From a virus, in the IMG/VR virus record IMGVR_UViG_3300048687_000113, positions 45,244-109,243 of that record: a stretch of 64,000 nt of DNA; one strand, 5' to 3'. Positions 1 through 64,000 of this stretch are shown one piece after another. Below the pieces are notes generated by a model. The model saw nothing but the letters and a program-made list of their open reading frames with translations, was not told the DNA's origin and made no database searches. Positions within the stretch are counted from its first letter, which is position 1; the number at the start of each line of letters is the position of its first letter. The position numbers were made by a program, and so were the translations under genes.

Positions 1-186
1 CACGATGGGACGGGAAACTGGCAACCAAGACCGTAGAGGCTTAAATGAGGCTCTCTCCCCTGTGCGAGCAAGAGAGGGCTTTAGCCACGGTCACGCGTGG
101 CGAGGAAATGAAACGCCACGTGTGCCAGGAATACCGGGATAGGACCGGCGTCACACCCGCTAGACGCACGGGTGCCATAGGGCACG

Positions 187-205
187 GCGAGGGAATTCCC
201 CTCGC
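187..205. repeat. Hairpin GCGAGGG/CCCTCGC
   Basis: A 7-bp perfect stem with a 5-nt AATTC loop in the gene-poor left region. No T-run follows, so a simple terminator is not indicated. Function unknown. Confidence 0.5.
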
Positions 206-278
206 TCTGATCACCCCCCTTTCGCGCCCCCCGCCCGCCGGATTGGCGAGCTGCGGTGGGGACAGACACGTTTCTACG

Positions 279-302
279 GCATCACGAGGGTGTTGTGATG
301 CC
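279..302. terminator. Hairpin with 8-bp stem, terminator-like
   Basis: GGCATCAC pairs with GTGATGCC across a 9-nt loop and is followed by CTATTTTG on the plus strand. It could terminate transcription, but no gene is recognised upstream. Confidence 0.35.
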
Positions 303-932
303 CTATTTTGTAATCACTCAACTGCGTTCCGTGGTAACACCAGGTCAGAGGTGGCGCCAGAGGGCTAAAGAATCTTGAAAATAGGGGGGACATCTCAGCA
401 TGCGGACGATCAAGCTGTCGCGATTGCCCGGGTGAATCTGGACAAGCTACGCGTTGTCGCCTAGTTCCTTACGAATACCCCTGTGTCCGTATTCAGGAGG
501 GCAAAATTTCATGATCGCTCCCCATGGGGCGTCAAGCCCCTAGAGGTGCCGAAAACAGCCCCTGACCTGCGAAAACACAATTTTTCCGCGATCATGGAAA
601 ACGGCCGTTCGGAGGGGCCGCCCGCGCCGACGTGGGTACCAAAACGGCACAACCGGGACAAAAAAATCCCGCGCCCCTGTACGCCTCCCTACGGCGCTCC
701 CCTCCCTTGGGGGCCCGACGGTCCGACCGTGGCGTTTCAGGCCGGTACAGGGCCGCTGACAGGGGCTCTTGCCACTGCCCGCGCGCCGACGGGGGGTGCG
801 TAAGGGGGCGCCCGTGGCTCTGTATGCCTCTGTCGTGGCCTAACTCGGCGTCGGGGTCCCCTTGCCTCCCCACGGGGTCCGACGCGTCAGGACGGCGCTC
901 AGCGACTCGCGCCTACCTGTGGGTAAGGAATT

Positions 933-984
933 GCCCGCTTGTGATTTAAGCGGAGGTCGGCATCCGTTTAATTCACAAGGGGGC
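933..984. repeat. Imperfect long inverted repeat
   Basis: Arms 933-953 and 964-984 are related 21-nt sequences with the core CTTGTGATTTAA on one side and the complement of CTTGTGAATTAA on the other, separated by 10 nt. It could be an operator or cruciform. No adjacent gene is recognised. Confidence 0.5.
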
Positions 985-1018
985 AGGATCTTTCCGTGGG
1001 GTAAGGTGACGGCGCCTC

Positions 1019-1041
1019 ATATGGATTACCTGAATCCATAT
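1019..1041. promoter_or_regulatory. Perfect palindromic operator-like site
   Basis: ATATGGATT and AATCCATAT form a perfect 9-bp inverted repeat around ACCTG. It lies between two copies of GACGGCGC-N-TCAT (near 1008 and 1051). The dyad resembles a dimeric repressor site, but neither the binding protein nor a controlled gene is evident. Confidence 0.45.
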
Positions 1042-2038
1042 TCAAAAACTGACGGCGCGTCATGAGGACTGGCACGCTCCACATGACAGGGCGTCAGGAA
1101 ATACGGGCTAATCCGACACGCCCCGGAAAATGCACGGGCGCGAAAATTCGGGGGTTCTCATGCGGTGTGCCCCCACTTGCGGCAGTACGACAGGGTATGA
1201 GGTAGAGGATCACGACACGCCCGCGCTTGCCCGGCTATGAGGTAGCAACTCCCCTATGCCGGTGAAATGGCTAATGCCAGGGGTGCGGCTTAGGTCCGCA
1301 TACGTGCATTTTAGGCAGTACCTCACACTCGCCCCGTTACCTGTTGATACGTGCAGACATGAGGCGGATAGGCATTATGCCGGTATTTGCAATGCAAAGC
1401 GGAGCGCAGGTTCCGCTAGCATTGCGGTACGCGCTGGTAACGTCACGATGCGCTCAACATTACGCAAGGTAGCTGGAACTACCGTGCGTAACATGGGGCA
1501 TAGGGCATGTTACCGGGAGTACGGGGCGCATGGGTGCCTTTCGGGGCAGACCCGGGGGTACGTGATTTCCAGCCCTATAAGCCTCACGAGTGCCGCAACC
1601 CCTCGAAACCGGACAAATAGGTGACGAATCCCTGCAAACCCGGACCCCCCACCATTAAACGCCCAAAATGGACAATTGGGTGCCTGGGCCTCCACACGCT
1701 TCTCAGCGGTAGGCCGGCGGGCAGTGTCCTCGCTGCCGGCAGTGGCCGGACGCCAATATTCCGTTTTATTGCGGGTGGCCGAGGGCTCAGGGAACCGCCC
1801 GGGGCCCTCGGCCCGGATTCGGACCCACCAGGTGCCGAACTCCAGGCCACGAAGGTATCAAACGGCATACAGGGGCTGTCTGTTGCTCGTCCCGCGAATT
1901 GGGTGCGGGGCCGCCGGAGTCTCAACGTCACGCGATGGTCTGCCGTAAGGGTCACCCCTCGTGGACGCCCACCAGACGCGCGCCAGAGCAGCGGACGCGG
2001 CCCCGCAGGACGAGGATAGCGATCGGCCTGCGGAGCTT

Positions 2039-2365
2039 CTACGGCGCCGGCAGCACATCCGTTTCGACGTTCTCGACGAGCCGCACGATGTCGGCCGGCC
2101 GGATCGGGCGTTTCTCGCCAGTGGCTTCCCAGCGAGTGCGCGGGCCGTGGAGGACCAGGAGCGGGGACATCTCCTCGCCGTCGTCGTACACCGGGAACTC
2201 CCGCTTGCGCACATCGCCCAGGGCAAGTGACAGGGCGTATGCCGTGATGGTGGACAGCGGGAGGCCGTTCGGTCCTCTTACGGGCTCGTGCCGCCGACCG
2301 GCCCACCGGCAGATGGCGTCGGCTTCGGCCTGCGTGACGCGCTTAAGTGTGAGATCCGGGCTCAT
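2039..2365 (-). CDS. Hypothetical protein, 108 aa
   Basis: Begins with ATG at 2363-2365, with a GAGG four bases upstream, and has ordinary globular composition, unlike the overlapping frames. The N-terminal half reads like a small alpha-helical domain (TQAEADAICRWAG), and the C-terminal half has acidic and aromatic residues. No family is recognised. It is divergent from the sigma-region-4-like gene at 2564, with about 200 bases between them. It is probably an accessory early gene. Confidence 0.6.
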   Translation of the reverse strand: MSPDLTLKRVTQAEADAICRWAGRRHEPVRGPNGLPLSTITAYALSLALGDVRKREFPVYDDGEEMSPLLVLHGPRTRWEATGEKRPIRPADIVRLVENVETDVLPAP

Positions 2366-2563
2366 GCCTCAACGGTAGGCCGGAGAGGCGCCGTTCAAGT
2401 GCGGTTCGTTCGACCCCAGCTCGACCGCAGAAAGGCCGGCGACCCTCGACGGGGGTGGCAAGGGCCGCCGGTGTGTGAGGGCCGGCCGCCCAGCCCCGAA
2501 GGGCCCCCACGAGCAGCCGACAGCTCCGACGGTACAGCGTCACGAGTGGGTCAGGATGGCCGT

Positions 2564-2836
2564 ATGAACTCAGAACCCGGCCCCAAGCCCGAGGGCCTGC
2601 TGCTCTCCCCGAGCGACGCCGCCATGCTCGCCTGGTTCGTTATCGACGACGTCGAGCGGCTCACGATCGAGGAGGCCGCCGGCAAGCTGGGCGTGAGCCC
2701 TGAGACGGCTCGGGTGATCATTTCCAGGGCAAAATCGAAGCTGCGCCGCTACGCGGGCACGCACTGGCCGCTCCCGGCGGGTGACCCCACAGAGGTGGTC
2801 GGGGATTTCTCGACCGATGCGGGGCCTACGCCTTAA
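2564..2836 (+). CDS. Small HTH protein, sigma-70 region 4-like
   Basis: A 90-aa protein. Residues from about 30 to 63 contain LTIEEAAGKLGVSPETARV followed by a basic recognition-type helix (SRAKSKLRRY). This matches the pattern of sigma factor region 4 and LuxR-type helix-turn-helix domains. There is no region 2, so it is not a full sigma factor; it may be a DNA-binding adaptor or a phage transcription modulator. The ATG at 2564 was chosen because the frame upstream looks random. Its stop overlaps the convergent gene by 4 bases. Confidence 0.65.
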   Translation: MNSEPGPKPEGLLLSPSDAAMLAWFVIDDVERLTIEEAAGKLGVSPETARVIISRAKSKLRRYAGTHWPLPAGDPTEVVGDFSTDAGPTP

Positions 2837-3021
2837 GCCTTCTTGTTCTTCGCCCTGGCGGCCTCAAGCTTGGCGGCGCAGACGTTGCACAGCGGGCTGG
2901 ACGGCCGGCCGGCGGCTCCGTACTTCGGCGCCATGTTTTCGCACCGGGCGCTCGCGCAGGGGCCGGCGCCCTCGCTGGGGCGGACATAGAGGACGACCGG
3001 GTCGGGGGCAGGGGTGCTCAA
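2833..3021 (-). CDS. Small Cys-containing hypothetical protein
   Basis: A 62-aa protein from a TTG start with AGGAAG about 9 bases upstream. Cysteines fall in two clusters (CASARCENM and LCNVCAAKL), suggesting a small zinc knuckle or ribbon. The C-terminus is Lys/Ala-rich. It lies directly downstream, on the same strand, of the four-hairpin cluster at 3136-3305, which would sit in its leader if the two are co-transcribed. Start choice is uncertain. Confidence 0.5.
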   Translation of the reverse strand: MSTPAPDPVVLYVRPSEGAGPCASARCENMAPKYGAAGRPSSPLCNVCAAKLEAARAKNKKA

Positions 3022-3135
3022 GGCGGTGCTTCCTGTTCAGTTCGGGATTCAACAGGAAGGGTACGTCGGCCGGCGCCTTAGCCGGCGAAGCCCAGCTCGG
3101 TGTCCGTGCCGCGAGCAGCGCCCACGCCGACCAGC

Positions 3136-3305
3136 AGCTCCAAGAAAGCACCGAGGAGCTACAGCCGGCGTGGGCCTCCACACAGCTCCAAGAAAGCAGC
3201 GAGGAGCTGCTGCCGGTGGTGACCGCCATGGGTAGCTCCAGGTTCCAGTCAAGGAGCTAGCGGTCCCGCCGACGGAACCTCCAAGGATCAGCCGAGGAGG
3301 TTCCG
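3136..3305. repeat. Four stem-loops with a constant 13-nt loop
   Basis: Three hairpins AGCTCC/GGAGCT (3136-3160, 3184-3208, 3234-3258) and one longer hairpin CGGAACCTCC/GGAGGTTCCG (3273-3305) each enclose exactly 13 nt. Loops are AAGAAAGCACCGA, AAGAAAGCAGCGA, AGGTTCCAGTCAA and AAGGATCAGCCGA; three begin AAG and end CGA. The rest of the 293-base gap at 3022-3314 holds no gene. The cluster may act in RNA as attenuators, terminators or protein-binding sites for the flanking minus-strand genes. Confidence 0.65.
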
Positions 3306-3314
3306 CTGGGGAGG

Positions 3315-3701
3315 TTAGCGCGTGCCCTCTGCTGCGGGCAGGGCCGGTGTCTGGGCGACGCGGCCCTTGCGGACGCGGCGGCGGTGCCGGCGCTCGGCTC
3401 GACGGTTTTCCTTCGGGTTCCATCCGAGAGGGTGGTGCCACGGCTTGCGGACGTTCACGCACTCGTCCGGGGCGTAGTAGCGCGGGTCGTCGGGCCGGGT
3501 GCGGGGACGTCGTGTGAGGCAGAGGCGGCAGGCGCTGAGGTTCTGGTCGTCGAGGTGGGTGCGGGCCCTGTCGAAGAAGTGGGCCAGGATCTCCGCGTCC
3601 CGCTGGGCCTGCTGTTCGGGGGTGAGCGGGGGGTGGGCGGCTCGGTATGCCTCGCCCCAGCGGGTGAGTAACTCGCCGACGGTGATGGTGTGTTGGCTCA
3701 T
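3315..3701 (-). CDS. Basic hypothetical protein with Cys motif
   Basis: A 128-aa protein. The N-terminal half (TVGELLTRWGEAYRAAHPP) is helical, followed by ACRLC and later DECVN, and then a strongly basic tail (NRRAERRHRRRVRKGR). It may bind nucleic acid or zinc, but no family is recognised. The ATG at 3701 is preferred over the GTG at 3737 because that GTG lies inside operator site A (3715-3736), which begins 13 bases upstream of the ATG. Expression is therefore probably operator-controlled. No clear Shine-Dalgarno sequence is visible. Confidence 0.6.
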   Translation of the reverse strand: MSQHTITVGELLTRWGEAYRAAHPPLTPEQQAQRDAEILAHFFDRARTHLDDQNLSACRLCLTRRPRTRPDDPRYYAPDECVNVRKPWHHPLGWNPKENRRAERRHRRRVRKGRVAQTPALPAAEGTR

Positions 3702-3714
3702 GGCGGCAATGTAG

Positions 3715-3736
3715 TGCGCACGCAGTTGCGTACGCA
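3715..3736. promoter_or_regulatory. Operator copy A (double 10-bp palindrome)
   Basis: Two 10-bp units, TGCGCACGCA and TGCGTACGCA, are separated by GT and flanked by GTAG/CTAC, making a near-perfect 30-bp dyad (3711-3740). The site lies immediately upstream of the minus-strand gene 3315-3701. The same design recurs at 4706-4727 and 12339-12360, implying one shared DNA-binding regulator. Confidence 0.75.
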
Positions 3737-3768
3737 CTACATTGCGTTGAAGTTGGCCTGTTGCGGGT

Positions 3769-4095
3769 TCAGGCGGAGCGTTGGGAGCTGGCGCGGAGCT
3801 GGGCGACGACCAGCTCGTGGGCGGCTTCGGCCTCGATGACGGTGCAGGGGTGATGGCCGGCCCACTCGTCTCGCCAGCGGTTGTTGCGGCAGACGCCGGT
3901 GTGGAACATGCTGCCGGCGCCTACCACGCCGGAGTCGATTCCTTCCCACATGGTGCGCACGAGGAGGTCGTCGACTTCGGTCTCGGCCACCAGGCGGTAC
4001 TCGATGTCGGCGAAGAGAACGGCCCACTCCATCACGGCCAGGGGCCGGCCCTCCTTGTCACGGTGGCAGATTCGGTCGGTGGTCTGCTCGTGCAC
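3769..4095 (-). CDS. Hypothetical protein downstream of hairpin array
   Basis: A 108-aa protein from GTG at 4095 with AGGAGG five bases upstream. The frame stays open through the array to 4695, but that extension is the artefactual HPRxRG-type translation of CRISPR-like repeats. Its core (VLFADIEYR, then VRT, and a C-terminal AAHELVVAQL helix) resembles the protein at 6964-7404 (LLADIEHR, VRT, EHKQALAMV), so the two look like paralogs. It is the first gene downstream of the array on the minus strand, and both lie downstream of operator copy B. Function unknown. Confidence 0.65.
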   Translation of the reverse strand: MHEQTTDRICHRDKEGRPLAVMEWAVLFADIEYRLVAETEVDDLLVRTMWEGIDSGVVGAGSMFHTGVCRNNRWRDEWAGHHPCTVIEAEAAHELVVAQLRASSQRSA

Positions 4096-4229
4096 TGCTC
4101 CTCCTGGCTGGGATTTTGCGTCGCGTCGCCTGCCGGGGCGCAGGCTCCGCCGGCCCCATGTTGGGTGAAGTGCCTGCCCGTTGTCAGTCGTGCGTGCCAT
4201 AGTGGTTGAGCCGTCGGGAAGTTGGGCGG

Positions 4230-4605
4230 TCTCCCCGCGCGAGCGGGGGTGTACCGGTTGAAAGGCACGGCCGCGCTGTTGCCTGGATACTTTCCCCGCC
4301 GACGCGGGGGTGGTCCTTCTTTGTGTTTGATTGCAGGTAGGGATCTTGATTTGACCCCGCGCATGCGGGGATGGCTCGATTTCTAAGGGCATAGCACGAT
4401 GTTCCCCGCGCAAGCGGGGATGGCCCCGCAGTTGAGAGAGCCAGTACTTGCTCCCCGCACACGCGGGGATGGTCCTGTAGTCAAGAGGGCTGGTATTTGC
4501 TCCCCGCGCACGCGGGGATGCTCCGCTTCGGCGGAGGTGGATCGAAACGGCATCTCGTGAGAGGTCCCTGAAGATCTCAGAAAACCGCTCCGCACACGCG
4601 GAGGT
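4230..4605 (+). CRISPR. Degenerate type I-E-like CRISPR array of tetraloop hairpins
   Basis: Six units share C/T-TCCCCGC-N4-GCGGGGRTGG, close to the repeat type usual in actinobacterial I-E arrays. Stems begin at 4233, 4294, 4355, 4404, 4453 and 4502. Spacing is 61, 61, 49, 49 and 49 bases; 61 is the classical I-E period. Two more hairpins, CTCCGC/GCGGAG at 4521-4536 and 4588-4603, keep the stem by a paired C-G to T-A change. Tetraloops are GCGA, CGAC, GCAT, GCAA, ACAC, GCAC, TTCG and ACAC. No cas gene is in the window. It may be a decayed acquired array, a mini-array served by host Cascade, or a structured RNA. Confidence 0.7.
4521..4536. repeat. UUCG tetraloop hairpin within the array
   Basis: CTCCGC-TTCG-GCGGAG is a perfect 6-bp stem closed by a UUCG tetraloop, an exceptionally stable RNA fold. 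It starts three bases after the sixth array repeat and shares its stem with the eighth hairpin. Confidence 0.7.
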
Positions 4606-4681
4606 ACGCGGAAGGCTCGTCTCCTGGGGAGGCGGGCCTTTCGTCTTGCCTGGGATGTCGGGGGTGTTGGGGATGCGCGGT

Positions 4682-4695
4682 TTGGCATATGCCAA
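4682..4695. promoter_or_regulatory. TTGGCATATGCCAA palindrome
   Basis: A perfect 14-bp palindrome 10 bases from operator copy B. The core GGCATATGCC recurs at 6688-6697 in another gene-free segment, so it may be a second regulator site. Confidence 0.4.
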
Positions 4696-4705
4696 CTCGT
4701 GACTG

Positions 4706-4727
4706 TGCGTACGCAGTTGCGTGCGCA
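4706..4727. promoter_or_regulatory. Operator copy B (double 10-bp palindrome)
   Basis: TGCGTACGCA, GT, TGCGTGCGCA: the same architecture as copies A and C. It lies between the array and the plus-strand gene at 4849, where it could control transcription in both directions. Confidence 0.75.
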
Positions 4728-4848
4728 GCCACTACCTTCGTGATACGCGCCACATCGGCCCGGGGAGCGGTCCCGGCCAACGGGTGCGCGGCGCGGGGAC
4801 GGTCTGCCGGAGTGCGGGCAGGTCGTGACGTTCGGCAGGAGGTTCCCG

Positions 4849-5274
4849 ATGGGTTCGGTAGACCAGCTCCACAGGATGCTCGGTGAGGTCAACCGGTTGG
4901 AGGGTTACGACCCGAGAGCGCCGAAGCTGCCGGCGGTGCCTGCGCACTGCCGCCGGCACGGGACACCCTACTCGCCGCAGGACACCATCAACGGGCTGTT
5001 GTGCTGCGCCTCGTGCCTGGCGGAGTCGGATCTGAAGCGGTACGAGGAGTCGAAGCATGAGCGAGACGGTGATGAGCTGGGAGGCGGCGCGGAGGCTGCT
5101 GAAGCGGGACCCGGAGGCGGTGGTGTCGAGCCTGTCGTGGGCGCAGCCGGGCAAATGCATTTTCAGAGCCAAGGCGTTCGTGGTGGTGCCGGCGGCGGCG
5201 ATCACCAAGGAGGAGCCGGTGGGCGCGATGCCGATCAGCGAGCAGGAGAGCATTCCGGCGCTGTGGTTCCGTGA
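4849..5274 (+). CDS. Hypothetical Cys-rich protein; C-terminus doubtful
   Basis: ATG at 4849 has AGGAGG seven bases upstream. The first 70 residues look genuine: SVDQLHRMLGEVNRLEGY, then AHCRRHG and LLCCASCLAES, a likely zinc-binding arrangement. From about residue 75 the composition becomes Gly/Ala/Glu-rich and reads like an out-of-frame translation. The well-formed next gene starts at 5057 inside it, a 218-base overlap. Either the overlap is real or a single-base indel near 5030-5060 hides a stop. Function unknown. Confidence 0.5.
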   Translation: MGSVDQLHRMLGEVNRLEGYDPRAPKLPAVPAHCRRHGTPYSPQDTINGLLCCASCLAESDLKRYEESKHERDGDELGGGAEAAEAGPGGGGVEPVVGAAGQMHFQSQGVRGGAGGGDHQGGAGGRDADQRAGEHSGAVVP

Positions 5275-5365
5275 CCAGGCGGGGCGGGTGGGCCCGTATG
5301 CCGGTTCGGCGTTCGGGGATGAGCGTGATGACTGGGTGGTGGGGCCGTCGGTCGGCGATTCCTGA
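5057..5365 (+). CDS. Hypothetical protein, 102 aa
   Basis: ATG at 5057 is preceded by GAGGAG about nine bases upstream. The sequence is balanced and globular (MSWEAARRLLKRDPEAVVS; later ALWFRDQAGRVGPY), unlike the overlapping frame, so this is the better-supported gene in the overlap. No family is recognised. A strong terminator follows at 5398-5458, closing the short operon that starts at 4849. Confidence 0.6.
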   Translation: MSETVMSWEAARRLLKRDPEAVVSSLSWAQPGKCIFRAKAFVVVPAAAITKEEPVGAMPISEQESIPALWFRDQAGRVGPYAGSAFGDERDDWVVGPSVGDS

Positions 5366-5397
5366 CGCGGTGCGGGCCGCAGCCTCTTTTGTGCTGG

Positions 5398-5458
5398 CCC
5401 CGCAGGTGTGTCGTCCTCCCCCGGCCGGCACGCCTGCGGGGTCTTTTTGTGTCTTTTT
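5398..5458 (+). terminator. Rho-independent terminator
   Basis: CCCCGCAGG (5398-5406) pairs with CCTGCGGGG (5433-5441), followed by the T-runs TCTTTTTGTG and TCTTTTTT. It ends the 4849-5365 transcript. Confidence 0.85.
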
Positions 5459-5503
5459 TCGCGGTGGGACGATTGCGGTCAAATGCCTTGTAAGGAGACC
5501 GGT

Positions 5504-6397
5504 ATGGCCGTGACGAGTTCCGCGACGTTGTCCGCTGGTGAAGTGCCGGCCGAGGTTTCGGTGGAGGTTGTTTCCGATACGAGCGTTCGGGTCTCCTGGA
5601 CGAGTGCGGAGGACCCGCTGGGCTTTGTCGTGGCGTGGTCGGTCGCCGGCGCGGAAGCCTGGACGGAGCGGCAGGTGTCGGGGGGCGCGCGGAGCCTGGT
5701 GGCGACGGGGCTGCGGCCGGGGACGGGGTACGTGTTCCGGGTGCAGTCCGAGTCGGTCTGGAGTACGGAGGCCGGCGCGGAGACGACGGGCTCGACGCTC
5801 GGGGCGCCCACGCTGCTCGTGGGCGACATCCTGGACCGCAACGCGAGTGTGAGTGTGCTGTCCCCATTCCTGGTGAGCCAGGCGCGTGTCGTCGAGGCGC
5901 AGGTGCGGGACACCCGGACGGACAGTCCCTGGTATTCCGTCTCGGATGTGCCGTGGAATCTGGCGGCGGTGGGTCTGTATGAGACGGGGTTCGGGCTGAA
6001 GGGGCTGTCGACGGGAACCACGTATGCGGTGCGGGCCCGGGTCACGGCCGGCGAGGTGGTGTCGGAGTGGTCGCCGGAGACGCGGTTCACGACGACTGGG
6101 ACCAGGAGTGGGAAGCCGAGCCTGTCGGTGGTGGCGGACTCGGCGACGTACAGCTCGGTGAAGCTGACGTGGGGGACGTCGCTGAAGGCGACGGTGCGGA
6201 TTCACCGGTGGGTCAGGTCGACGTCGCCGGGCTCTCCGTTCCTGTCGCAGCAGGTCGGGTATTCCACGGACCTGGCGGGGACATTCACGGACTCGGGTCT
6301 GTCCCAGGGGACGGACTATTGGTACACGGTCGAGTGGGTGCGGGATTCGCGGACGATCAGTGTTTCGAATCCTGTTGCTGTACGAACGCGGGGCTAG
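5504..6397 (+). CDS. Fibronectin type III repeat protein
   Basis: A 297-aa protein; ATG at 5504 with AAGGAG about seven bases upstream. At least three FN3-like units are visible. Each has a Trp in strand B (VRVSWTSAED; later VKLTWGTS) and a late Tyr motif before the next strand (LRPGTGYVFRVQSE; LSTGTTYAVRARV; LSQGTDYWYTVEW). Phage FN3 proteins usually sit on the virion surface and help bind host polysaccharide. There is no signal peptide. It is isolated from the late operon, between a terminator and a long gene-free segment, so it may be a moron-like gene expressed separately. Confidence 0.75.
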   Translation: MAVTSSATLSAGEVPAEVSVEVVSDTSVRVSWTSAEDPLGFVVAWSVAGAEAWTERQVSGGARSLVATGLRPGTGYVFRVQSESVWSTEAGAETTGSTLGAPTLLVGDILDRNASVSVLSPFLVSQARVVEAQVRDTRTDSPWYSVSDVPWNLAAVGLYETGFGLKGLSTGTTYAVRARVTAGEVVSEWSPETRFTTTGTRSGKPSLSVVADSATYSSVKLTWGTSLKATVRIHRWVRSTSPGSPFLSQQVGYSTDLAGTFTDSGLSQGTDYWYTVEWVRDSRTISVSNPVAVRTRG

Positions 6398-6963
6398 GGG
6401 AGGCTGGTTCGGGGCGGGTGCCGCACTGTTATTCAGGTGATGGGGATAACGGACGCGAAGCGCCTGGACTTTCACCTCGCGGATAAGGCATGTGCCCGCG
6501 TAGAAACTGTGCTGTATTCGTGAAGAAATACGGCAGACGACAGTTGCCGGTGATACCTGGTGGGGCGTATGAGTGTTCGCCAGCAATCACGAACCCAGGC
6601 CATACCCCTTACCGGGGGTGACCGTACTGCCGAGTAGTCTCGCTATTCGGGACACCATCTCCGGCATTTCGGATGCATTCACCGAGCGGCATATGCCGAG
6701 CACGCATCCACCCGGAGCACAAGGCCGCCGTCACTCATTCGAGTGACAGGCCAACAATTTTTCAATTCCGCCGTGACTGACCCCGGGGCGTGTGGGTTGA
6801 TAGTTCTGCGGTGGACACGGCGGGCCCCCGAGCCTCTTCCATTTGCTCTCGGGGGCTTGCTGTCCGCCAAGGCCGGTCCGGCACAGAGGCCGCGCAGCAA
6901 ACCCCCCCTGCCTGCGCCTGCCTCTGTGCCGGGCCCTTCCGTTTTGAAGGGAGAGAAACTGTC
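6398..6963. other. Gene-free segment, 566 bases
   Basis: No credible gene is seen. It contains GCGGCATATGCCG (near 6687-6698), a 7-bp hairpin GTCACTC/GAGTGAC (6732-6749) and a terminator-like hairpin (6824-6856). Its base composition is less GC-rich than the flanking genes. It probably holds the promoter and leader for the gene at 6964. Confidence 0.5.
6824..6856 (+). terminator. Hairpin GCCCCCGAG/CTCGGGGGC
   Basis: A perfect 9-bp stem with a 15-nt loop, followed by TTGCTGTCC. It has no long T-run, so it may be an attenuator in the leader of 6964 rather than a full terminator. Confidence 0.5.
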
Positions 6964-7404
6964 GTGTCAGTTAGCGAGTTGGTCTCCGCCCCTACGGGTC
7001 CTTCACGGCTTTCTTTCGCATTCGGCCTGGACGGCAGGCCGGCTTCACGCCACGAAGCCGCTCATCTGCTCGCCGATATCGAGCACAGGACCCTGCATAA
7101 GACGGACCTCAGGCTGGCGACGGGCGATTGGGTCACCGTCCGCACGGTCTGCCTGGTCTTCGACCCGGACTTGCAGGCCGGCGAGCTGGTCTCTGCCGAT
7201 TACCGGCCGCGTGTGTGGGGCACCGCCCTCTACACGCCGGCCCCGGAGAATGCGCTTCTGGAGGTGCTGTGCGGCTACGACGACGCGGACCAGGCCGTCG
7301 AGGAACACAAGCAGGCCCTGGCGATGGTCGCGGTGGGAGCCAACAGCCCTGGCAGGGAACCGAATTGGGCTGCTGGGCTGTCGTGGACGGGGCCGGGCCA
7401 GTGA
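6964..7404 (+). CDS. Hypothetical protein, paralog of 3769-4095
   Basis: A 146-aa protein from GTG at 6964 with GGGAGAG upstream. The ORF is open further 5-prime but reads as random sequence there. The core LLADIEHR..VTVRT..EEHKQALAMV aligns with the 108-aa protein at 3769-4095. Its stop overlaps the next start (GTGA at 7401), so it is the first gene of a three-gene operon ending at 8016. Function unknown. Confidence 0.65.
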   Translation: MSVSELVSAPTGPSRLSFAFGLDGRPASRHEAAHLLADIEHRTLHKTDLRLATGDWVTVRTVCLVFDPDLQAGELVSADYRPRVWGTALYTPAPENALLEVLCGYDDADQAVEEHKQALAMVAVGANSPGREPNWAAGLSWTGPGQ

Positions 7405-7667
7405 CGCTGCCCACGCTGTTCGTGCCGCATGTGCCGGACGGCGACCAGGGCCTGGTCCTGCGAGTCAACGGTGTTGCGCCGGAACCGTGCGGGCGTCGCT
7501 GGTACGTCCTGACGATGGAGGGCGTCGCCTACCGCTTGCCCCGGGCGCTGTGGCCGTGGGCCATGGAGCTGGACGCGCAGATGCGCCGGCGCGAGCGGCG
7601 GATGCCGGCCTCGTTTGCTTTCCGCCGTACTGGCGAGACGCTCTCCGCCGAGTCGATCTCGGCGTGA
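7401..7667 (+). CDS. Small hypothetical protein, tandem paralog 1
   Basis: An 88-aa protein starting at GTG 7401 with a 4-base overlap with the previous stop, implying translational coupling. The segment YRLPRALWPWAMELDAQ is closely echoed in the next gene (WRLPREFLPWALEVDRR), so 7401-7667 and 7684-8016 look like a tandem duplication that diverged. Trp/Tyr residues are frequent. No known family. Confidence 0.6.
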   Translation: MTLPTLFVPHVPDGDQGLVLRVNGVAPEPCGRRWYVLTMEGVAYRLPRALWPWAMELDAQMRRRERRMPASFAFRRTGETLSAESISA

Positions 7668-7683
7668 GACGAGAGGAGATGGG

Positions 7684-8016
7684 ATGCAGACGCCTTTCAC
7701 CGGCGCCAACCTTCAACGGCTGCTCGCCGAGGTGCGCGCCGCGCGGGAGTTCCGCATCGACGAGGGCTACACGCGCCGACGAACGGAGCTGAAGGCGGTG
7801 TGGGCCGACGAGGCGACCGGCCTGGTGTGGATCGAGGCACACAACGGCACCTGGCGCCTGCCACGGGAGTTCCTGCCGTGGGCCCTGGAGGTCGACAGAC
7901 GCGCGTATGCGGTCCTCGGGCACGGCGAGGTGTTCCCGTGCGGTGCGGTTTTCGAGCGAATACACAATGGCTCTTGGGAAGTGGAGATTTTCCCCGATGT
8001 ACTCGCTGTTCGATGA
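7684..8016 (+). CDS. Small hypothetical protein, tandem paralog 2
   Basis: A 110-aa protein; ATG at 7684 with GAGGAG upstream. It shares the LPRxxxPWAxExD motif with the preceding gene and has an extra N-terminal helix (NLQRLLAEVRAAREF) and a longer C-terminus. It is the last gene of the operon; a 14-bp-stem terminator starts five bases after the stop. Confidence 0.6.
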   Translation: MQTPFTGANLQRLLAEVRAAREFRIDEGYTRRRTELKAVWADEATGLVWIEAHNGTWRLPREFLPWALEVDRRAYAVLGHGEVFPCGAVFERIHNGSWEVEIFPDVLAVR

Positions 8017-8021
8017 CGCAA

Positions 8022-8057
8022 GAATGCCGCACTCCAGGCACCCGGAGTGCGGCATTC
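8022..8057. terminator. Bidirectional terminator hairpin
   Basis: GAATGCCGCACTCC and GGAGTGCGGCATTC form a perfect 14-bp stem with an 8-nt loop. It sits between convergent genes ending at 8016 (plus) and 8058 (minus). Confidence 0.85.
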
Positions 8058-8303
8058 TCATGCATGGACTTCCTCAATCCGCCAGCCAGTGTGGCACGTT
8101 GCGCGATCGGGGCCATCCGCCGTTCGAGGGAGGGCGCTGTCGATGTCCGCCGGCTGGTTGCTCCAGCGCCAGCGCGCCCCGTCCCACACGACGAGCTGGC
8201 CGTGGGACGGGCACACGCAGCACTGCCCCGGCTGGGTCTCGGGGTCCACGGCGAACACGGCCAGGGCCTCGACGATGCAGCGGCATGCCGTCAGGCCGCT
8301 CAT
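8058..8303 (-). CDS. Small Cys-containing hypothetical protein
   Basis: An 81-aa protein; ATG at 8303 overlaps the upstream stop (ATGA), so it is coupled to 8300-8653. CRC, QCCVCPSHG and TCHTG provide several potential metal ligands, followed by a Trp-rich strand (VVWDGARWRWSNQ). It may be a zinc-binding partner of the preceding zinc-ribbon protein. Family unknown. Confidence 0.55.
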   Translation of the reverse strand: MSGLTACRCIVEALAVFAVDPETQPGQCCVCPSHGQLVVWDGARWRWSNQPADIDSALPRTADGPDRATCHTGWRIEEVHA

Positions 8304-8653
8304 GCGGCCGGTTTCCCGTCGCAGGTCGCCTTCGTCCAGTGCCAGTAGCCGCACGGGCACAGCCGCATGCCGTGGGCGTCGTCCTGGAGCTGGTAGACGC
8401 ACCGCACGCTCTCGCCGGCCGGCCACGGCGGACGGTGGTAGACGGCCCAGGCGCGAAGCGAGGCGCCGCAGCAGCGCATCCACCCCCCGCCCTTGGTCTG
8501 CGGGGGCGTGAAGGCGTCCGGGTCGGCGTCGAAGACCGCCTGAGCGGGATAGAAGTCGTGGCAGTCCCCGCAGTACCCGTACTCCATTTGGGTGGGGCTC
8601 AATTCATTGTTGCACTCGGGGCAAACGGCCCCGGTCTCGTGCCGTGAATCCAT
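8300..8653 (-). CDS. Zinc-ribbon hypothetical protein
   Basis: A 117-aa protein. Two knuckles near the N-terminus, CPECNNE and YCGDCHDF, form a CxxC-x(n)-CxxC zinc ribbon, and a second Cys cluster lies near the C-terminus (RCCGAS, LCPCGYW). ATG at 8653 is favoured, but no Shine-Dalgarno sequence is seen on this strand and the gene may be leaderless. It is divergent from 8667 with only 13 bases between the starts, so the two promoters must overlap. Confidence 0.6.
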   Translation of the reverse strand: MDSRHETGAVCPECNNELSPTQMEYGYCGDCHDFYPAQAVFDADPDAFTPPQTKGGGWMRCCGASLRAWAVYHRPPWPAGESVRCVYQLQDDAHGMRLCPCGYWHWTKATCDGKPAA

Positions 8654-8666
8654 AGGGGGGACAGTA

Positions 8667-9167
8667 ATGGCTACGATGCCGATCATGCCGGAAGCAGTGA
8701 GTGTCGGAACTGACTGGCGTCTCCTCGGGTGCGCCTATGTTCAGTTCTTCGTCACCAAGGACAGGACCAACCAACGGCTCCTGGAATCACATCCCTTCGA
8801 CCTCTCGGCGAGTGTCGGCCGACTGGCTTATGCCATCAGTGAGGAGGTGTTCTTCCCGAAAGTGTTCGGGGTCGAGACCGACAGTTCCTACCGTGCCGTC
8901 GAAAGCCTGCGCCACCACGATCCCGCCTTCGGTGCCGCGTGGCTGCGCCGGGCGCGTTACCGACGCCAGGGCTTGGGCCTTACCCTCGCACCAAAGCGCA
9001 GGTCACGGCACGTTGCGGCCGATATTGCCCGCATGCTGTGCGCCTCCTGGGCGCACGCCCACGACCCGCAGCAGCATGCGTTCCAGGTCTGCGACATCGT
9101 GCCGGTGATGCTCGATGAAATCCGCTCGGGGCTACGCCATTCGAGTGAGTACCCAACAGATCCGTAA
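8667..9167 (+). CDS. Hypothetical protein, 166 aa
   Basis: ATG at 8667 follows a run of six G. The protein is globular with a basic middle (WLRRARYRRQGLGL, APKRRSRH) and a C-terminal helix (VMLDEIRSGLRH). No motif links it to a known family. It is followed by a terminator at 9265-9308. Confidence 0.55.
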   Translation: MATMPIMPEAVSVGTDWRLLGCAYVQFFVTKDRTNQRLLESHPFDLSASVGRLAYAISEEVFFPKVFGVETDSSYRAVESLRHHDPAFGAAWLRRARYRRQGLGLTLAPKRRSRHVAADIARMLCASWAHAHDPQQHAFQVCDIVPVMLDEIRSGLRHSSEYPTDP

Positions 9168-9264
9168 CCGATCAGGAGGCCACGCGTTTATGGGTTTGTA
9201 CGGTGTCTATCTGGGCGCCCGGCCTGCCCTCGTCGGCCGGTGTGCATCCCGGATACCTGTGCAC

Positions 9265-9308
9265 GGGAGTCCCCTGGTGCCGCATCCACACAGGGGGCTC
9301 CCTTTTTT
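9265..9308 (+). terminator. Rho-independent terminator
   Basis: GGGAGTCCCCTG (9265-9276) pairs with CAGGGGGCTCCC (9291-9302) with one mismatch, followed by TTTTTT. It separates 9167 from the gene at 9344. Confidence 0.85.
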
Positions 9309-9343
9309 GCCTGCTTTGACGCCGAACAAGCGAAGGGAGTGCC

Positions 9344-9592
9344 ATGACTGAGAAAATGCAAGTGCTCCAAGCACTGTCCCGTACAGCAGACGCCAATATG
9401 TGGGACATCTCCGAGTCTCTCGCCGTTCTGCCGGGCCGCGTCTTCGCCGCGCTCCAGGCGCTCATCCGGGAGGGGATGGTCACCAGTGACCGGCCGGCCG
9501 ACGACCTCCGGTACGCGCTCACCGATGCCGGCCGCGACACCGTTGTCTCCTGGGAGCCGGCCCTGCGGCGCGAGGAGGCAAGCCGTGCCTGA
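9344..9592 (+). CDS. Winged-helix DNA-binding protein
   Basis: An 82-aa protein; ATG at 9344 with AAGGGAG upstream. The sequence fits a minimal wHTH: helix 1 VLQALSRTADA, helix 2 MWDISESLAV, recognition helix LPGRVFAALQALIREG, then a wing MVTSDRPADDLRYALTDAG. It resembles PadR/MarR-like or phage Cro-sized regulators. Its stop overlaps the next start. Confidence 0.6.
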   Translation: MTEKMQVLQALSRTADANMWDISESLAVLPGRVFAALQALIREGMVTSDRPADDLRYALTDAGRDTVVSWEPALRREEASRA

Positions 9593-10007
9593 TGAACCCA
9601 CCCTCGACCTGCGACCCGACCGGGCCGCCGAACTTCTTCAGAGCCTGATGGAAGTGCTCTACCTCTCCACGGCCTGCGCGCTGGGGCACCACTCCATGTG
9701 CCGGGGCGTGGAACCCTTCCGGGGCCTCGTGTGCTGCTGCCTCGACTGCGAGCACACCGACGTCCACAGCACCGGGCCGACCTCGGCCGGCGTCCCCCTG
9801 CTGCACAAAGTACTCGCGGAGGAAGAGCGGCTCGACAGCCACAGCTACCTCGACGGCGACGATCTCGGGGTGCGCACCGACCTCGTCGAGGCCCTGGAGA
9901 AAGACCTCGAAGAGGCCGACCCACACACGAGCCCCGAGAAGCGCCGGCTGCTGGCCGTGCAGCTCGGAGTCACCGCGTGCCTCATCTTCGCCCCCAGGGG
10001 CCTTTGA
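9585..10007 (+). CDS. Hypothetical protein with His/Cys cluster
   Basis: A 140-aa protein from GTG at 9585 with GAGGAGG upstream, overlapping the previous gene by 8 bases. The segment ACALGHHSMCRG and VCCCLDCEH provides a dense set of metal ligands. The C-terminal third is helical and acidic (EALEKDLEEADPH). No family is recognised. Confidence 0.6.
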   Translation: MPDEPTLDLRPDRAAELLQSLMEVLYLSTACALGHHSMCRGVEPFRGLVCCCLDCEHTDVHSTGPTSAGVPLLHKVLAEEERLDSHSYLDGDDLGVRTDLVEALEKDLEEADPHTSPEKRRLLAVQLGVTACLIFAPRGL

Positions 10008-10154
10008 CACTCAGGGCTCCGCCGTTCGGGCGAGACAGAAACAGTTCCACAACTGCCGTGATTCCCCGGGAAATGCGCTTCGGAAGTGAGGCGCAGTCCT
10101 TTCACCCGTGCGGCCGTCCGTGTCGCCGGCAACAGTTGCTGGCTGCTCGTGACC

Positions 10155-10493
10155 ATGGGCGTCATGCACAGCGAGCTGGAATCCGGACTGACCGTGTACC
10201 GCGAGCGCGCCTATCTGCTGGGCGGCTATGTAGCCATGTTCGGCGGTGTGTTCTCCCACACCGACCAACAGGCCCCCGACTACCCGGTCCTGTACGTCGA
10301 GACCCCGAAGGGCCAGGTCTCCTGGCACATCCACCCCGACGACCTGGATTGCTTCGACGGGCTGAACATCCCCAGCATTGACGCCTACCCGTGGGACGGC
10401 CACTCCACGGAGGAGAAGTACTTGCGCGTCCAGGCGCTCAATCTACTGATCCCGAAAATGACCTACGCACGCCCCCGTTACGGAAACCCGTAA
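10155..10493 (+). CDS. Hypothetical protein with WDGHSTEEKY motif
   Basis: A 112-aa protein; ATG at 10155 or 10164. The C-terminus carries WDGHSTEEKYLRVQALN, a motif of small conserved proteins in actinobacteria and their phages. An aromatic core (VSWHIHPDDLDCFDGL) precedes it. No clear Shine-Dalgarno sequence. A terminator follows at 10504-10548. Confidence 0.6.
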   Translation: MGVMHSELESGLTVYRERAYLLGGYVAMFGGVFSHTDQQAPDYPVLYVETPKGQVSWHIHPDDLDCFDGLNIPSIDAYPWDGHSTEEKYLRVQALNLLIPKMTYARPRYGNP

Positions 10494-10503
10494 CCCCCGA
10501 GCT

Positions 10504-10548
10504 GAGGCCCGCGTTCTGAGACATTCCCCGAGCCAGGACGCGGGCCTC
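10504..10548 (+). terminator. Terminator hairpin
   Basis: GAGGCCCGCGT and ACGCGGGCCTC form a perfect 11-bp stem. The loop contains TGAGACATTCCC, which recurs at 13830-13841. Confidence 0.75.
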
Positions 10549-10625
10549 ACCCCAGCCACGATTACCACGCACAATTTTGCGGCGGCCACCGTGGATTACA
10601 CCCCACCCGAAACGAGGTGACCGTC

Positions 10626-10928
10626 ATGCCGCTCGTCAGGCGCCCCAATCCGTCGTGGCAGGCGTTCCAGGAGGTGCTCCCCGGCACCCCCACCGGCGGC
10701 CCTCGAAGCCAGCTCGCGGCCGGCTGGCCCACCGAGCTGCCCGACCCCCGGGCCGGCGCCACCCCCGCCCTCGAAGCCGCGTCCCTGCCGCGCCCCACCG
10801 CACAGCCCGGCACCACCCCGGTACGCGGCCGGCCCACCCGCTCCCAGCTCGGCCTCGGCGCCTCCCCCACCGGAGCGCCGGCCACCACCAACGGCCGCTC
10901 CAGCATCTTCTCCGCGCCCACCTACTGA
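10626..10928 (+). CDS. Pro/Gly-rich hypothetical protein
   Basis: A 100-aa protein; ATG at 10626 with GAGGTG upstream. The sequence is low in complexity, with repeated Pro, Gly, Thr and Ala (GTPTGGPRSQL; PRAGATPALEA), and is probably intrinsically disordered. No domain is recognised. Confidence 0.5.
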   Translation: MPLVRRPNPSWQAFQEVLPGTPTGGPRSQLAAGWPTELPDPRAGATPALEAASLPRPTAQPGTTPVRGRPTRSQLGLGASPTGAPATTNGRSSIFSAPTY

Positions 10929-10942
10929 CCCCGGAGGTCCCC

Positions 10943-11008
10943 ATGTCCGCTGTGCTCGATGCCCTCGTATCCGTGTGCGCTCACGTCGGCGTACTCGTCG
11001 GCCTGTAG
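10943..11008 (+). CDS. 21-aa hydrophobic peptide
   Basis: ATG at 10943 has GGAGGT five bases upstream. The peptide (ending HVGVLVGL) is mostly hydrophobic and may be a small membrane or leader peptide. A 19-bp terminator stem lies about 50 bases beyond its stop. Confidence 0.4.
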   Translation: MSAVLDALVSVCAHVGVLVGL

Positions 11009-11058
11009 CCGCGCCGAAGCCGTCCGCCGGCGGGAAGGCGAAGTCCCGCAAGCGGTCA

Positions 11059-11108
11059 TGAGAACGGCCCGCTCCCCTTGATCACGTCAGGGGAGCGGGC
11101 CGTTCTCA
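11059..11108. terminator. Strong bidirectional terminator
   Basis: A perfect 19-bp stem, 11059-11077 paired with 11090-11108, with a 12-nt loop. It separates the plus-strand genes to the left from the minus-strand DUF397 gene. Confidence 0.85.
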
Positions 11109-11126
11109 GTCGGCTAGTTCAGATAC

Positions 11127-11396
11127 TCACTTCTTGGGGGTCAGGCCCTGCTGTCCGGCCTTCACACCTCCGCAGAAGGCCGTGTACTCGCCATCCGTCA
11201 GCCAGATCTTCTGGTCCTGGTTGATCGAGTGGCGCAGCACCCAGCCGCCATCGAGCTGTGCGACCTCCAGGCAGTCACCCGAGCCGCCACCACCGGAGAG
11301 TTCCGACTTGGTCCACTTGATTCCCGTGAGGTCCTGCGCCTGGAGGGCCTGGAGGGCTTGTTCCTTAGTCACGCGACAACTCTTTTCTGACTGCAC
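11127..11396 (-). CDS. DUF397 family protein
   Basis: An 89-aa protein from GTG at 11396 (an alternative GTG lies at 11372). The sequence shows the DUF397 pattern: IKWTKSELSGGGG, then CLEVAQL, and a C-terminal W-LTDGEYTAFCGGVK similar to the family's AFLAGV ending. In Streptomyces these proteins pair with XRE/DUF5753 regulators of the WhiJ type; that regulator lies immediately upstream here, overlapping by 32 bases. The pair probably acts as a regulator and modulator module. Confidence 0.8.
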   Translation of the reverse strand: MQSEKSCRVTKEQALQALQAQDLTGIKWTKSELSGGGGSGDCLEVAQLDGGWVLRHSINQDQKIWLTDGEYTAFCGGVKAGQQGLTPKK

Positions 11397-12243
11397 GAAT
11401 TTGCTCCAACGATTCCAACGGTGAGAGAGACAACTCCTTGGATGATTCGAGGAGTCCTCGGATGCCCCGAACCTCCTTGGCTCTCTTCTCGAAGGACATC
11501 CCCGTCACGCCGTCGAACGCCGCGATCGGGCTCTCGCTTGCTCCACTGAACTCGAACAAGTGAAAGAAGTAGGTCAGCGTCGCTTCCGCGCTGAAGGGGA
11601 TGATGCGGACCTTCACGCCTCTGTCTGTGATGTCCGCGATTAGCGAGTCAAGCTGCTCCAGCATGGACGTCCTGCCGCCCACCTGTTGCAGCAGGGCCCC
11701 CTCTCCGATGATCGCTTCCACGGCAGGCGGCGTGCTCTTGTCGAACACGCGGCGCCGGTTCTTTCGCAGCTCGACGGATCGCTCAACCATCACGGTACTG
11801 AGCGAATCCTTGGAGAGGTGACTGGTGACCGCCCGACCGTAGTTGGGGGTCTGGAGGAGGCCGGGGATCAGGTTGCCGGCGCACGTGGTGATCGTCCGTG
11901 CCGCGTCCTCGTAGGCCACGAACGTGATGAGCGACTCCGGGAAATCCTCGTCGAACTCGGTCCACCAGGCGCTGGCGATCGACATGCCTTCGCGGCGCAT
12001 CGTGGTCAGCGTGACGCGCGTCTCCGTGTCGAGCTGGAGGCACTTCACTATCGCCTTCCACTCGGCGTCGGTGGGCCACGTTTCGCCCCGTTCCATCCGG
12101 GAGTAGCGGTGGTAGCTCCTCTGTCCCATCGCCTGCGCGACGTGAAGCTGCTTCACTGTGCCGCCTGGTGCGGCGATGCGCGCCCTCTTCAGCTCGTCGC
12201 CGAACCGCTTCCTCGCGAACATCGCTGCTGTGTTGACGGCCAT
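11365..12243 (-). CDS. XRE-family regulator with DUF5753 domain (WhiJ-like)
   Basis: A 292-aa protein; ATG at 12243 with GGGAGGGG upstream. An N-terminal helix-turn-helix spans about residues 10-65 (FGDELKRARIAAPGG..VAQAMG), with the typical YSRMERGE motif. The rest matches DUF5753: a W..FE/D segment after the HTH, IPGLLQTPNYGRAV, and VVERSVELRKNRRRVF-like and EGALLQQVGG segments. This is the architecture of WhiJ, a developmental repressor of Streptomyces. Operator copy C lies 95 bases upstream in the divergent intergenic region, so autoregulation is likely. It is probably the protein that recognises copies A and B too. Confidence 0.85.
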   Translation of the reverse strand: MAVNTAAMFARKRFGDELKRARIAAPGGTVKQLHVAQAMGQRSYHRYSRMERGETWPTDAEWKAIVKCLQLDTETRVTLTTMRREGMSIASAWWTEFDEDFPESLITFVAYEDAARTITTCAGNLIPGLLQTPNYGRAVTSHLSKDSLSTVMVERSVELRKNRRRVFDKSTPPAVEAIIGEGALLQQVGGRTSMLEQLDSLIADITDRGVKVRIIPFSAEATLTYFFHLFEFSGASESPIAAFDGVTGMSFEKRAKEVRGIRGLLESSKELSLSPLESLEQIRAVRKELSRD

Positions 12244-12338
12244 CTCCACCCCTCCCTGAGCCCTGTCGGCGGTTGAGGGCAGCGTAACGCGGGGGCGCCC
12301 AATCACGGCACGTCCGAGGGGAATTCTGGCGATGGGGT

Positions 12339-12360
12339 TGCGTACGCAGTTACGTACGCA
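12339..12360. promoter_or_regulatory. Operator copy C in divergent promoter
   Basis: TGCGTACGCA, GT, TACGTACGCA: the third copy of the double palindrome. It lies between the WhiJ-like gene (minus) and the HATPase gene (plus), the expected position for an autoregulatory operator. Confidence 0.75.
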
Positions 12361-12448
12361 CCAGACTCGTCGTCACGCACCGGACGATCCACGTCGCGGT
12401 GTGTGACGAAGCTATGCGGCTGGCCGCAGCCGCGTGCCGGAGGCTGCC

Positions 12449-12853
12449 ATGCCCACATTAGGGCAACTGCAAGGGCCGACATCCGTGTGCAGAACTTTCA
12501 CCACAGCTCCGAACACCGTTGAAATGGCGCGGAGTTGGGCCTGGAAGCGATGCGCTGAGTTCGGCGTCTCTGAAGAACTAGTGGACACCTACAAGCTCCT
12601 CATCAGCGAGACCGCCACGAACGCGGTCACGCACAGCGGTGGCGAGGAGTACACCGTAGTGGTCTGTCCGGATGGCTGGATCGAAGTCTGGGACGACAGT
12701 CCGAAGTTGCCCAGGCAGAAACCGCATGACCTGGACTCACTGGGAGGCCGGGGCCTGGAGCTGCTGGAGCTTTTGGCCCCTGGTTACCTGGTAGTTGAGG
12801 ACGCCAAGCGCGGCGGGAAGTGCGTGCGCTTCCTTCCGAAAGAGATCGCGTGA
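12449..12853 (+). CDS. HATPase_c anti-sigma-like kinase
   Basis: A 134-aa protein; ATG at 12449 with GGAGG upstream. The GHKL fold is recognisable: N-box ISETATNAVTHSGG, G1-box VWDDSP, G2-like GGRGLELLELLA and a final strand KCVRFLP. It resembles RsbW/SpoIIAB-type anti-sigma kinases and the small ATP-binding proteins found beside WhiJ/DUF397 loci in Streptomyces. It is divergent from the WhiJ-like gene across operator copy C and translationally coupled to the next gene. Confidence 0.8.
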   Translation: MPTLGQLQGPTSVCRTFTTAPNTVEMARSWAWKRCAEFGVSEELVDTYKLLISETATNAVTHSGGEEYTVVVCPDGWIEVWDDSPKLPRQKPHDLDSLGGRGLELLELLAPGYLVVEDAKRGGKCVRFLPKEIA

Positions 12854-13338
12854 GCGTTCGCCTGACCGTCTTGGACGAGCGGACGCTGGACGGCGACCTG
12901 ACCCCGGACCTTCCGGTTCGGCTGCACCTTCTGGGCCACTACTTGGCGCCGGTGGACGGTGTCGAGGTCGCGGAGATCGAGGTCCGCCTGAACCCTGCGA
13001 CCCTCACCGATCTCGTGGCCCAGGCGCGGGCGGCCCAGATGGATCTCGCACGACGTGCGCGCCGCGATGCGGACACGGTGGCCTTTGCCGCCCAAGTCGC
13101 TTTCGGCTCACGAACGTTGGCCCGCAACGACCCAGCCGTGCTTCAACGCGTCCATGACGCGCTACAGGCCATACCGCACCAGGACTTGCCGGTACGGGGC
13201 GGCCCCCGGCCGGCGAGATCGCGAACGGGGAACCCACCGGGGGGTGCCGATCGCGAGTACGGCAGGGAGACACCGCGAACCTCCGAGCCGTACAAGCCGC
13301 CCTTGCCGCGCCGCCAGCTCGGCAAGGGCGGCCCATAA
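12850..13338 (+). CDS. Hypothetical protein in WhiJ-like cassette
   Basis: A 162-aa protein starting with GTG at 12850, overlapping the HATPase stop by 4 bases. The first 115 residues have beta-strand character with a helical segment (LTDLVAQARAAQMDLARRAR). The last 45 residues are Pro/Arg/Gly-rich and probably disordered. No family is recognised, but coupling to the HATPase suggests a role in the same regulatory module. Confidence 0.6.
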   Translation: MSVRLTVLDERTLDGDLTPDLPVRLHLLGHYLAPVDGVEVAEIEVRLNPATLTDLVAQARAAQMDLARRARRDADTVAFAAQVAFGSRTLARNDPAVLQRVHDALQAIPHQDLPVRGGPRPARSRTGNPPGGADREYGRETPRTSEPYKPPLPRRQLGKGGP

Positions 13339-13340
13339 CT

Positions 13341-13467
13341 GCGGCGGAGGGGACAAGGCGCGACAGGAGCGCCTCGGGCCGGCTGTCCGGGAGTGCGCCC
13401 CGGCCAGTCCCCCTCCGCCGCTCTGACGGGCCCGGCCGGTGCACTGCGCCGTACCGGCCGGGCCCTC
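13341..13467 (+). terminator. Two tandem GC-rich hairpins
   Basis: GCGGCGGAGGGG near 13341 pairs with CCCCTCCGCCGC near 13420. It is followed directly by GGGCCCGGCCGGT/ACCGGCCGGGCCC (13427-13467). They end the cassette transcript and precede the gene at 13489. Confidence 0.6.
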
Positions 13468-13488
13468 CCATCGAGGAGACCTACCGCA

Positions 13489-13689
13489 ATGAGCAAGCTG
13501 ACCGGCAGTTGCGTCACCGACATCTGCGCCCTGGCCAGCATTTTCGTCGTGACGATATTCGTCGGCCTCTTCTCGATGATGCGCGCGGTAACGCGACACC
13601 CGTCGTGGTGTCCCTGCCACGCCGAGAACGACGAACTCGACTATCTGGAACCCGACTTCGGGGCTCCCTCCAAGCGCACCGCTCCGTAA
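13489..13689 (+). CDS. Small single-pass membrane protein
   Basis: A 66-aa protein; ATG at 13489 with GAGGAG upstream. One hydrophobic segment, about residues 12-31 (ICALASIFVVTIFVGLFSMM), is followed by a polar tail with WCPCH and acidic residues. It could be a moron, superinfection-exclusion or holin-like peptide; the sequence does not distinguish these. Confidence 0.55.
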   Translation: MSKLTGSCVTDICALASIFVVTIFVGLFSMMRAVTRHPSWCPCHAENDELDYLEPDFGAPSKRTAP

Positions 13690-13748
13690 GGGCGGTGCTG
13701 CACAGCCCGCAGCCGGCCTTCACTGGGTCCGCTGCGGAAGCGTTGCGA

Positions 13749-13792
13749 TGGCGGGGCCGGTGCCAAACTCCCCGCGTCCCGGCCCCGCCATC
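13749..13792 (+). terminator. Terminator hairpin
   Basis: ATGGCGGGGCCGG pairs with CCGGCCCCGCCAT, a perfect 13-bp stem after the gene at 13489-13689. Confidence 0.7.
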
Positions 13793-13905
13793 TCAACGGG
13801 AACGTCACTTCGGACAGAGGAGCTCCCCGTGAGACATTCCCTTGAGTTACCGGGGCGGGCGGCAGCCTGCTGCCGCCGTATAGCGGTGCCATTGGTGCGT
13901 GCGTC

Positions 13906-14532
13906 GTGAGCGGATTCTTTTTGACGGTCGACGGTCCCAAGGGCGTCGGCAAGAGCGCTGTCGTCGACGAGGTCGCCGACCTCATCGAGGCGTCGGACGG
14001 GCAGGCCCTGGTCACGTCGGAACCGTCGAAGACCCCTCTGGGCAATCTGCTGCGCGTCAGCACCGAACGGTACCGGGGCTACAGCTTCGCGCACCTGATG
14101 GCCGGCGACCGGCTCGACCACGTCGGCACCACGGTCCTGCCGGCCGTCCAAGCCGGCATCACGGTCGTCTGCGACCGGTACGTGGCCTCCTCCCTGGTGT
14201 CCCAGCGCCTCGACGGGATGCTCCTGGAGGAGACCTGGAACATCAATCAGCCGCTTCTTCTCCCGTCCCTCTCCGTCGTCCTCACGGGCACGGCGGAGGT
14301 CATCGCGGAGCGGCTGACCAAACGCGGCTACCGGTCCGCTCGCTACGCGCTGACGGACGGCTCTACAGCCCGGGAAATCCACTTCTTCGCTGAGGCCGCC
14401 CACTTCATGCGCTGCCAGGGAGTCCACGTCGTCACGATCGACTGCACCGAGCTGACCGTGTCACAGGTCGCCGCGCATATCGTCCAGGAAATTGACTCCA
14501 TGCAAATGGCCGAAGGACTCACGCGGTCCTGA
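13906..14532 (+). CDS. Thymidylate kinase-like protein
   Basis: A 208-aa protein from GTG at 13906. The P-loop GPKGVGKS spans residues 10-17, the DRY motif of the dTMP kinase active site is at residues 90-92 (VVCDRYVASS), and ERLTKRGYR is lid-like. Length matches the family. It would phosphorylate dTMP to dTDP for phage DNA synthesis. It sits far from the replication operon, alone between a terminator and a convergent regulator. No Shine-Dalgarno sequence is evident. A deoxynucleoside kinase with different specificity is possible. Confidence 0.8.
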   Translation: MSGFFLTVDGPKGVGKSAVVDEVADLIEASDGQALVTSEPSKTPLGNLLRVSTERYRGYSFAHLMAGDRLDHVGTTVLPAVQAGITVVCDRYVASSLVSQRLDGMLLEETWNINQPLLLPSLSVVLTGTAEVIAERLTKRGYRSARYALTDGSTAREIHFFAEAAHFMRCQGVHVVTIDCTELTVSQVAAHIVQEIDSMQMAEGLTRS

Positions 14533-14564
14533 GCGGCCTGCCCTGTTGCAGGCCCCGGCCGCTG

Positions 14565-15842
14565 CTATGCGCGGTTCCGGAGCCGCTCGGCGAGGGCCTG
14601 GGCGTCGGAGGTGTCGCCGACGAGCGGCAGGCGGGCGGTGATGTTGCTCAGGCCGTCGTCGATGCGGACGGACTGCACGCCGTCGGCGCAGTCGAGGAAT
14701 TCGTTCCAGGTGGCCAGCGCGGTCTCGATGTTGCCGCGCTTGAGCTGGACCTGGCCCAGATCGGCCAGCACGATCGCGCGTGTGCGTTTGCGGTCCAGGC
14801 CGTGGATGTCGAGGGCGAGGTGCAGGTGGTCTTCGGCGGCGGCGAGGTCACCGAGGCGCGCGTGGATCATGCCGGACTCGTGGGCCCACCGGCCGGGGCT
14901 GTAGTGCGAGGCCCAGGACTGTCCGGGCCGGGCGGGGGCACGCTCGATCGCCTGCTGGGAGCCGGCCAGCATTTTCGCCGCCGTCGCCCCGTCGCCGTCG
15001 GCAGCCGCCGCGCGGGCGAAGGTGTTGCGGTAGTACGCGAGTGCTTTGAAATTGTCCAGGCGCCGGCCGCGCTGCTCGCATGCTTCCGCGATCCGCACCG
15101 CCACCGGGATGTGCCCCAGGTCGATGGCCTGGTCCGCCAGGCCGCGCAGTGCGGTGGCGGCCAGCTCGTTCTCGCCGGCTTCGGCTGCCAGCCGGTACGA
15201 GTACAGGTGGTACTTCTGGCACAGTCCGTCCAGGCCTTCGTCGCGGGCCATCCATCCGATGAGCTGGACCAGTTCGGAGGTTGCGGCGAACAGGTCGCGC
15301 CCGACCGGGTCGGTGAAGCGGCCGTTGAGCCAGCGCTGGACGTCGACCGTGAGGTAGCGGACGGCGAGGTGTCGGGCGTGCCCTCCGCCGAGTTCGGAGG
15401 CCGCGTCGCCCAGGGTCGTGGTCATGGTGCGCACGGCGGCGACTTCGCCCCTGCCGACCGCCACGGGGCCGGGGTTGCTCACGCGGCGGGTGACGGCGCC
15501 GGCATCGGGCAGGTCGAGGGCCGCCAGGCCGACTGCGGCCGAGGCGGTCACAAGGAACTGCCTTCGGTCCACGTCGCTGCCTCCCAGTCGCATCACTGCG
15601 GTCACGGTATCGACGAACTCAGGCTTATTGTCGCCGGATAAATCGATACCCAAGACACGCTCGATGAAGGGCAGCCACTCCGTGGGAATCCGGGTACCCG
15701 CTTCCCACCGGTAGACCTGCTGCCGGCCGACGAGACCGGTTCGGCCCCAGCGCATCAGCGACAGCTCGCCGGCGAGCTTGGCCTGACTGCAATGGGGCGT
15801 ACGGGCGGTGCGTGCCGCGCGGATGCGCTCTGCGATCGTCAT
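14565..15842 (-). CDS. XRE-TPR transcriptional regulator
   Basis: A 425-aa protein; ATG at 15842. An N-terminal XRE HTH (about residues 1-65: QAKLAGELSLMRWG..GLVGRQQVYRWEAGTRIP) is followed by a long helical repeat region of TPR type (LGDLAAAEDHLHLALDIHG; LADLGQVQLKRGNIETALATW). This architecture is common among Streptomyces regulators that sense small ligands or peptides. The DRRQFLVTASAAVGLAAL segment looks like a Tat signal but is internal and typical of this subfamily. It is divergent from 15974, which it may control. Confidence 0.8.
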   Translation of the reverse strand: MTIAERIRAARTARTPHCSQAKLAGELSLMRWGRTGLVGRQQVYRWEAGTRIPTEWLPFIERVLGIDLSGDNKPEFVDTVTAVMRLGGSDVDRRQFLVTASAAVGLAALDLPDAGAVTRRVSNPGPVAVGRGEVAAVRTMTTTLGDAASELGGGHARHLAVRYLTVDVQRWLNGRFTDPVGRDLFAATSELVQLIGWMARDEGLDGLCQKYHLYSYRLAAEAGENELAATALRGLADQAIDLGHIPVAVRIAEACEQRGRRLDNFKALAYYRNTFARAAAADGDGATAAKMLAGSQQAIERAPARPGQSWASHYSPGRWAHESGMIHARLGDLAAAEDHLHLALDIHGLDRKRTRAIVLADLGQVQLKRGNIETALATWNEFLDCADGVQSVRIDDGLSNITARLPLVGDTSDAQALAERLRNRA

Positions 15843-15973
15843 GTCGGGCCGTTCTCGGTCCTGGTTCACAACTGGCAGACATCTGGCAGACATTCTGGCA
15901 GCTTCCCGCAGGGCAGGACAGCGCGTTCACTCAGGAACGACAGCACGCAACACCCCGTCTCCTGGAGGAAGTT

Positions 15974-16561
15974 GTGACTCTCACCCTGACCCGCCCCACC
16001 CCCGAGTCGGTCGCCGAACGCGCTCGGACCATCCACGGCGACTGGCTCGCCGACCCCGAGATGGCTGCCGTCCTCGACGGGTGCGCGAAGTACTCGTCCG
16101 ACTGGGACGACTTCTACGGCGGCCCCCTGATCAGCAACTACAGCGTGGCCCAGGACGCCGGGAACTTGCTGGCCGACGCGGTGAAGGTCATGGCCATCAA
16201 GTCGGCCGTGTACGAGGTGACCGGTGACGAACTCGCCTCCGAGCTGCCCGTGCCGGTCCCGGTCGACGTCACCTGCCACGCGCTGTGCGCGCAGATCACC
16301 GCCCTGTCGCGAATCCAGACCCGCACCGGGCACCTGTTCGTGCACTCCACCGTCAACGAGCACGTCAACGACACCCCGTGGACCAGCGGCGACTACACGC
16401 ACCAGGCGTACCGGCAGGCGTTCGGGCCGGTCGACGAGCGGTACTGGTTCGACGCTTCCGAGGCCGAGCGGCGCCGGAAGATCCTCGACGCCAAGTACGC
16501 CACGATCGGCATCACCGACCGAGGAATGACCAGCGCGATTTCCTTCGCGCCGGCTTCGTAG
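15974..16561 (+). CDS. Hypothetical protein divergent from XRE-TPR regulator
   Basis: A 195-aa protein from GTG at 15974 with TGGAGGAAG upstream. It begins with a helical segment (ESVAERARTIHGDWLADPEM) and later has TWTSGDYTHQAYRQAFG-like aromatic stretches. No catalytic motif is recognised. The 3-prime end overlaps the convergent gene by about 50 bases. Its position opposite 15842 suggests control by that regulator. Confidence 0.55.
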   Translation: MTLTLTRPTPESVAERARTIHGDWLADPEMAAVLDGCAKYSSDWDDFYGGPLISNYSVAQDAGNLLADAVKVMAIKSAVYEVTGDELASELPVPVPVDVTCHALCAQITALSRIQTRTGHLFVHSTVNEHVNDTPWTSGDYTHQAYRQAFGPVDERYWFDASEAERRRKILDAKYATIGITDRGMTSAISFAPAS

Positions 16562-16826
16562 CCTCCACGGTCTCCTGAGGGGACTCCGGCACGGACTCGG
16601 GTGCTTTCCGGTCCGGCTCCAGCCCGATCTTGTGCGGGTGGACGCATGCCGGGGTCCCCTCCGCCGTATAGCGGTACCCGTCGGCCTCGTTGAACTTCGT
16701 GTCGCGGTTGGGCCGTTCGTAGATGACGAACGCTTCGCGTGGCAGCCGCTTGGACGGGCAGATCCCGCACACCGGCCGTGCCGGATCGTCTTCGTCAGGG
16801 TCGATGTAGGGCTTCGGAGAGTCCAT
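16512..16826 (-). CDS. Hypothetical protein with CxxC motif
   Basis: A 104-aa protein; ATG at 16826. VCGICPSKRLPREAFVIY provides a CxxC pair near the N-terminus and ACVHPH a Cys/His pair further on, suggesting a small zinc domain. The C-terminus is basic (ARRKSRWSFLGR). It overlaps the plus-strand gene 15974-16561 at its 3-prime end. Confidence 0.5.
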   Translation of the reverse strand: MDSPKPYIDPDEDDPARPVCGICPSKRLPREAFVIYERPNRDTKFNEADGYRYTAEGTPACVHPHKIGLEPDRKAPESVPESPQETVEATKPARRKSRWSFLGR

Positions 16827-16918
16827 AGCGCCGCACCATATCGACACTCAGGGCACGCTCAGGCGGAACTTGGCCAGCTTTCACCCGGCCCGGCTGCCGC
16901 CGGTCCTGCGGGCACATG

Positions 16919-16978
16919 TGTGTGGGGCGCGGTGGCGCCTCCGTCGGCAAACGGAATGCAGGCAACACCGCGCCCCAC
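16919..16978. terminator. GC-rich hairpin
   Basis: GTGGGGCGCGGTG pairs with CACCGCGCCCCAC with an internal loop of about 35 bases containing a second hairpin (CTCCG/CGGAA-like). It lies between minus-strand genes. Confidence 0.5.
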
Positions 16979-17103
16979 GTTAGAGCCAGGCGCCCACCAC
17001 TATCAGGGGTGCTCCGTGGCGGTTTCACGGTAGAGGGCGCTGCCGGTCCGGGGCCAGCGCCGCAGGGGTTTTGGGACGGTGCCGCATCAATGGGGCGCGG
17101 GCT

Positions 17104-17322
17104 TCACGGGGCGAGGCGTTCGCGTACGGCCTGGAGGGTGGCCAGCGCCATGTCCCACTCGCCGAGGTCGTCGTCGAGGTGCTCGCCGGGGTTCTCGGCC
17201 ACGCGCATGCCGTATGCCCAGACGCTGACGGCGTACTCGCGGGCCGCGTCGGGTGCCATCTTGGCGATCCGCCGGCGGGCGTCGTTCAGGTACGGGTTGG
17301 GGGATTCTCGTCGGGTGAACAC
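17104..17322 (-). CDS. Small hypothetical protein
   Basis: A 72-aa protein from GTG at 17322 with CGGAGACG upstream, overlapping the preceding gene by 37 bases. It is mainly helical (ARRRIAKMAPDAAREYAVSV; LGEWDMALATLQAVRERL). The longer upstream frame is random. Last gene of a three-gene minus-strand operon. Confidence 0.5.
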   Translation of the reverse strand: MFTRRESPNPYLNDARRRIAKMAPDAAREYAVSVWAYGMRVAENPGEHLDDDLGEWDMALATLQAVRERLAP

Positions 17323-17591
17323 GCGGGCGTCTCCGGGGCGGTGCGGCGGTAGTTGGGCAGGAGCTGGCCGTCGGAGCCCAGGAGGGACGCTGGGCGGGCT
17401 CCCAGTGCCTGTGTGAGGGCCTGGTGCTCGTCGGGGGCGCGGGAGGTCCAGCGGCCGATGACGAGGCCGAGGGTGCCGATCCTGAAGACCGTGGCGGGAT
17501 CGGCCCGGCGGAAGGGCGGGCTGGTCTCCTGGAAGTAGGTGCGGTAGCGCCAGGGCCAGGTGCGTTGGCATCGAGTCGTTGTGATCAGCAT
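17286..17591 (-). CDS. Hypothetical protein
   Basis: A 101-aa protein; ATG at 17591 overlaps the upstream stop (TAATG). The N-terminus is aromatic and basic (CQRTWPWRYRTYFQE), followed by a beta-rich middle (VFRIGTLGLVIGRWTS). No family is recognised. It is coupled to the KTSC-domain gene. Confidence 0.5.
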   Translation of the reverse strand: MLITTTRCQRTWPWRYRTYFQETSPPFRRADPATVFRIGTLGLVIGRWTSRAPDEHQALTQALGARPASLLGSDGQLLPNYRRTAPETPACSPDENPPTRT

Positions 17592-18127
17592 TACCAGGTC
17601 GCCGGTGTGTAGGGCTTTCCATTGAGGGTGGAATTGACGTAGCGGCCCGGCGACCAGTTGTCGCGGAACTTCGCCCACTCCTGCGGGGTGACGTTGTAGT
17701 ACTCGTAGCCGACCCCGTCCGCGTACTGCTCCGGCCCGGTGCGCTGTCCCCGGAAACGTACGAACAGCGTCTGGGACTCGGAGTCGTAGCCGGCCGCGAG
17801 GGTGCGCGGGCGCGGCGGGTAGCTCGTGTTGGTGGGGCGGGTGGTCAGGAGCTGCTCGTCGTCCCACAGCCAGTGCGCCCGGCGCAGCGCTTCGCGCCGC
17901 TCGGGGCTGAGGTTCTGGGAAGCCTCGTCGATCGCGGTGTTGATCTGATCGCGGGGGTAGGCCGGCTGGGTGTTGATCTGCCGGGCCCGGTTCGCGATCG
18001 GCGGCTCGACGCCGGCGCCGAAGTCCCGCTGCTCCGTTATGGTCCGGTACGGAGTTGTTCCGGCCTGGCCGCGATTCTGTGCGGCGCGGGGGTTCCGGTT
18101 TCCGATTCGCCTTCGCCTGGGCGGCAT
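17591..18127 (-). CDS. KTSC-domain protein
   Basis: A 178-aa protein; ATG at 18127. The C-terminal 60 residues fit the KTSC domain: a strand with AAGYDSESQTLFVRFRG, then YEYYNVTPQEWAKFRDN and a final YVNSTLNGKPYTP. KTSC domains occur in small proteins and fused to nucleases or lysyl-tRNA synthetase; their role is unclear. The N-terminal half is basic and Arg/Pro-rich (PPRRRRIGNRN). First gene of its operon, following the terminator at 18131-18177. Confidence 0.7.
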   Translation of the reverse strand: MPPRRRRIGNRNPRAAQNRGQAGTTPYRTITEQRDFGAGVEPPIANRARQINTQPAYPRDQINTAIDEASQNLSPERREALRRAHWLWDDEQLLTTRPTNTSYPPRPRTLAAGYDSESQTLFVRFRGQRTGPEQYADGVGYEYYNVTPQEWAKFRDNWSPGRYVNSTLNGKPYTPATW

Positions 18128-18130
18128 GAG

Positions 18131-18177
18131 AAAACCCTCCTCTGCTCGGTATCAAGACCGTAGGCAGGGAGGGTTTT
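18131..18177. terminator. Bidirectional terminator
   Basis: AAACCCTCC and GGAGGGTTT flank an inner stem (CTCGGT/ACCGTA), with A and T tracts on the two sides. It separates the recombinase gene from the KTSC gene. Confidence 0.75.
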
Positions 18178-18192
18178 TGCGCGATATTCGCG

Positions 18193-19212
18193 TTACGGCG
18201 CCTGCGTCTTCCAGTCGACGCCGTAAGGATTGCGGTGGGAGCCGGCCGGGAGACGGTCGGCGTTGCGGTAGCCGAGGGTGACGTCCAGGTCGTGGTGGTC
18301 GTAGTACGTCATGACGCGGTCGATGGACGGCTGGTTGGGGTCGACCAGGGACAGCGTGATCGAGGTCGCGCGGCCGTCGTGCGGCGAGATGTTGAAACCG
18401 CAGCGCTCGCCGGCCTGTTTGACCATGCGCCACAGCCCGGATGAGTCGAGACGCGTGTGCTCCAGCTCGCCCGTCTCCTTGTTCCGGGTGCGCCGGAGGG
18501 TGGACATGACGAGGGGGCCGCTGGTGCGCCCGTCGATCAACGCGTCGATCAGCGGGTTCAGCGGCTCGGGGATGTCGATGTCCTGCCAGCGGGCCTTCCC
18601 CTTGCGGCGCAGGTGCAGCATCCGGCCGCGCGGGACCCGGTAGAAGTTCTCGACGTCGATGCGCTCGACCTCCTCGCAGCGCACGCCGGGCCCGAAGAAG
18701 AAGGCGGTCGCGACGGCTGCCCGGATGGATTCCTCGCGGGCCGCTGCGACGACGTCGTAGATCTCCCACGGGAGCAGGATCATGCGCTTCTTGCGGGTGC
18801 GGGGGTCGAGCTTGATGCCCTTGACGGGGTTGGTGCCCCGGAGCTGGTGGACGATGGCGTACCCGAAGTAGCTGCTGAGCGCGTCGTACTTCGCCTTGAG
18901 GCTGGGGATCTCGTAGGGCAGGGAGCTGCACTCGCTCACGCAGGGCCCGGGGTGGTTGTCCCAGTGCTCGGACTTGAGGTAGTCGAAGTAGTCCTCCAGC
19001 TCCGCCAGGCCGGCCTCCTTGAGGACGTCGATGCCGGAGTAGTCGGTGTAGCGGGCCGCCCAGTCCATGAACAGGTCGGCGTATCGGCGGTACTTGCGGG
19101 CGGTCTCCCCACTGCTGTGGGTCTTCGCCCAGCGCTCGTCGAAGGTCTTCAGGTCGATTGCTGCGGTGCGGCTGCGGCGGTTGCGGTCGGCCCAGGCCGG
19201 CGTCGTGGACAT
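18193..19212 (-). CDS. int: Tyrosine recombinase / integrase
   Basis: A 339-aa protein; ATG at 19212. An N-terminal SAM-like core-binding domain (about residues 18-125) precedes a catalytic domain with R178 (GVRCEEVERI), a lysine in LRRKGKARW (204/206), H278-x-x-R281 (SPHDGRATS), H306/307 and the likely nucleophile Y315 (VTLGYRN). Tyrosine recombinases integrate and excise temperate phages or resolve multimers. It sits beside the terminase rather than in an obvious lysogeny module. No attP core was identified in the 100 bases between its start and the terminase. Confidence 0.85.
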   Translation of the reverse strand: MSTTPAWADRNRRSRTAAIDLKTFDERWAKTHSSGETARKYRRYADLFMDWAARYTDYSGIDVLKEAGLAELEDYFDYLKSEHWDNHPGPCVSECSSLPYEIPSLKAKYDALSSYFGYAIVHQLRGTNPVKGIKLDPRTRKKRMILLPWEIYDVVAAAREESIRAAVATAFFFGPGVRCEEVERIDVENFYRVPRGRMLHLRRKGKARWQDIDIPEPLNPLIDALIDGRTSGPLVMSTLRRTRNKETGELEHTRLDSSGLWRMVKQAGERCGFNISPHDGRATSITLSLVDPNQPSIDRVMTYYDHHDLDVTLGYRNADRLPAGSHRNPYGVDWKTQAP

Positions 19213-19316
19213 GGGGGCACCCTAGACACACAACGCACAGGTAGTTGGTAGCTACCTTGCATTGTTACGAACGGTGGCATTATTCGCCCCTATTTGCCCG
19301 ACTTTAGCTTCGGCGC

Positions 19317-20870
19317 ATGGGGACCCCGCTCGATGCCACTGACCACGAACTCACCCTCGGGCTGCCCGAGGAGACCGACACCGGACCCGACACCGCCGGC
19401 GCCGACCCGGCCGTGGTCTCCGACATCATCGACAAGATCGTCATCGTCATCGACGAGCTGAGCGGCCACCCGCTGCGCCCCTACCAACTCCCGTTTGCGC
19501 GCCGCATCCTGGAGTCCCTGATCATCGAGGACTCCGCGAAGCTCACCGCCCTGTGGTCGAGGCAGTCGGGCAAGTCGGAAACCGTGGCAGACGTGGTCGC
19601 CGGCGCGGCCATCATGCTCCCCCGCCTCGCGAAAGTTTTCCCGAAGCTGCTCGGCAAATTCCGCGAGGGCCTGTGGATCGGTGTATTCGCACCCACGGAC
19701 GAAATGTCGGAGACCTTGTTCTCCCGCATCGTCGGCCGCCTCACTTCCGAACGCGCCCAGGACATTCTTGCCGACCCGGAGATCGACGAAAAGCTGGTGG
19801 CCCGGGGAAAAGTCATTCGCCTCAAGCGCTGCGGCTCCCTGATCAGGAAACAAACCGCACACCCCAAAGCCATGATCGAGGGCCAGACATACCATCTCGT
19901 TGTTGTTGACGAGGCCCAGGCTGCCGACGACAAGGTACTCAACAAGTCCATTGCTCCAATGCTTTCCAGCACTGCTGGTCTAATCGTGATGACCGGGACC
20001 CCGACCTATACGAAATCCGGGTTCTACGAGCAGATCCAGCAGAACCGGCGGAACGCCAACCGCAAGGGCCGCAAGCAGGACCACTTCCAAGTCGACTGGA
20101 AGCTGGTGTCCAAGCACGTCCCCCGGTACAAGAAATTTGTACAGAGCGAGATGGACCGGCTCGGCGAGGACAGTGACGAGTTCAAGCTCTCGTACCGGTT
20201 GGTCTGGCTCCTGGACAAGGGCATGCTCGTCACTTCCGACCGCTTCGACGCGCTCGGCGACACATCCATGCGTGTCGTCCAGGAATGGCACCGCTCCCCC
20301 GTCGTCGTCGGAATCGACCCCGCCCGCAAAACCGACTCCACCATCGTCACCGTCTGCTGGGTAAATTGGGATTATCCCGACGAGTACGGCAACTATGAGC
20401 ATCGCGTGCTGAACTGGCTGGATCTCCAGGGGATGGACTGGGAGAGCCAGTACTACCGCATCGTCGAATTCCTCAACCACTACTCCGTGTTCGCGATAGG
20501 CATCGACTCCGGCGGCCTCGGCGACGTCGTCGCAAGCCGGCTGCGGGTCCTCATGCCCTACGCCGAAATCGTCGACCTCAAGTCCGACCGCACCGCCCAG
20601 ACCAAGAGGTGGGCGCACATGATGGACCTCATGTCCAAGGGCCTCGTCGTCTGGCCGGCGCACGCGAAGACACGGCAGACGAAGACCTGGCGGAAATTTC
20701 GCCAGCAGATGGAGGACGCCGAACTCAATTACCAGGGTCCGCACATCATCGTCGCCGCTCCCGAGGTCGACGCGGCCCATGACGACTATGTCGACTCGCT
20801 CTCCAACGCGCTGTACCTGACTGCCGACCTCACCATGCCCGAGGTCGAAATGCACAACAGCCCCTGGTAG
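19317..20870 (+). CDS. terL: Terminase large subunit
   Basis: A 517-aa protein; ATG at 19317. Walker A is SRQSGKSE (residues 81-88), Walker B LVVVDEAQ (194-201), the coupling motif TGTPT (about 227-230), and the RNase H-like nuclease begins at VVGIDPARKTDS (D334), with a second acidic IGIDSGG and a later DYVDS. It powers DNA translocation into the prohead and cuts the concatemer. No small subunit is recognised upstream. It begins the late plus-strand region. Confidence 0.95.
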   Translation: MGTPLDATDHELTLGLPEETDTGPDTAGADPAVVSDIIDKIVIVIDELSGHPLRPYQLPFARRILESLIIEDSAKLTALWSRQSGKSETVADVVAGAAIMLPRLAKVFPKLLGKFREGLWIGVFAPTDEMSETLFSRIVGRLTSERAQDILADPEIDEKLVARGKVIRLKRCGSLIRKQTAHPKAMIEGQTYHLVVVDEAQAADDKVLNKSIAPMLSSTAGLIVMTGTPTYTKSGFYEQIQQNRRNANRKGRKQDHFQVDWKLVSKHVPRYKKFVQSEMDRLGEDSDEFKLSYRLVWLLDKGMLVTSDRFDALGDTSMRVVQEWHRSPVVVGIDPARKTDSTIVTVCWVNWDYPDEYGNYEHRVLNWLDLQGMDWESQYYRIVEFLNHYSVFAIGIDSGGLGDVVASRLRVLMPYAEIVDLKSDRTAQTKRWAHMMDLMSKGLVVWPAHAKTRQTKTWRKFRQQMEDAELNYQGPHIIVAAPEVDAAHDDYVDSLSNALYLTADLTMPEVEMHNSPW

Positions 20871-20909
20871 CCATTAACGGGCCGGAAAACCGCGCCTTTA
20901 GCGTCCTGG

Positions 20910-20921
20910 TGAGACGTCTCA
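20910..20921. promoter_or_regulatory. TGAGACGTCTCA palindrome
   Basis: A perfect 12-bp palindrome in the 68-base gap between terL and the next gene, 17 bases upstream of its ATG. Possible operator or RNA hairpin. Confidence 0.4.
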
Positions 20922-20938
20922 ATCATTGGAGGCACACC

Positions 20939-21334
20939 ATGGCGAACAGCCCCCTCGCTCCGGACCCTGAATTCCAGGAGTCCAGCGACCGCTTCTACGA
21001 GACGAAGCACGCGCAGAACACGTCCCGGCGCGGCCCCCTTCGCTTCCAGGAAGGCGTCAGCACGGACACCGACATCCCGACCGAGTTCGGGACCGGCATC
21101 ATGCAGGGCTACCGCACGCCGGCCGGCCGGATGAATCACAACAGCAACGTCTTCGAAAAGAGCGCTGAGGAGACGATGCGCGAGCGCGCCCACGTCGGGA
21201 GCGCGAGCTGGCCCGAGGCGCCGACTTTCATCTCCGCAATGGCCCAGGGCGCGTCCGAGCCCGAGCAGTCCTACGCCCAGGTCGACCGGGGCGAGGGCCG
21301 CTCCCAGCGCCGGAACTACGCCCGGGTGGACTGA
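20939..21334 (+). CDS. Hypothetical late protein
   Basis: A 131-aa protein; ATG at 20939 with TTGGAGG upstream. It is polar and probably extended (PDPEFQESSDRFYETKH; SYAQVDRGEGRSQRRNY). It lies between terminase and portal, so a packaging accessory or minor head protein is possible. No family is recognised. Confidence 0.55.
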   Translation: MANSPLAPDPEFQESSDRFYETKHAQNTSRRGPLRFQEGVSTDTDIPTEFGTGIMQGYRTPAGRMNHNSNVFEKSAEETMRERAHVGSASWPEAPTFISAMAQGASEPEQSYAQVDRGEGRSQRRNYARVD

Positions 21335-21337
21335 GCT

Positions 21338-22042
21338 TTGACCAATCCCGGACAGTCCACACCCTGGGGAAAGATCCCCATCCCCAGCGAGGGGAAGTCC
21401 CCGGACGTCCCCGTGGACCTGGCGGCCATCGCCGACCCGATCGACACCCTGCTCAGGAATGTCATCGGCGGGGCGACGGCTCCGACCGGGCCGCTCAGCC
21501 CCACCCTCACCGAGGCGTCCGCATCCATCGGCGGGCTGAACTCCACGCAGTCCAGCCAGCAAGCGGCCATCACCACCATGCAGGGCCAGATCGCGGCCCT
21601 GAGCGCCGCGCCCTGGGCGGTGGGCACCTCCCGAACGAGCGCGTTCTCTCTGGCCGGCAACGTGAAGACGCCGACCCTCGTGCACTCCTACCAGGTGCCG
21701 GCGTTCACCCAGCGCCGGCTCCTGATCGCCTGGGCCAACATCGCGGTCGGCTGGAAAGACAGCACGACGTCCGCCGTGCGCGCCCGCCTCCAGGTCCAGG
21801 CCGACGGCGCGAGCACCTACGTCGACCGCAACCAGCACATCCAGACCGGTGTCGAGCAGTCCCACACCCTCTTTTTCACCGAGACCGTCGAGGCCGGCAA
21901 GTCGGTGCGCGTGGGCCTGTCGATCGACGTCTACGGCGCGGCCACCTCCTCCAAAACAGTCCAGACCCAGGAGGTCGACCCCCGCATCTACCTCATCGCC
22001 CTGCCCTGGTCCGGGTCCGCCGTGTCTTCCCTCGCCGTCTGA
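21338..22042 (+). CDS. Hypothetical virion protein with beta-sandwich
   Basis: A 234-aa protein, apparently from TTG at 21338. Residues 1-85 are Pro/Ser-rich with a short helix (TQSSQQAAITTMQGQIAAL). From residue 95 the sequence is beta-rich (SFSLAG; SYQVPAFTQRRLLIAW; VRVGLSIDVYG), like a jelly-roll decoration or fibre-tip domain. Its place between terminase and portal suggests a head or fibre protein. Confidence 0.55.
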   Translation: MTNPGQSTPWGKIPIPSEGKSPDVPVDLAAIADPIDTLLRNVIGGATAPTGPLSPTLTEASASIGGLNSTQSSQQAAITTMQGQIAALSAAPWAVGTSRTSAFSLAGNVKTPTLVHSYQVPAFTQRRLLIAWANIAVGWKDSTTSAVRARLQVQADGASTYVDRNQHIQTGVEQSHTLFFTETVEAGKSVRVGLSIDVYGAATSSKTVQTQEVDPRIYLIALPWSGSAVSSLAV

Positions 22043-22078
22043 CCCCACTACCCCGAGCTGCCGATTGGAGGTGATGCC

Positions 22079-22210
22079 ATGTCGATCGCCTTTGCTTCCC
22101 CCAGCATGCGAGCTGCCGCCAGTGACCTGACCATCTCGGTCAGTCCGCTCGGCCTCGTCGAGCTGGCGGACGAGGAGTTCGAATTAGCGAGGTCCACGGT
22201 CCTCGTCTGA
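22079..22210 (+). CDS. Portal protein N-terminal segment (separate frame)
   Basis: ATG at 22079 with GGAGGTGAT upstream encodes 43 aa (SPSMRAAASDLTISVSP, then LVELADEEFELARS). This is the expected start of actinophage portal proteins, but the frame stops at 22208-22210. The next frame continues seamlessly (VHGPRLTRYSNHWAWYLGY) into the portal gene and has no start codon until TTG 22309. One missing G in the GCGAGG stretch (about 22187-22192) would join them as ELAR-VHGPRL. The break is a sequencing indel, a real mutation, or a recoding site without a canonical slippery motif. Confidence 0.6.
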   Translation: MSIAFASPSMRAAASDLTISVSPLGLVELADEEFELARSTVLV

Positions 22211-22308
22211 CCCGCTATTCGAACCACTGGGCCTGGTACCTCGGCTACCACTGGGCCTATAAGCGTGAGGCCGGCGAGCCCAACGTCACCATCAACTACA
22301 CCGGAGCA

Positions 22309-23793
22309 TTGAGCCGGTACATCACCAACTTCACGTTCGGCAGAGGCGTTCACTTCCAGACCGAGAAGAAGTACGAGCACATCGTGCCCGCACTCCTGGA
22401 GCGGGTCTGGAGCGTCGACAATGACAAGAAGAACACCCTCTGGCAGATGGGCGAGAACGGTTCCGTAGCCGGGGACTGTTTCGTGAAGGTGGCCTACGAA
22501 CCCGCCTGGAGCGATACGGCTGGCAACACGCACCCCGGGCGCGTGCGCATTTTGCCGCTCAACGCTGCACAGTGCTTTCCGGAATACCATCCGCACGACC
22601 GTGATCGTTTGCTCAGGTTCAAGATCCGCTACAAATTCTGGGGCACCTCCCTAGAAGGGACGCGTGCCGTATACACGTACACGGAGATCATTACCGATGA
22701 ATACATTGAAGAATATGTAAATGATGAACTCCTCGACGCGCGAGAGAACCCCCTGGGAACCATCCCGGTGGTGCACATCCGGAACATCTCCATATCCGGC
22801 TCCCCCTGGGGCCTGTCGGACATCGCCGACCTGATCCCGCTGAATCGCGAGTACAACGAGAAGTGCACCGAGATCAGCGACATCGTGAATTATCACGCGG
22901 CGCCCGTCACGATTATCACCGGTGCGAAAGCGAGTCACCTTGAGAAGGGGGCCCGGAAAATCTGGGGCGGCCTCCCCAAGGATGCGAACGTTTTCAATCT
23001 GGAGAACGGCGTCGACCTCAACGGTCCGCTGCAATACCTGGAGCTGATCAAGCGCTCCATGCACGAGCTGACCGGCGTCCCCGAGACGGCCCTGGGCCAA
23101 GCCCAACCGATCTCGAATACGTCAGGAGTGGCTCTGGCAATTCTCTACCAGCCACTCATGTCCAGGTACTCCCTGAAGCAGACCAACTACACGGCCGGCC
23201 TGCGCCGGATCAACGAACTTGTACTGCGCACACTCTTCCTCTACGAGCCCGAGTGCCGCATCTACGACCCCAGCACCCAGGGAATTCGGGTATCCGACGA
23301 ACAGCCCCTCGTCATCGACCCGCGCGACCCCGAGGTGTACGACACCACCGTGGACTGGCCCCCGCCGCTCCCGGTGGACGTCCTGGTCAAGCTGAATGAA
23401 GTCCAAGCGAAGCTCGCCCTGGGCCTGGAGTCCAAGCGGGGAGCCCTGCGCGATCTCGGGGAGACCTTCCCCGGAGAAAAAATGCAGGAAATCTTCGACG
23501 AGCGACTCACCGAGGCCAAGGAAGACGGCGCGCTCGAATATATCAAGGCACAAATCGCCAGCACTATCTTGCGAACTACGGGATTGCCGCCGGAAGGCGT
23601 GGAAAGCCCACCCCCTGCACCGGCCGCTTCCGGCTCCAAGGAGTCCGGAAATACCGGAGCGACAAGCGCCGGCCCCTTTCCCGGAGTACCGGGAGTGGGG
23701 CAGGGCAAAGACACCGACTCGGTCCTCAGTGAACTCGTGACGCTGTCGCAGGGCACGAAATTGGCCCAGCGACGGAACCCGGAAAACGACTGA
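22309..23793 (+). CDS. Portal protein
   Basis: 494 aa if counted from TTG 22309; the true N-terminus is probably at 22079, in the other frame, because the frame is open and portal-like from about 22183. Portal features include a long alpha/beta core with GDCFVKVAYE, VRILPLNAAQCFPEYH, TYTEIITDEYIEEY, a SDIADLIPLNREYNEK stem-like helix and SMHELTGVPETALGQ. The C-terminal 80 residues are Pro/Gly/Ser-rich. It forms the dodecameric DNA channel at the capsid vertex and docks the terminase. It is followed by the scaffold gene. Confidence 0.9.
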   Translation: MSRYITNFTFGRGVHFQTEKKYEHIVPALLERVWSVDNDKKNTLWQMGENGSVAGDCFVKVAYEPAWSDTAGNTHPGRVRILPLNAAQCFPEYHPHDRDRLLRFKIRYKFWGTSLEGTRAVYTYTEIITDEYIEEYVNDELLDARENPLGTIPVVHIRNISISGSPWGLSDIADLIPLNREYNEKCTEISDIVNYHAAPVTIITGAKASHLEKGARKIWGGLPKDANVFNLENGVDLNGPLQYLELIKRSMHELTGVPETALGQAQPISNTSGVALAILYQPLMSRYSLKQTNYTAGLRRINELVLRTLFLYEPECRIYDPSTQGIRVSDEQPLVIDPRDPEVYDTTVDWPPPLPVDVLVKLNEVQAKLALGLESKRGALRDLGETFPGEKMQEIFDERLTEAKEDGALEYIKAQIASTILRTTGLPPEGVESPPPAPAASGSKESGNTGATSAGPFPGVPGVGQGKDTDSVLSELVTLSQGTKLAQRRNPEND

Positions 23794-23798
23794 ACCGT

Positions 23799-23828
23799 CC
23801 GCCGCTCATCCCTACTCGCATCCGGCGG
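23799..23828 (+). promoter_or_regulatory. Late-gene leader hairpin 1
   Basis: CCGCC/GGCGG stem around a 20-nt loop (GCTCATCCCTACTCGCATCC), 25 bases upstream of the scaffold GTG. Member of a six-copy family with conserved loop and covarying stem. Confidence 0.65.
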
Positions 23829-23853
23829 CCCCACCAGCCTGGAGTGAACCACC

Positions 23854-24693
23854 GTGGCAACAAACCCCGCGCCCAACGGCCCGACAGAGACCGACCCCGG
23901 CACGCCGGCCGGCCCCGCCACCGGCACCGCCGTCACCCCCGAGGGGACGGTCACCGTCCAGGACCCGCCCAAGCAGCCCGAGCAGCAGTCGCAGGCCGGC
24001 CAGGAGTCCCGCTTCACAGCGGCCGACCTGGAGCGTGTCCGCCAGGAGGAGAAGGACAAGCTCTACGGCCGCCTCTCCAAGGTGGACGAGCGGTCGGAAG
24101 CCCTGGAGGCGGAGCTGAAGGAGCTTCGCGAGGAGCGCCAGGCCCGCGAAGCCGAGGAGGCCCAGCGCCAGCAGTCCGAGGCGGACGAGGCCAAGCAGAA
24201 GGCCGAGGCCGAGATGAGCGCGAAGAAGCTCCTCCAGGAACGCTCTTCGGAGTGGGAGAAGCGCTTCGAGCAGATCGAGCGGGAGCGGGAGCAGGAGCGG
24301 GCAGCGCTCGCGAAGGAGAGCGAGTACAACCGGCTGCGCGCCTACATTCAGGAGCGTGCCGGCGCGGAGCGCGACAGCATTGCTCCGGAACTTGTGGACC
24401 TCATTGCCGGGAACTCTCCGGAAGAGGTCGACGCGTCCATTGAGATGCTCAAGGACAAGACGCAGGCAATCTTCCAGTCCGTTCAGTCGGCCCAGGAGAC
24501 TGCGCGTTCGCAGATGCGCGGTGTGGCCGCCACCGGGTACACCGGGAACGGCCCGACTGACGGCGACGGCGGCTCTCGTCAGCTTTCTGCGGACGACATC
24601 AAGAACATGCCGATGGCCGAGTTTGCGAAGTATCGGAACCAGCTTCTCGGCGCCGCCGCACAGAAGACGAACAATCGCGGCCTCTTCGACTGA
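23854..24693 (+). CDS. Capsid scaffolding protein
   Basis: A 279-aa protein from GTG at 23854 with TGGAG upstream. The first 50 residues are Pro/Thr/Gly-rich. Residues from about 55 to 160 form a highly charged coiled coil (LERVRQEEKDKL; ELKELREERQAREAEE; WEKRFEQIEREREQE). The C-terminus is shorter and mixed (ADDIKNMPMAEFAKYRNQLL). Position between portal and major capsid protein, plus coiled coil, fit a scaffold that guides prohead assembly. No protease motif is seen. Confidence 0.85.
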   Translation: MATNPAPNGPTETDPGTPAGPATGTAVTPEGTVTVQDPPKQPEQQSQAGQESRFTAADLERVRQEEKDKLYGRLSKVDERSEALEAELKELREERQAREAEEAQRQQSEADEAKQKAEAEMSAKKLLQERSSEWEKRFEQIEREREQERAALAKESEYNRLRAYIQERAGAERDSIAPELVDLIAGNSPEEVDASIEMLKDKTQAIFQSVQSAQETARSQMRGVAATGYTGNGPTDGDGGSRQLSADDIKNMPMAEFAKYRNQLLGAAAQKTNNRGLFD

Positions 24694-24720
24694 CCGCGTC
24701 CACCCTGAAAAGTAGCCATA

Positions 24721-24749
24721 CCGCCTCTCGTTCCCATTCATCTCGGCGG
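24721..24749 (+). promoter_or_regulatory. Late-gene leader hairpin 2
   Basis: CCGCC/GGCGG stem around a 19-nt loop (TCTCGTTCCCATTCATCTC), 26 bases before the major capsid GTG. Confidence 0.65.
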
Positions 24750-24775
24750 GCCCGTCACGGGATGAGAGGTACAAC

Positions 24776-25918
24776 GTGGCAAGCGGAATCACCGGTACTC
24801 CGGTTCTGTCCCCCACTCCGACCGCCTACCAGGCGGCCAACTCCAGCATGCTCACGCCGGCCATTCAGCATATCTGGAGCAAAGAAATCCTGTTTCAGGC
24901 GATGCCGGTGCTTCGCTTCGAACAATTCATGGTCAAGAAGACCGAGCTTGGTACTGCTCCCGGCCTTTCGGTGTCGTTTATGCGGTACCGCTCGCTGGAC
25001 GGAGCGCAGCAGCTCGTCGAGGGCGTCCGCATGGAAACTCATGCGCTTTCCGCCGAGCAGATCACCATTACCGTGGCGGAGCACGGCTTTGCCATTGCAG
25101 TGACGGAACTCCTGCTCAATGCGAGCTTCGACGACGTGATGGCGTCCGGCGCGCGCCTCCTCGGCCGCAACATGGCCACCTACCTGGACTCGATGTGCCG
25201 GGACACGCTGCTCGGGGCTCCGTCGGTTCTGTATGGGTATGACAAGCTCGCGTCGTGGTCGGCTGGTGCCGCGCGGACGCCGCTGTCGCCGTACGACCGT
25301 GGCATGTTTGCAGACAGCGAGGCCACGATGGCTGCAAACGGCGGCTTTCACTTCACGTCTGCGCTGGTCAAGGACGCAGTCGAGACCCTGGCGACGAAGA
25401 ACGTGCCCCGATTGGGTGAAACGTACGTTGCATTCGTACATCCTCACCAAAGCCGCCGGCTCCGCGATGATCCCGAGTTCATCGAGGTGACAAAGTATGC
25501 GGCTCCCGGCAACTTTATGCTGGGAGAAATCGGACGTCTGAACGATGTCGTCTTCATCGAGACAACTCAGGTCTTCCAGGGCAATACGAACCAGCCGGCG
25601 ACCCCGCAGCTCGGCACGAACATCGCCCAGGGCGGCGCCCAGAGCTGGGGCGGACAGCCGGCCCGCAGCGCTTCCGGATCGGCTCCGGCAATTCCTGCCG
25701 TGAACGCTCAGCCGTCGAATCCGAGCGCCCCGTCCAACCCGATCTACCGTGCGCTCGTAATTGGCGACAATGCGGCCGGCCACGCCATTTCCCTCCCTGT
25801 CGAACTAAGGGATGGGGGTGTGCTCGATTTCGGCCGCGAGCATGCGCTTGCATGGTACAGCATTTGGGGACTCGGGCTGATCACGGACTACGCCGTGGTC
25901 CAGTGCGCGACGAACTGA
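24776..25918 (+). CDS. Major capsid protein, N4-gp56 type
   Basis: A 380-aa protein from GTG at 24776. The pattern fits the N4-gp56 family of HK97-fold capsid proteins: an N-terminal HIWSKEILFQAMPVLRFEQF, then GLSVSFMRYRSLD, an EGV segment (LVEGVRMETH), AVTELLLNASFDDVM and a DSMCRDTLL helix, with HPHQSRRLRDDPEF later. A Gly/Ser/Ala/Pro-rich insert around residues 280-315 (GGQPARSASGSAPAIPA) may be a surface loop. It forms the icosahedral shell. Confidence 0.92.
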   Translation: MASGITGTPVLSPTPTAYQAANSSMLTPAIQHIWSKEILFQAMPVLRFEQFMVKKTELGTAPGLSVSFMRYRSLDGAQQLVEGVRMETHALSAEQITITVAEHGFAIAVTELLLNASFDDVMASGARLLGRNMATYLDSMCRDTLLGAPSVLYGYDKLASWSAGAARTPLSPYDRGMFADSEATMAANGGFHFTSALVKDAVETLATKNVPRLGETYVAFVHPHQSRRLRDDPEFIEVTKYAAPGNFMLGEIGRLNDVVFIETTQVFQGNTNQPATPQLGTNIAQGGAQSWGGQPARSASGSAPAIPAVNAQPSNPSAPSNPIYRALVIGDNAAGHAISLPVELRDGGVLDFGREHALAWYSIWGLGLITDYAVVQCATN

Positions 25919-25996
25919 CCCACCCGCAGAAAAGGGCGGTGGCGTCATTTTCGTCACCGCCCCGAATTCAGTATCCGATTCGCTAGGAGAACACTC

Positions 25997-26383
25997 ATGC
26001 CCGCCAATCCGCGCACCAAGCGGAACCCGAAGGATCACACCGGGAACAAGAAGGCAGCCCTCGCCGAGCAGCACGCCGAAGACCTTGCCAAGCGCAAGGA
26101 CGAACTGGCGATGGACCACCAGGCGCAGAAGGCCGGCTTGGACGAGCCGATCGCCCTCGACGACAAGGGCCGGACGCTTCAGAACGTGTCCGAGGAAGCG
26201 GCCGAGGAAGGCCCGGTCGAGATCCCCCCGGAGACCGTGAATATCCGTATCGCGTGCGATCTGGAGAAAGTCACGATCGGGCAGGGCACTGCATTCGATT
26301 TCAAGGAGGGCCAGGTGTACACCGTGCCGCTTCACGTGGCTCAGCACCTGGACCGCCTCGGCTACGTGTGGCAGTGGCTCTGA
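25997..26383 (+). CDS. Hypothetical head protein
   Basis: A 128-aa protein; ATG at 25997 with AGGAG upstream. The N-terminal 50 residues are Lys/Glu-rich and extended; the C-terminal part (VNIRIACDLEKVTIGQG; VYTVPLHVAQHLDRLGYVWQ) looks like a small folded domain. Directly after the major capsid gene, it may be a head fibre or completion protein. Confidence 0.6.
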   Translation: MPANPRTKRNPKDHTGNKKAALAEQHAEDLAKRKDELAMDHQAQKAGLDEPIALDDKGRTLQNVSEEAAEEGPVEIPPETVNIRIACDLEKVTIGQGTAFDFKEGQVYTVPLHVAQHLDRLGYVWQWL

Positions 26384-26400
26384 CGGAAGGGAAGTGCCCG

Positions 26401-26778
26401 ATGGAGGCGCCCACGAGTCTCAAGGACTCCGGCATTGCCCCTGAGAAGGGCAACTGGTACGCCCTGCTTTCCGACCACGGCGACGGCGTCGGGATGCTCA
26501 CGCGCTCCTACCACTACACGAGCCCGAGCGGCGAGGAGTACCCGGACAGTGTCCGGCAGCTCTACGTCCTGGAGGTCGTCGAGCCGGCGACGTACGGCGT
26601 CGGCTACAGCACCGAGGATTCGGTGCTGTGCATGTGGCTGGCCTCTCCGACCCCGGGACGGATCGCGGTCCACCATCTGTCGCTCCCCGTCAGCCAGTTC
26701 ACCGAGCTGGTCACCGAGGGCGCTGAGCCACCCGAGTACGAAGACCTCCGGGTGCAACAGGCCGGCGGTGACCTCTGA
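26401..26778 (+). CDS. Hypothetical late protein
   Basis: A 125-aa protein; ATG at 26401 with GGAAGGGAAG upstream. Mixed alpha/beta composition with aromatic strands (NWYALLSDHGDGVGML; SVRQLYVLEVVEPATYG). Its stop overlaps the next start by one base. No family is recognised; a head-tail joining role is inferred from position only. Confidence 0.55.
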   Translation: MEAPTSLKDSGIAPEKGNWYALLSDHGDGVGMLTRSYHYTSPSGEEYPDSVRQLYVLEVVEPATYGVGYSTEDSVLCMWLASPTPGRIAVHHLSLPVSQFTELVTEGAEPPEYEDLRVQQAGGDL

Positions 26779-27269
26779 TGGCGGCCAACGGGTTCATCGC
26801 CGTCCAGGGCGCCGTGTCTGCACTGGACCACCTCGCGGGGCGTTCCACGGCGCTGGAGGCAGAGTGGCTGGCCAAAACGCAGGCCGGTGATCCGCTGCCC
26901 CGGGCCACGTACCTGATGCTCCTGACCCAGGTCGTGACCGATGCCCAGACGGACATGACGACGCTGGTCGGCGCCGAGGCCGCCGGCACCGGCTACGCGC
27001 GCCAGCCCGTCCCCTGGCTGGCCGCCGCGACCGGTACCAGGACCGCGACGACCTCAGACTTGGTGCAGTTCGGCCCGTTTTCCGACCCGACGGGGCTCGC
27101 GGCCCCGGTCACGGGTGCGGCCCTGGTGACCCGGATGACGTCCTCGGCGGGGCAGCCCTCCGGGCTGTGCCTGATGGCCTGGAACCTCGCGACGGCGATT
27201 ACCACCAGCCAGAACCAGGCGTTGCAGTTGGCCGCCGGCAGTCTCCAGATGACGTTGGCGGTGACCTGA
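26778..27269 (+). CDS. Hypothetical virion protein
   Basis: A 163-aa protein; ATG at 26778 (TGATG overlap). Ala/Thr-rich with a helical first half (ALDHLAGRSTALEAEWLAKT; LMLLTQVVTDAQTDMTTL) and a beta-rich second half (LVQFGPFSDPTG). It may be a neck or decoration protein. Confidence 0.55.
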   Translation: MAANGFIAVQGAVSALDHLAGRSTALEAEWLAKTQAGDPLPRATYLMLLTQVVTDAQTDMTTLVGAEAAGTGYARQPVPWLAAATGTRTATTSDLVQFGPFSDPTGLAAPVTGAALVTRMTSSAGQPSGLCLMAWNLATAITTSQNQALQLAAGSLQMTLAVT

Positions 27270-27313
27270 TGCGCTAGCACCGGCAACGACACCCAGCAAG
27301 ATCACTTAGCTAG

Positions 27314-27343
27314 CCAGCACTCATTCCCACTCGGTTCCGCTGG
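27314..27343 (+). promoter_or_regulatory. Late-gene leader hairpin 3
   Basis: CCAGC/GCTGG stem with the 20-nt loop ACTCATTCCCACTCGGTTCC, 17 bases before the ATG at 27361. The stem differs from copies 1, 2 and 4 at two base pairs but is fully paired. Confidence 0.7.
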
Positions 27344-27360
27344 CGGGACCGGAGGCGGGA

Positions 27361-28203
27361 ATGGCTGCTCCAGCGGACATCGTCCGCAGGATTCGATCCG
27401 AGATCGGGGACCTTGAGTCACCCTTCCTCGACACGTACCTCGGCGCGGACGAGCTGTCGTCATACGACCTCTCCGAGACCGGCGTCTCCGAGGTCACCGC
27501 GAGGGTCACGACAGTGGACCCGCCGGCCACCGTCGACCTGGTCCCCGACGTCGACTACGTCCTGGACTCCGCCCAGGGACGCATCGTCCTGATCAACCCG
27601 GACTACTCGCCCCTGCACCACGGCCAGACCCTGATCGTGCGGGGGACGGCCGAGGGCCTGTTCACCGACGCCGACCTCCAGACCTATATCGGCGACGCGG
27701 TCGAGCAGCACGCATACGGCCGGAGCCTGACGACCCGCTACCGGGACGCCCACGGCTTCATCCGCTATGACCACGCCCCCATCACCCTGGAAAACCTGCC
27801 GGCCGTCGAGGAGCCGCTGGTCGCCTACCTCGCGGCCATCAACTGCCTGTGGACGCTCGCCACCGACGCGGCCACCGACATCGACATCTCCACGGCCGAG
27901 GGCACCTTCGTTCCCCGCACCCAGCGCTACCGGCAGCTCATGCAGCACATCGGGGACGCCACCACCGGACTCCAGGGCCGCTACAACACCCTCGCCCAGC
28001 AGCTCAACGTGGGCCTCGGCCGGATCGAAATGTTCACCGCCCGCCGGGTCTCGCGCACCACCAACCGGCTCGTGCCCGTCTTCAAGGAGCGCGAGTACGA
28101 CGACTCCTCGAAGCCCCAGCGGCTGCTCCCGCCGATCGACGGTGACGCGTACGACGACGAGTCGGGCGTGCCCTCCCCCGCCTACCCGGGCCTGTGGGGG
28201 TGA
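27361..28203 (+). CDS. Head-tail connector-like protein
   Basis: A 280-aa protein; ATG at 27361. The N-terminus (ADIVRRIRSEIGDLESPFLD) and the helical core (LTDADLQTYIGDAVEQHAYG-like; EEPLVAYLAAINCLWTLATDAATD) resemble phage connector or adaptor proteins with a four-helix bundle. The C-terminus is basic and polar. It is preceded by leader hairpin 3 and followed closely by 28210. Confidence 0.6.
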   Translation: MAAPADIVRRIRSEIGDLESPFLDTYLGADELSSYDLSETGVSEVTARVTTVDPPATVDLVPDVDYVLDSAQGRIVLINPDYSPLHHGQTLIVRGTAEGLFTDADLQTYIGDAVEQHAYGRSLTTRYRDAHGFIRYDHAPITLENLPAVEEPLVAYLAAINCLWTLATDAATDIDISTAEGTFVPRTQRYRQLMQHIGDATTGLQGRYNTLAQQLNVGLGRIEMFTARRVSRTTNRLVPVFKEREYDDSSKPQRLLPPIDGDAYDDESGVPSPAYPGLWG

Positions 28204-28209
28204 GCGGCA

Positions 28210-28803
28210 GTGCGTGGACGACTTGACTGGAAGCGGGGCCGGTGGAACATCAACGCGGAGACGACGCTGATCCACCGGGGCCTGCGCGGGTGGCAGCGCG
28301 CCACCGGCGACTCCTTCACGTACTTCCGCTGGCAGTACGACGAGTCGGAAATGCACCCCGTCTACGACGAGGCCACCGGCTCAGGAAAGCACTTCTACGG
28401 CCGCTTCCAGCTCCCCGCGCTGCACGTGAACCACACCGAGGCGGCAAATACGGAGCCGCGTGACAGTGGCCTGTACATCGTCGACTCGCTGCACGTCACG
28501 GCCGAGTTCGACCAGCTCGCCAAGACCGGTCTGCGGGACATCAACATCCGGCACGGCGCCTACCAGCGCGACCGCATCGCCTACGACAACTTGCTCTTCG
28601 CGGTGAAGCACGTCGACATCCGGGGGCAGATCCGCCGCCGGGACATCCTCGTCACGATCGACGCCGAGCAGCTCCGCGACGACGAGCTGGTCAACGACCC
28701 GACGTTCGCCGCGTATCTGCGGGACTTCAGCCGCAACCCCGATCCGGTGCAGCCGAAGCCTTCTCCCACACCACTGGAGGGCGGCGATGATCCCTACGCC
28801 TGA
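28210..28803 (+). CDS. Head-tail joining / neck-like protein
   Basis: A 197-aa protein from GTG at 28210. Beta-rich (WNINAETTLIHRGLRG; FTYFRWQYDES; YIVDSLHVTAEFDQL; RDILVTIDAEQLRDDELV), consistent with a neck or tail-completion protein by position. It overlaps the next gene by 17 bases. No definite family assignment. Confidence 0.55.
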   Translation: MRGRLDWKRGRWNINAETTLIHRGLRGWQRATGDSFTYFRWQYDESEMHPVYDEATGSGKHFYGRFQLPALHVNHTEAANTEPRDSGLYIVDSLHVTAEFDQLAKTGLRDINIRHGAYQRDRIAYDNLLFAVKHVDIRGQIRRRDILVTIDAEQLRDDELVNDPTFAAYLRDFSRNPDPVQPKPSPTPLEGGDDPYA

Positions 28804-29470
28804 GATTGCCATGCCCGCGCTGCCCTCCGGGGTGCCCCTGGTGCGTCTGACCGGCCGCTTCATCGCGCCGGACGGAACGCCGCTGACCGGCAAGCTCACG
28901 TTCGCACCGCCGATGGTGATCACCCTGCCGGGCGCCGACACCATCTCTCCCATCCCCGCCACCGTGGAGATCGGCAAGGAGGACCAGGGGAGCTTCGCGG
29001 TGAACCTGATCGCCAGCGACGCCCCGGGAATGTCGCCGAGCGGCTGGACGTACCGGGTTACCGAGAAGATCACGGGCGCGCAGATGCGCGAGTACCACAT
29101 CCTGCTGCCCTGGCGGGAGGACAGCGCGTCCGTCGACCTCGCCGACCTGGCGCCCGCCTCGCCCTACACCGGCCGTTACCTGCCCGTCGTCGGAGCCACC
29201 GGACCCCAGGGTCCACAGGGCATTCCCGGGGAGGTCCAGCACACCGAGCTTCAGGCCCTGGAGGAACGCGTCGCGCCGCGACCGGTGTCGTGGACACAGA
29301 CCGTGGCGAGCACTGAATGGAACATCACCCACGCCTTCCCGTACCGGCCCGGGGTGCGCACGTACGACAACAGCGGCCGGGAGATCGGCGGCCTTGTCTC
29401 CCACCTCACCGACACCAGCGTGACCGTCCAGTTCGCCCATGCGGAGACCGGATCGGCGATTTTGAGCTAG
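28787..29470 (+). CDS. Virion fibre protein with short collagen-like linker
   Basis: A 227-aa protein; ATG at 28787. The N-terminal 130 residues form a beta domain (VRLTGRFIAPDGTPLTGKL; SWTYRVTEKITG-like). A short collagen-like run, GATGPQGPQGIPG, lies near residues 142-155, followed by a C-terminal beta domain (WNITHAFPYRPGVRTYD). This layout is typical of trimeric phage fibres or appendages. It is the first of four consecutive fibre-type genes. Confidence 0.7.
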   Translation: MIPTPEIAMPALPSGVPLVRLTGRFIAPDGTPLTGKLTFAPPMVITLPGADTISPIPATVEIGKEDQGSFAVNLIASDAPGMSPSGWTYRVTEKITGAQMREYHILLPWREDSASVDLADLAPASPYTGRYLPVVGATGPQGPQGIPGEVQHTELQALEERVAPRPVSWTQTVASTEWNITHAFPYRPGVRTYDNSGREIGGLVSHLTDTSVTVQFAHAETGSAILS

Positions 29471-29480
29471 GAGCCTTTTT

Positions 29481-30593
29481 ATGGCAGTGACCGATTTCCG
29501 TGAGTCCCTCCGGCTGAATTCTCTGCCCGTGCACGGGCTGGTGCCGGAGACGTCCTCCGCCCCGCCGGCCACGCCGGTGGAGGGCCAACTGTGGGCCGAT
29601 TCCGTCAACCATGTCGTGAAGTTCTGGAACCTGACGACGTGGAAGAACGCGCTCGACCGCAGTGACCACACCGGCGCGCAGCCGGCCGCCACGATCTCCG
29701 ATCTCGCCGCCACGGTGAAGGGCTACCGGCTCGACGAATTCACGGCCCCGACCGCTGCGGTTTCGCTGAACGGGCAACGGGCCACCAACGGCGCCGACCC
29801 GGTGGCCGCGACCGACCTGGCCACACGGCAGTACGTGGACAACGCCCGCGCGGGCATCGCCGGGGTGAAGGACCCCGTACGAGCAGTCGCCACTACGAAC
29901 ATCAACCTGGCCTCGCTGCCCGCCACCATCGGCGGCGTCACCATGGCCAGCGGCGACGGCTTCCTGGCGGCGGGGCAGACGACCGGCACCCAGAACGGCA
30001 TCTACGTCTACGGCTCGTCCGGCGGCTCTGCCACCCGCCGTTCGGACGCCGACCTCCTCGGGGACATCCGCGACGGCACGATGGTGGCAGTGGCCGAGGG
30101 CACGGACGCCGGCACCCAGTACATCCAGACCGCCACTGCCTCCGGTGCTCCGGGTGCCTGGACGCAGACGTGGGTCAAATTCAGCACCGGCGGTCAGACC
30201 TACACCGCCGACGGCCAGGGCCTGGAGCTGTCCTCCACGACGTTCTCCCTGGAGCTGGCCGACGCCACCCTCTCGAAGTCGGCGGCCGGTCTCACCATCG
30301 GCATGGTGCCCATCTCCAAGGGCGGCACAGGTGCGACGACGGCCGCAGGAGCACGCAGTGCTCTGAGCGCGGTGGGCAAGTACGCGGCCAATGTGCCTGC
30401 CATTACCGGCGGGACGCCCCTTCAGATCACGCACGGGCTCAACACGATGGACGTCCAGGAGCCGACACTGCGCGAGATAGCCACCGGTGAACTCGTGGGC
30501 GTAAAGCCCGTCGTGGTCGACGCCAACACCATCTCAATCACCACGGCATCGTCGTATCCCGCCGGCACCTTCTCGATTGTGGTGATCGGCTGA
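29481..30593 (+). CDS. Tail/neck fibre protein
   Basis: A 370-aa protein; ATG at 29481. Typical phage fibre repeats: LDEFTAPTAAVSLNGQRATN with ATDLATRQYVDNA, then ISKGGTGATTAAGARSAL, the phage tail-fibre repeat of trimeric fibres. The C-terminus (LQITHGLNTMDVQEPTLREIA) is a beta domain shared by many fibres. Involved in surface attachment. The stop overlaps the next ATG. Confidence 0.85.
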   Translation: MAVTDFRESLRLNSLPVHGLVPETSSAPPATPVEGQLWADSVNHVVKFWNLTTWKNALDRSDHTGAQPAATISDLAATVKGYRLDEFTAPTAAVSLNGQRATNGADPVAATDLATRQYVDNARAGIAGVKDPVRAVATTNINLASLPATIGGVTMASGDGFLAAGQTTGTQNGIYVYGSSGGSATRRSDADLLGDIRDGTMVAVAEGTDAGTQYIQTATASGAPGAWTQTWVKFSTGGQTYTADGQGLELSSTTFSLELADATLSKSAAGLTIGMVPISKGGTGATTAAGARSALSAVGKYAANVPAITGGTPLQITHGLNTMDVQEPTLREIATGELVGVKPVVVDANTISITTASSYPAGTFSIVVIG

Positions 30594-30802
30594 TGGCCGG
30601 CCGTCAACTCGCCTCGCAGACAGTGCCCACCACCGGCGGCAACGTGCTCACCACCGACAAGGTCGGCGCAGTCTCGGGGGTCGCCGGCCTCGACACCGGC
30701 GGCAAGGTCCCCCAGAGTCAGCTCCCCACCCCGAAGATCACCGTCGGCACCACGGCGCCCGTGTCCCCCGCTGTCGGGGACGTGTGGATCGACACGAACT
30801 GA
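30593..30802 (+). CDS. Small fibre-associated protein
   Basis: A 69-aa protein; ATG at 30593. VAGLDTGGKVPQSQLP and a terminal APVSPAVGDVWIDT match short modules found at fibre C-termini or just before receptor-binding domains. Coupled on both sides by TGATG overlaps, it probably forms part of the fibre with its neighbours. Confidence 0.65.
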   Translation: MAGRQLASQTVPTTGGNVLTTDKVGAVSGVAGLDTGGKVPQSQLPTPKITVGTTAPVSPAVGDVWIDTN

Positions 30803-31539
30803 TGGCACGGCTCGTCACATGCGGGTTCGAAGCGAAGTCGGCCTCGGAGTGGGGCGGTACCGAGGGCACCGCCCCCGTCTTCTCGACGACGGTGAAGAAC
30901 AGCGGCACCGCGTCGGCCCGCTTCCAGAACACGACCGCGTCGGCCCGCTCGATCCGCTTCGCTGCCTACGCGGACGACGAAACAGGCAAGCTGAAAAACG
31001 TCTTCATCCGCGCCTACGTCCGGCTGGACACGGCGCCGGCCGCGCAGACCGCGATCCTCGCGTGGGATGACACGACCGGGATCGGGACAGCGTCCTTCTA
31101 CGGCATCAAGATCAACACGAACCGGACGCTGATCTGCACCTCGTCCACCGGGACTACCGGGACCGCGTCGGCCGCGCTGACGCTCGGTACCTGGTACCGG
31201 CTGGAGATGAACTACAACGAGGTGGCGAAGCAGGCGACGCCGTACCTCAATGGCACTGCGTGGGCGTCGCCGATTTCCGCTGACCTGGGTGGTGGCCACT
31301 GGGCGCGCTTCGGGATTATCAACTCCACCACGGCCGACATCTATTTCGACGATATCGCGGTCAATGACTCCACGGGGACTATCGACAACGGTTTGCCCGG
31401 GGCGATCAGTACTTCCACCGGAGTCCCGGCGAAAGTGTGGACAGGCAGTGCCTGGGCCACGAAGCCGGTCAAGGTGTGGACGGGCAGTGCCTGGGCCCCG
31501 AAAACGGTGCGGGTACGCACGTCCACAGCCTGGCGATAG
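30802..31539 (+). CDS. LamG/concanavalin-like fibre protein
   Basis: A 245-aa protein; ATG at 30802. Residues 1-195 have a concanavalin/LamG-like jelly-roll pattern (FIRAYVRLDTAPAAQTAI; FYGIKINTNRTLICTS; GTWYRLEMNYNE; ADIYFDDIAVND). The C-terminus is a tandem repeat of about 12 residues, VKVWTGSAWAPK, three units. It is likely a carbohydrate-binding receptor tip. Confidence 0.75.
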   Translation: MARLVTCGFEAKSASEWGGTEGTAPVFSTTVKNSGTASARFQNTTASARSIRFAAYADDETGKLKNVFIRAYVRLDTAPAAQTAILAWDDTTGIGTASFYGIKINTNRTLICTSSTGTTGTASAALTLGTWYRLEMNYNEVAKQATPYLNGTAWASPISADLGGGHWARFGIINSTTADIYFDDIAVNDSTGTIDNGLPGAISTSTGVPAKVWTGSAWATKPVKVWTGSAWAPKTVRVRTSTAWR

Positions 31540-31618
31540 CGGACGGAATTATCAGGCGGTGAAAAAGGCGTGCCACGCTCACATTCCACCTCTTGCCGTT
31601 CCTAGCCGAGGAGTTTTC

Positions 31619-31882
31619 ATGGCTCGCTACGTTGCTGTCAGCATCTACGACTACGACAAGCTGATCAAGGACGGGCCGTTCGAGATCAACGACCCGTCCG
31701 AGCAGATCGTCGAGGAGGGGCAGCGCCTCATGCTGGAGGAAGTGGCCCTGGCCGCCGGCTACCACTACGCCGAGGGCGCCGCCTTCTCCGAGGCCGAGGG
31801 GCATGACCACGGAAAGCACCGTGGGCACGAGAAGCGCGACGGCGACAAGCACGGAAACCGCAAGCGCGACCACGACAAGTAG
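31619..31882 (+). CDS. Small protein with His/Lys/Asp-rich tail
   Basis: An 87-aa protein; ATG at 31619 with CGAGGAG upstream. The first 55 residues look folded (YVAVSIYDYDKLIKDGPFE), and the tail is an extreme run of His, Lys, Asp and Gly (GHDHGKHRGHEKRDGDKHG). The tail could bind metal ions. It sits at the end of the fibre block. No family known. Confidence 0.6.
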   Translation: MARYVAVSIYDYDKLIKDGPFEINDPSEQIVEEGQRLMLEEVALAAGYHYAEGAAFSEAEGHDHGKHRGHEKRDGDKHGNRKRDHDK

Positions 31883-31913
31883 TTCCCGCATCTGCGCGAG
31901 AAGGGAGCGGGCT

Positions 31914-31994
31914 ATGTCCGTGGGGCAGATCGTCGGCCTGGTAGTCGTCGTCCTCCTGGTGATCGTCGTCCTGAAGATCATCGGCACATTCTGA
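31914..31994 (+). CDS. 26-aa single-pass membrane peptide
   Basis: ATG at 31914 with AAGGGAG upstream. The peptide is one transmembrane helix (VGLVVVVLLVIVVLKIIG). Similar tiny hydrophobic proteins occur among phage late genes; a lysis-related or membrane-disturbing role is possible but not shown. Confidence 0.55.
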   Translation: MSVGQIVGLVVVVLLVIVVLKIIGTF

Positions 31995-32007
31995 CCTGCA
32001 CACGAAC

Positions 32008-32029
32008 TGGCAGCCATTAACCGCTGCCA
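32008..32029 (+). promoter_or_regulatory. Hairpin TGGCAGC/GCTGCCA
   Basis: A 7-bp stem with loop CATTAACC, in the gap before the gene at 32086. AGCCATTAAC also occurs directly after terL (20869-20878), so the word may belong to a late promoter or processing site. Confidence 0.35.
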
Positions 32030-32085
32030 AATAGCCGGAAGCATTCTGGTGGGGCGATCCACATACGCCCATACCGGAGAGTTCC

Positions 32086-33036
32086 GTGCCGTTTCTTCTG
32101 AACGAAGACCGGGCCCTGAAGCAGAAGTTCCAGGGCCTGATGGTGCATGACTCGACCTCCGGTATGGGTCGCAAGGTAACCGTCCGCTACAAAAACCCCG
32201 AGTACGAGCTGGCCGACGCTACGTACCCGATGACGCTGATATCCCACACGCGCATTTCGCGTGACCCGGAGCGGGAAAGCCGGGGCTTCGTCAATCTGCA
32301 CTACGCGCCCGAGGGCTACGAGCCCTGGGCGGACATGACGGACCCGAGCCAGTCGCCGTACATGTCACAGATGCCCATTCCGCTGAATGTGGACTACCAG
32401 ATTGACGTCTTCGCACGCAAAGAGCTGCACATCATCGAGCTGACCGGCAGCATGATGCAGTTCGACGTCCTCCCCCAGCGATTCGGCTACCTGCCGATCG
32501 GCGAGGACGGAACTGTGCGGCGTCTCGACCTCCTCGGTGGGCCGGACTACACCGAGACCAAGGACGAGCAGGGAAAGCGCCTCTTCTGTGCCTCCTGGGC
32601 GATCCGGGTTTCGAGTGAGATTTTCCCCGACGAGATCCGCGACCTCACGCCGGTACAGCGCGTCCTTATCGATCTTCTCGACAAGCAGGCGTGGGACGAG
32701 GGCGTAAAACGCCCCTGGGAGCCCCCGCACGAGGTCACCAAGACCCGCCTGTCGATCACTCCCGAGGTGCTGCCGGCCGCAACCGCAGACCAGACCTACC
32801 GGCAGGCGCTGACCAGCACGGGCGGCCACGGCGACATCCGCTGGTCCCTGCCCGAGGGCTCCCGCCTGCCCACCGGCCTCGCGCTCTCCCACAAGGGCGT
32901 CGTCTTCGGCACGCCCACGGCCCCCACGAGTTCGCCGGCCCGGTTCACGGTCTCCGCCCGCGACTCCGACCTCGTCCCGCAGGTCACCTCGGCCCCTTTG
33001 ACGCTCACCGTCTCGCCCGCACCCCCTGGGAGCTGA
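32086..33036 (+). CDS. Neck/tail terminator-like protein with Ig-like C-terminus
   Basis: A 316-aa protein from GTG at 32086. The N-terminal 220 residues (VRYKNPEYELADATYPM; VDYQIDVFARKELHIIELTGSMMQ) resemble proteins encoded just before the sheath in contractile phages. Residues about 225-312 form a putative Ig domain of He_PIG type (GGHGDIRWSLPEGSRLPTGL; GVVFGTPTAP; FTVSARDSD), a display module. The stop overlaps the sheath start. Confidence 0.65.
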   Translation: MPFLLNEDRALKQKFQGLMVHDSTSGMGRKVTVRYKNPEYELADATYPMTLISHTRISRDPERESRGFVNLHYAPEGYEPWADMTDPSQSPYMSQMPIPLNVDYQIDVFARKELHIIELTGSMMQFDVLPQRFGYLPIGEDGTVRRLDLLGGPDYTETKDEQGKRLFCASWAIRVSSEIFPDEIRDLTPVQRVLIDLLDKQAWDEGVKRPWEPPHEVTKTRLSITPEVLPAATADQTYRQALTSTGGHGDIRWSLPEGSRLPTGLALSHKGVVFGTPTAPTSSPARFTVSARDSDLVPQVTSAPLTLTVSPAPPGS

Positions 33037-35036
33037 TGCCGATGACCACACCGACGACTTTCGCCTACAAGCGCCCGGGTGTGTACATCACCGAGAGCTT
33101 GAACCCCCTGCCGCAGCCGGTTTCCCCGCCCGGCCTCGCCATAGCAACCTTCGTCGGCACCCATGACGCCGGCCCCTCCAATCCCGTGAAGGTCACGAGC
33201 TGGGAGCAGTTCGTCAGCCTCTACGGCGGCTTCGGGAACGGCCTCAACTACCTGCCTTTTCAGGTCTATTCCTACTTCGCGAACGGCGGTTCTCAGGCGT
33301 GGATTCTGCGGGCCACTCCCACTGATTCCGTCGCCGCGCGTCTGGTCGTGAAGAACCAGCCGCTGCCGCCGCCGGAGAACATCGTCGCGACACCCGACGG
33401 GGCGGCGCCCAGCGGATCGGGCACCAAGCCCTCCAGCAAGGTCACCAACGTGACGCTCAGCGCTCCCTCGGGGAACGTCACCGCGAATCCGGAGCAGACC
33501 GGCTTCCAGATCGAATGGGACGCTGTCACCCCGGCGGCTTCGGTCGACGCCTACGAGGTCGTCGTCACCCGGCCCGACGAAGGGTCCTTCTCGAAGTCGA
33601 TCTGGGTCGCCCAGCCTGCCGAGGGCAAGCCCACGGCGGCGTTCACGGCCCTGGCGCCGGACACCACGTACTCCGTGCAGATCACGCCGTACAAGGGCGC
33701 CACGGCCGGCGACCCGATGACGGCGGCAGCCACATTCAACACGGCCGCCGGATACACCTCTGTCGATGCCCTCCAGGTCACGGCACGCGGCCGGGGCGCG
33801 TACGGCAACAAGATCTTCATCAGCACCACGCCGAGCTGGACAACGGGCCGCTTCCATCTCTTCGTCAAGTACGGCTCGACCAACCAGTCTTCGCTCGTCG
33901 AGACCTGGCAGGACGTCTCCCTCAACCCCGGTGACCCGCGCTACGTCGTCGGGCTCATCAATTCCTCCACGGGCGGCTCCACCTACATCGCCGTGCAGAA
34001 CCAGCTCCCCCCGACCTCGACGGCGCCGGGCACGGGCCCCACCCCGGACGCCTCCTGGCAGCCGGAGTACCTCGCCGACGCCCCGCTGGAGACCGGCACC
34101 GACGGCGTCCTGGCCGTGAACCTGGCCGAGCAGCTCAGCACGCAGTTCGGCTCCGTCTCGGACGTGCTCCTGATCAATCTGTGCGGCAACACCTCGATGC
34201 CGGACCACATCCCGGCGCAGACCCAGATCAACTCCGTGCTGTCCTGGGTCGAGCAGCGGCGCGGTGCCTTCCTCGTTCTCGACGCTCCGCGCCAGCCGGC
34301 CCCGATCACTTCGGACGTGGCCGCGACCAAGTACACGGAGACGATCGGCGGTTATGCGCCGCAGTCTTCCTACGCGGCGTTTTACGGCCCGTGGATTCAG
34401 GTGGCCGACCCCGCCGGCGCCTCGGTGTCCTCGACGCGGATGCTCCCGCCGGCCGGTGCGGTGATGGGCCAGTACGCGCAGGCGGACGCGGCTGTCGGCC
34501 CCAACCGGAGCCCGGCTGGTGTCGCCTACAGCCTGGTCGGGGCGGTGGGAGTAGAGAACCAGTTCACCCTGGACCAGCTCGACGCGCTCAACCAGCTCGG
34601 CTGCAATGTGATCCGCCCGGTGCCCCAGAGCGGCTTTTGCATCATGGGCGCCCGGACGCTTCGACAGGGAATGCCGGACCGCTACATCGCCATCCGGCGC
34701 ATGCTCACGTACCTGGAAAATCTCCTGGAGAACGCGACCCGGTTTGCCGTTTTCGAGCCCAATGGACCGGCGCTGTGGCAGACCCTCGACGCGCTGGTGA
34801 CGCAGCAGCTCCTCACTCTGACGCAGGCAGACCAGCTTCAGTCGTCGGTTCCCGACCAGGCTTTCTTCGTGGTTTGCGACGAAACGAACAACACCGCGCA
34901 GACCATCGCCAACGGTGAAATCCACATTTCGGTCGGTGTCGCGCTGGCGAGCCCGGCAGAGTTTATCGTCATTGAGATCAGCCAGTATCAGGGCGGCCTC
35001 TCGGCGAGCACTTCGTCGGTCGAGTCCTCCATCTGA
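33036..35036 (+). CDS. Tail sheath protein
   Basis: A 666-aa protein; ATG at 33036. Sheath hallmarks are the N-terminal YKRPGVYITE, ATFVGTHDAGPSNPVKVTSW and FVSLYGGF, and a C-terminal NQLGCNVIRPVP..GARTL and DRYIAIRRMLTYLENLL. An inserted domain at about residues 125-240 is FN3-like (FQIEWDAVTPAASVDAYEVVV; LAPDTTYSVQITPY) and probably sits on the outer surface. The protein contracts to drive the tube into the cell and defines this element as contractile-tailed. Confidence 0.95.
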   Translation: MPMTTPTTFAYKRPGVYITESLNPLPQPVSPPGLAIATFVGTHDAGPSNPVKVTSWEQFVSLYGGFGNGLNYLPFQVYSYFANGGSQAWILRATPTDSVAARLVVKNQPLPPPENIVATPDGAAPSGSGTKPSSKVTNVTLSAPSGNVTANPEQTGFQIEWDAVTPAASVDAYEVVVTRPDEGSFSKSIWVAQPAEGKPTAAFTALAPDTTYSVQITPYKGATAGDPMTAAATFNTAAGYTSVDALQVTARGRGAYGNKIFISTTPSWTTGRFHLFVKYGSTNQSSLVETWQDVSLNPGDPRYVVGLINSSTGGSTYIAVQNQLPPTSTAPGTGPTPDASWQPEYLADAPLETGTDGVLAVNLAEQLSTQFGSVSDVLLINLCGNTSMPDHIPAQTQINSVLSWVEQRRGAFLVLDAPRQPAPITSDVAATKYTETIGGYAPQSSYAAFYGPWIQVADPAGASVSSTRMLPPAGAVMGQYAQADAAVGPNRSPAGVAYSLVGAVGVENQFTLDQLDALNQLGCNVIRPVPQSGFCIMGARTLRQGMPDRYIAIRRMLTYLENLLENATRFAVFEPNGPALWQTLDALVTQQLLTLTQADQLQSSVPDQAFFVVCDETNNTAQTIANGEIHISVGVALASPAEFIVIEISQYQGGLSASTSSVESSI

Positions 35037-35055
35037 CCGACACCAACCAGCTTTA

Positions 35056-35085
35056 CCGCCTCTCATTCCCACTCGTTTTCGGCGG
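35056..35085 (+). promoter_or_regulatory. Late-gene leader hairpin 4
   Basis: CCGCC/GGCGG stem with the 20-nt loop TCTCATTCCCACTCGTTTTC, 28 bases before the tail tube GTG. Confidence 0.65.
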
Positions 35086-35113
35086 CCCTCCGACCGGGAT
35101 TGAGAGGTGACCA

Positions 35114-35698
35114 GTGGGAGCCACGACCACAACGCAGAAGCCTTCGCTCGCACAGCTCCAGACGGACCCCCTGAGGAATTTCAAATTTCAGGTGATGATT
35201 CACCTGGCGAATTCCACGCTGGACTCCAGCAAGCGGTCCAACCAACTGGGCTTCATGTCCGTTTCCGGCCTGTCGATCACCACGGACGTGGTGGTCTACC
35301 GGCAGGGCGGCATGAACACAACAACGCAGAAAATGCCTGGTCAGAGCGATTTTGCCCCCATCACGCTCTCGCGTGGGCTCATCTGTGGCGACTCCGACAT
35401 CTACGCCTGGCTGAAGCAGCTCTTCATGGTCATGCAGGGCACCGGCGGAAATGACGGCTCCTACAATTTCCGCGCCACGATGGACATCTTCCTCCTCGAC
35501 CACCCGGTGACCACGTCGAGTGTCACCTATAAGGCCGGTTGGCGCGTCTACAACTGCTGGCCGACCTCAATTGCATTCGGCGATCTCGACAGTGGCGCGA
35601 ACGGAGTTGAACTCCAGCAGATCACCCTCGCGCACGAAGGTTGGGATTTCAAGATCGCCAGCAAGTACGGGCCGGGCTCCGGCATTTCCCTGCCGTAA
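35114..35698 (+). CDS. Tail tube protein
   Basis: A 194-aa protein from GTG at 35114. It fits the T4 gp19-like tube family: an N-terminal LRNFKFQVMIHLANS, FMSVSGLSITTDVVVYRQGG, a PITLSRGL segment and a C-terminal VELQQITLAHEGWDF. Hexameric rings stack to form the inner tube. It follows the sheath, as usual. Confidence 0.92.
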   Translation: MGATTTTQKPSLAQLQTDPLRNFKFQVMIHLANSTLDSSKRSNQLGFMSVSGLSITTDVVVYRQGGMNTTTQKMPGQSDFAPITLSRGLICGDSDIYAWLKQLFMVMQGTGGNDGSYNFRATMDIFLLDHPVTTSSVTYKAGWRVYNCWPTSIAFGDLDSGANGVELQQITLAHEGWDFKIASKYGPGSGISLP

Positions 35699-35728
35699 TT
35701 CCGACCCCATTCAAAGGACGACACGATC

Positions 35729-36586
35729 ATGACTGAACCCATTGCGCTCCCCGACTTCGACGCCTTCGGCGACCAGGCCATCAAGGGGCTCGACAACCCT
35801 GACCAGGCCACCGCAGCCACCCAGGCCCTCCTCAAGGAGGACCGGAATTCCGGCGAGCCCCAGATCAGCGAGCCCGCCGAAAACTGCCTCACCCTGGAGC
35901 GCGGCATCTGCCGCGAAGGAACCTGGTCCCGCGACGCAGAGGTGAAGGAACTCACCGGGGCCGACGAAGAAGCAATCGCCGCCGCCGGCAGCAACTCGTA
36001 CAAGGTCTTCGAGACCCTGCTGCTGCGCGGCACCGTCTCCGTCGGCAACGAACCCATGACGCGGGCCCTGGCCAGCGAACTCCTCATCGGGGACCGCGAG
36101 TACCTCGTCATGGCCATCCGCCGCGCGACGTTCGGCGACGACCTCGAATTCGTCGAACTCCCCTGCCCCCACTGCAACGAACTCGTCGACCTCACCGTCC
36201 CGCTCGACGCAGTGCCGTTCACCCGCCTCGACGACCCCGAGCAGACCGAGTTCGAGGTCCCCCTGCGGCACGGTGACAGCGCGGTGGTCCGCCTCCCCAC
36301 GGGCGAGGACCAGGCGGCCGTCTTCGCCGTCAGGGACGGCAACACCGCCAAGCAGGACAGCGTCGTCCTCGACCGCTGCGTACTGCGCCTCCGGCACGCC
36401 GACGGGACCGAGACCAAGCGCCCGCCGGCCGCCTCCCTGGCCATGAGCGCCCGCAAGGAAATCCTCGCGTTCCTCACGAAGACCCAGCCGGGCCCCCGCT
36501 ACGCGGACTTCTCCTTCACGCACGACCCGTGCGGAAAGGAGGTCCCGCTGCCCATCTCGCTGGCTGTGCTGTTTCGCGGAATGTGA
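35729..36586 (+). CDS. gp26-like baseplate / tail assembly protein (zero-frame product)
   Basis: A 285-aa protein; ATG at 35729 with AAAGGA upstream. The core LIGDREYLVMAIRRATFG, a PCPHCNE zinc-type motif and VPLRHGDSAVVRLPTG match the T4 gp26-like baseplate family of contractile systems. Near the 3-prime end, TTT-CGC (36572-36577) follows an internal AAGGAGGT (36536-36543). A +1 slip of tRNA-Phe from TTT to TTC would join a 50-residue extension ending at 36728, making a 332-aa product. Zero-frame termination is at TGA-C, a weak stop context. Confidence 0.8.
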   Translation: MTEPIALPDFDAFGDQAIKGLDNPDQATAATQALLKEDRNSGEPQISEPAENCLTLERGICREGTWSRDAEVKELTGADEEAIAAAGSNSYKVFETLLLRGTVSVGNEPMTRALASELLIGDREYLVMAIRRATFGDDLEFVELPCPHCNELVDLTVPLDAVPFTRLDDPEQTEFEVPLRHGDSAVVRLPTGEDQAAVFAVRDGNTAKQDSVVLDRCVLRLRHADGTETKRPPAASLAMSARKEILAFLTKTQPGPRYADFSFTHDPCGKEVPLPISLAVLFRGM

Positions 36587-36728
36587 CTACCGCCGCGCAT
36601 TCAGCGAGATCGAAATCCTCACCCTCGTCCACCCCGCCTGGCAACTGACGGAAATCAAGAGCCTCTCCATCCGTGAACGGCGCCACTGGATCAGCCGAGC
36701 CGCCTGGGAAGTAGAAAGGAGGGCGTAA
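36576..36728 (+). CDS. Short baseplate partner, probable +1 frameshift extension
   Basis: This frame encodes about 50 residues (ECDYRRAFSEIEILTLVHP; WQLTEIKSLSIRERRHWIS) and ends with TAA directly before the tape measure GTG. It contains no ATG, GTG or TTG. The pattern (HPAW, then a basic RERRHWISRA helix) resembles the short DUF6760-like proteins that follow gp26-like genes in contractile injection loci. Because no start is available, it is most likely made as a frameshift fusion with 35729-36586. Confidence 0.65.
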   Translation, partial: AECDYRRAFSEIEILTLVHPAWQLTEIKSLSIRERRHWISRAAWEVERRA

Positions 36729-39629
36729 GTGGCCACCCCACCCCCGCCGCCCAATCCGCCCCCCGCCCCGACGAACCAACTCGGCAACCAGATCGACGCC
36801 TTGACCAGGGCGTTCACCAGTTTCACCAACCGGTTCGCGAGTTCGGCCGGCCTCGGCACGCTGAGCATGGGGGCCTATGGCCCCATGGGCGGACAGACCC
36901 GCCAGGATCACCAGCTCGGCAATCTCCAGCAGCAGTACCTCCAGACGAACCAGGCGCACATCGTCGCCCGCCAGCGCATGGAGGACGACGTCCAGCAGCA
37001 GCAGATCCGCTGGGCACAGCAGCGGCGCACGCAACTGGGCATCATCAACAATCCGAGGTCCACGCTCGCCCAGGAGACCGAGGCCCGCCAGCGCCTCGGA
37101 GAGGGCTCGCAGCTCAACCGGATTCGCACGGACGCCATCGACCGCGACTGGCAACTGCGGGAGAACAACTTCTCCGGGTCGATGGTCCGCATGAACTCCG
37201 ACATGGACCGGCTGCGCCAGCAGTCCGCCCAGACGACCACCATGAACCGGCTCGCGTTCGCCGGCCAGGTCACCGGCTCCGTCGTCGGGGCCGCGAGGAG
37301 CTACTACAGCGGCGACATCGAAGAACAGCTCGGCCAGTTCGAGCGGCGCCTGTCACTCCAGCGTCCCTCGTGGAAGGGCACCTCCGGCGAGCGAGCGCGC
37401 AGCCTCGGCTACGAGATGAAGCGCAACGGCTCGCTGCTCTGGGCCACCTCGAACGAGGACGCCATCGGCGGGCAGACGGACATCCTCAACCAGAACCCCT
37501 ACGACCAGTACACGCGTCAGACCCGCCGGGCCACCGGAGCCGCCTACGTCACCCCCGGCCTGGGCGTTCAGGGCGGCGCGCAGATGCAGCAGGAACTCGG
37601 CACCGGTCAAGCCTTCTACGCGTCCCAAATGTTCGGCCTGGCGCCGACGCGGTTCGGCGGCGGTGAGCAGAATTCCCCGGCCGCGATGGCGCTGTCGCTC
37701 GCGCAGAGGGTGAATGGCGGTGACTTCAAGAACCTGACTGGCTCCGAGCTGCATGCCCAGCTCGCCCAGGGCGGCTCGCTGTCCATGTCGATGGCCAACT
37801 GGGGCAAGGCTGCCGGGGTTTCCGGCCAGTCGCTCGAAGCCATGCGCAACCAGACCGAGCTTCTGCGCGACTTGGTCAACCCGGAGAAGAAGGGCCTGAA
37901 GGGGGTTTCGGAGAAGCGTGCTCTGAAGCTGATCGAAAACGCGGGCCGGCACGACGACACCGGCGAAGAGTCCCGCGAGGAGATTCAGAAGTACTCCGAC
38001 AGCGTCGGCAAGAGCTACCAGGACTCCCAGCGCTTCCTCGCCGGCACCAGCCGCGAGGGGCATCTGCCCGCCAGCGCCAGCTTCCTCGACGCCGCGCGGG
38101 CCAGCGCCGACACCCTCGCCGACATCAAGACGATTCTGCAAAAGGCCCTCGAACCGATGGCCGACGCGATCGGCTCCGTGGCCGGCAGCTCCAAGGGAGG
38201 CGGGTTCTGGGGGTCGTTGGGGTCCGGCCTGAAGTCCGGGTGGAACTGGGGCGACAACCTCGTCTTCGGCGACGCCGGCGAGGGGACCGAACAGGACTCC
38301 CTCGCCAAGAAGGCATGGCGGGGCATCAGCGGGATCTTCGGCGGTGATTCCGGTACGCCGGAGTCCAAGCAGGGCAGCTCGGGGAAGAAGAAGTCGGACT
38401 CGGCCGGCGTCGCGGGCGGCGGCGTCAGCAGCGCCATCGGATTCGCCCGCGCGCAGCTCGGCGACCGCTACGTGCTGGGCGCCACCGGCCCCAACGCCTG
38501 GGACTGCTCAAGCCTCATGCAGGCCGCCTACAAGAAGGCCGGCGTCAACCTGCCGCGAGTCACCTACGACCAGATCAAAAAGGGCGTCGAAGTCCCGATG
38601 GACGAGATCAAGCCTGGCGATCTCGTGTTCTACAAAGACCTCTCCCACGTCGGGATGTACACCGGAAGCGGCAAAGTACTCGAAGCCGCGAATCCCGGGC
38701 GAGGCGTCGTCGAAGGCCCGATGTACTCAAAGTTCAAGAGGGCCCGGCGCGTTCTGGCCGGCGGCATGGAGGCCAAGGCCAGCCTTTCCGGAGAGAACGA
38801 AGATCCGACCTCTTCGCAGTCCGGAGGCGGCGGACTCAAGATATCGGGCGCCTACGGGTCCGTAGAAGAGGTCGACGCGCTTGCCGCAGCATTGTCGGGC
38901 GGCGGCGGTGACCAGGCCGTCAGCCGCACCCCGAGTGCCTCGCAGAACGAAGAGGCCGAGGACGAGGGGAGCAGCGACGCCGGCAAGGATGCCCCGCACA
39001 ACGTGCAGAAGAACGTCGCACTCGGCAAGAAGATGGCCGCCTCCTACGGCTGGACGGGCAGTAACTGGACCGCGCTCTACAAGCTGTGGATGGGCGAGTC
39101 CGGGTGGCGGCACTGGGCCGACAACCCCAACTCCGACGCGTACGGCATCCCGCAGGCGATGTCGAACATCCATAAGGAGACCGCGACTGCCGCCTGGCGC
39201 AACTCCCCCGAGAAGCAGATCGCTTGGGGTCTGAAATACATCAAGGGCCGCTACGGCAGCCCCTCCCGGGCGTGGTCGTTCTGGAACTCCAAGAGTCCCC
39301 ACTGGTATGCCGACGGCGCATGGGAAGTGCCGGGACAGTCCGGTGAAGGCATCGACGCGAAATTGCACGGCGGCGAAATGGTGCTGGAGCGCAATGCCGC
39401 TCACACCGTCCGCCAGGCGCTCCTCAACCAGGGACTGACACCGTCACCGAACCAGGGCTCTGGCGCCTCCGGCGGCTCCACGGGGTCGGTCACGCTCCAG
39501 TTCGGCGCCGGCTCCGTCGTCGTGCAGATGCCGGCCGCCACCGCCGAGGGCGCGAAGTCGGCCGCCAGCTCCTTCGTCAGCTACGTCGCCGCCGACGACC
39601 GCATCAAGTCCCTGATGGGGGGCTGGTAG
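36729..39629 (+). CDS. Tape measure protein with NlpC/P60 and SLT-like domains
   Basis: A 966-aa protein from GTG at 36729. Helical, Gln-rich N-terminal half. An NlpC/P60 peptidase domain spans about residues 565-680, with Cys593 (NAWDCSS) and His640 (SHVGMY). A lytic transglycosylase-like domain spans about residues 760-870, with catalytic-type Glu790 (WMGESGWRHWADNP) and AYGIPQAM. The C-terminus (GIDAKLHGGEMVLERNAAHTV) is typical of tape measures. It fixes tail length and probably opens peptidoglycan when ejected. Confidence 0.92.
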   Translation: MATPPPPPNPPPAPTNQLGNQIDALTRAFTSFTNRFASSAGLGTLSMGAYGPMGGQTRQDHQLGNLQQQYLQTNQAHIVARQRMEDDVQQQQIRWAQQRRTQLGIINNPRSTLAQETEARQRLGEGSQLNRIRTDAIDRDWQLRENNFSGSMVRMNSDMDRLRQQSAQTTTMNRLAFAGQVTGSVVGAARSYYSGDIEEQLGQFERRLSLQRPSWKGTSGERARSLGYEMKRNGSLLWATSNEDAIGGQTDILNQNPYDQYTRQTRRATGAAYVTPGLGVQGGAQMQQELGTGQAFYASQMFGLAPTRFGGGEQNSPAAMALSLAQRVNGGDFKNLTGSELHAQLAQGGSLSMSMANWGKAAGVSGQSLEAMRNQTELLRDLVNPEKKGLKGVSEKRALKLIENAGRHDDTGEESREEIQKYSDSVGKSYQDSQRFLAGTSREGHLPASASFLDAARASADTLADIKTILQKALEPMADAIGSVAGSSKGGGFWGSLGSGLKSGWNWGDNLVFGDAGEGTEQDSLAKKAWRGISGIFGGDSGTPESKQGSSGKKKSDSAGVAGGGVSSAIGFARAQLGDRYVLGATGPNAWDCSSLMQAAYKKAGVNLPRVTYDQIKKGVEVPMDEIKPGDLVFYKDLSHVGMYTGSGKVLEAANPGRGVVEGPMYSKFKRARRVLAGGMEAKASLSGENEDPTSSQSGGGGLKISGAYGSVEEVDALAAALSGGGGDQAVSRTPSASQNEEAEDEGSSDAGKDAPHNVQKNVALGKKMAASYGWTGSNWTALYKLWMGESGWRHWADNPNSDAYGIPQAMSNIHKETATAAWRNSPEKQIAWGLKYIKGRYGSPSRAWSFWNSKSPHWYADGAWEVPGQSGEGIDAKLHGGEMVLERNAAHTVRQALLNQGLTPSPNQGSGASGGSTGSVTLQFGAGSVVVQMPAATAEGAKSAASSFVSYVAADDRIKSLMGGW

Positions 39630-39664
39630 CAGCCATCGCCCCGCACTGTTTCTGAGACTCATGG

Positions 39665-39694
39665 CCAGCCTTCATTTCTGCTCGGTTCCGCTGG
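39665..39694 (+). promoter_or_regulatory. Late-gene leader hairpin 5
   Basis: CCAGC/GCTGG stem with the 20-nt loop CTTCATTTCTGCTCGGTTCC, 18 bases before the ATG at 39713. Confidence 0.65.
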
Positions 39695-39712
39695 CGGAAC
39701 TGGAGGCTTCAC

Positions 39713-40435
39713 ATGGCCGAGAAGAAGTCGGACGGTCCGGTCAATCTGCCAGCCAAGGGGATCTGGGAGAACACGTTCGACCGCCGAATCCAGAACATCC
39801 CTTCTTACCTTCCCGGCGAGCCGGGGACCAGCTTCGGGCTCCAGCGGGGCTACATGGTCTCCGCGTTCCCGAAGGACAGCAAGGCCAAGAAAAACCGGTT
39901 CTACATGCTGAATTTCCTGTACAACCCGTCGCAGGTCAGCGTGAACCACAGTACCGACGCAGCGAATCAGGTCATGCCGGCGTACACGCGCTCCGACTTG
40001 GACAACGGGATGCCGTTGGTAGCGGCGGGCGGCTCGCTGTCCTTCGCGCTGCTTTTCGACCGCACCTACGAGATGTCGGACCCCACCAAGTTCGACACGA
40101 TCGAGGGCACATACGGGGTGATGGCCGATGTGCACGTGCTCTACAACCTCCTCGGCATCACCGCGACGCAGAAGGTCAAGGAAACCGGCAGTGAGGGCGA
40201 CAACACCTACGACGGCAACGTGCTCGGCATTATGCAGATGAGCCCGCTGTGGTGTCGCTTCGGGCAGGCCCGCCACTCTTTCAAGGACAAGCTGCCGGCG
40301 ATCTCCAGAATGGAGTACTTCGGGTACGTCAACAACATCGGGATTACCTATAGCCATTTCACGCAGCGTATGACGCCTGTGCGGTGCGCCGTCGACATCA
40401 GCATGACGCTCATGTCGTCCTACGGATGGGTGTGA
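39713..40435 (+). CDS. CIS-tube-like baseplate protein
   Basis: A 240-aa protein; ATG at 39713. The middle RFYMLNFLYNPSQVSVNHS, followed by GGSLSFALLFDRTYEM, fits the tube-initiation (CIS_tube) domain of contractile injection systems, usually encoded with a LysM partner as here. The C-terminus (ITYSHFTQRMTPVRCAVDI) is also typical. Likely sits at the tube-baseplate junction. Confidence 0.75.
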   Translation: MAEKKSDGPVNLPAKGIWENTFDRRIQNIPSYLPGEPGTSFGLQRGYMVSAFPKDSKAKKNRFYMLNFLYNPSQVSVNHSTDAANQVMPAYTRSDLDNGMPLVAAGGSLSFALLFDRTYEMSDPTKFDTIEGTYGVMADVHVLYNLLGITATQKVKETGSEGDNTYDGNVLGIMQMSPLWCRFGQARHSFKDKLPAISRMEYFGYVNNIGITYSHFTQRMTPVRCAVDISMTLMSSYGWV

Positions 40436-40444
40436 GGAGAGGCA

Positions 40445-40729
40445 ATGGCCATTTCCCGGACGTCGCGATATCAGCGCAACGCGACGGCACTCGTCGCCGA
40501 CCGCAAAGGGCAGCTCCAGCTCGCCGTGATGCAGCGCTCGCCCACCGACCAGTCGCTGCGTGTGTCGGACTACCGGTGGCGCAGCGGCGAGCGTGTCGAC
40601 TCCGTCGCCAGCGAGTACTACGGCAGCGAGACGAGCTGGTGGATGTACGCCGAGGCGAACCCGCAGGTGCTCGACTGGACGAATCCGCCGGCCGGCCTTC
40701 AGATCATGGTGCCCCGTGGCGTGGCGTAA
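40445..40729 (+). CDS. LysM-like baseplate protein
   Basis: A 94-aa protein; ATG at 40445 with GAGGAG upstream. The second half is LysM-like: YRWRSGERVDSVASEYYG, then WWMYAEANPQVLDW and a final GLQIMVPRG. In contractile systems such modules (gp53-like) follow the tube-initiation protein. It overlaps the next gene by 14 bases. Confidence 0.8.
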   Translation: MAISRTSRYQRNATALVADRKGQLQLAVMQRSPTDQSLRVSDYRWRSGERVDSVASEYYGSETSWWMYAEANPQVLDWTNPPAGLQIMVPRGVA

Positions 40730-41915
40730 CACGTACAAGCCCCATCTGACGGCCTCGCAGCCCGCGTTGGAGAGCGGCGCGTGGCTGTCGAGCTTCGAGC
40801 TGTATCAGGCCGAGCAGGCGCACCAGGTCGCCGAGCTGACGGTGATGCACACCTACAACCCCGCGCTGCCCTCCCAGCAGTGGCGGACCCCGGCCGGGTC
40901 GGTGTGGGCGGAGAACACGCCGGTTCATCTGAAGTTCGGGTGGTGGGCGGACGACAGCGCCGACTGGTACGGGTACGTGGCCTCCTCCCGGGTGCTCGCC
41001 TCGGAGAGCGATCCCCGTTATGGGCACGCGGTGCAGATACCCGTGGTCTACACGCTCACCGGCACCAGCATGCTGACGCAGACCCGCCGCAACCGGACCT
41101 GGCGCGACACCTCGGCGTCCGCCATTGCGAGGACAGTGGCCTCCGAGTACAACCTTCAGCCGCGAGTCGACGGCTCCAGCGTGGTCTTCGCGCAGCAGAT
41201 GCAGTCCATGAGCGACTGGCAGTTCCTGTGCGACATCTCCGACCAGATCGGCTACCGCGTCTACGTGGACGGCACCGTGATGTGGTTCGTGGACCGCGAG
41301 ACGGTCATGCCGGCCTCCGACGGGAGCGTGCCTACGTTCCGGATGACTAAGGCGCCCGGGGCCATCGACACCTTGCGCGAGTTCTCGGCCGTCCTGGGCG
41401 ACACGGACCCCGCAGGAGGCGTCCGGGCGCGGTACCAGGCAGTGGCCTACAACCGCACCTCCAGCGTCCTCACACCGGCCACGTACTCCCAGAGCCGGAC
41501 CACTTTGCACGGGCAGCAGGTCGCGGCCCTCCTGGACCGGCAGTACGGCGACCGGCCGGCCGCGTCCTACAACCAGGCGAACCGGCTGCTGGCCGCCGAG
41601 TCGGACTGGCTGTGGGTCGAGGCCCGCGCGGAATCCAACGGGGACCCGCGCCTGAGGCCGGGCACACTCGTGGACCTCCAGGGCAACGCGGTCGGCGAGA
41701 GCAATCTGGGCCTGTGGATGGTGCGTTCCGCCGTCCACAAGATCAACATCAACCTGGTGTACCCGCAGAAGACGACGTACACCTCCACCCTCGTGCTCGG
41801 CCGCAACGACGCCCGCAAGTTGGACCTTCGGGTGCAGCAGCCGCCCGTGCATCCCGCGCCGACCGTCCTCGTCAACGGCCGCTGGCGGGCCGCGTACACG
41901 GGAGGGCTGACATGA
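40716..41915 (+). CDS. Baseplate hub protein, gpD/VgrG N-terminal-like
   Basis: A 399-aa protein from GTG at 40716. Residues 1-130 form a beta domain (WYGYVASSRVLASES). Later SASAIARTVASEYNLQP and MSDWQFLCDISDQIGYRVYVDG are the hallmark of phage late control gpD, T4 gp27 and VgrG hub domains. The C-terminus carries LRPGTLVDLQGNAVGE and a WMVRSAVHKI strand. It forms the central hub to which the spike binds. Confidence 0.85.
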   Translation: MAWRNTYKPHLTASQPALESGAWLSSFELYQAEQAHQVAELTVMHTYNPALPSQQWRTPAGSVWAENTPVHLKFGWWADDSADWYGYVASSRVLASESDPRYGHAVQIPVVYTLTGTSMLTQTRRNRTWRDTSASAIARTVASEYNLQPRVDGSSVVFAQQMQSMSDWQFLCDISDQIGYRVYVDGTVMWFVDRETVMPASDGSVPTFRMTKAPGAIDTLREFSAVLGDTDPAGGVRARYQAVAYNRTSSVLTPATYSQSRTTLHGQQVAALLDRQYGDRPAASYNQANRLLAAESDWLWVEARAESNGDPRLRPGTLVDLQGNAVGESNLGLWMVRSAVHKININLVYPQKTTYTSTLVLGRNDARKLDLRVQQPPVHPAPTVLVNGRWRAAYTGGLT

Positions 41916-42883
41916 CGGCTCTGTACGGGACCTACAGCGCCATCGTGGTCTCCGCCCAGGACCCGCAGCATCGCGGCCGGGCGCAACTGCGCATCCCCCA
42001 GATCATGGGGACGGCGGTGAGCGGCTGGGCAGTGCCGGTCACCCTCGGCGCGGTCCTGCCCGGCGACCAGGTGTACGTGATGTTCGACGGCGGCGACCGC
42101 TCGGTGCCGCTGTTTTGGCCTCAGCCGCGCGGCGGCGCACAGGGCTGGGTTCCACTGTCGCTGTCGGCCGGCTGGGCTCCTGGCATCAACGGGACGCCGT
42201 CGGCCCGCCTCGGCCAGGACGGCATGATCGAGCTGGCAGGGTCGATCACCACCGACACCCTCAGCGTCGGCGTCTCCACGAAGTTCTCGGCACTGCCCGG
42301 CGGCCTCGGCCGGCCGGTGCACCGGGTTATCCAGCCGGTCGCCACCGACTACCGCACCGCCTTCCGCTCCACGGTCGCGTTCGCCGAGTACCGCATCTCG
42401 CATTCGGTGACCTCCACGAGCTACGGCCCCGATGCCAACGGGCCCGTCGCCACGTTCGTCGCCCCCGGCAGCGGCGCCGCCGCCATCGTCTTCGGCGCAC
42501 ACGTACAGAACACGGTCAGCACAGGGCGTGCCGTAATGAGCCTCCAGGTCTCGGGAACCACCGGCGTGGTCGCCCCGGCCGACGACAACCACGCGGCGGA
42601 AGGCCAGAGCGCCAACAACGCCACCGTCGCCGGCTCCTACTTCCTGACCGGGCTCACCCCCGGCTCGACGTACACCGTCACCGCGATGTACCGCTCCGAC
42701 GGCACCAACAACTCGGCCACCTTCGACAACAAATGGATCACCGTGACGCCCACCGTCATGGACAACTCGCCGATGGCCCGCATCGCCGTCGAGACCAGCG
42801 GAGAGCTGCGCGCGCTCTTCGCCGCCTCGCACTATCCGCCGTACGCGGCCTCGCTGGACGGCGTGCGCGTGCGCGCCGTGTAA
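41912..42883 (+). CDS. Tail spike/hub protein with gp5-type OB domain
   Basis: A 323-aa protein; ATG at 41912 (ATGA overlap). The N-terminal 90 residues match the Phage_base_V/gp5 OB fold (YSAIVVSAQDPQHRGRAQLRIP; PGDQVYVMFDGGDRSVPLFW). The rest is beta-rich with an FN3-like module (LTGLTPGSTYTVTAMYRSD) and a C-terminal jelly-roll-like segment. It probably forms the cell-puncturing spike or its base. Confidence 0.8.
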   Translation: MTALYGTYSAIVVSAQDPQHRGRAQLRIPQIMGTAVSGWAVPVTLGAVLPGDQVYVMFDGGDRSVPLFWPQPRGGAQGWVPLSLSAGWAPGINGTPSARLGQDGMIELAGSITTDTLSVGVSTKFSALPGGLGRPVHRVIQPVATDYRTAFRSTVAFAEYRISHSVTSTSYGPDANGPVATFVAPGSGAAAIVFGAHVQNTVSTGRAVMSLQVSGTTGVVAPADDNHAAEGQSANNATVAGSYFLTGLTPGSTYTVTAMYRSDGTNNSATFDNKWITVTPTVMDNSPMARIAVETSGELRALFAASHYPPYAASLDGVRVRAV

Positions 42884-42896
42884 AGGAGAGAAGGCA

Positions 42897-43988
42897 GTGG
42901 CCTACCCGAACTTCCGCCACCTGGCAGCCGACAAGATCCTCGGCATCGACTACGACATCAAGAACCGCTACGGGTCGGGCACCTACCTGCTGCATGCCGC
43001 GATCCACGGCGGCGGCATCGAGCCGCCCACCTCCCAGCTCGCGGCCTACTGCGCCGGCGACGGCGCCTGGTACTCCTTCGAGGCCCTCAACGACCTCACC
43101 GCCCAGACCGTCAAACTGCCGGCCGTAGCCTTCGACGAGCCGTTCTGCGTCGTGAACGCCGGCAACTCCAGCCGGACCGTGGTGTGGCACGGCGTGGACG
43201 ACCAGCGCGAGGCCGAGCAGGTCACGTACATCAGCGGCGCCGACTCCGTGCTGGCCTCGCTGATCGTCCAGGAACTCGTCGCCGCCGGCTTCCAGACCGA
43301 CCGCGCCCCGGTCACGTTCGAGGGCGAGACCCCGCAGAACATCTGCAACCGCAACAAGGCTCGGGCAGGTGTCCAGCTCGACCTCTCCTACACCCTGCGC
43401 AAGTCGTTCTACGCGAGCGGGGACCTCTCCACGGCCGCCCTCTCCCAGCCCGACAACCGGCTGCCGGCCTTCTTCGCCTACGGCGACGCCATCCGCCGGG
43501 CCTGCGCCCAAGTCCCCCTGGCGAGCGACACCGACGACGTCCCGCCGGTCATCACCCAGCCGCGCACGCCCGCCAGCCAGGACGTCAGCACCGCCATGCG
43601 CACCCCCTTCGCCATCGACCACTCCGGCGGTGTCTCGGCCACCACCGACGAGCGCGAGCAGCTCGTGGACCGGGTGCACGCCCTGGTGGGCACGCTGCCC
43701 GGTGAGCGCGTCATGCGCGCCACCTACGGTGTGCCGACCTCGGCCTCCCTGTTCGCGATCAACCCGGAGATCGCCAATGATCAGTTGCAGCGGGCCGTCA
43801 TCGACGCCGTCGCGCAGTTCGAGCCGTCCGCCGTGGTCTCCGCCATCGTCGCCGACGTGAACGAGAACCTGGGCTCGGTCAACGTCAACGTCCAGGTGAG
43901 CCGCGCCGACGTGCCCGGCGCCGAGCGCGACAACACGCGGTCGGTCGGCGTCCTGGTGGGCGGCACCGTCATTTCCACTCCGGAGTAA
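42897..43988 (+). CDS. Poly-gamma-glutamate hydrolase / gp25 baseplate wedge fusion
   Basis: A 363-aa protein from GTG at 42897 with AAAGGAG upstream. Residues 1-185 match the phage poly-gamma-glutamate hydrolase family (PghP type): AIHGGGIEP with H37 and E42, AFDEPF, a second HG at H98 (VVWHGVDD), VTYISG, QNICNRNKARAGVQLDL and LRKSFY. Residues about 236-355 match gp25-type wedge proteins (LVDRVHALVGTLPGERVMR; TYGVPTSASLF; IVADVNENLGSVNVNVQVS). The enzyme is a zinc amidohydrolase cleaving gamma-glutamyl bonds of surface capsules; here it would be built into the baseplate. Confidence 0.88.
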   Translation: MAYPNFRHLAADKILGIDYDIKNRYGSGTYLLHAAIHGGGIEPPTSQLAAYCAGDGAWYSFEALNDLTAQTVKLPAVAFDEPFCVVNAGNSSRTVVWHGVDDQREAEQVTYISGADSVLASLIVQELVAAGFQTDRAPVTFEGETPQNICNRNKARAGVQLDLSYTLRKSFYASGDLSTAALSQPDNRLPAFFAYGDAIRRACAQVPLASDTDDVPPVITQPRTPASQDVSTAMRTPFAIDHSGGVSATTDEREQLVDRVHALVGTLPGERVMRATYGVPTSASLFAINPEIANDQLQRAVIDAVAQFEPSAVVSAIVADVNENLGSVNVNVQVSRADVPGAERDNTRSVGVLVGGTVISTPE

Positions 43989-44031
43989 TTAACGGGCATT
44001 CCGCCTGCCTCCGTAGAATCCCCTTATCAGG

Positions 44032-44062
44032 CCAGCACTCATTTCTCATTCGGTTCCGCTGG
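44032..44062 (+). promoter_or_regulatory. Late-gene leader hairpin 6
   Basis: CCAGC/GCTGG stem around a 21-nt loop (ACTCATTTCTCATT, CGGTTCC), 25 bases before GTG 44088. Confidence 0.65.
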
Positions 44063-44087
44063 AGGAAACCGAGAGGAAGTGTGTGCC

Positions 44088-45611
44088 GTGGCAGTCGACA
44101 GCGGGTCCGTTGCGCAGATCGACTACACCTCCCGCGATTTCACGGGCTATCGCGACTCGCTGCTCCAGTACGCAACGCAGATCCTGCCGGAATGGACGAG
44201 CCGCTCACCCGCCGATTTCGGCGTGGTGATGGTGGAACTTTTCTCCTACGTCGGCGACATCATCAGCTTCTATCAGGACAGGATCGCCGACGAATCCTTC
44301 CTCGCCACCGCCACCCAGCGCTCCAGCGTGGTGGCCATCTCCCAGCAGCTCGGATACCAGCCGCACCCCGCGATCCCCGCGACCGGACAGGTGGCCTTCT
44401 CGCCCGCTCCCGGCCTGGTCTCCCCGGTCACGCTCGACGCCGGCACCCAGGTGATCACGGAATACCTACCGAGCCTGGACCGGCCCATCGTCTACGAGCT
44501 GACCTCTCCCGTCGTCGTGCCGGCCTACACCACTCCCGTGCCGCAGGTCGTCGGTCTGGTCGCCGAGGGGGCCACCCAGGGCGACCGCAGTCTGGTGCTG
44601 TACCCCTCGACGTCGGGTGAGGCCGGCTCCACGGTCCGCGTCGAGGACATCGGCACCTCGGACGGCACCAAGTCGCAGACCTTCGCCCTGGCCCAGTCCC
44701 AGGCGCTGCTCGACACGGTGCGCATCTTCCTCGATGACGGGGTGGGCGGCACCGAGTGGACACGAGTCTCCGACTTCCTCCTGGTGCGCGACAGCGACCT
44801 CGTTTTCACCGCCGAGACCGACGACCAGGGCGTCACTCACGTGACGTTCGGCGACGGGACCAACGGAGCGCTGCCGGCCACCGGCATCAAGCTCACGGCG
44901 GCATACCGGACCGGGGGCGGCTCGTACGGCAACATCCCGCAGGGTTCGATCATCGATCTCGCCGATGCGCTGCCCGGCGTCGTGGTGGCCGGCTCCGCCC
45001 CGATGGCCGGCGGCGCGGACGAGGAGCCGACCGACCAGGTCCGGGAGAACGCCCCGCGCTTGTTCCGCACGCAGGGCCGGGCGGTCTCCGCCCAGGACTA
45101 CGCGGACCTGGCCCTGGCCGTGCCCGGCATCGCCGACGCCCGTGCCGTGGTCCGCTCGTCCAGCGCCGTGACCATCTATGTCGTCGGCCCGAACAACATC
45201 CTCCCGAGCGAAGGCCAGAGAGACTCCGTCGCCCAGTACGTGCAGGACCGCGCCCTGTCGGGGGTCGTGGTCAACGTGGTCAACGGCTCGCTGATCCCGG
45301 TGAACATCGGCTCCAGCACCGCGCCCGTGCTCCTGTCGGTACTGCCGCGCTATCGCCGCGACACGGTGAAGCTCGCGGTGCAGCAGGCCGTTCAGAAGGT
45401 CTTCACGCCTCCCGAGACCACGCTTTCCTCCCGTATCTCGATTTCGCACCTCTACAAGGCCATTCAGCAGGTCGCGGGCGTCGACTGGGCCGTCATTCAG
45501 CTCATGGCCCGCTCCGATCTCCCGCAGTCCGGCACCGCCGATGTCGTCTGCCGCGACAACGAAATCCCGATCGTCGGCAACGTCGTGATCACCGCCAGCG
45601 GCGGAGTATAG
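44088..45611 (+). CDS. Baseplate J-like wedge protein
   Basis: A 507-aa protein. GTG at 44088 is nine bases after GAGGAA; an in-frame GTG at 44079 is too close to it. The sequence fits gp47/J-type wedge proteins: YTSRDFTGYRDSLLQYA, FGVVMVELFSYVGDIISFYQDRIADESFLATA, GTAPxx beta region, FGDGTNGALPATG, DQVRENAPRLFRTQGRAVSAQDYADLA in pieces, and a C-terminal DIAI-like region. It forms the wedge ring that triggers contraction. Confidence 0.92.
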   Translation: MAVDSGSVAQIDYTSRDFTGYRDSLLQYATQILPEWTSRSPADFGVVMVELFSYVGDIISFYQDRIADESFLATATQRSSVVAISQQLGYQPHPAIPATGQVAFSPAPGLVSPVTLDAGTQVITEYLPSLDRPIVYELTSPVVVPAYTTPVPQVVGLVAEGATQGDRSLVLYPSTSGEAGSTVRVEDIGTSDGTKSQTFALAQSQALLDTVRIFLDDGVGGTEWTRVSDFLLVRDSDLVFTAETDDQGVTHVTFGDGTNGALPATGIKLTAAYRTGGGSYGNIPQGSIIDLADALPGVVVAGSAPMAGGADEEPTDQVRENAPRLFRTQGRAVSAQDYADLALAVPGIADARAVVRSSSAVTIYVVGPNNILPSEGQRDSVAQYVQDRALSGVVVNVVNGSLIPVNIGSSTAPVLLSVLPRYRRDTVKLAVQQAVQKVFTPPETTLSSRISISHLYKAIQQVAGVDWAVIQLMARSDLPQSGTADVVCRDNEIPIVGNVVITASGGV

Positions 45612-45622
45612 GAGCCCAGGCC

Positions 45623-46399
45623 ATGCCCGCTGTCTACCCCCTGAATGTGCGCGCCTTCACGCCGAAGACCGACAATGTCGACGTCATCTGGGCCGCCCAC
45701 GTCAATGACCTCCAAAACGAGGTGTCCGCCGTCGAGCGCACCGTGGGCGCGAATCCCCATGCGTGGGGCGGCTGGTGGCCGAGCGGAAATACGAGCTGGC
45801 CGCCGAAGACCGGCACTTTCACGGTGAAGACACCCGCACCGGTACCCAACTTCGGTGCGGGAAAGATCTATTCGTCGGTGTCCGACCGCCTCAAGGCCGT
45901 GCAGCAGCAGACGACCTGGCTGACCTTGATGACATCGCTGCTGGCGGGGCAGTCCGGGCAGAAGCCCGCCCCGCCGCCGGCCGCCGTGATCCGGGCGCCG
46001 GGACTCAAGGTCCCCACAGGCGAGGGCGCGTGGACCCCCATGCGATGGGGTGCGGCCGATTACGACCCGAACAAGATGTACCACGGGGGCAGTTCCATTT
46101 ACGCGCCGCAGAGCGGCTTTTGGGACATCACCGTGAATATCTGGGGCGACTCCACGGTGAGGAAGGCCAACGATCTGCACTTCTTCCATGTGCGGCTCAT
46201 GCGCGGAAATGATGAGGTGGCCGGCCAGGACTCGATGGTGGAAACCCAGACGTGGATTCGCCATCGCATCAACCTGGCCTGGCAGGGCCGTTGGAATGCG
46301 GGGGTGCCGATGCAGGTCCAGGTGAGCCAGCACGGCGCCGTCGATAAGACGGTCGACGCCAACGCCAGCATTTCGCTGTCGTTCGTGCGCTCGTACTGA
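45623..46399 (+). CDS. Baseplate-associated beta-sandwich protein
   Basis: A 258-aa protein; ATG at 45623. An N-terminal segment (VDVIWAAHVNDLQNEVSAVER) is helical and typical of virion-anchoring regions. The C-terminal half (YHGGSSIYAPQSGFWDITV; FFHVRLMRGNDEVAGQD; SISLSFVRSY) is C1q/TNF-like or jelly roll. Probably a trimeric baseplate or fibre component. Confidence 0.65.
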   Translation: MPAVYPLNVRAFTPKTDNVDVIWAAHVNDLQNEVSAVERTVGANPHAWGGWWPSGNTSWPPKTGTFTVKTPAPVPNFGAGKIYSSVSDRLKAVQQQTTWLTLMTSLLAGQSGQKPAPPPAAVIRAPGLKVPTGEGAWTPMRWGAADYDPNKMYHGGSSIYAPQSGFWDITVNIWGDSTVRKANDLHFFHVRLMRGNDEVAGQDSMVETQTWIRHRINLAWQGRWNAGVPMQVQVSQHGAVDKTVDANASISLSFVRSY

Positions 46400-46409
46400 G
46401 GGGGCCGGC

Positions 46410-49325
46410 ATGGGCGTCTACGAACTCGACATTTACGCGAAGACCCTCTACGGGGCGCCACTCTTCTTGGCGTTCGATTCCAACGTCACGGTGGAGCAGC
46501 GTGGTTACGGCGCTCTGGAGGTCGCATGGGACACCCCGGTCCAGGCTGCCGCGTCGCAGATTCTCGCCGGGGTGAAGCCCTGGACCAAGCTCCGCCTGGT
46601 GCGCAACTCCTACGGAATTCCCGACGCCGAGGATGACGGTTGGGTCATCCTGGAGACTTCTGCCGGATCGGATGCCAACACTTTCCTGGACGACACCACG
46701 GTTCCCGGACGGGTCTACTACTACGGGGTCTTCGTCTCGACCGCGCCGGACACGTGGAACTCGACGGTCACCTATTACCCGGGGGACCTCGTCTCCTACA
46801 ACTCCAGCATTTACACGGCGATCCAGGTCGGCCCGAGCGGCGCCCCCGACCTCAGTCCGACGTACTGGAGCCTGTCGCCCGTCACCGAGCAGTGGATGCG
46901 TTGCGGCGGCGGAGTCGGGCTCGCTGTGAGGGACTTCGGCAACAGCCTCCTTCTGTACGACCACATTCCTCGGCCCTACAAGGTGGAGACGGTCGAGTCG
47001 ACCGCGTCGACCATTCCCGTCAACGACCAACTCAAGCGTTTCTGCACGCTGTTCGGCTATTTCTTCGACGTCATGAAGACCGAGAACGACCAACTCCTGC
47101 GCCTGAACGATGTGCAGCGGTGTACGGACCGCCAAATCGGCCTGATAGCGCAGCAGATGGGGATTGCGGACCGCCTTCCGTCACTGCCGGAGCTTCGCCG
47201 CACCTATGTCCGGGACGCGGCCCTCATTCAGCGCGACCGGGGCAGTACCTCCTCAACGGCCGATCTGGTGAAGGCAGTTACCGGCTGGGACGCAGACGTA
47301 TCCATTGGCTACAACGAACTGCACGACCTGGACGAAGCGTCCTTCTCCAGCCCCACCTATCCCACCTGGGCGCGCGACACCGTCTACTCCACGACGGCCG
47401 GCAGCCAGCTCTATTCGGACATCGTCCAGTACAACGGCGACCTGTACGCCGCGATCGGGACGCCTCGCCGCGAGTCGGCCTACCTCTCCTACACCGCGTC
47501 CAACCCCACACGGACCGGCAGTGGCGTCATCGTGCGCGACCCCGACCGTGTCGCCGATCCCTACCCCGGCTACGTCCATCTCGACAACGCCGCGATCGGG
47601 GACACTCTCACCTTCATGTTCACCGCTGCCAGCGGCGGTGCCGGCGCGTACAACGTGCTCCTGGTGGCCGTCGCCGATCCGGCCGGCGGCATCATCACGG
47701 CGAAGGTCAACGGGGTCTCCGCGACCATGGCGCCGCTGGACCTGTACAGCCCGGCGCGGCAGCTCATCCCCATCCAACTCGTGGGGAACTTCAACCTGAC
47801 CGCGACCGGCAACACCCTGACCCTCACCGTGACCGGGAAGAACGCGCTCTCGACCGGGTACGGGATCACCGCCAGCCATTGGATGCTCCAGGGCAGTGGG
47901 ATCAACCTGAACGTCCCCCCGACAGGCCACGCGCAGTCCGCCACTTATTGGCAGGCCCTGACGCCCAACACGCTCCAGGACACTCTCACTGAGCAGAATC
48001 CGCTCACCGGCGGATACGGGAGCTGGAACCTGAGCCTGCCCACCGGGGTCGTCAATCCCGATGTCTCGTCCGGAGTGAACCCGGACTGGTGGATCTCTCC
48101 GCAGGGGGCCCGTTCCGGGACCAGCAGCCCCGGCACCGGCAACTCCCTCAACTACACAGCGAAGACCACCTCAGGCACCCGCGAGGTCTACCTGGCCGGC
48201 CTGATCCGAGCCGGTGCATGGGACTCCACGAACACGTACGCCCCCGGCCAGGCAGTGACCTGGAACCCCTTGGGCTGGAGCAAGCCACCCGTCTACGTGG
48301 CCAAGGCCCAGTCCGTGGGCAAGCAGCCGGACCTCAACCCCTCGAAGTGGGAGTTCACCTCCTACACACCGAACACGTCGCCCGAGCCGAGCCGGATCAT
48401 CACCGACTGCGTCCACACGCCGAAGGTCGTCTCCTGGTCCTCGACCCGGACATACGCCAAGGGAGACCGGGTGGCCTGGCGCGGCCACCTGTACGAGGCC
48501 GCGCTTCCCTCACTCGGGATCTTTCCCAGCGGCTACAACACGGACAGCCGGTGGTGGCGGTGGTGCGGGCTGAATTCGCAGCGCTACACCTTCACGCTCT
48601 ACCACAACCGGAGCGCCACGGCGGCAGGAGCCGACGTCCGCCTCTTCGCGAACTTCTACGACTCCAACGGCGGTTTCGGCGGCAGCGGCTTCCTCACCTC
48701 GGACGCCCAACTCCTCTACGACCGCTTCGAGTTGCCGGACCAGACCTACCCCAGTGGCACCGGCAGCCCGCCGGCCGGCTACGTGAAACCCGCCCTCGGA
48801 CAGATGGGTGTCCCCATCCCGTGGAACGTCTCGCGGGGGAACTGGACCAATGCGCGCGGTGTCGTGCGCCCGACGAGCTGGAGTTCTGCGGCCACGCTGG
48901 AGCGCAAGGTGGGGCGCGCCCTGTGGTTCAACCGGAGCTGGGTCTACGACCCCGTCCCCGCCGGACAGACGGGCGAGCAGGCGCACGTGACGTTCATGTC
49001 CGCCCCCGACGACAGCGCCGGCGTCCTGGAGCACGGCATCGTCTTCCGCTACGGCGCGAACGCGTACTGGCTCGCCTCTCGCGACCGGCTGACCTACACC
49101 ACGTTCACCGTGGTCTCCGGAGCCGTCACCGACGTCACGACCACGGTCCTCGCCACCTGGACACCGGTGAAGTCCGGCGAGCGCTTCCGCGTCGCCAACC
49201 GCACCGGCGACATGGTCGTGACAGCCCGTATCCCCGGCCAGCCGTGGCGCACGCTCGCGGCCGTCAGCGACACACGCAACAACACCGCCGTCGGCTGGGG
49301 TCTTCTGGAAAGGGTCCGCCCATGA
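46410..49325 (+). CDS. Large tail protein, P2 gpI-like plus carbohydrate-binding modules
   Basis: A 971-aa protein; ATG at 46410. Residues about 195-310 resemble P2-type tail protein I (FCTLFGYFFDVMKTENDQL; RRTYVRDAALIQRDRGSTS; DLVKAVTGWD). At least three short CBM5/12-like modules occur: YYPGDLVSYNSSIYTA, YAPGQAVTWNPLGW and YAKGDRVAWRGHLYEA. The C-terminus has a LamG-like region. It links baseplate wedges to host-surface recognition. It overlaps the next gene by 4 bases. Confidence 0.8.
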   Translation: MGVYELDIYAKTLYGAPLFLAFDSNVTVEQRGYGALEVAWDTPVQAAASQILAGVKPWTKLRLVRNSYGIPDAEDDGWVILETSAGSDANTFLDDTTVPGRVYYYGVFVSTAPDTWNSTVTYYPGDLVSYNSSIYTAIQVGPSGAPDLSPTYWSLSPVTEQWMRCGGGVGLAVRDFGNSLLLYDHIPRPYKVETVESTASTIPVNDQLKRFCTLFGYFFDVMKTENDQLLRLNDVQRCTDRQIGLIAQQMGIADRLPSLPELRRTYVRDAALIQRDRGSTSSTADLVKAVTGWDADVSIGYNELHDLDEASFSSPTYPTWARDTVYSTTAGSQLYSDIVQYNGDLYAAIGTPRRESAYLSYTASNPTRTGSGVIVRDPDRVADPYPGYVHLDNAAIGDTLTFMFTAASGGAGAYNVLLVAVADPAGGIITAKVNGVSATMAPLDLYSPARQLIPIQLVGNFNLTATGNTLTLTVTGKNALSTGYGITASHWMLQGSGINLNVPPTGHAQSATYWQALTPNTLQDTLTEQNPLTGGYGSWNLSLPTGVVNPDVSSGVNPDWWISPQGARSGTSSPGTGNSLNYTAKTTSGTREVYLAGLIRAGAWDSTNTYAPGQAVTWNPLGWSKPPVYVAKAQSVGKQPDLNPSKWEFTSYTPNTSPEPSRIITDCVHTPKVVSWSSTRTYAKGDRVAWRGHLYEAALPSLGIFPSGYNTDSRWWRWCGLNSQRYTFTLYHNRSATAAGADVRLFANFYDSNGGFGGSGFLTSDAQLLYDRFELPDQTYPSGTGSPPAGYVKPALGQMGVPIPWNVSRGNWTNARGVVRPTSWSSAATLERKVGRALWFNRSWVYDPVPAGQTGEQAHVTFMSAPDDSAGVLEHGIVFRYGANAYWLASRDRLTYTTFTVVSGAVTDVTTTVLATWTPVKSGERFRVANRTGDMVVTARIPGQPWRTLAAVSDTRNNTAVGWGLLERVRP

Positions 49326-51403
49326 CTGTCGCGATCCCCCTCGCATTCACGGGAACGAGCACGTCGCGCGGGGCCTTCACCCCGGCGCTGCGGCTCATCA
49401 CACGGATATCCCTCGCCGGGACCAGCGTCGGCAACGGCGACCTCGCCCTGACCCAGTCCATGGTGCCCGGGGCCTTCGCCGACTTCGCCTTGATCCCGCT
49501 CAGCTCACCGGTGTACGCGGACCCGGCCTTCACGCACGTCACCTCGGCCGTGTACCGGCCCGGCGGCAGCGGTGACACCCCCAACCAGTGGCGGCGCCTG
49601 TCCCTGTCGCTGACCGTGCCCAACAGTGAGTACAGCCCCGGCCCCCTGGGACGCATCTACGGCATCTTCGACCAGGCCCGGCTCGGCATCGGCTCCACCA
49701 ACATGGCCCTCAACGAGACGCACCAGATCGCCTACGCGCAATTCGAGAAGACGCCGCCCGGCACCGACCCGGACACCAACCAGTTCGGCAGCAACCTGTT
49801 CACGCTGGAGCAGGCGTCGTACGAGGGCCGCATGCTCTACGCCCCCACCGGTAGCGCGGGCGAGACGAACTACATGACGTTCGCCCGCAGCACCGAGCGC
49901 GCCTCCTGCGGCGCCTACGCCGGCAAGTTCGTGTACCAGGCGCCGCCTCCGACGAACGCCTACACGGCCGTGCAGAACTTCGGGTCGTACCCGAACCTGC
50001 GCGCCCGCCGGCAGACCTACGCCGACGTCAAGTACCGCGCGTTCACCACCGACGACGCCCTGCCCGGCACCACCCCGAGCACCGACGCCGGCGGCACCCC
50101 GATCGCCGCACCGGCCGTGCTCACGCTCAACCCGCTCCAGGCCGCGTTCGTGCGCGTCGAGCCGGGCGTCACCTACCAGGCACAGATCTCGGTGGCCACC
50201 GAGGTGGCAGGGCAACAGTTCACGTGCGCGATCCTGCGCTACGACGCCAACTTCAACCTCATCGGCACCTACGCGACGGGGGCGACGGCGGTGACAACGG
50301 CCGGCGGCTTCAAATGGCAGCAGGCCAGCGCTCAGCTCCAGATGGAGGACACCGCCGTGTGGGCGGCCGTCGTGCCGCGAGTGACCAGCGGCGGCGCGAG
50401 CCGGTTCGTGTTCTACGTGGACGAGCACCGCATATGGGTGCCCTCGACCCTGGCGACGAAAAAGGCCAGCGCATCGCCGTCGCGCACCTGGCAGCCGCCC
50501 CGCCAGCTCACCCTCAAGCTCCGCGCGACGCGCGTGAACTACGTTACGAACCCCAGCTTCCAGAACAGCGTCGCGGGCTGGAGCCAGGTCAAGGACCCGA
50601 GCCTGACGTCCACGGTCAGCCTGGTGACGGGCGGCGGCATCGTCGGGAACGCCGGATCGTTCAGCATGGCCACCGCCCCGTCCGCCACCCTGATCAGCGG
50701 CCTGTCGCCGCGCACCGGCGTCACCAGTGTGGTCGGACAGAGCGCACTCATCAGCCGCCTGAAGCCGTCCACGGTCTACACCGCCTCGCTGTACGTGAAG
50801 CCGGTCGCCTGCCCGGCTCCGATCACTCTGTGGGCGCACGACGGGGACCAGCTCGTGCGCGGCACGAGCAGCCCGCTTGCCGACCCGTCGCTGAACGAGA
50901 CCTGGTACCGGCTCAGCGTCACCGTCAAGACGAGCCCCACCTTCGGCGGTGACGGGTCGCTCAGCCTCGGCTACGCCGCCGATGACATCGCGTCCGTGTT
51001 CCAGGCCGTCGTACCCGACAGCAACGACAGCGTGTGGGAGCAGCTCGACGACGACCCCTCGGGCTATGCCGGCTGGAGCCAGAGTGCGACGTACGCCGCC
51101 GGGGACCGAGCCGTCTACAACGGAGTGCTTTACCAGGCGCGCGTACTGAACGGCCCGTACGCAAACGTCGGCCCGCTCACATTCTCCTGGGACCAGATCC
51201 TGGTCGAGGAGGCGGACAAGGTCGCCCCGTATTTCGACGGCAATAACCCGAGCGCCGACTACGTGTGGGAAGGCGCCCCCGGGGATTCCCGCTCGCACTA
51301 TTACCGGGGAAAAAGGGTCAATCAGTACCGTCTCGATCAGCTGATAAAGCGGCAACTCGGCGTGGGCGCCTCGTACCGGATCGTGTATGCGAGCGCCCCC
51401 TGA
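49322..51403 (+). CDS. Minor tail / adhesin protein
   Basis: A 693-aa protein; ATG at 49322 (ATGA overlap). Beta-rich domains include a CBM4/9-like module (YVTNPSFQNSVAGWSQVKD; STVYTASLYVKPVACP; WYRLSVTVKT) around residues 395-560 and a CBM5/12-like YAAGDRAVYNGVLYQAR near residue 600. The C-terminus is basic (HYYRGKRVNQYRLDQLIKRQL). Probably a receptor-binding adhesin at the tail tip. Confidence 0.78.
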   Translation: MTVAIPLAFTGTSTSRGAFTPALRLITRISLAGTSVGNGDLALTQSMVPGAFADFALIPLSSPVYADPAFTHVTSAVYRPGGSGDTPNQWRRLSLSLTVPNSEYSPGPLGRIYGIFDQARLGIGSTNMALNETHQIAYAQFEKTPPGTDPDTNQFGSNLFTLEQASYEGRMLYAPTGSAGETNYMTFARSTERASCGAYAGKFVYQAPPPTNAYTAVQNFGSYPNLRARRQTYADVKYRAFTTDDALPGTTPSTDAGGTPIAAPAVLTLNPLQAAFVRVEPGVTYQAQISVATEVAGQQFTCAILRYDANFNLIGTYATGATAVTTAGGFKWQQASAQLQMEDTAVWAAVVPRVTSGGASRFVFYVDEHRIWVPSTLATKKASASPSRTWQPPRQLTLKLRATRVNYVTNPSFQNSVAGWSQVKDPSLTSTVSLVTGGGIVGNAGSFSMATAPSATLISGLSPRTGVTSVVGQSALISRLKPSTVYTASLYVKPVACPAPITLWAHDGDQLVRGTSSPLADPSLNETWYRLSVTVKTSPTFGGDGSLSLGYAADDIASVFQAVVPDSNDSVWEQLDDDPSGYAGWSQSATYAAGDRAVYNGVLYQARVLNGPYANVGPLTFSWDQILVEEADKVAPYFDGNNPSADYVWEGAPGDSRSHYYRGKRVNQYRLDQLIKRQLGVGASYRIVYASAP

Positions 51404-51415
51404 CAAGGGGCCCTC

Positions 51416-51724
51416 ATGACATATCTGATCGTGCTCGCACTGGCCACTTTTTTCGCCTGGGACTGCCTGTTGCGCCCCCTTGTCGGGGCGGTGTGTGACG
51501 GGCTCGGCATGCCCGATGTCGTGGCCGCCTATCTGAAGTCGCTGACCGCGCTGGCCGCTGCCGGGGTCCTCGACCATTGGGTGGACAGGGACTTCCTTCT
51601 GCCTATTGCGGCAGCTTCCCTCGCCGGAACACTCGCCATGTTGCGTCGTTCGGGTGAGACACAAAACATTTCCGCGATCGTGCGCGGCAGGGCCAGACGA
51701 GGTATGCCAATGCCGGGTCCTTAG
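51416..51724 (+). CDS. Holin-like membrane protein
   Basis: A 102-aa protein; ATG at 51416. There are hydrophobic segments at residues 2-22 (YLIVLALATFFAWDCLL) and about 60-77 (FLLPIAAASLAGTLAML), with a weaker one around 40-52, and a basic C-terminal tail (SAIVRGRARRG). Its place at the end of the late region suggests a holin, but no endolysin gene is adjacent. Confidence 0.6.
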   Translation: MTYLIVLALATFFAWDCLLRPLVGAVCDGLGMPDVVAAYLKSLTALAAAGVLDHWVDRDFLLPIAAASLAGTLAMLRRSGETQNISAIVRGRARRGMPMPGP

Positions 51725-51870
51725 AGGTCAGAGGGGGTGTCTCACTCTCCCGGGCGCATTTGCGCCGCCAGAGTGGATTCAACAGAAACGGTCACGACAC
51801 CCCTATTTTCCGACAGGCACGGAAGGCAATATCACTGCCAGTCCGGCACATCTACTCATGTGAGGAAAAT

Positions 51871-52755
51871 ATGGCTGACAAGCGCCCGGTAACTCTCGGC
51901 ATCTTCGGCTCCGGAGATGTGTCGCCCACCCTGGTCTGTGACTCCCTCAACGACCAGTTCTCCGTCGGCCCCGAGGACGCCGAGGGCTACTTCGCCCCGT
52001 CCGAGGAGTACGACCTTTTCGTGCTGCTGCCGGCCGGCGGCAGCGCCACATCCGAGGGCGTGCACCGGGTGTGGGAGTGGGCGGTGCGCTGCGAGCTGCC
52101 CTACAAGGTCATCTGGGACGAGACCGGCAACCAGCGCACGGTCGACGTCCTGGGCAATGTCGAGGACGCCGAGAGCGACATCACGATCGTCGACGACATC
52201 GCCGGCGCCCTCATCGAGCAGCTCGGCAAGGGCGAGAACCCGATGCTGCTGGTCATCTCCGGCGGGGAGGACGCCGAGTTCGACGACGCCACCGCCGACG
52301 TCGCCGCCGCAGCCCTGCGCGCCGAGATCCCCGTCTACGACCTCTCCCGCGCGCTCCTGGAGATCACGTGGCGGCACCTGCCGGACCACGAGCCTCCGCA
52401 GACGCCGGCCGCCGAACCGGGCACGGAGGGGCAGACCTCCCTCTCGGTGGTCGCCGACGGCCCGGACGTGAGCCTCAGCGCCCACGAGGCCGCCCTGCTC
52501 GTCACCGCGTTCGCCAAGGCCGAGGAGCTGCTGGACCACATCGGCGACGGCCTGCTGACGCGGATCTCCGAGACGCGCGAGTCGCTGATCCACGGCCGTT
52601 CGCTTCTCGCGCCCAAGCCGGAGACACCCGTCGAGGACGGCGAGCAGCCGAAGAAGACCCGTTTGGAGATCTTCGACCCGGAGCGGAACGAGTGGGTGCC
52701 CGCCGGCCGGGGCCGCCCGCCGAAGGGCGTCCAGAAGCGCCGCGTTCCCGCATAA
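51871..52755 (+). CDS. Hypothetical protein, nucleotide-binding-like fold
   Basis: A 294-aa protein; ATG at 51871 with TGAGGAAA upstream. Residues 1-170 alternate hydrophobic strands and helices in a Rossmann-like manner (VTLGIFGSGDVSPTLVCDS; YDLFVLLPAGG; PMLLVISGGED). The second half has a helical segment (ALLVTAFAKAEELLDHIGD) and an acidic-basic tail. Homologs with this N-terminus occur in actinophages, but the function is unknown. A terminator follows. Confidence 0.6.
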   Translation: MADKRPVTLGIFGSGDVSPTLVCDSLNDQFSVGPEDAEGYFAPSEEYDLFVLLPAGGSATSEGVHRVWEWAVRCELPYKVIWDETGNQRTVDVLGNVEDAESDITIVDDIAGALIEQLGKGENPMLLVISGGEDAEFDDATADVAAAALRAEIPVYDLSRALLEITWRHLPDHEPPQTPAAEPGTEGQTSLSVVADGPDVSLSAHEAALLVTAFAKAEELLDHIGDGLLTRISETRESLIHGRSLLAPKPETPVEDGEQPKKTRLEIFDPERNEWVPAGRGRPPKGVQKRRVPA

Positions 52756-52761
52756 GACATG

Positions 52762-52811
52762 AAACGGCCCCGGCGGACGCTGCTCAATTCCCGCCGGGGC
52801 CCCGTTTCCGG
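52762..52811 (+). terminator. Terminator hairpin
   Basis: GAAACGGCCCCGGCGG pairs with CCGCCGGGGCCCCGTTTC with one extra base in the 3-prime arm. It ends the transcript of 51871-52755. Confidence 0.75.
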
Positions 52812-52854
52812 ATGGCCGCCACGCCATTTCAACTGCATTCCCCGGGAGAATAGC

Positions 52855-53298
52855 ATGTCGGATCACGCTTTTTTTGGTACGGGAAATGGGAGCGAACTCC
52901 CGGTATCCGTAGAGGACATCCTCAGCCGGCTTCCCCAGCGCGCGCGGCTCGCTTACACGAATCTCGTCACGAGTGCGGAGTCACGCTACGACGCGGATTC
53001 CGGCTGGTCCTGCGCCTACGTCACACAGCAGGGCCTCGCGGATGAAATGTACGTGTGCCTGCGCACGGCGACGCGCGCCATCAGGGATCTGCGAACCCAC
53101 GGCCTGGTGCGCGTACTTGCGTGGCCTGGCTCCCGCACGGAGACGCAGGTGCGCATCGCTTCCGTCGATATTTCCTCGCCCTTCGGCCCTATCCAGGCCG
53201 CACTCAACCGTGCACCCAAGCAACAGCTCGTCGACACGGCGATTGCCCAACTCGTGGCACAGAACCGCGAGTTGGAGGCTCTCGCCTCCGACATGTGA
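52855..53298 (+). CDS. Winged-helix replication/regulatory protein
   Basis: A 147-aa protein; ATG at 52855 with GGGAGAA upstream. The centre contains a wHTH of the kind in phage replication initiators and GntR-like proteins: AYVTQQGLADEMYVCLRTA, TRAIRDLRTHGLVRVL. Position ahead of the palindrome cluster and the helicase loader suggests a replication initiator or regulator. Confidence 0.65.
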   Translation: MSDHAFFGTGNGSELPVSVEDILSRLPQRARLAYTNLVTSAESRYDADSGWSCAYVTQQGLADEMYVCLRTATRAIRDLRTHGLVRVLAWPGSRTETQVRIASVDISSPFGPIQAALNRAPKQQLVDTAIAQLVAQNRELEALASDM

Positions 53299-53335
53299 CG
53301 GAGTAACTCCGGTGACGCAGCAACTGACACATCGA

Positions 53336-53443
53336 GCGCATGCATGCGCACTAAAGCACCAGCTCTAGCTCAAGCAAATTGCTTGGTGAATAGAAACCTA
53401 CGGTTTCTATTAACTGCCCACGAACATTCGTTCGCGTGCAGTT
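53336..53443. other. Palindrome cluster, candidate replication origin
   Basis: Successive perfect inverted repeats: GCGCATGCATGCGC (53336-53349), CAAGCAA-A-TTGCTTG (53371-53385), AATAGAAACC/GGTTTCTATT (53389-53411), and AACTGC/GCAGTT (53412-53443) enclosing CGAAC/GTTCG. The stretch is richer in A and T than its surroundings and lies between a wHTH gene and the replisome operon. It may be an origin or an operator region for the replication promoter. Confidence 0.45.
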
Positions 53444-53472
53444 CTGGCCCGCCACACAGCCAGGAGAACCAC

Positions 53473-54009
53473 ATGGCCCGCAAACGCATTCACGACCCCG
53501 ACGCCGAACTCGACGCCACAGCCGTCGTCCAGAACATGCTCCATGGCCACCAGGAGCCCGTCTCAGCCCCTCGGACCGCCTGGACCCCACCCGAGCACGG
53601 CGAGCGCCGCACAAGGCGCTCCAGGGGCCGCCAGTACGGTCCGGACAGCATCCCGGGCCTGTGCGATTACTTCACCAACTCCTGCCCGCCCCTGAGCTGG
53701 GCCGGCGGGCTGGAGATCGGCAACCGCCAGGCCCTCATGCAGGTTTTCTCCGAGCTGCGACGCGACGCCGGCCTAAGCCCTGACGACTGCCGCGCCGTGG
53801 TCGACCTGTACATCACCCGTCTCGCCGGCCGGGCCCCCAACAAGCCCTTCGTCTGGGACTTCAAGTGGCGCCGCTTCCAGCTCATCCGGGACCTGCGCAA
53901 CACCGGCATCGCCGTCTCGGCGGACGACTACCGCACCTGGGAGCAGACAGCCCAGAACGATCCGGCCGCCGACGCGGACTTCGCGGCCTCCTGGGAGAAC
54001 GTCTCGTGA
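53473..54009 (+). CDS. Hypothetical replication-operon protein
   Basis: A 178-aa protein; ATG at 53473 with CAGGAGAA upstream. The N-terminal 60 residues are basic and flexible (GERRTRRSRGRQYG). The rest is helical (NRQALMQVFSELRRDAGLS; DDCRAVVDLYITRLAG; FKWRRFQLIRDLRNTG). Directly upstream of a DnaC-like loader and overlapping it by 4 bases, it may be a replisome organiser, but this is inferred from position. Confidence 0.55.
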   Translation: MARKRIHDPDAELDATAVVQNMLHGHQEPVSAPRTAWTPPEHGERRTRRSRGRQYGPDSIPGLCDYFTNSCPPLSWAGGLEIGNRQALMQVFSELRRDAGLSPDDCRAVVDLYITRLAGRAPNKPFVWDFKWRRFQLIRDLRNTGIAVSADDYRTWEQTAQNDPAADADFAASWENVS

Positions 54010-54668
54010 TCACCACACGCATGGACCCCGAAAAGGCCCGGTGGGTGGGGACCGGAATTCCGCCCCGGCTTCGCGGAATGACCCTCGGCGACATCGAAGA
54101 CCTCGGTGGACAGAGCGACACCGTCACCAAGGCCCGCCACTACGTGGGCGGATACGGGGCGCAGCAGTCCAGGAACCGGCGCGGCCTGCCGGTGAACCCG
54201 GCCGACTTCGGGCGCGGGCTGCTCCTCGCCGGCCCGCCCGGCACCGGCAAGACGACGCTGGCCGCCGCGATCCTGTGCGAGCTGCGGCGCCGCTACGGAA
54301 TCAGCGTGTATGCCTCCCGCTACGCCGAGCACATCGAGCGCGAACGCAAGCTCATGCGCGCGGATCAAAACACCGACCTGGAAGAAATCTCGCGCTGGCA
54401 GTACGCCGTCGAGCGCGTCCAGTGGGCCGACGCGATCCTGCTCGACGACGTCGGCCACGAGCACCGCACCGACTCGAAGTTCGCCGAGGACACCCTGGAG
54501 CGGCTCCTTCGCCAGCGCTACGACGAGGGGCGGCCGTCGTTCATCACCACGAACCTGACCGGTGGCGACTGGGCGGCCACTTACTCCAAGCCGCTGCGCA
54601 GCTTCATGGACCAGTGCACCCGCCGGTTCATTTTCAGCGGCGAATCGTTCCGCCGGGGCGAGCTGTGA
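54006..54668 (+). CDS. DnaC-like AAA+ helicase loader
   Basis: A 220-aa protein from GTG at 54006. Walker A GPPGTGKT is at residues 76-83, Walker B ILLDDVGHE near 143-151, sensor-type FITTNLTGGDW near 180, and an arginine-finger candidate in TRRFIF. It matches the DnaC/IstB group that loads the replicative helicase. The helicase gene lies 1.5 kb downstream in the same operon. Confidence 0.88.
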   Translation: MITTRMDPEKARWVGTGIPPRLRGMTLGDIEDLGGQSDTVTKARHYVGGYGAQQSRNRRGLPVNPADFGRGLLLAGPPGTGKTTLAAAILCELRRRYGISVYASRYAEHIERERKLMRADQNTDLEEISRWQYAVERVQWADAILLDDVGHEHRTDSKFAEDTLERLLRQRYDEGRPSFITTNLTGGDWAATYSKPLRSFMDQCTRRFIFSGESFRRGEL

Positions 54669-55114
54669 TCGGCGCCGACCTCGACGCCGAGCCGACGCCG
54701 GCAGAGGTCTACGTCGTCTGGGAAGACCTCCTGGCCGTCCCCGGCCCGCGCTACAGCCTCAAGCGCTTCGCCCGCCGCACGCGCTGGCGCCGCCGCTCGG
54801 CCCTGGACCTCTACACCACCAACGGCCGGGCGGTGGGCGTCCTGTGGGACCTGTGGGCCCAGGGCCGCCCCGTCACCGTCGTCACCTATCTGCCCCCGGC
54901 CATCGCCGCGCACCTGCCCGCCCGGCTGGAGCACGACAACGTCCCGCACACCCGGTTCCTGGTCGACACCCCGCTGCTCATGAGCCGGTCCATCGCCCTC
55001 CTGGACGGCGTCGGGCGGATCTTCCACTCCAACCCGACCCACAACCTGCTCTACGGCCCCAAGGGCTTCCTCGTCCCCCCACAGTCACCCGAACTCATGC
55101 GAGAGGTCCTGTAA
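54665..55114 (+). CDS. Hypothetical protein
   Basis: A 149-aa protein from GTG at 54665, overlapping the loader stop by 4 bases. Alternating strands and helices (AEVYVVWEDLLAVP; RPVTVVTYLPPAIAAHL; RFLVDTPLLMSRSIALL) with FHSNPTHNLLYG near the end. Possibly a Rossmann-like or HAD-like fold, but no catalytic motif is certain. Confidence 0.5.
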   Translation: MIGADLDAEPTPAEVYVVWEDLLAVPGPRYSLKRFARRTRWRRRSALDLYTTNGRAVGVLWDLWAQGRPVTVVTYLPPAIAAHLPARLEHDNVPHTRFLVDTPLLMSRSIALLDGVGRIFHSNPTHNLLYGPKGFLVPPQSPELMREVL

Positions 55115-55947
55115 TGGCCCACGACGTCATCCCGCTGGTATTTCCCGAGACAAATAAAAGGGTCCGGGTCCTCATGGTCGACGGCGCCCCCTGGTGGGTC
55201 GCCCGCGACGTGTGCCAGGTACTCGAAATGGAACGCCCCGACGCCGCGCTGCGCGGCCTCGACGACGACGAGAAGGGTGCTCAGACTGTGAGCACCCCCG
55301 GCGGCGACCAGCGCATGTCGGTCATCTCCGAGTCCGGCCTGTACTCCATGATCCTGCGCAGCCGTAAGGCCGAGGCCAGGGCGTTCAAGCGGTGGATCAC
55401 CGGCGAGGTTCTCCCGGAGATCCGGCGCACCGGCGGCTACGGCGCCGACCGGCCGGCCTTCGACACCCCCAAGACGTTCGGCGACGCGCTGCTCCTGGCC
55501 GCGCAGCAGTGGGAGGAACTCGAAGCCGCGAAAAAGGAGTTGGAGGCCGCCGCCCCGAAGGTCGAGGCCGCTGACGCGTATTTCGCCAGCGACAAGTTCC
55601 TTCTCGTCCGCGAGGCCGCCAAGCTGCTCGGCCTCAAGGAGAAGCAGTTGCGGAGCCTGCTGCTGGAGAAGGGCTGGATTTTCCGGCACCGGAACGCCTA
55701 CGGCGACATGTACTACGACGTCGCCGCGAAAATCGCCGACTCCGGGCTGCTCGTCACCCGCGTCTTTTCACGGATGGGAAATGACGGCGGCGCACGGACC
55801 ACCTACACCGTGTACGTCACCCCCAAGGGCGTCGAGGCCATCCGCAAGATCCTTCGCAATCTGGCCGACAGAGGAAACGTTCCTGCACTCCGTCACGGCC
55901 CGGCCACCTACGTCGCCCGGCCGCTCGTCAAGGACGGCGCCGCCTGA
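55114..55947 (+). CDS. Phage antirepressor, BRO-N and KilAC domains
   Basis: A 277-aa protein; ATG at 55114 with GAGAGG upstream. A BRO-N domain spans residues about 10-110 (WWVARDVCQVLEMERPD; LDDDEKGAQT; VISESGLYSMILRSRKAEARAF in part; RWITGEVLPEIRRTGGYG). A coiled linker (EELEAAKKELEAAAPKVEAAD) precedes a KilAC-type C-terminus (LLVREAAKLLGLKEKQL; LLLEKGWIFRHRN). Antirepressors of this type favour lytic growth by interfering with repressors. It is embedded in the replication operon. Confidence 0.9.
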   Translation: MAHDVIPLVFPETNKRVRVLMVDGAPWWVARDVCQVLEMERPDAALRGLDDDEKGAQTVSTPGGDQRMSVISESGLYSMILRSRKAEARAFKRWITGEVLPEIRRTGGYGADRPAFDTPKTFGDALLLAAQQWEELEAAKKELEAAAPKVEAADAYFASDKFLLVREAAKLLGLKEKQLRSLLLEKGWIFRHRNAYGDMYYDVAAKIADSGLLVTRVFSRMGNDGGARTTYTVYVTPKGVEAIRKILRNLADRGNVPALRHGPATYVARPLVKDGAA

Positions 55948-56222
55948 TGTCCGACTACCTCCCGGCCGGCGCCTACCGCCGCGAAACCGTGCAGCTCATC
56001 CCCGACACGGTCGGCAAAACCGCCCGCTTCACGTCCGAGATCGGGGTGGAAGGCTACGACTGCCTCCCCCTGGTGGGCTGGGCCGTCGTCGCGACCTTCA
56101 CCGAGGGCGAGCTGCCGCGCCTCACCGTCGAGCCCGTCGTGGACGACGACTGCATGGGGCCCGTCGCGCTCGGCGACCTCGAAGAAGAGGCGGGGCCGCT
56201 CACGCTCCAGGAGATCGTGTGA
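55947..56222 (+). CDS. Hypothetical protein, 91 aa
   Basis: ATG at 55947 overlaps the antirepressor stop (TGATG). Beta-rich and acidic (YDCLPLVGWAVVATFTEGEL; ALGDLEEEAGPLTLQEIV). Coupled to the helicase gene by a GTGA overlap. No family is recognised. Confidence 0.55.
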   Translation: MSDYLPAGAYRRETVQLIPDTVGKTARFTSEIGVEGYDCLPLVGWAVVATFTEGELPRLTVEPVVDDDCMGPVALGDLEEEAGPLTLQEIV

Positions 56223-57454
56223 GCGGCATCGAAGAGGAGGTCATCAACTATGTCGCCCTGACCGGAGACCTGGAGACGGTCGTCGCTCAGGGCGGCATCA
56301 CCGCCGACCACTTCCTCGACCCCGAAACGCGCAAGGTCTTCGCCTCTATCCTCGAATTCCGGGCCGATTTCGGCGAGTCACCCACGCCGGACGTCATCGC
56401 CCGCGACCACCCCAACTTTGCTTTCTCCGAGGAGAGTTCGGGGCCGATCGATTACCTGCTGCGCGAGCTGCACGAACAGCGGCGCCGGACCATCATCGAC
56501 CTGGGCATGGGCGCCGTCGGCGACGCCCTGGACAAGGGCGGCTCCGAGGCCGCCCTGCCCCTGCTGCGCACGATGCTTGCGCAGGCCACCACCGCGACCG
56601 CCAGCTCCCGGGAAATCGACTACGCCAGCACCGGCGCTCAGCGCCTGGACGTCTACCGCCAGGCTCGCGACAACCCCGGCGAGTTGTTGGGAATCCCGAC
56701 CGGATTCCAGTTCCTGGACCAGGTGACGCTCGGTATTCAGCCGCAGCAGATGATCGTCCTCACCGGGCTGGCCAAGTCCTGCAAAACCACCGTCATGTTG
56801 GGGATGACCAGGTCGGCCTACGACTACGGCGCCAAGCCGTTGCTCGTCTCCTTCGAGATGCCGTATCAGGAGATCGCCCGAAGGCTCGATGGATTCCTCG
56901 CTCGGGTCAACCCCCGCAATCTCCAGACCGGACAGCTCTCCGCGAAGGAATGGCGCCAGCTCGAAGAGGCCCTGAACGGGCCGCTGGGTGAGCAGCCCTA
57001 CATCGTCACCGAGGACCGCGCCGGCGCCATGACGATCAGCGGCATCCAGACGAAGATCGACCAGCTTTCCCCGTCCGTCGTCTTCATCGACGGCGCCTAC
57101 TTCCTCTACGACGAGATCAGCCGGGAATCCCAGACGCCGATCGCGATGACGAACATCTCCCGGGGCCTCAAGAAACTCGCCCTGACCAACGACCTGCCGG
57201 TGGTGGTCACCACGCAGTCGCTGTCGCACAAGGTCGGCGCGAAGGGCTTGACCGTGAATTCCCTCGGCTACACGAGTGCGTGGGGCCAGGACGCGGACCT
57301 GGTCGTCGGCATGGAAGCCTGCGACGAGGATCTGTTCTACCGGCTCAAGGTTCTCGCCTCCCGCAACGCGGCGCCCCAGGAACACCTCATCTCCATCTCC
57401 TGGGACCCCCCGATGTTCGAGGAGGCGGAAATTGAAGCCGACCTCCCCTACTGA
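56219..57454 (+). CDS. DnaB-like replicative helicase with atypical Walker A
   Basis: A 411-aa protein from GTG at 56219. An N-terminal DnaB-like helical domain (VINYVALTGDLETVVAQGG; HFLDPETRKVFASILEF) is followed by a RecA-type core: GIPTGFQFLDQVTLGIQPQQ, Walker A variant GLAKSCKTT at residues 183-191 with Cys188 where the family has Gly, LLVSFEMPYQEIARR (H1a-like), Walker B VVFIDGAYFL, and VVVTTQSL. Its primase and loader are in the same operon. Confidence 0.88.
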   Translation: MSGIEEEVINYVALTGDLETVVAQGGITADHFLDPETRKVFASILEFRADFGESPTPDVIARDHPNFAFSEESSGPIDYLLRELHEQRRRTIIDLGMGAVGDALDKGGSEAALPLLRTMLAQATTATASSREIDYASTGAQRLDVYRQARDNPGELLGIPTGFQFLDQVTLGIQPQQMIVLTGLAKSCKTTVMLGMTRSAYDYGAKPLLVSFEMPYQEIARRLDGFLARVNPRNLQTGQLSAKEWRQLEEALNGPLGEQPYIVTEDRAGAMTISGIQTKIDQLSPSVVFIDGAYFLYDEISRESQTPIAMTNISRGLKKLALTNDLPVVVTTQSLSHKVGAKGLTVNSLGYTSAWGQDADLVVGMEACDEDLFYRLKVLASRNAAPQEHLISISWDPPMFEEAEIEADLPY

Positions 57455-58409
57455 CTTCTGGGACGACCTGTCCGCGTACGCCAACCCCGTGCCGGCCGAC
57501 GTCCCCGGCACCCTGCGCGCCCTCGGCATCGACGTACTGCGGGAGTTGAGCAAGGAAGACTCAACGGAGTATCTCGCTCACTGTCCCGCCCACCTCGCGC
57601 TCACCGGCAAACGGGACCGCACGCCGTCGTTCTCGGTCAACGGCACCAGCGGCCTGTTCCACTGCTTCTCCTGCGGGTACGCCGGCCCGTTCGTCCAGCT
57701 CGTGGAGGACGAGCGCGGGTACAGCCGCATCGACGCCTTCCGCTGGATTGCCCGTCGCGGGACGTACCGGACGGCCGAGGCCGGCGCCCCCGCCGCCGCG
57801 CCCGCCGAAAACAGCATCCGCATTAACGAAGCCTCCCTGGCCCTGTTCACGGCCCCGCCCTCCAAGGCGTGCGCACGACGCGGCATCACCCCCCAGGCGT
57901 GCGCCGACTTCGGCGTCCTGTGGAACCCCGAGAAGCGCCGGTGGATTCTCCCCATCCGCGACCCGCACACAGCAGAGCTGTGGGGCTGGCAGGAGAAGGG
58001 CAAGCGGTTCTTCCGCAACTACCCGCCCGGCGTCCACAAGTCGCTCACGCTCTTCGGCGACCTGTCCTGGAGCGGCGACACCGCGCTGCTGCTGGAGTCC
58101 CCCCTGGACGCGGTACGCGCCCACAGCCTGGGGATAACCGGTGCCTTCGCGAGCTTCGGCGCGCACGTCTCCGAGGCGCAGATGCGCCTCCTGAAGGCCC
58201 GCTGCCGCTGCCTCGTCATCGGCCTCGACAACGACACGGCCGGCCACACCGCCCGCGACAAGATCCACAGCCGCTGGAGGCCGCGCGGCCTGGCCATGAA
58301 ATTCCTCGACTACAGCCACACCCCGGCCAAAGACCTGGGCGACATGAGCGACGCCGACGCACTGCGTGCGTACCAGGGCGCGCACCACCCCTGGCGCAGG
58401 AGGCGTTGA
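57432..58409 (+). CDS. DnaG-like primase
   Basis: A 325-aa protein from TTG at 57432 with GGAGG upstream, overlapping the helicase by 23 bases. A CHC2-type zinc finger has C51-P-A-H54 and C78-F-S-C81. Further on there is a TOPRIM domain: glutamate in LLLESPLDAVRAH and acidic residues in LVIGLDNDTAGHTARD. It lacks a clear helicase-interaction domain and is shorter than cellular DnaG, as is usual for phage primases. It would make RNA primers for the lagging strand. Confidence 0.88.
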   Translation: MKPTSPTDFWDDLSAYANPVPADVPGTLRALGIDVLRELSKEDSTEYLAHCPAHLALTGKRDRTPSFSVNGTSGLFHCFSCGYAGPFVQLVEDERGYSRIDAFRWIARRGTYRTAEAGAPAAAPAENSIRINEASLALFTAPPSKACARRGITPQACADFGVLWNPEKRRWILPIRDPHTAELWGWQEKGKRFFRNYPPGVHKSLTLFGDLSWSGDTALLLESPLDAVRAHSLGITGAFASFGAHVSEAQMRLLKARCRCLVIGLDNDTAGHTARDKIHSRWRPRGLAMKFLDYSHTPAKDLGDMSDADALRAYQGAHHPWRRRR

Positions 58410-59995
58410 TGTTCACCGGCACCCTCTTCCCCTACCAGCACGAGGCCGTCGACCGCGTCCTGCTCGACCGCTGTCTCCTCGTCGCGTACTCGATGGGCAC
58501 GGGAAAAACGGTTCTGACTCTCGCGGCGTTGGAGGAGCTGTTCGGCGAGGGTGACATCAGCCGCTGCGTGATCATGGTTCCGTCCAGCCTCAAATGGCAG
58601 TGGGCCCAAGCCGTGGCCGCGTTCACGGACGTCCCCACCCGCACCATCACGCTGCGCGGCGTAGACCTTGTCGTTCCGACCGAGGACATCTGCACCGTCA
58701 TCAACGGCACCCCGAAGAAGCGCCGCAAACAGTGGGAGACGGCGCAGCACGCGGACTACGTACTCGTCTCCTACGGCGCCGTCCTGCACGACTGGAAGCA
58801 GTTGTGCGCGCTGCCCGCCGACGCCCTGGTCCTCGACGAGGCCAGCGCGATCAAGAACTTCGCGGCCCGGACCACCAAGCGCGTCAAGAAACTGCGCCCG
58901 CCCGTGCGCATCGCGCTGACCGGCACACCGGTCGAAAACCGGCCCGAGGAGGCGTTCTCCATCATGGAGTGGGTCGACGCGAAAATCCTCGGGCGCTGGG
59001 ACCTCTTCGAGAAGAGCTACATCAACCGCAACTTCTTTGGCGGGGTGTCCAGTTACAAGAATCTCGGGCTCCTGCACGAAAACCTGTCGCGGGCCATGAT
59101 CCGCAAATCCAGACTTGATCCCGAGGTCGCGAAGTATCTGCCCGAGGTCACCGAGACGACCCGGCACGTGCAGCTCGACACGACGACCCGCTCCATCTAC
59201 AAGGCCATCCTCGCCGACGTCCAGGCGGCGATGGACGAACTGGCCGAGGGCGGCCAGGACTTCGATCTGGCGGCGTACTACGCGGGCATCAAGCAGGACG
59301 GCGCGTTCGGCGCCCAGGGCAAGCTCATGGCCCGCCTCCAGGCCGCCCGCCTCCTGCTCGACCACCCGCAGCTCCTGATGGACTCCGCCGTGGCGTTCCA
59401 CGAGGGCACCGGCGGCTCGCAGTACGCGGCCGACTTCGCCGCCTCGCGCTACGACCTCCCCGACCTGCATGCCGCCCCCAAACTGGGCGCTCTGGACGAC
59501 CTGGTCGCCACGATGCTCGCCGAGCCCGGCGCCAAAGCCGCGATCTTCACCGACTACCGCCGGATGCTGCCCTACCTGGCCGAGCGCCTCGACAAGCACG
59601 GGGACCTGGCGCTGTTCCACGGCCAGCTCAACTCCGACGAGAAGGCCGGCGTCCTCGCCCGCTTCAAGACGGACCCGGAGTGCCGACTGTTCATCTCGAC
59701 AAATGCCGGCGGATACGGGCTCGACCTTCCCGAGGCCCAGTACCTCGTGAATTACGACCTCCCGTACTCGAACGGGGTTCTGTCCCAGCGCAATACCCGC
59801 CACGTTCGCGCCTCATCGACATTCGAGCGTGTTCACGTGACGAACCTGGTCGTCGAGAACACCGTGGAAGAGCGTGTGCAGGCCACTCTCCGCCTGCGCC
59901 AGAAACTGTCGCAGGCCGTGGTCGACGGTCGCGGCGCCGGCGCCCTGGACATGGACGTCGAGTCCCTCGCGGAGCACATCGAAAATGTCATGTGA
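58409..59995 (+). CDS. SNF2-family DNA helicase/translocase
   Basis: A 528-aa protein; ATG at 58409 (TGATG overlap). Motif I SMGTGKT is at residues 28-34; CVIMVPSSLKWQW, DYVLVSYG, motif II LVLDEASAIKN and motif III LTGTPVENRPEE follow. The second RecA domain has LFISTNAGGYGLDLPEAQYLVNYD in pieces and the R-finger region SQRNTRHVRASS. SNF2 helicases are frequent in actinophage replication modules, where they may assist restart or recombination. Confidence 0.92.
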   Translation: MFTGTLFPYQHEAVDRVLLDRCLLVAYSMGTGKTVLTLAALEELFGEGDISRCVIMVPSSLKWQWAQAVAAFTDVPTRTITLRGVDLVVPTEDICTVINGTPKKRRKQWETAQHADYVLVSYGAVLHDWKQLCALPADALVLDEASAIKNFAARTTKRVKKLRPPVRIALTGTPVENRPEEAFSIMEWVDAKILGRWDLFEKSYINRNFFGGVSSYKNLGLLHENLSRAMIRKSRLDPEVAKYLPEVTETTRHVQLDTTTRSIYKAILADVQAAMDELAEGGQDFDLAAYYAGIKQDGAFGAQGKLMARLQAARLLLDHPQLLMDSAVAFHEGTGGSQYAADFAASRYDLPDLHAAPKLGALDDLVATMLAEPGAKAAIFTDYRRMLPYLAERLDKHGDLALFHGQLNSDEKAGVLARFKTDPECRLFISTNAGGYGLDLPEAQYLVNYDLPYSNGVLSQRNTRHVRASSTFERVHVTNLVVENTVEERVQATLRLRQKLSQAVVDGRGAGALDMDVESLAEHIENVM

Positions 59996-60065
59996 GGCAC
60001 TCGTTTGGCCGATTGGCCGCAATTTTTCAGACTCGTAGGGTTTTCGGACCGGAGCATTCCGAGTA

Positions 60066-60094
60066 GCTCCTTCCCGTAAGCACTCCCTGGGAGC
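60066..60094 (+). promoter_or_regulatory. Hairpin overlapping the ribosome site of 60100
   Basis: GCTCC pairs with GGAGC across a 19-nt loop (TTCCCGTAAGCACTCCCTG). The 3-prime arm GGGAGC is also the likely Shine-Dalgarno sequence for GTG 60100, so folding could block translation. Its pyrimidine-rich loop is only loosely similar to the six late-gene hairpins. Confidence 0.5.
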
Positions 60095-60099
60095 AATAC

Positions 60100-60576
60100 G
60101 TGCCCGAAGACAACGTCGACAGCACGGCACCAGAAAGCGAGTCCCGCCCCCTCCCATTCGACCCGGTCATCCCGACCTTCCGGGAATGGGCAATGCTCAA
60201 GGCGCAGCAGACGGAACTCACCACGCGGATGAACAAACTCCGCGACAAGGTCGCAACCGCTGTCGAGGCTCGCGGATACGCCGACCACAAAGGCAGTCAA
60301 TACATTGACCTGCCCTTCCCCATCCCGGTCGGCGACAGCGAGTACGTCCGCATCAAGCGCGAACGCCGCGTCTCCGTCGTCGCCGACCTGGAGGCCGCCG
60401 AACGCATCACCCGCGCACGCGGCGAGAACATCTACCGCCGCGCCTTCCCTCCGGTCCCCACCCTGGACGCCGACGAGCTGTACGTCCTGCTCCAGGAAGG
60501 TCAGCTCACCGAGGCAGACATGGACCAGATCATGGTCCAGAAGGAGACCTTCGCATTCCGGGGCCTGGTGTCGTGA
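60100..60576 (+). CDS. Hypothetical protein, 158 aa
   Basis: GTG at 60100 with GGGAGC upstream. A helical segment (MLKAQQTELTTRMNKLRDKVATA) is followed by a beta-rich middle (YIDLPFPIPVGDSEYVRIKRERR) and acidic helices (LDADELYVLLQEGQLTEADMD in part). Common in type to small replication-region proteins of actinophages. Function unknown; overlaps the next start by 4 bases. Confidence 0.6.
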   Translation: MPEDNVDSTAPESESRPLPFDPVIPTFREWAMLKAQQTELTTRMNKLRDKVATAVEARGYADHKGSQYIDLPFPIPVGDSEYVRIKRERRVSVVADLEAAERITRARGENIYRRAFPPVPTLDADELYVLLQEGQLTEADMDQIMVQKETFAFRGLVS

Positions 60577-61031
60577 GCGGCATCATCCCGCAGCGCCAGC
60601 CCCTGGACGTCTACCCGGGCACATCCCGCCCGCTCGGCACCGCCCACCCCACACGGGGCTACCCGGGCGGCGAGATCCCGACCTGGGACGACGACCCGGT
60701 CTACAAGAAGATCTCCGGCTTCTACCGCGAATTCTTCGCCATCTCGCACCTGGCCGGCGCGCTCGGCCGCGCCCCGAAAACCATTTACAAGTGGGAGGCC
60801 AACGGCCTTTTCCCCGGGGCGACTTGGATCTACAACTCGGACTCCAAGAACGGCCGCCGGCGCCTCTACACCAGGGCGCAGATCGAAGGCGTGGTGCTCA
60901 TCGCCCACGACGAAGGCGTGCTGTCCGGGACCAGCCGCTTCATCTCGCAGACCAATTTCCCCGAGCGCTGCCGCGAGCTGTTCGTCAAGACACGCGCCGC
61001 ACTTCCCGAACCAATTCAGAACTGGAGCTGA
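60573..61031 (+). CDS. MerR-like HTH DNA-binding protein
   Basis: A 152-aa protein from GTG at 60573. The centre contains a winged HTH of MerR/excisionase type: FFAISHLAGALGRAPKTIYKWEANGLFPG, given in pieces as ISHLAGALGRAPK and TIYKWEANGLFPG, followed by a basic wing (GRRRLYTRAQIEGV). It may regulate early genes or act in excision or replication. Confidence 0.75.
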   Translation: MSGIIPQRQPLDVYPGTSRPLGTAHPTRGYPGGEIPTWDDDPVYKKISGFYREFFAISHLAGALGRAPKTIYKWEANGLFPGATWIYNSDSKNGRRRLYTRAQIEGVVLIAHDEGVLSGTSRFISQTNFPERCRELFVKTRAALPEPIQNWS

Positions 61032-61034
61032 CCC

Positions 61035-61754
61035 ATGCCCGAAACCCGTACCTACGGCCGCCGTCGTCGCCAACTCCCCACCACCACCGCCTCCGGTGAC
61101 ACCGCGCCCGCCAAGCGGGAGGCCGTGTCCGGCCGCGTCGTCTCCACGGGTGCCGGCGGAGAGACCCAGATGGCCGGCTGGGACGCCATGGAGAAGGCAG
61201 CCTCGGCCTCCGGCTCCGACATGTACCTCAAGGTCGACGACAAGCCTCAGGTGATCAAGGTCGTCGGGGACGGACCGTTCGACGTCTACAACTCCCACTG
61301 GATCGACGAGATCGAGGACGGCTCCAAGTCGGTGCGCTGCTGGGGCACACCCGACTGCCCGCTGTGCAAGATCGGCGACAAGGCGAAGCGTTTCTCCGCG
61401 TGCTTCGACGTGATCTCCCTGGACGACCCCGACACCCCCGTCATGAAGGTGTGGGAAGCCGGAATCAAGGTGGCCCGCCAGCTCAAGGAGATCGCCACCG
61501 ACGACAAGCGCGGCCCCCTCAATCGCGAGGACATCTACTTCACGATCAAGAAGGAGCAGAAGAAGAAGTCGGTCGAATACACCTTGGAGCGCGTCAAGAG
61601 CCGCGACCTCTACGAGGAGTACGACGTCGAGCCGCTGACCGACGAGACCCTCCAGGCGTTCGCCGACGAAGCCCATCAGTGGGGCGACGTCGTCAAGGAA
61701 AAGCTGGACGACGACGCCATGAGCGAAGTCGTCGACCTGGTCATGGAGAGCTGA
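61035..61754 (+). CDS. ssDNA-binding protein, gp32-like
   Basis: A 239-aa protein; ATG at 61035. A basic N-terminus (RRRRQLP) precedes a core with CWGTPDCPLCKIGDKAKRF, a zinc-type Cys cluster as in T4 gp32-like proteins, then CFDVISLDDPDTPVMKVWE and VARQLKEIATDD. The C-terminal tail is acidic (EKLDDDAMSEVVDLVMES), the usual protein-interaction tail of ssDNA-binding proteins. It directly precedes the DNA polymerase. Confidence 0.75.
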   Translation: MPETRTYGRRRRQLPTTTASGDTAPAKREAVSGRVVSTGAGGETQMAGWDAMEKAASASGSDMYLKVDDKPQVIKVVGDGPFDVYNSHWIDEIEDGSKSVRCWGTPDCPLCKIGDKAKRFSACFDVISLDDPDTPVMKVWEAGIKVARQLKEIATDDKRGPLNREDIYFTIKKEQKKKSVEYTLERVKSRDLYEEYDVEPLTDETLQAFADEAHQWGDVVKEKLDDDAMSEVVDLVMES

Positions 61755-61771
61755 CCCACTCTCCCGCCGAC

Positions 61772-61816
61772 CGCCCGCCCCGGGTGACGCTCACACCCCG
61801 GGGCGGGCTGCTTTTC
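61772..61816 (+). terminator. Terminator/attenuator before DNA polymerase gene
   Basis: CCCGCCCCGGG pairs with CCCGGGGCGGG around about 12 bases, followed by CTGCTTTT. It overlaps the earliest possible polymerase start (GTG 61784), which supports the later GTG at 61832. Confidence 0.7.
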
Positions 61817-61831
61817 GAACCAGGGGCGCTC

Positions 61832-63718
61832 GTGCACCAGCTCGTCACCACCACCGACCAACTCCACGAAGTTGTCGAGTACTTCGAGGCGCGCGACGCC
61901 TTCGCATTCGACGTCGAAACCGTCGGCACCCACCGTGGCGTGCCGGCCGTCAACGAAGTCACCTGGCTGTCCCTGTCCACAGACGGCGCCTGCTCCGTCA
62001 TTCCACTCGGCCACCCCAACGGCTACAACCTTCTGCGGAAGGCCACCTGGCGCAAGAACAAGAGCACCGACGAGCGCGAGGCACTCCCCGCTCTTTTCGA
62101 CGAGCCGCCCAAGCAGCTACGGCCGTCCCAGGTATTCGGCGCGCTGGAGAACCTGTTCTACTCCGACCGCACCAAGGTCGCCCACAACGCCCCTTTCGAC
62201 CTCCTCAGCGTCTCGAAATATTTCCCGGACCGGGACTTCCCGCCCCCGCCCTACGGGGACACCATCGTCGCCGCGTGGCTGCTCAACGAAAACCGGCTCC
62301 TGGGCCTCAAGCCCTTGGACCGCGAGCGGTACAACCTCGACTACGACCACGACAACACCGGCAAGTGCGTCGAGAAATGGCCGTTCGGCCAGGTCCACGA
62401 ATACGCCTGGCTCGACGGGCGCACCACGTGGCTCCAGTGGAAGGACATGCGGCCGAAGCTGACGGCCGAGGGCCTGGACGACGTATGGGCCCTGGAAATG
62501 GATGTCCTGCACTGCCTGCTCCACATGGGCAAGGGCGTCCCGATCGACATCGCCGCCCTCAAGGAACTGCGCACCCGGCTGCGCGGGGAGATGGAGCACG
62601 CCGAGGCCGAGGTCTACCGGGCCGCCGGCAAGGTCTTCAACCTCAACTCCACGCCGCAGAAACAGCAAATCCTCTACACCGAACAGGGCCTGAAGCCGCG
62701 CAAGTTGACGAAGAAGGGCGCGCCCAGCACGGACGCCGAGGCCCTGGAGCCGTACAAGGGCCGCAATGAGGTCGTCAACGCACTCCTCAACTTCCAGGAC
62801 GTCAACAAAATCCTGTCCACCTACGTGGAGGGCTACCTGGGCAACGAGGAGGAGGGAAAGCCCACCCAGATCTTCAACGGCCGCATCTACCCGCTGCTGA
62901 AGCAATTCGGCACGGTCACCGGCCGGTTCAGCTCCTCGAAGCCGAACGTCCAGAACTGGCCCAGGGCTGAAACGGAGTGGGGCAAGGCCATCCGTGACCT
63001 CATCAACCCGCCGCCCGGACACGTCCTCCTGGTCGCCGACTACGGGCAGATCGAGCAGCGCATCCTCGCTCACTACGCCGGCAAGGGCGCACTGTGGCAG
63101 GGCTTCTGGGACGGCGTGGACGCCCACACCGCCACCGCGAGCGCCGTGTTCGGGGTCGCCCCCGAGGACGTCACCAAGCAGATGCGCCAGGTGGCCAAGG
63201 CCATTGCCTTCGCGATCAACTACGGGGCGGGCCCCGGCAAGGTCGCCGACATGTCGCACACCACGCTGCGCCGCGCCAAGCAGATCCTCGCCGAGCACGA
63301 GCGCCAGTTCCCCGAGGTGTACGCCTACAAGCGCAAACTGCTGCGCACCGTGCGCTCGCGGCACCCCGAGCCGTATCTGCGCACCCTGCTGGGCCGCAAG
63401 CGCCGCCTGACCGACCTCCACTCCTACGACAAGGGCCGCCGCGCGAAGGCGGAACGCCAGGTCGTCAACAGTCATATCCAGGGCTCCAGCGCCGACATGA
63501 CGAAGCTCGCCATGGTCCGTCTGCACAAGGGGCTGATGGACGGCATGCAGATCCTGCTCTCCGTCCACGACGAGATCGCCGTCATGTGTCCCGCTGACAT
63601 CGCGGACCAGGGCGCGAAGATCCTGCACAACGCCATGGCCGGCGAGGAAATGCAGCTCCTTTCCGTCCCCGTCACCACGGACGTAAAAATCTGCAATCGC
63701 TGGTCTGAAGCGAAATAA
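61832..63718 (+). CDS. DNA polymerase I (family A)
   Basis: A 628-aa protein from GTG at 61832 with AGGGG eight bases upstream. A 3-5 exonuclease domain starts with D27-V-E29 (FAFDVETVG), with TKVAHNAPFDLLS as the second exonuclease motif. Polymerase motif A is LLVADYGQIEQRILAHYAG, motif B KQMRQVAKAIAFAINYGAG and motif C LLSVHDEIAV. TGRFSSSKPNVQNWP precedes motif A. There is no 5-nuclease domain. It is the replicative polymerase of this phage. Confidence 0.95.
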   Translation: MHQLVTTTDQLHEVVEYFEARDAFAFDVETVGTHRGVPAVNEVTWLSLSTDGACSVIPLGHPNGYNLLRKATWRKNKSTDEREALPALFDEPPKQLRPSQVFGALENLFYSDRTKVAHNAPFDLLSVSKYFPDRDFPPPPYGDTIVAAWLLNENRLLGLKPLDRERYNLDYDHDNTGKCVEKWPFGQVHEYAWLDGRTTWLQWKDMRPKLTAEGLDDVWALEMDVLHCLLHMGKGVPIDIAALKELRTRLRGEMEHAEAEVYRAAGKVFNLNSTPQKQQILYTEQGLKPRKLTKKGAPSTDAEALEPYKGRNEVVNALLNFQDVNKILSTYVEGYLGNEEEGKPTQIFNGRIYPLLKQFGTVTGRFSSSKPNVQNWPRAETEWGKAIRDLINPPPGHVLLVADYGQIEQRILAHYAGKGALWQGFWDGVDAHTATASAVFGVAPEDVTKQMRQVAKAIAFAINYGAGPGKVADMSHTTLRRAKQILAEHERQFPEVYAYKRKLLRTVRSRHPEPYLRTLLGRKRRLTDLHSYDKGRRAKAERQVVNSHIQGSSADMTKLAMVRLHKGLMDGMQILLSVHDEIAVMCPADIADQGAKILHNAMAGEEMQLLSVPVTTDVKICNRWSEAK

Positions 63719-63740
63719 TTCCCCGACCTAGGCTGGGAGT

Positions 63741-64000
63741 ATGCCTGATATCGAGTCCACAGCACCCGCCATCTTCCGAGGAATGCTCCGGGACATTGTC
63801 GCGTGCAGCGATTACGACGAAGTGTGCGTGCGGCTCGGACTGGTGCCGGCCGGACCTGACGTAGACGAAGTCGAACACCTCGCGTCACACAACAGGATCG
63901 AACGCTTCATGCCGGTCGCCGATCAGGCTCTCGCGCATGCCGACGTCGCCGCGAATGCCCTGTGCCGGCTGACGCATCTGACAGACGAAGAGGAGGACAT
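63741..64000 (+). CDS. Hypothetical protein, cut by the window end
   Basis: ATG at 63741 with CTGGGAG upstream; the frame is open to the last base. Visible residues include IFRGMLRDIVACSDYDEVC and DQALAHADVAANALCRLTH, a helical small protein. It probably continues beyond the window. No family is recognised. Confidence 0.6.
   Translation, partial: MPDIESTAPAIFRGMLRDIVACSDYDEVCVRLGLVPAGPDVDEVEHLASHNRIERFMPVADQALAHADVAANALCRLTHLTDEEED

Follow-up and report, generated by a model that had tools for sequence, protein, structure and literature searches.

Our analyses show that the window, by which we mean the whole stretch of 64 kb that was analysed (positions 45,244-109,243 of a 109-kb virus record), carries a stand-alone array made of a promoter-like element, degenerate type I-E CRISPR repeats and a terminator, a unit larger than the one described in an earlier note on this DNA. 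Its anatomy, its recurrence in phages, the mimicry of host repeats, the spacing of the units and the pattern of their handles are matters of observation. Judging from its sequence, the array looks like a panel imitating the repeats of different bacteria, and it is probably an RNA anti-CRISPR that occupies host Cascade, a reading that includes mixed decoy and guide modes and that overlaps with a purely CreR-like one.

A stand-alone array in a phage genome

The virus record encodes terminase, portal, major head, tail sheath, tail and baseplate proteins and, upstream of the window, a serine-type integrase. The structural genes, including that of the tail sheath, together with the integrase indicate a temperate contractile-tailed phage. 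The record also codes for a DUF5753 regulator, of a family known from Streptomyces, which fits a putative actinobacterial host. A queuine tRNA-ribosyltransferase-like protein is encoded along with the serine integrase in the same record (L121:15229-17058; L122:2833-4554). Using Cas proteins of E. coli and Streptomyces as queries, cas genes were found neither in the window, in agreement with the earlier note, nor in the upstream part of the 109-kb record. The array is intergenic, and the genes immediately adjoining it have no function assigned to them; an FN3-domain protein encoded next to it (5408-6397) weakly resembles families of phage tail proteins. REP elements and tRNA-like elements were considered as identities of the array and rejected; the window contains no tRNA.

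All eight hairpins listed in the earlier note are present between positions 4233 and 4603, each with a perfect 6-bp stem and a loop of exactly 4 nt, the stem being CCCCGC/GCGGGG in six and CTCCGC/GCGGAG in two of them, as had been described. The periods of 61, 61, 49, 49 and 49 given there were also recovered and are completed by start-to-start distances of 19 and 67, so that all seven distances equal 1 modulo 6. The exact pattern CCCCGC-N4-GCGGGG occurs six times in the 64-kb window, always inside the array, and the array region folds with a z of -4.8, none of 100 dinucleotide shuffles folding as well.

All features of the array lie on the plus strand. It is preceded by an extended -10-like promoter element, TGC-CATAGT (4195-4203), recognised by consensus only and not listed as a promoter by a sigma-70 scan. 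Its core, GTGCCATAGTGG, is also found upstream of the arrays in L064, L084 and L163, and analogous TGC-TAGCGT, TAACTT and TACGGT elements precede the first repeat in other arrays of the class. A 5' leader hairpin follows (GCCGTC..GGGCGG, about 4210-4230), paired in the computed fold and with counterparts (CGCCGGGAAACCGGCGG) in L084 and L163. At the other end, the computed fold places a terminator hairpin, GGAAGGCTCGTCTCC..GGCGGGCCTTTCG, at about 4610-4643, ahead of a short T run; a pattern scan did not list it.

Compared with the 23-nt cores of host type I-E repeats, repeat 1 (4228-4256; stem 4233-4248, loop GCGA, handle GTGTACCG) matches at 22 positions, repeat 2 (4289-4317; stem 4294-4309, loop CGAC, handle GTGGTCCT) at all 23, repeat 3 (4350-4378; stem 4355-4370, loop GCAT, handle ATGGCTCG) and repeat 4 (4399-4427; stem 4404-4419, loop GCAA, handle ATGGCCCC) at 21 each, and repeat 5 (4448-4476; stem 4453-4468, loop ACAC, handle ATGGTCCT) again at 23. 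Repeat 6 (4497-4520; stem 4502-4517, loop GCAC) has its handle shortened to ATG by the adjoining hairpin and matches at 22 positions, the end of its core overlapping repeat 7. The two final repeats are less host-like, with 19 and 17 matches: repeat 7 (4521-4544; CTCCGC-TTCG-GCGGAG, stem 4521-4536, handle GTGGATCG), whose handle and double-hairpin junction recur in L057 and L086, and the terminal repeat 8 (4583-4611; CTCCGC-ACAC-GCGGAG, stem 4588-4603), in which the handle is lost (GTACGCGG). Two spacers measure 32 nt, the first (4257-4288) beginning with 14 nt, GTTGAAAGGCACGG, common as GTTGANRRGCACGG to L057, L086 and L160, and the second (4318-4349) having no match in our target searches. 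Three spacers of 20 nt (4379-4398, 4428-4447 and 4477-4496) produce the 49-nt period, the latter two differing from each other by transitions only. The last unit has a 38-nt spacer (4545-4582) that forms a hairpin with a GUGA loop, with a GCAA-loop counterpart in L057 and L086.

Recurrence in other viruses

The earlier note had named the lack both of homologous arrays in related phages and of RNA from either strand as evidence against its reading, and such arrays are present in unrelated actinophages. Viral contigs were scanned for two such hairpins and, separately, for spacings of 33-58; with a few annotated loci and some from host genomes added, filtering left a collection of 57 arrays with 201 repeats, chosen partly by spacing and including homologous arrays that are not independent of one another. 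The class includes the named Streptomyces phages Samy (L167) and ZL12 (L168; distances 61 and 49) and, from Streptomyces sp. MH60, a contig of 157 kb (L235), with which L057 agrees in length and array. The arrays of Samy (L167:3596-3661), just beyond a tRNA cluster, and ZL12 (L168:3829-3954) are intergenic and unannotated in their records. By BLAST, the array of the window, and not its flanks, was linked to L057, L086, L059, L064, L160, L215 and others; most of the flanking proteins lack a counterpart in the window, which gives the array the look of a cassette. An Rfam search gave only a sub-threshold match to CRISPR-DR28, and we found no description of this array class in the open-licence literature, an earlier description elsewhere being possible. 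REP-like intergenic palindromes (TGGAT-CCCCGC-N4-GCGGGG-ATGACG) of Proteobacteria and MAGs imitate type I-E stems and contaminate pattern searches; we saw them in L170, L171, L187, L210, L247 and other loci.

Repeat mimicry, spacing and handles

Ordinary Streptomyces type I-E arrays share with the window array the stem, the loop set, the handle and, in part, the 61-nt period; a Cas6e-type hairpin and an 8-nt handle, by which type I-E is recognised, are both present by sequence match to host repeats. However, ordinary arrays have near-identical repeats and 32-nt spacers, whereas here only two of the seven distances are 61 and three are 49. The loops of adjacent repeats are identical in 1700 of 1747 pairs from ordinary host arrays as against 16 of 144 phage pairs, and in the window all neighbouring loops differ. 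Even so, repeats 1-6 carry the majority loops of real host I-E arrays, and repeat 2 is identical over its 23-nt core to a repeat of Streptomyces sp. NBC_00513 (L128). Since the six CCCCGC repeats combine real host loops with cores matching at 21-23 of 23 bases, they form a panel of host-repeat mimics and not one drifting repeat. The idea of the earlier note that the phage had repurposed an array, with selection acting on the hairpins, is strengthened by the homologues in unrelated phages and by compensatory stems, but its drifting loops turn out to be host-type loops in the six CCCCGC repeats. Among the 201 repeats, the second stem pair is C-G in 188, T-A in 11, T-G in one and A-T in one; because paired stems were required for detection, stem pairing is not an independent test of selection. 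It is extremely improbable that the phage simply captured a host CRISPR array now in decay: the repeats are indeed host-like, but all eight stems are perfect, the loops differ yet match the repeats of other hosts, and many phages have arrays of this design, complete with promoter-like element and terminator.

The distances between repeats follow a pattern across the class. When spacing within 33-58 played no part in the choice of the set and every spacer family was counted once, 51 of the 72 short distances were 43/44, 49/50 or 55/56, where 16.6 would be expected (p about 1e-17). Most of this signal comes from 49/50, without which 12 of 33 distances lie on the remaining values (p = 0.005), and a 55-nt peak seen at first was partly due to REP-like palindromes and became weak after filtering. 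Given a 29-nt repeat, the spacers of the class measure 14, 20/21, 26 (and 32) nt. The Cas7 subunits of Cascade cover six nucleotides each, and these lengths would be steps of one Cas7. Type I-E Cascade stays partly active after truncation by 6 or 12 (PMC7296934).

Non-terminal handles keep TG at positions 2-3 and CC at 6-7, and the terminal repeat loses both. The TG was part of the criteria by which arrays were selected; the CC, outside those criteria, is found in 87% of non-terminal and 23% of terminal repeats (Fisher p = 1e-17). The handle is therefore kept only in repeats that would lead into a crRNA. Directly after the last repeat, a strong hairpin is found across the class, with a median of -28.9 against -17.9 kcal/mol in random windows (p = 7e-15). 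A structured regulatory RNA or DNA element outside CRISPR, such as a leader, an attenuator or a protein-binding repeat array, would agree with the strong fold and the partly structured spacers, but it leaves unexplained the close match to host cores, the fact that only the last repeat has lost its handle and the 43/49/55/61 spacing, and we consider it improbable.

Spacer families, handle pairing and target searches

Spacer families recur between unrelated phages, and in four conserved families it is mainly the first 14 nt that are retained. One, GTTGANRRGCACGG, is shared by the window, L057, L086 and L160, another, CGTTANGGGCANAG, by L057, L086, Samy and L215, and the families AGYYTNAGGGGY and GCTTGNTACTNNNAG occur in several contigs each. 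There is also a bias towards pairing between a spacer and the handle of its own unit. Measured as the mean Watson-Crick stem, complementarity to the own handle exceeds that to swapped handles (0/1000 with all units, 1/1000 with one unit per family), whereas host spacers in the same test are at the null, so that a handle-spacer hairpin belongs to the design in a share of the units. This pairing is a tendency and not a rule. In the window, that of the unit with the spacer 4428-4447 is retained in the next unit (4477-4496) through G-U pairs. Spacer position 6 covaries with the last base of the handle, as in GCCCT-CGTTA-AGGGC (L057) and GCCCG-CGTTA-CGGGC (Samy), and also in L215, and RNA structure therefore explains part of the variation at position 6. 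Variation at positions 6 and 12 had been considered as proof of Cascade base pairing, with its flipped-out base, and this argument is weakened by the same covariation.

The spacer search proposed in the earlier note gave no target in the phage records or Streptomyces loci examined. BLAST against 50,697 phage records and 72,556 plasmid records found no protospacers, and the window spacers gave nothing above noise against five Streptomyces cas loci and their own genome, Streptomyces possibly not being the host. These results bear on the idea that the array is a weapon against superinfection, whose crRNAs would cut rival phages through host Cascade and Cas3. Archaeal viruses are known to carry mini-arrays directed against other viruses (reviewed in PMC11656645), which, like the array described here, are virus-borne, have few repeats and lack cas genes; the two full-length 32-nt spacers of the window also suit such a role. 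However, the repeats of viral mini-arrays are host-identical and their spacers are mostly directed against related viruses, whereas here the repeats differ among themselves and are not identical to those of one host, the spacers are mostly short, lack protospacers and recur between phages instead of diversifying. A weapon of this kind is highly improbable.

Cas promoters were searched with 99 guides over 143 promoter regions of 72 Streptomyces cas loci. As a set, the phage guides were not enriched at 9/10 matches (7 vs 4.3 +/- 2.0 shuffled); at 10/10, there were two matches vs 0.2 +/- 0.5 shuffled. The guides of the window had no cas-promoter match beside a PAM in the Streptomyces loci searched, which may not be those of its host, and no AAG-GTTGANRRGCACGG site exists in 150 Streptomyces genomes. 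Cas7e was not found in the assemblies of the array carriers MH60, G. macacae and S. violascens.

Proposed mode of action

If the array is a Cascade-occupying RNA anti-CRISPR, as seems probable, the phage would transcribe it from its own promoter as an imitation of type I-E pre-crRNA, which host Cas6e would cleave at every CCCCGC-N4-GCGGGG or CTCCGC/GCGGAG hairpin. The products would be short crRNA look-alikes, each a hairpin preceded by the 8-nt handle and a short pseudo-spacer, that would load onto Cas6e, Cas7e and Cas5e, leaving less immune Cascade and inhibiting immunity. The array would be polyvalent, single repeats copying those of different Streptomyces I-E lineages, which would explain how a broad-host phage meets hosts with differing I-E repeats. 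Some members might also, or instead, act as the host's CreR does and bring a Cascade with a short spacer to the cas promoter of the host. Against the anti-CRISPR reading stand the two window units that keep full 32-nt spacers, the negative target and enrichment searches described above and the array carriers in whose assemblies Cas7e was not found.

The closest precedents for a decoy are the Racrs (Camara-Wilpert et al. 2023), of which RacrIF1 acts through competition for Cas6 and Cas7, forming subcomplexes that lack Cas5f and Cas8f for want of a handle (PMC10651486). By analogy with this missing handle, a handle masked by its spacer might exclude Cas5/Cas8-type subunits. A non-targeting crRNA alone lowers immunity (PMC10651486). 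Like the array described here, Racrs are phage-encoded intergenic mimics of host CRISPR repeats; they are transcribed, and type I-E members (RacrIE1 and RacrIE2) are known. Unlike it, a Racr is a solitary repeat, whereas the window has eight unlike repeats, ending in a terminal one, and units in which a handle is followed by a short, stereotyped spacer. RNA anti-CRISPRs have so far been catalogued as solitary repeats, and the Racr finder groups full matches within 100 bp as arrays and drops them (PMC10651486), so a multi-unit form, if common in actinophages, would have escaped notice. We tentatively suggest, with somewhat less than even confidence, that there is a widespread unrecognised class of such elements in actinophages, namely polyvalent mimics of the I-E repeats of multiple hosts, with Cas7-sized spacer steps and self-masked handles, that are cut into units yielding short non-immune Cascade.

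CreR-like units in hosts and prophages

CreR is a cas-regulating crRNA-like RNA (reviewed in PMC12737573). It resembles the window units in being crRNA-like and encoded outside a main array, and it loads on Cascade, but its place is the cas locus of the host, whose own cas promoter it targets, whereas the window array is phage-borne, has several units and has no target found. As far as sequence can tell, the array would act like a Racr or a CreR and yet misses a defining feature of each, the solitary repeat of the former and the cas-locus position and target of the latter. CreR-like units of hosts and the window array both have short spacers between degenerate repeats, 14 or 21 nt in the former and 20 nt in three units of the latter. 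In the cas loci of Pantoea sp. BAV 3049 and B. ansorpii, such units have 21-nt spacers that are matched again, beside AAG, some 100 nt upstream. In Streptomyces sp. AC1-42W, an unannotated unit upstream of casA (L296:5588-5760) has a 43-nt period and a 14-nt spacer that matches the casA promoter region at positions 1-5 and 7-11, beside AAC. Streptomyces sp. NBC_00513 has unannotated degenerate repeats with a 66-nt period upstream of casA (L128:6165-6380), and the first 16 nt of a spacer there match a site close by that is flanked by AAG.

Pantoea sp. BAV 3049 carries a second mini-array, of two repeats (L278:1987-2055; L293:10005), 2.8 Mb away from the cas locus and inside a lambdoid prophage with cI-like, CII, O, DnaB-like, RusA and Q genes. 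Its 21-nt spacer, GTTACACCTTATTCTTGTTAT, is almost identical to the CreR spacer of the host itself and matches the cas-promoter site GTTACACCTTATTCTTATTCT at 19 of 21 positions, beside AAG. This mini-array is a candidate prophage-borne CreR, for which CreR-like guiding is well supported by these matches, and it suggests that phages can turn the CreR circuit of their host against it. The casA promoter of S. sabulosicollis (L301) contains AAG|CTTCTACGTCTC, to which the spacer CTTCTCCGTCTC of a mini-array in this species (L205, minus strand, about 3605-3670) corresponds at 10/10 guide positions after AAG.

These cases, the shared spacer lengths of 14 or 21 nt in Pantoea, B. ansorpii and AC1-42W, and the retention of mainly the first 14 nt or so in the four conserved spacer families favor a phage-borne CreR, each unit of which would guide host Cascade to a cas (or other host) promoter and repress it via about 10-16 PAM-proximal bases. 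The lack of guide enrichment in the 143 Streptomyces cas-promoter regions, the absence of AAG-GTTGANRRGCACGG from the 150 genomes and the tendency of spacers to pair with their own handle speak against it, and we regard a purely CreR-like guide as possible but rather unlikely. If the polyvalent class tentatively suggested above is real, its arrays may themselves have derived from the host's CreR brake on cas expression. Their relevance to Streptomyces genetics is indicated by type I-E Cas7e, which scored above the cut-off in 99 of the 296 Streptomyces genomes sampled.

Follow-up and report, generated by a model that had tools for sequence, protein, structure and literature searches.

The window analyzed here takes up the final 64 kb of a virus contig (G000) of 109,243 bases, and its structural genes match those of contractile-tailed Streptomyces phages. 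The capsid of the window is 60-62% identical to those of LuckySocke, Alone3, BRock, GiJojo, and pSt2308, and close relatives of the window phage are present in IMG/VR. Pfam scans identified portal, scaffold (weak match), major capsid (24776-25918), T4 gp19-type tail tube (Phage_T4_gp19, 35114-35698), and baseplate J (Baseplate_J, 44088-45611, with the start taken from ortholog comparison) genes, the last three on the + strand. The names given to the capsid, tube, and J genes in the initial annotation were borne out by family matches; the CIS_tube match of the CIS-tube-like gene was below the Pfam cut-off, and the gene at 27361, called connector, had no Pfam family match.

Some other features of the phage and its relatives were observed. 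A single ORF at 42897-43988 contains both PF05908 (poly-gamma-glutamate hydrolase) and PF04965 (gp25 baseplate wedge), and possibly encodes a capsule-degrading baseplate protein. The first 40 kb of the contig carries phage genes that match Lsr2 (two ORFs), WhiB, SpoVS, RecA, and serine recombinase. The capsid orthologs of relatives contain one or two group I introns (Rfam RF00028; 2882-3139 and 4114-4384 in L011, 3717-3974 and 4943-5196 in L013, 7808-8049 and 8354-8606 in L134, 10125-10381 in L124, and 10146-10397 in L135), and the capsid gene of the window is uninterrupted. A 7.4-Mb bacterial genome (G042), taken from a set of genomes related to the Streptomyces sp. CBMA29 assembly, carries a close relative of the window phage. 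The late genes of this relative occur twice, about 109,671 bases apart, at about 4553000-4686000 of G042:C1, as expected of a tandem or duplicated prophage.

Six hairpins, designated S1, occupy gaps in the otherwise tightly packed late operon of the window. Each has a perfect 5-bp stem and a loop of 19-21 nt. The stem is CCGCC/GGCGG (class A) in the leaders of the scaffold (23799-23828), major capsid (24721-24749), and tail tube (35056-35085) genes, and CCAGC/GCTGG (class B) in those of the connector (27314-27343), CIS-tube-like (39665-39694), and J (44032-44062) genes. The positions, stems, classes, and loop lengths are all as first annotated. The spacers between the stem and the start codon are 25, 26, 17, 28, 18, and 16 nt for scaffold, capsid, connector, tube, CIS-tube-like, and J, respectively; five of them lie within the previously given range of 17-28 nt, and J, at 16 nt as annotated, has a spacer of 25 nt if its start is at 44088. 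At the position of the annotated start (44079), the J ortholog in G002 has an in-frame TGA; thus, GTGGCA at 44088 is likely the J start, and 44079 is probably wrong.

The six hairpins are the only copies in the contig. A pattern consisting of either stem plus NYTCRY at the loop start occurred six times in the window and 0.03 times on average (maximum, one) in 100 dinucleotide shuffles; a looser pattern that allowed any GC-rich 5-bp stem occurred seven times, against 0.73 in shuffles. We built two covariance models, one from the class A copies and the other from the class B copies. These gave exactly six matches in the 109-kb contig (E < 1e-7), all on the sense strand and all before structural genes, with scores of 43.3 (scaffold), 56.2 (capsid), 56.3 (connector), 64.7 (tube), 48.2 (CIS-tube-like), and 69.6 bits (J), and no match in the early half of the contig. 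As the models were built from these same copies, the independent support comes from orthologous positions in relatives, where the covariance-model search proposed in the initial annotation also found copies. Rfam gave no match at the gathering threshold in the window and none at E up to 1 in 23700-28000. No intrinsic terminator (a GC stem followed by a T run) was found on the + strand at the leaders scanned, and a search of the open-licence literature found nothing relevant on such leaders in Streptomyces phages.

At least six related phages carry S1 at the orthologous genes. In G001, G002, G007, and G042, class A copies stand before scaffold, capsid, and tube; the partial contigs G003 and G008 have them before scaffold and capsid. 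Tube leaders with S1 were also found in L146 and in the divergent L155. Class B precedes J in all 14 of the J homologues of at least 58% identity examined (the window, G001, G002, G007, L139, L140, L141, L142, G011, G012, G013, G014, L325, and G042), except that the stem of G013 has one A.C mismatch and that of G011 is shifted by one base. The similar structures whose absence from relatives was to count against the element are thus present before scaffold, capsid, tube, and J. G001 has an extra S1 before the portal gene. The connector leader of the window has no counterpart in G001, G002, G003, and G007, and the CIS-tube-like leader has none in G001, G002, and G007; in these relatives, the gene starts directly at the preceding stop codon. 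As these two leaders are restricted to the window in this comparison, the element appears to spread between genes. To judge from the distribution, the J copy looks oldest, and S1 would have been copied from gene to gene. No S1 was found at the capsid gene in the BRock/LuckySocke group, L012-L014, and L134. A degenerate scan of IMG/VR with the class A pattern gave 64 matches, among which the covariance model confirmed only contigs already known; the five matches to the class B pattern were all unrelated. Such scans thus yielded mainly chance matches.

The stems of the J leaders include CCAGC/GCTGG, two forms with G-U pairs (CCGGC/GCTGG and TCAGC/GCTGG), and TGGCA/TGCCA. In this set, 57 of 58 cells pair, both sides change in two pairs, and slid controls reached at most 64%; the covariation was equalled by 32 of 500 shuffles. 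The class A arms are invariant across 17 copies. The covariation initially claimed within the window amounts to a single class-level difference, and better evidence comes from the relatives, namely a third stem type, the G-U pairs, and the pairing of 57 of 58 cells. We consider the covariation support modest. The loop length varies from 19 to 22 nt across relatives and, because G-U pairs and a free loop length are tolerated, an RNA helix is favored over a DNA palindrome. The proposal of an RNA element tied to translation starts is supported by the conserved, G-U-tolerant stem, the variable loop length, the restriction to the sense strand, and the invariable location before a start codon.

In the capsid, tube, connector, CIS-tube-like, and most J leaders, the loop is complementary to the SD or start region that follows, and in some cases the match takes in the final bases of the 5' arm. 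This complementarity to the RBS was missed in the initial annotation, and points to sequestration of the RBS in cis. In the window capsid leader, the SD region GGGATGAGAGG (24759-24769) is the 11-bp partner of CCTCTCGTTCC in the 5' arm and loop, with two G-U pairs; among capsid leaders, CCTCTCATTCC and GGAATGAGAGG are exact complements, and the helix of the window is kept by the two G-U pairs. The tube SD region GGGATTGAGAGG (35096-35107) is the partner of CCTCTCATTCCC with one U-U. In the G002 tube leader, both sides are changed relative to capsid (CCTCTCATTTC/GAAATGAGAGG), and the divergent tube leader of L155 has 10 bp (TTCGTTTCCG/CGGAAATGAG). The CIS-tube-like SD, GGAGGCT (39702-39708), pairs with AGCCTTC of the 5' arm and loop; the match in this leader is AGCCTTCA/TGGAGGCT, and CCTTC of the loop is opposite GGAGG. 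In class B, the CTGG of the S1 3' arm becomes the loop of a competing hairpin, which has 9 bp in L139 (CCGGTATCG-CTGG-CGGTATCGG) and is GGTTCCG-CTGG-CGGGACC in the connector leader (27333-27350; MFE -41.7 for 75 nt). In the J leader, the SD region AGAGGAA and the preceding arm (44063-44087) pair with the loop in the long predicted fold. The scaffold SD, GGAGTGA (23841-23847), is weakly complementary to its own loop.

When the pairing of each loop was compared among 30 gene starts, its own SD ranked first for capsid, connector, and J, second for tube, sixth for CIS-tube-like, and 18th for scaffold. The loop-SD energy was better than in dinucleotide shuffles for capsid (p 0.002-0.018), most tubes, connector, and most J leaders, and was not above shuffles in five of six scaffold leaders (p 0.2-0.5). 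The TC at the loop start is kept in nearly all capsid and tube leaders, and drifts in the scaffold leaders, whose SD is not GAGAGG. The inner helix of J covaries, one pair being seen as CG, AU, UA, and UG (score reached by 9 of 500 shuffles). In class A, the consensus loop-SD complementarity is strong (91% of cells), but the covariation between loop and SD was not above shuffles (91.3%, against 90.2%; 61 of 500). In the J leaders of L142 and G012, S1 is kept and the inner helix is not clear; of the two, S1 is better conserved and may have a separate function. The upstream half of the loop is favored in capsid G008 and tube G007 and L146, and the downstream half in capsid G007 and tube L155. 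A pseudoknot alone was rejected as the conserved state, as the preferred half differs among leaders; the robust part is only that one or the other half of the loop is predicted to pair with the SD. The possibility of an RNA acting in trans by complementarity to the loops was also rejected: the longest complements listed were only the antisense strand of the loops themselves.

In silico folding predicted an order of structures. In most leaders folded, S1 is the predicted MFE structure while the growing RNA reaches no further than 3-22 nt beyond the stem, and in longer RNA an SD-sequestering fold is predicted to be better by 3-20 kcal/mol; the J leader of G014 has no predicted nascent S1 window. 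Since the loop is complementary to the RBS, the leaders look bistable, with the small stem forming first and a stabler fold that buries the SD or start following. From heuristic barriers and an assumed rate constant, the lifetimes would be seconds to minutes for class B and longer for class A, values to be taken as indicative only. In the predicted folds, the SD or start is mostly paired: the connector SD GGAGG and ATG start (27351-27363) are paired in the long fold (probability that the start is unpaired 0.00; z -3.0), and the CIS-tube-like SD has a probability of being unpaired of 0.00 (z -3.7). Control genes had fold z scores of -1.1 to +1.5; those of the tube, connector, CIS-tube, and J leaders reached -2.6 to -3.7, and those of capsid (-1.3) and scaffold (-0.7) were not outstanding. 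The scaffold leader and a few J leaders fit the bistable pattern poorly.

The J leader has an additional feature upstream. A promoter-like box, ATTAAC-N20-TAGAAT, lies at 43988-44019 (+ strand), upstream of the J leader only. At a distance of 12-14 nt before S1, the J leaders share ATTAMC-N17-20-CGTAGAAT or a sequence close to it, the weakest match being that of L142; each of the four genomes scanned had the full CGTAGAAT box once, at J. Its conservation suggests a separate transcript for J that begins within the late operon, and such a promoter would put S1 5-7 nt from the mRNA 5' end. The other leaders showed no ATTAMC-type box, so their S1 copies probably lie within long transcripts.

We propose, with a probability of about 0.5, that the S1 leaders act in cis as two-state translational switches with SD sequestration. 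S1 would form first on the nascent RNA and leave the RBS open, and the loop would then capture the SD in the stabler fold and turn translation off. S1 may thus serve as an anti-sequestrator: ribosomes would load while the transcript is nascent or as long as S1 is held by something, and mRNA that is older or arises by read-through would refold and be shut off. The timing and dose of structural proteins could in this way be set gene by gene within long late transcripts, with refolding either running by kinetics alone or being held by a factor, from the phage or the host, that recognizes the stem and loop common to the leaders. The pairing potential and the order of folds were computed, and from these we infer the effect on translation. 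The main weaknesses of the two-state reading are the scaffold leader, the J leaders of L142 and G012, and a buried RBS on abundant proteins, which is odd given the very high output needed of capsid and tube. We also consider, more tentatively and as rather doubtful, that a single bistable leader is a portable cassette that moved among the J, scaffold, capsid, tube, connector, and CIS-tube-like genes, its loop being re-fitted to each RBS, to form a late-gene translational regulon timed by refolding or by one factor. Little is understood of how protein ratios are set within long late phage transcripts, particularly in actinophages. If the loop tracks the SD of each gene, these leaders would show, in a form open to direct testing, how a single RNA design is adjusted along a morphogenesis operon and, if the proposal is true, would provide a compact translational switch for Streptomyces.

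The invariance of S1 leaves room for a trans-acting binder, and S1 with its loop could be an operator through which an RNA-binding protein of the phage or host coordinates the translation of late genes, the match between loop and SD being secondary. The sharing of one motif by six genes, the invariant class A arms, and the conservation of loops even at scaffold, where SD pairing is weak, all agree with this reading. We regard it as unlikely, as the loop sequence shifts with the SD of its own gene, and the Pfam families of the 112 contig ORFs scanned included no CsrA, Hfq, or RegA and no candidate binder for a hairpin of the RegA, coat, or gp43 type. A role at the DNA level, with the inverted repeats serving as promoter or operator in the manner of ESAS in cluster K mycobacteriophages, is less probable still. 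Inverted repeats with invariant arms before start codons would suit it, and ESAS carry SigA-like promoters (PMC11373665). However, the arm spacing varies from 19 to 22 nt, the G-U changes break the DNA symmetry and keep the RNA pairing, and the promoter-like box of J is 12-14 nt outside S1. In addition, consensus scans found no sigma-70-like promoter at leaders in the two stretches scanned (the tube leader is outside both), and Pfam scans found no sigma factor or RNA polymerase family in the contig ORFs scanned.

Two further explanations give S1 a place in mRNA production or decay. A processing or stability element, either an RNase III-type cut site or a 5' protective hairpin separating late cistrons, would be in keeping with the location of S1 in the gaps of the late operon and at the predicted mRNA 5' end of J. 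Yet S1 is only 5 bp, the long capsid helix of about 11 bp is short for RNase III, and the matching of loop to SD would be left unexplained; we thus think this explanation quite improbable. The poorest candidate is a device of the T4 e/soc type, in which the hairpin silences read-through transcripts and an internal late promoter produces a short, translatable mRNA without the 5' strand. The anatomy of SD sequestration before late genes is the same (for T4, see PMC3014915), but the J box lies upstream of the whole structure, so that the transcript would hold both strands, and no -10-like box was found inside the capsid leader.

Among known systems, the cis-acting two-state leader proposed here shares features with several groups. 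SAS and ESAS of cluster K mycobacteriophages (PMC3203893, PMC11373665) are likewise repeated, start-associated inverted repeats in actinophages that are common to orthologous genes. However, ESAS are 17-bp imperfect inverted repeats with a SigA promoter and an adjacent 13-bp SAS (GGGATAGGAGCCC), and their repeats do not support RNA pairing; the S1 arms are 5 bp, their pairing is kept through changes, no SAS sequence occurs in the leaders, and no promoter was found inside the leaders scanned, which rules out ESAS. Moreover, SAS are located in the non-structural arm, whereas the S1 genes are all structural. The leader of T4 gene 32 is a pseudoknot through which gp32 autoregulates its gene (PMC3014915), and class A leaders could form an H-type pseudoknot from S1 and the pairing of the 3' loop half with the SD; in our leaders, this would be one of two possible pairings, and gp32 autoregulates one gene. 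In the metastable leaders of the MS2 maturation gene and the hok and aapA3 mRNAs (PMC6733600), an early transient hairpin competes with a later, stabler fold that controls access to the SD. The predicted energies of the S1 leaders follow the same order, with the exception of J in G014, although S1 belongs to a DNA phage, forms a multi-gene family, and is known here from sequence only. In anatomy, the S1 leaders resemble those that sequester the SD in T4 genes e, soc, 49, and I-TevI (PMC3014915), in which a phage mRNA leader before late genes buries the SD and/or start in a helix. The SD or start is paired with the upstream leader in the predicted capsid, tube, connector, CIS-tube, and J folds, the scaffold pairing being weak. 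The S1 leaders differ from those of T4 in that no promoter is apparent inside the hairpin, and in that S1 is repeated before six structural genes and adds a second conserved, competing stem. The best reading of the S1 leaders is thus as a variant, absent from Rfam, of the SD-sequestering phage leaders.

Follow-up and report, generated by a model that had tools for sequence, protein, structure and literature searches.

Among the tail genes of a temperate phage, one reading frame raises the question of why a baseplate wedge protein should begin with a domain of the poly-gamma-glutamate (PGA) hydrolase family, and whether that domain still cuts. The gene occupies positions 42897-43988 (+ strand) of a stretch of 64,000 nucleotides (hereafter the window; positions 45,244 to 109,243 of IMG/VR virus record IMGVR_UViG_3300048687_000113). 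It is a single open reading frame with a GTG start and an AGGAG-type site directly upstream, and encodes 363 amino acids. Its features, together with those of the neighbouring genes, are given in window coordinates.

39713..40435, + strand: contractile injection system tube or LysM-type protein, upstream in the conserved order (sub-threshold Pfam match)
40560..41915, + strand: baseplate hub protein (Phage_GPD; Pfam); the listed ORF start is probably too early
41612..42883, + strand: baseplate spike (Phage_base_V OB domain; Pfam); true start probably near 41.9 kb
42897..43988, + strand: fused gene, PghP-fold (PF05908) domain, disordered linker and gp25 baseplate wedge domain (ORF, Pfam, model)
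42903..43448, + strand: PF05908 poly-gamma-glutamate hydrolase domain, residues 3-184, the fold reaching to about residue 205 (Pfam, VIA Z)
43005..43022, + strand: zinc-ligand motif HGGGIE, with H37 and E42 (PghP His40 and Glu45) kept (alignment; ligand assignment from PMC6506827)
43113..43124, + strand: K73-L74-P75-A76 replacing the PghP/PghL substrate residues His-x-Thr-Ser, the pocket being predicted lost (alignment)
43188..43190, + strand: H98, equivalent to PghP His103 and the third zinc ligand; the window and L305 keep it, the five other clade members have Arg (alignment)
43203..43211, + strand: three-residue insertion Q103-R104-E105 right after the zinc-ligand strand, in 7/7 clade members; QTT in L018 (alignment)
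43380..43382, + strand: D162 at the position of the catalytic glutamate (PghP Glu165, carboxypeptidase A Glu270; alignment)
43512..43595, + strand: linker, residues 206-233, the fastest-evolving part (model confidence below 50 for residues 217-236)
43596..43985, + strand: complete gp25-like baseplate wedge domain, residues 234-363 (Pfam, fold match, alignment with stand-alone gp25)
44079..45611, + strand: baseplate J/gp6-like wedge protein (Pfam, PHROGs/J comparison)

The virus record that holds the window (109,243 bases) carries integrase, terminase, portal, capsid, sheath, gp19-type tube, hub, spike and J genes, and the window is, by its gene content, part of a temperate contractile-tailed phage. 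The order tape measure, LysM, hub, spike, hydrolase-gp25, J and fibre is common to the fused relatives checked. At the tape-measure position (36729-39629) lies a 966-aa tail protein with an NlpC/P60 domain, and 46410-49325 encodes a candidate adhesin of 971 residues, which has weak similarity to tail fibres and two CBM_5_12 (chitin-binding-type) stretches. A DNA search against named phages gave no match. The J protein of the window is 38-41% identical to those of the Streptomyces phages LuckySocke, Alone3, pSt2308, GiJojo and BRock; the four of these that were inspected (BRock, LuckySocke, GiJojo and pSt2308) have a separate 137-aa gp25 gene at the same operon position.

Both parts of the protein belong to well-defined families. 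Residues 3-184 match Gamma_PGA_hydro (PF05908) with an E value of 8.6e-39 and 133.4 bits, against a Pfam cut-off of 22, and residues 252-332 match GPW_gp25 (PF04965; E 5e-10, 39.5 bits against a cut-off of 27.2, profile positions 3-87 of 96); PHROGs and PDB sequence comparisons agree with both calls. From about residue 232 the gp25 part aligns end to end with the gp25 that Streptomyces phages encode as a stand-alone protein of 137 residues. An AlphaFold model of the fused protein, built from 42 sequences, has a mean pLDDT of 85, rising to about 95 over the first 205 residues and falling below 50 for most of the linker. In this predicted model the N-terminal domain superposes on PghP (3a9l) with a VIA Z of 32.0 and an rmsd of 1.8 over 204 residues, with comparable scores for the PghP-fold structures 21dc (Z 32.9) and 5onj (Z 30.1), while the gp25 domain matches T4 gp25 (5iv5_BD) with Z 11.2 over 113 residues; the comparison also places the hydrolase-domain fold near amidases and N-formylglutamate amidohydrolase. 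The preliminary description had read here a PghP-type hydrolase joined to a complete gp25, and had proposed the comparison with both structures; the Pfam matches, the two fold matches (Z 32.0 and 11.2), the alignment with stand-alone gp25 and the recurrence of the fusion bear this reading out. The motifs that it named are likewise found N-terminal to the gp25 domain (H37-G-G-G-I-E42, H98 and N148-I-C-N151). It overlooked that the window has other residues in place of the catalytic glutamate and the substrate pocket.

The joining of a PghP-type hydrolase domain to a complete gp25 is a real fusion. Full-length fused proteins of 16 distinct sequences, that of the window among them, occur in viral contigs (L002-L005 and L018-L024) and in four cellular genomes, all Streptomycetaceae: L184 in Streptomyces diastatochromogenes ATCC 21481, L229 in Streptomyces sp. 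CBMA29, L264 in genome G099, and L305, the nearest relative of the window, in G658. An initial genome scan with four sequences gave no match, and an extra sample of 391 genomes of the order added no new fused host. The possibility of an assembly artefact, raised at the outset together with the prospect that relatives would carry the two domains as separate genes, is thus ruled out by the 16 distinct proteins, four of them in Streptomycetaceae genomes, although gp25 is indeed separate in the sister phages. Conserved gene order around the fused relatives checked further argues that the join is real and old. Translation of gp25 on its own from an internal start was considered and is unsupported, as the internal ATG gives way to ATC in L003, GTC in L018 and CTT in L019. 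In G658 the fused gene occurs twice without any difference, as L305 and L309 (C1 4554897 and 4664568), and the 12,330 bases compared are the same at both sites; the spacing of 109,671 bases is close to the length of the virus record of the window, and suggests a tandem prophage or an assembly duplication.

The branching patterns of the hydrolase and J trees provide clues to the history of the fusion. On the hydrolase tree, whose fused rows include neither the frameshifted L041 nor L305, a later find, 15 fused sequences fall in one clade of 17 with a support of 84, and only L010 and L235 are nested among them, beside the intact group. Both of these, L010 (3989-4660, on a plasmid) and L235 (near 8001), encode a hydrolase without gp25 that keeps a linker remnant (TWPQxR...), and they therefore look like former fusions that have shed gp25. 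On the J tree, three phages with gp25 alone (L098, L099 and L101) branch among the fused ones, together with L018; the hydrolase was thus probably lost in these three, and the fused phages as a single clade are rejected. A single gain of the fusion with later loss or losses is the simplest history on these trees, while two or three independent gains are possible. In L041 (5842-7039) the fused gene is split by a frameshift within the hydrolase, either a sequencing error or real.

Whether the hydrolase domain is likely to cut was addressed by comparison with characterised enzymes. The zinc ligands of PghP are His40, Glu45 and His103, and the enzyme also needs His78, Thr80 and Glu165; alanine mutants of His78, Thr80, His103 and Glu165 lose activity (PMC6506827). 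With PghL as the reference, an alignment covered 14 fused and 141 unfused domains, and two further fused ones (L264 and L305) were read by eye. The unfused set, which includes L041, actually a frameshifted copy of the fusion, is nearly invariant: His40 and Glu45 are each present in 141/141, His103 in 140/141, His78 in 136/141 and Glu165 in 139/140, the sole exception at the last position being L259. The fused proteins L019, L020-L024 and L184 keep all six residues, and look fully active as far as alignment can tell. In the window, all three zinc ligands are kept (H37, E42 and H98), as is Arg168 (Arg171 of PghL), but Glu165 is replaced by Asp162, His78 by Lys73, Thr80 by Pro75 and Ser81 by Ala76. 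The same trend extends through its clade (n = 7: window, L305, L002-L005 and L264). Aspartate stands at the Glu165 position in all seven and none has an equivalent of His78 (Lys, Ala or Ser instead) or Thr80 (Pro or Ser). The His103 ligand is Arg in five of them (L002-L005 and L264), leaving L305 as the only other member with all three ligands. The stretch D102-Q-R-E105, which contains the three-residue insertion, is invariant in the clade.

Outside this clade, the glutamate position holds Gly in L018 and Ser in L229, both fused. Glu165 is thus lost in 9/16 fused against 1/140 unfused domains (Fisher p 9e-10), though the sequences share ancestry, so that the number of events weighs more than this value; the hydrolase tree pairs L019 (Glu) with L229 (Ser) as sisters, which implies at least two losses of the residue. 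Judged from these alignments and the predicted model, the window-clade domain has kept its fold but neither the catalytic glutamate nor the pocket that recognises PGA, and most members have lost one zinc ligand as well. The enzyme claim of the preliminary description accordingly survives for the zinc ligands H37, E42 and H98, but not for a working PGA hydrolase, the equivalents of Glu165, His78 and Thr80 being replaced.

The altered domain nevertheless appears, from substitution counts, to stay under purifying selection. For the hydrolase part, the window clade has a pairwise pN/pS of 0.42, which falls to 0.33 when the window is set aside, and the intact fusions L020-L024 and L184 have one of 0.31; for the gp25 part the respective values are 0.33 and 0.23. 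These are simple Nei-Gojobori counts with no branch model, and L305 is left out. Since it is constrained nearly as much as the intact domain, the altered one probably still does something.

A baseplate-borne enzyme of this kind, as first proposed, would imply a PGA coat on the host, and a survey of host genomes gave a divided answer. Of 199 Streptomyces genomes, 54 have CapC, a subunit of the PGA synthase. So does G001, which harbours the intact fusion L184; the neighbours of CapC there are a Mur-ligase-type gene and an NlpC/P60 gene. In contrast, no CapC was detected in G002, G099 and G658, whose fusions have lost the glutamate, an absence that counts for little where a genome may be incomplete. 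The only window-clade hosts found, G099 and G658, are among these, and the implied coat is therefore unsupported for the window clade. An association of CapC in hosts with intact active sites in their fusions (1/1 against 0/3 hosts) was considered and set aside as too few to count. Two chromosomal PghP-type proteins of Streptomycetaceae (L307 in G737 and L308 in G710) start with a sequence resembling a signal peptide and keep the catalytic motifs intact; they are possible secreted PGA hydrolases.

To account for these patterns, we put forward that in an ancestor of Streptomyces contractile phages an active PGA hydrolase became joined to the N-terminus of gp25. Such a fusion would place several copies of the enzyme in each baseplate, as the preliminary description had also expected: gp25-like chains are present six times in solved baseplates (PDB entries), and by analogy the flexible linker would tether the fused domain at each wedge. 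The intact fusions would then act as a PGA depolymerase at the baseplate. In the window clade, cutting was most likely lost, and the domain would sit static at the baseplate rim, where it may bind a polymer of the host surface or shape the baseplate. We consider it rather probable that an ancestral baseplate-tethered PGA hydrolase has become a non-cutting, probably polymer-binding or structural, baseplate domain; its presence in the virion, its loss of catalysis and its binding or structural role are what we infer for the window clade. Several points weigh against this reading: all three zinc ligands persist in the window and in L305, its nearest relative; the aspartate could still serve weakly as a base; another acid, for example in the conserved D102-Q-R-E105, might compensate; and the domain is dispensable to the tail, given L098, L099 and L101 with gp25 alone inside the fused phages of the J tree. 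More tentatively, the change from depolymerase to non-cutting receptor or structural domain may have left living intermediates, perhaps after PGA became absent from the host surface. With similar reserve, these may be ordered from the intact L019-L024 and L184, through those without the acid (L018, L229 and the window) and those also without a zinc ligand (L002-L005 and L264), to L098, L099 and L101, where the domain is gone.

Other explanations share part of this evidence. The domain might still be a zinc hydrolase, with Asp162 or a loop acid as base, now directed at another gamma-glutamyl, amide or wall-linked Streptomyces polymer. A different polymer would fit with the disappearance of the PGA pocket and with the three-residue loop gained beside the zinc, and the three ligands kept in the window and L305, the invariance of D102-Q-R-E105, the persisting purifying selection and a fold near amidases and N-formylglutamate amidohydrolase point the same way. 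Yet Arg replaces the third ligand in five of the seven clade members, all seven have replaced the catalytic glutamate, and this residue has gone to D, G and S in different branches, as relaxed catalysis predicts, so that we find a changed substrate unlikely. That the domain is a decaying passenger without present function, tolerated since gp25 folds independently, would agree with the loss of the whole domain in L098, L099 and L101, with the plasmid or chromosomal L010 and L235, which lost gp25 and retain a linker remnant, and with the frameshift in L041; it is made quite improbable by the fact that all seven window-clade copies are in frame, with pN/pS of about 0.3-0.4, close to the intact fusions, and by a predicted fold that is complete and of high confidence.

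An active enzyme stripping a PGA coat from the host, the original proposal, draws on the domain family and its zinc ligands, on the intact catalytic sites of the fused L019-L024 and L184 and on CapC in 54/199 Streptomyces genomes and in G001. For the window it appears very improbable, given that the residues replaced are those whose change to alanine inactivates PghP (PMC6506827) and that the window-clade hosts G099 and G658 are without CapC.

Comparison with known systems places the window protein between two familiar ones. With PghP and PghL of Bacillus phages (PF05908, MEROPS M86) it shares sequence family, whole fold, zinc ligands H37/E42/H98 and Arg168, and it differs in the change of Glu to Asp, the missing His/Thr/Ser pocket, three extra residues by the zinc and fusion to a baseplate protein. 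With T4 gp25 and the stand-alone gp25 of Streptomyces phages (PF04965) it shares a full-length domain, the T4 gp25 fold and a place between spike and J, but it has about 230 extra N-terminal residues, the PghP-type domain and linker. The intact fusions L019-L024 and L184 have the same two-domain order and operon place as the window, and differ in keeping the Glu165, His78 and Thr80 equivalents; the gp25 of L020-L024 and L184 is much less like that of the window. The initial view of PghP as normally separate and soluble holds for phage phiNIT1, whose enzyme is described as soluble, released at lysis and outside the virion (PMC6966330), but PghP domains are also fused in other phage proteins. 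Staphylococcus phage V1SC04 (L014:3022-4881) joins an N-terminal PghP-type domain with intact catalytic residues to a glycerophosphodiester phosphodiesterase, and Streptomyces phage-plasmid pRLB1-9.1 (L012:3989-8173) encodes a protein of 1394 residues that begins with an intact PghP-type domain; in neither is the partner gp25. The latter gene lies two genes after the baseplate J gene, and its PghP-type domain has close relatives in several viral contigs. In the literature searched, we found no combination of the enzyme with Streptomyces phages, and gp25 and a PGA hydrolase were mentioned together in a single paper, on phage SPP1.

Depolymerases carried on the virion are usually tailspikes or fibres. 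An enzyme within a wedge core protein would instead sit in several copies at the sheath-initiating ring. To call such fused proteins poly-gamma-glutamate hydrolases may be a mistake, and PGA-type coats are worth attention in Streptomyces. Above all, a series from intact through catalytically altered to deleted, in one gene and at one operon place, would make the change from an enzyme to a binding or structural module directly testable.
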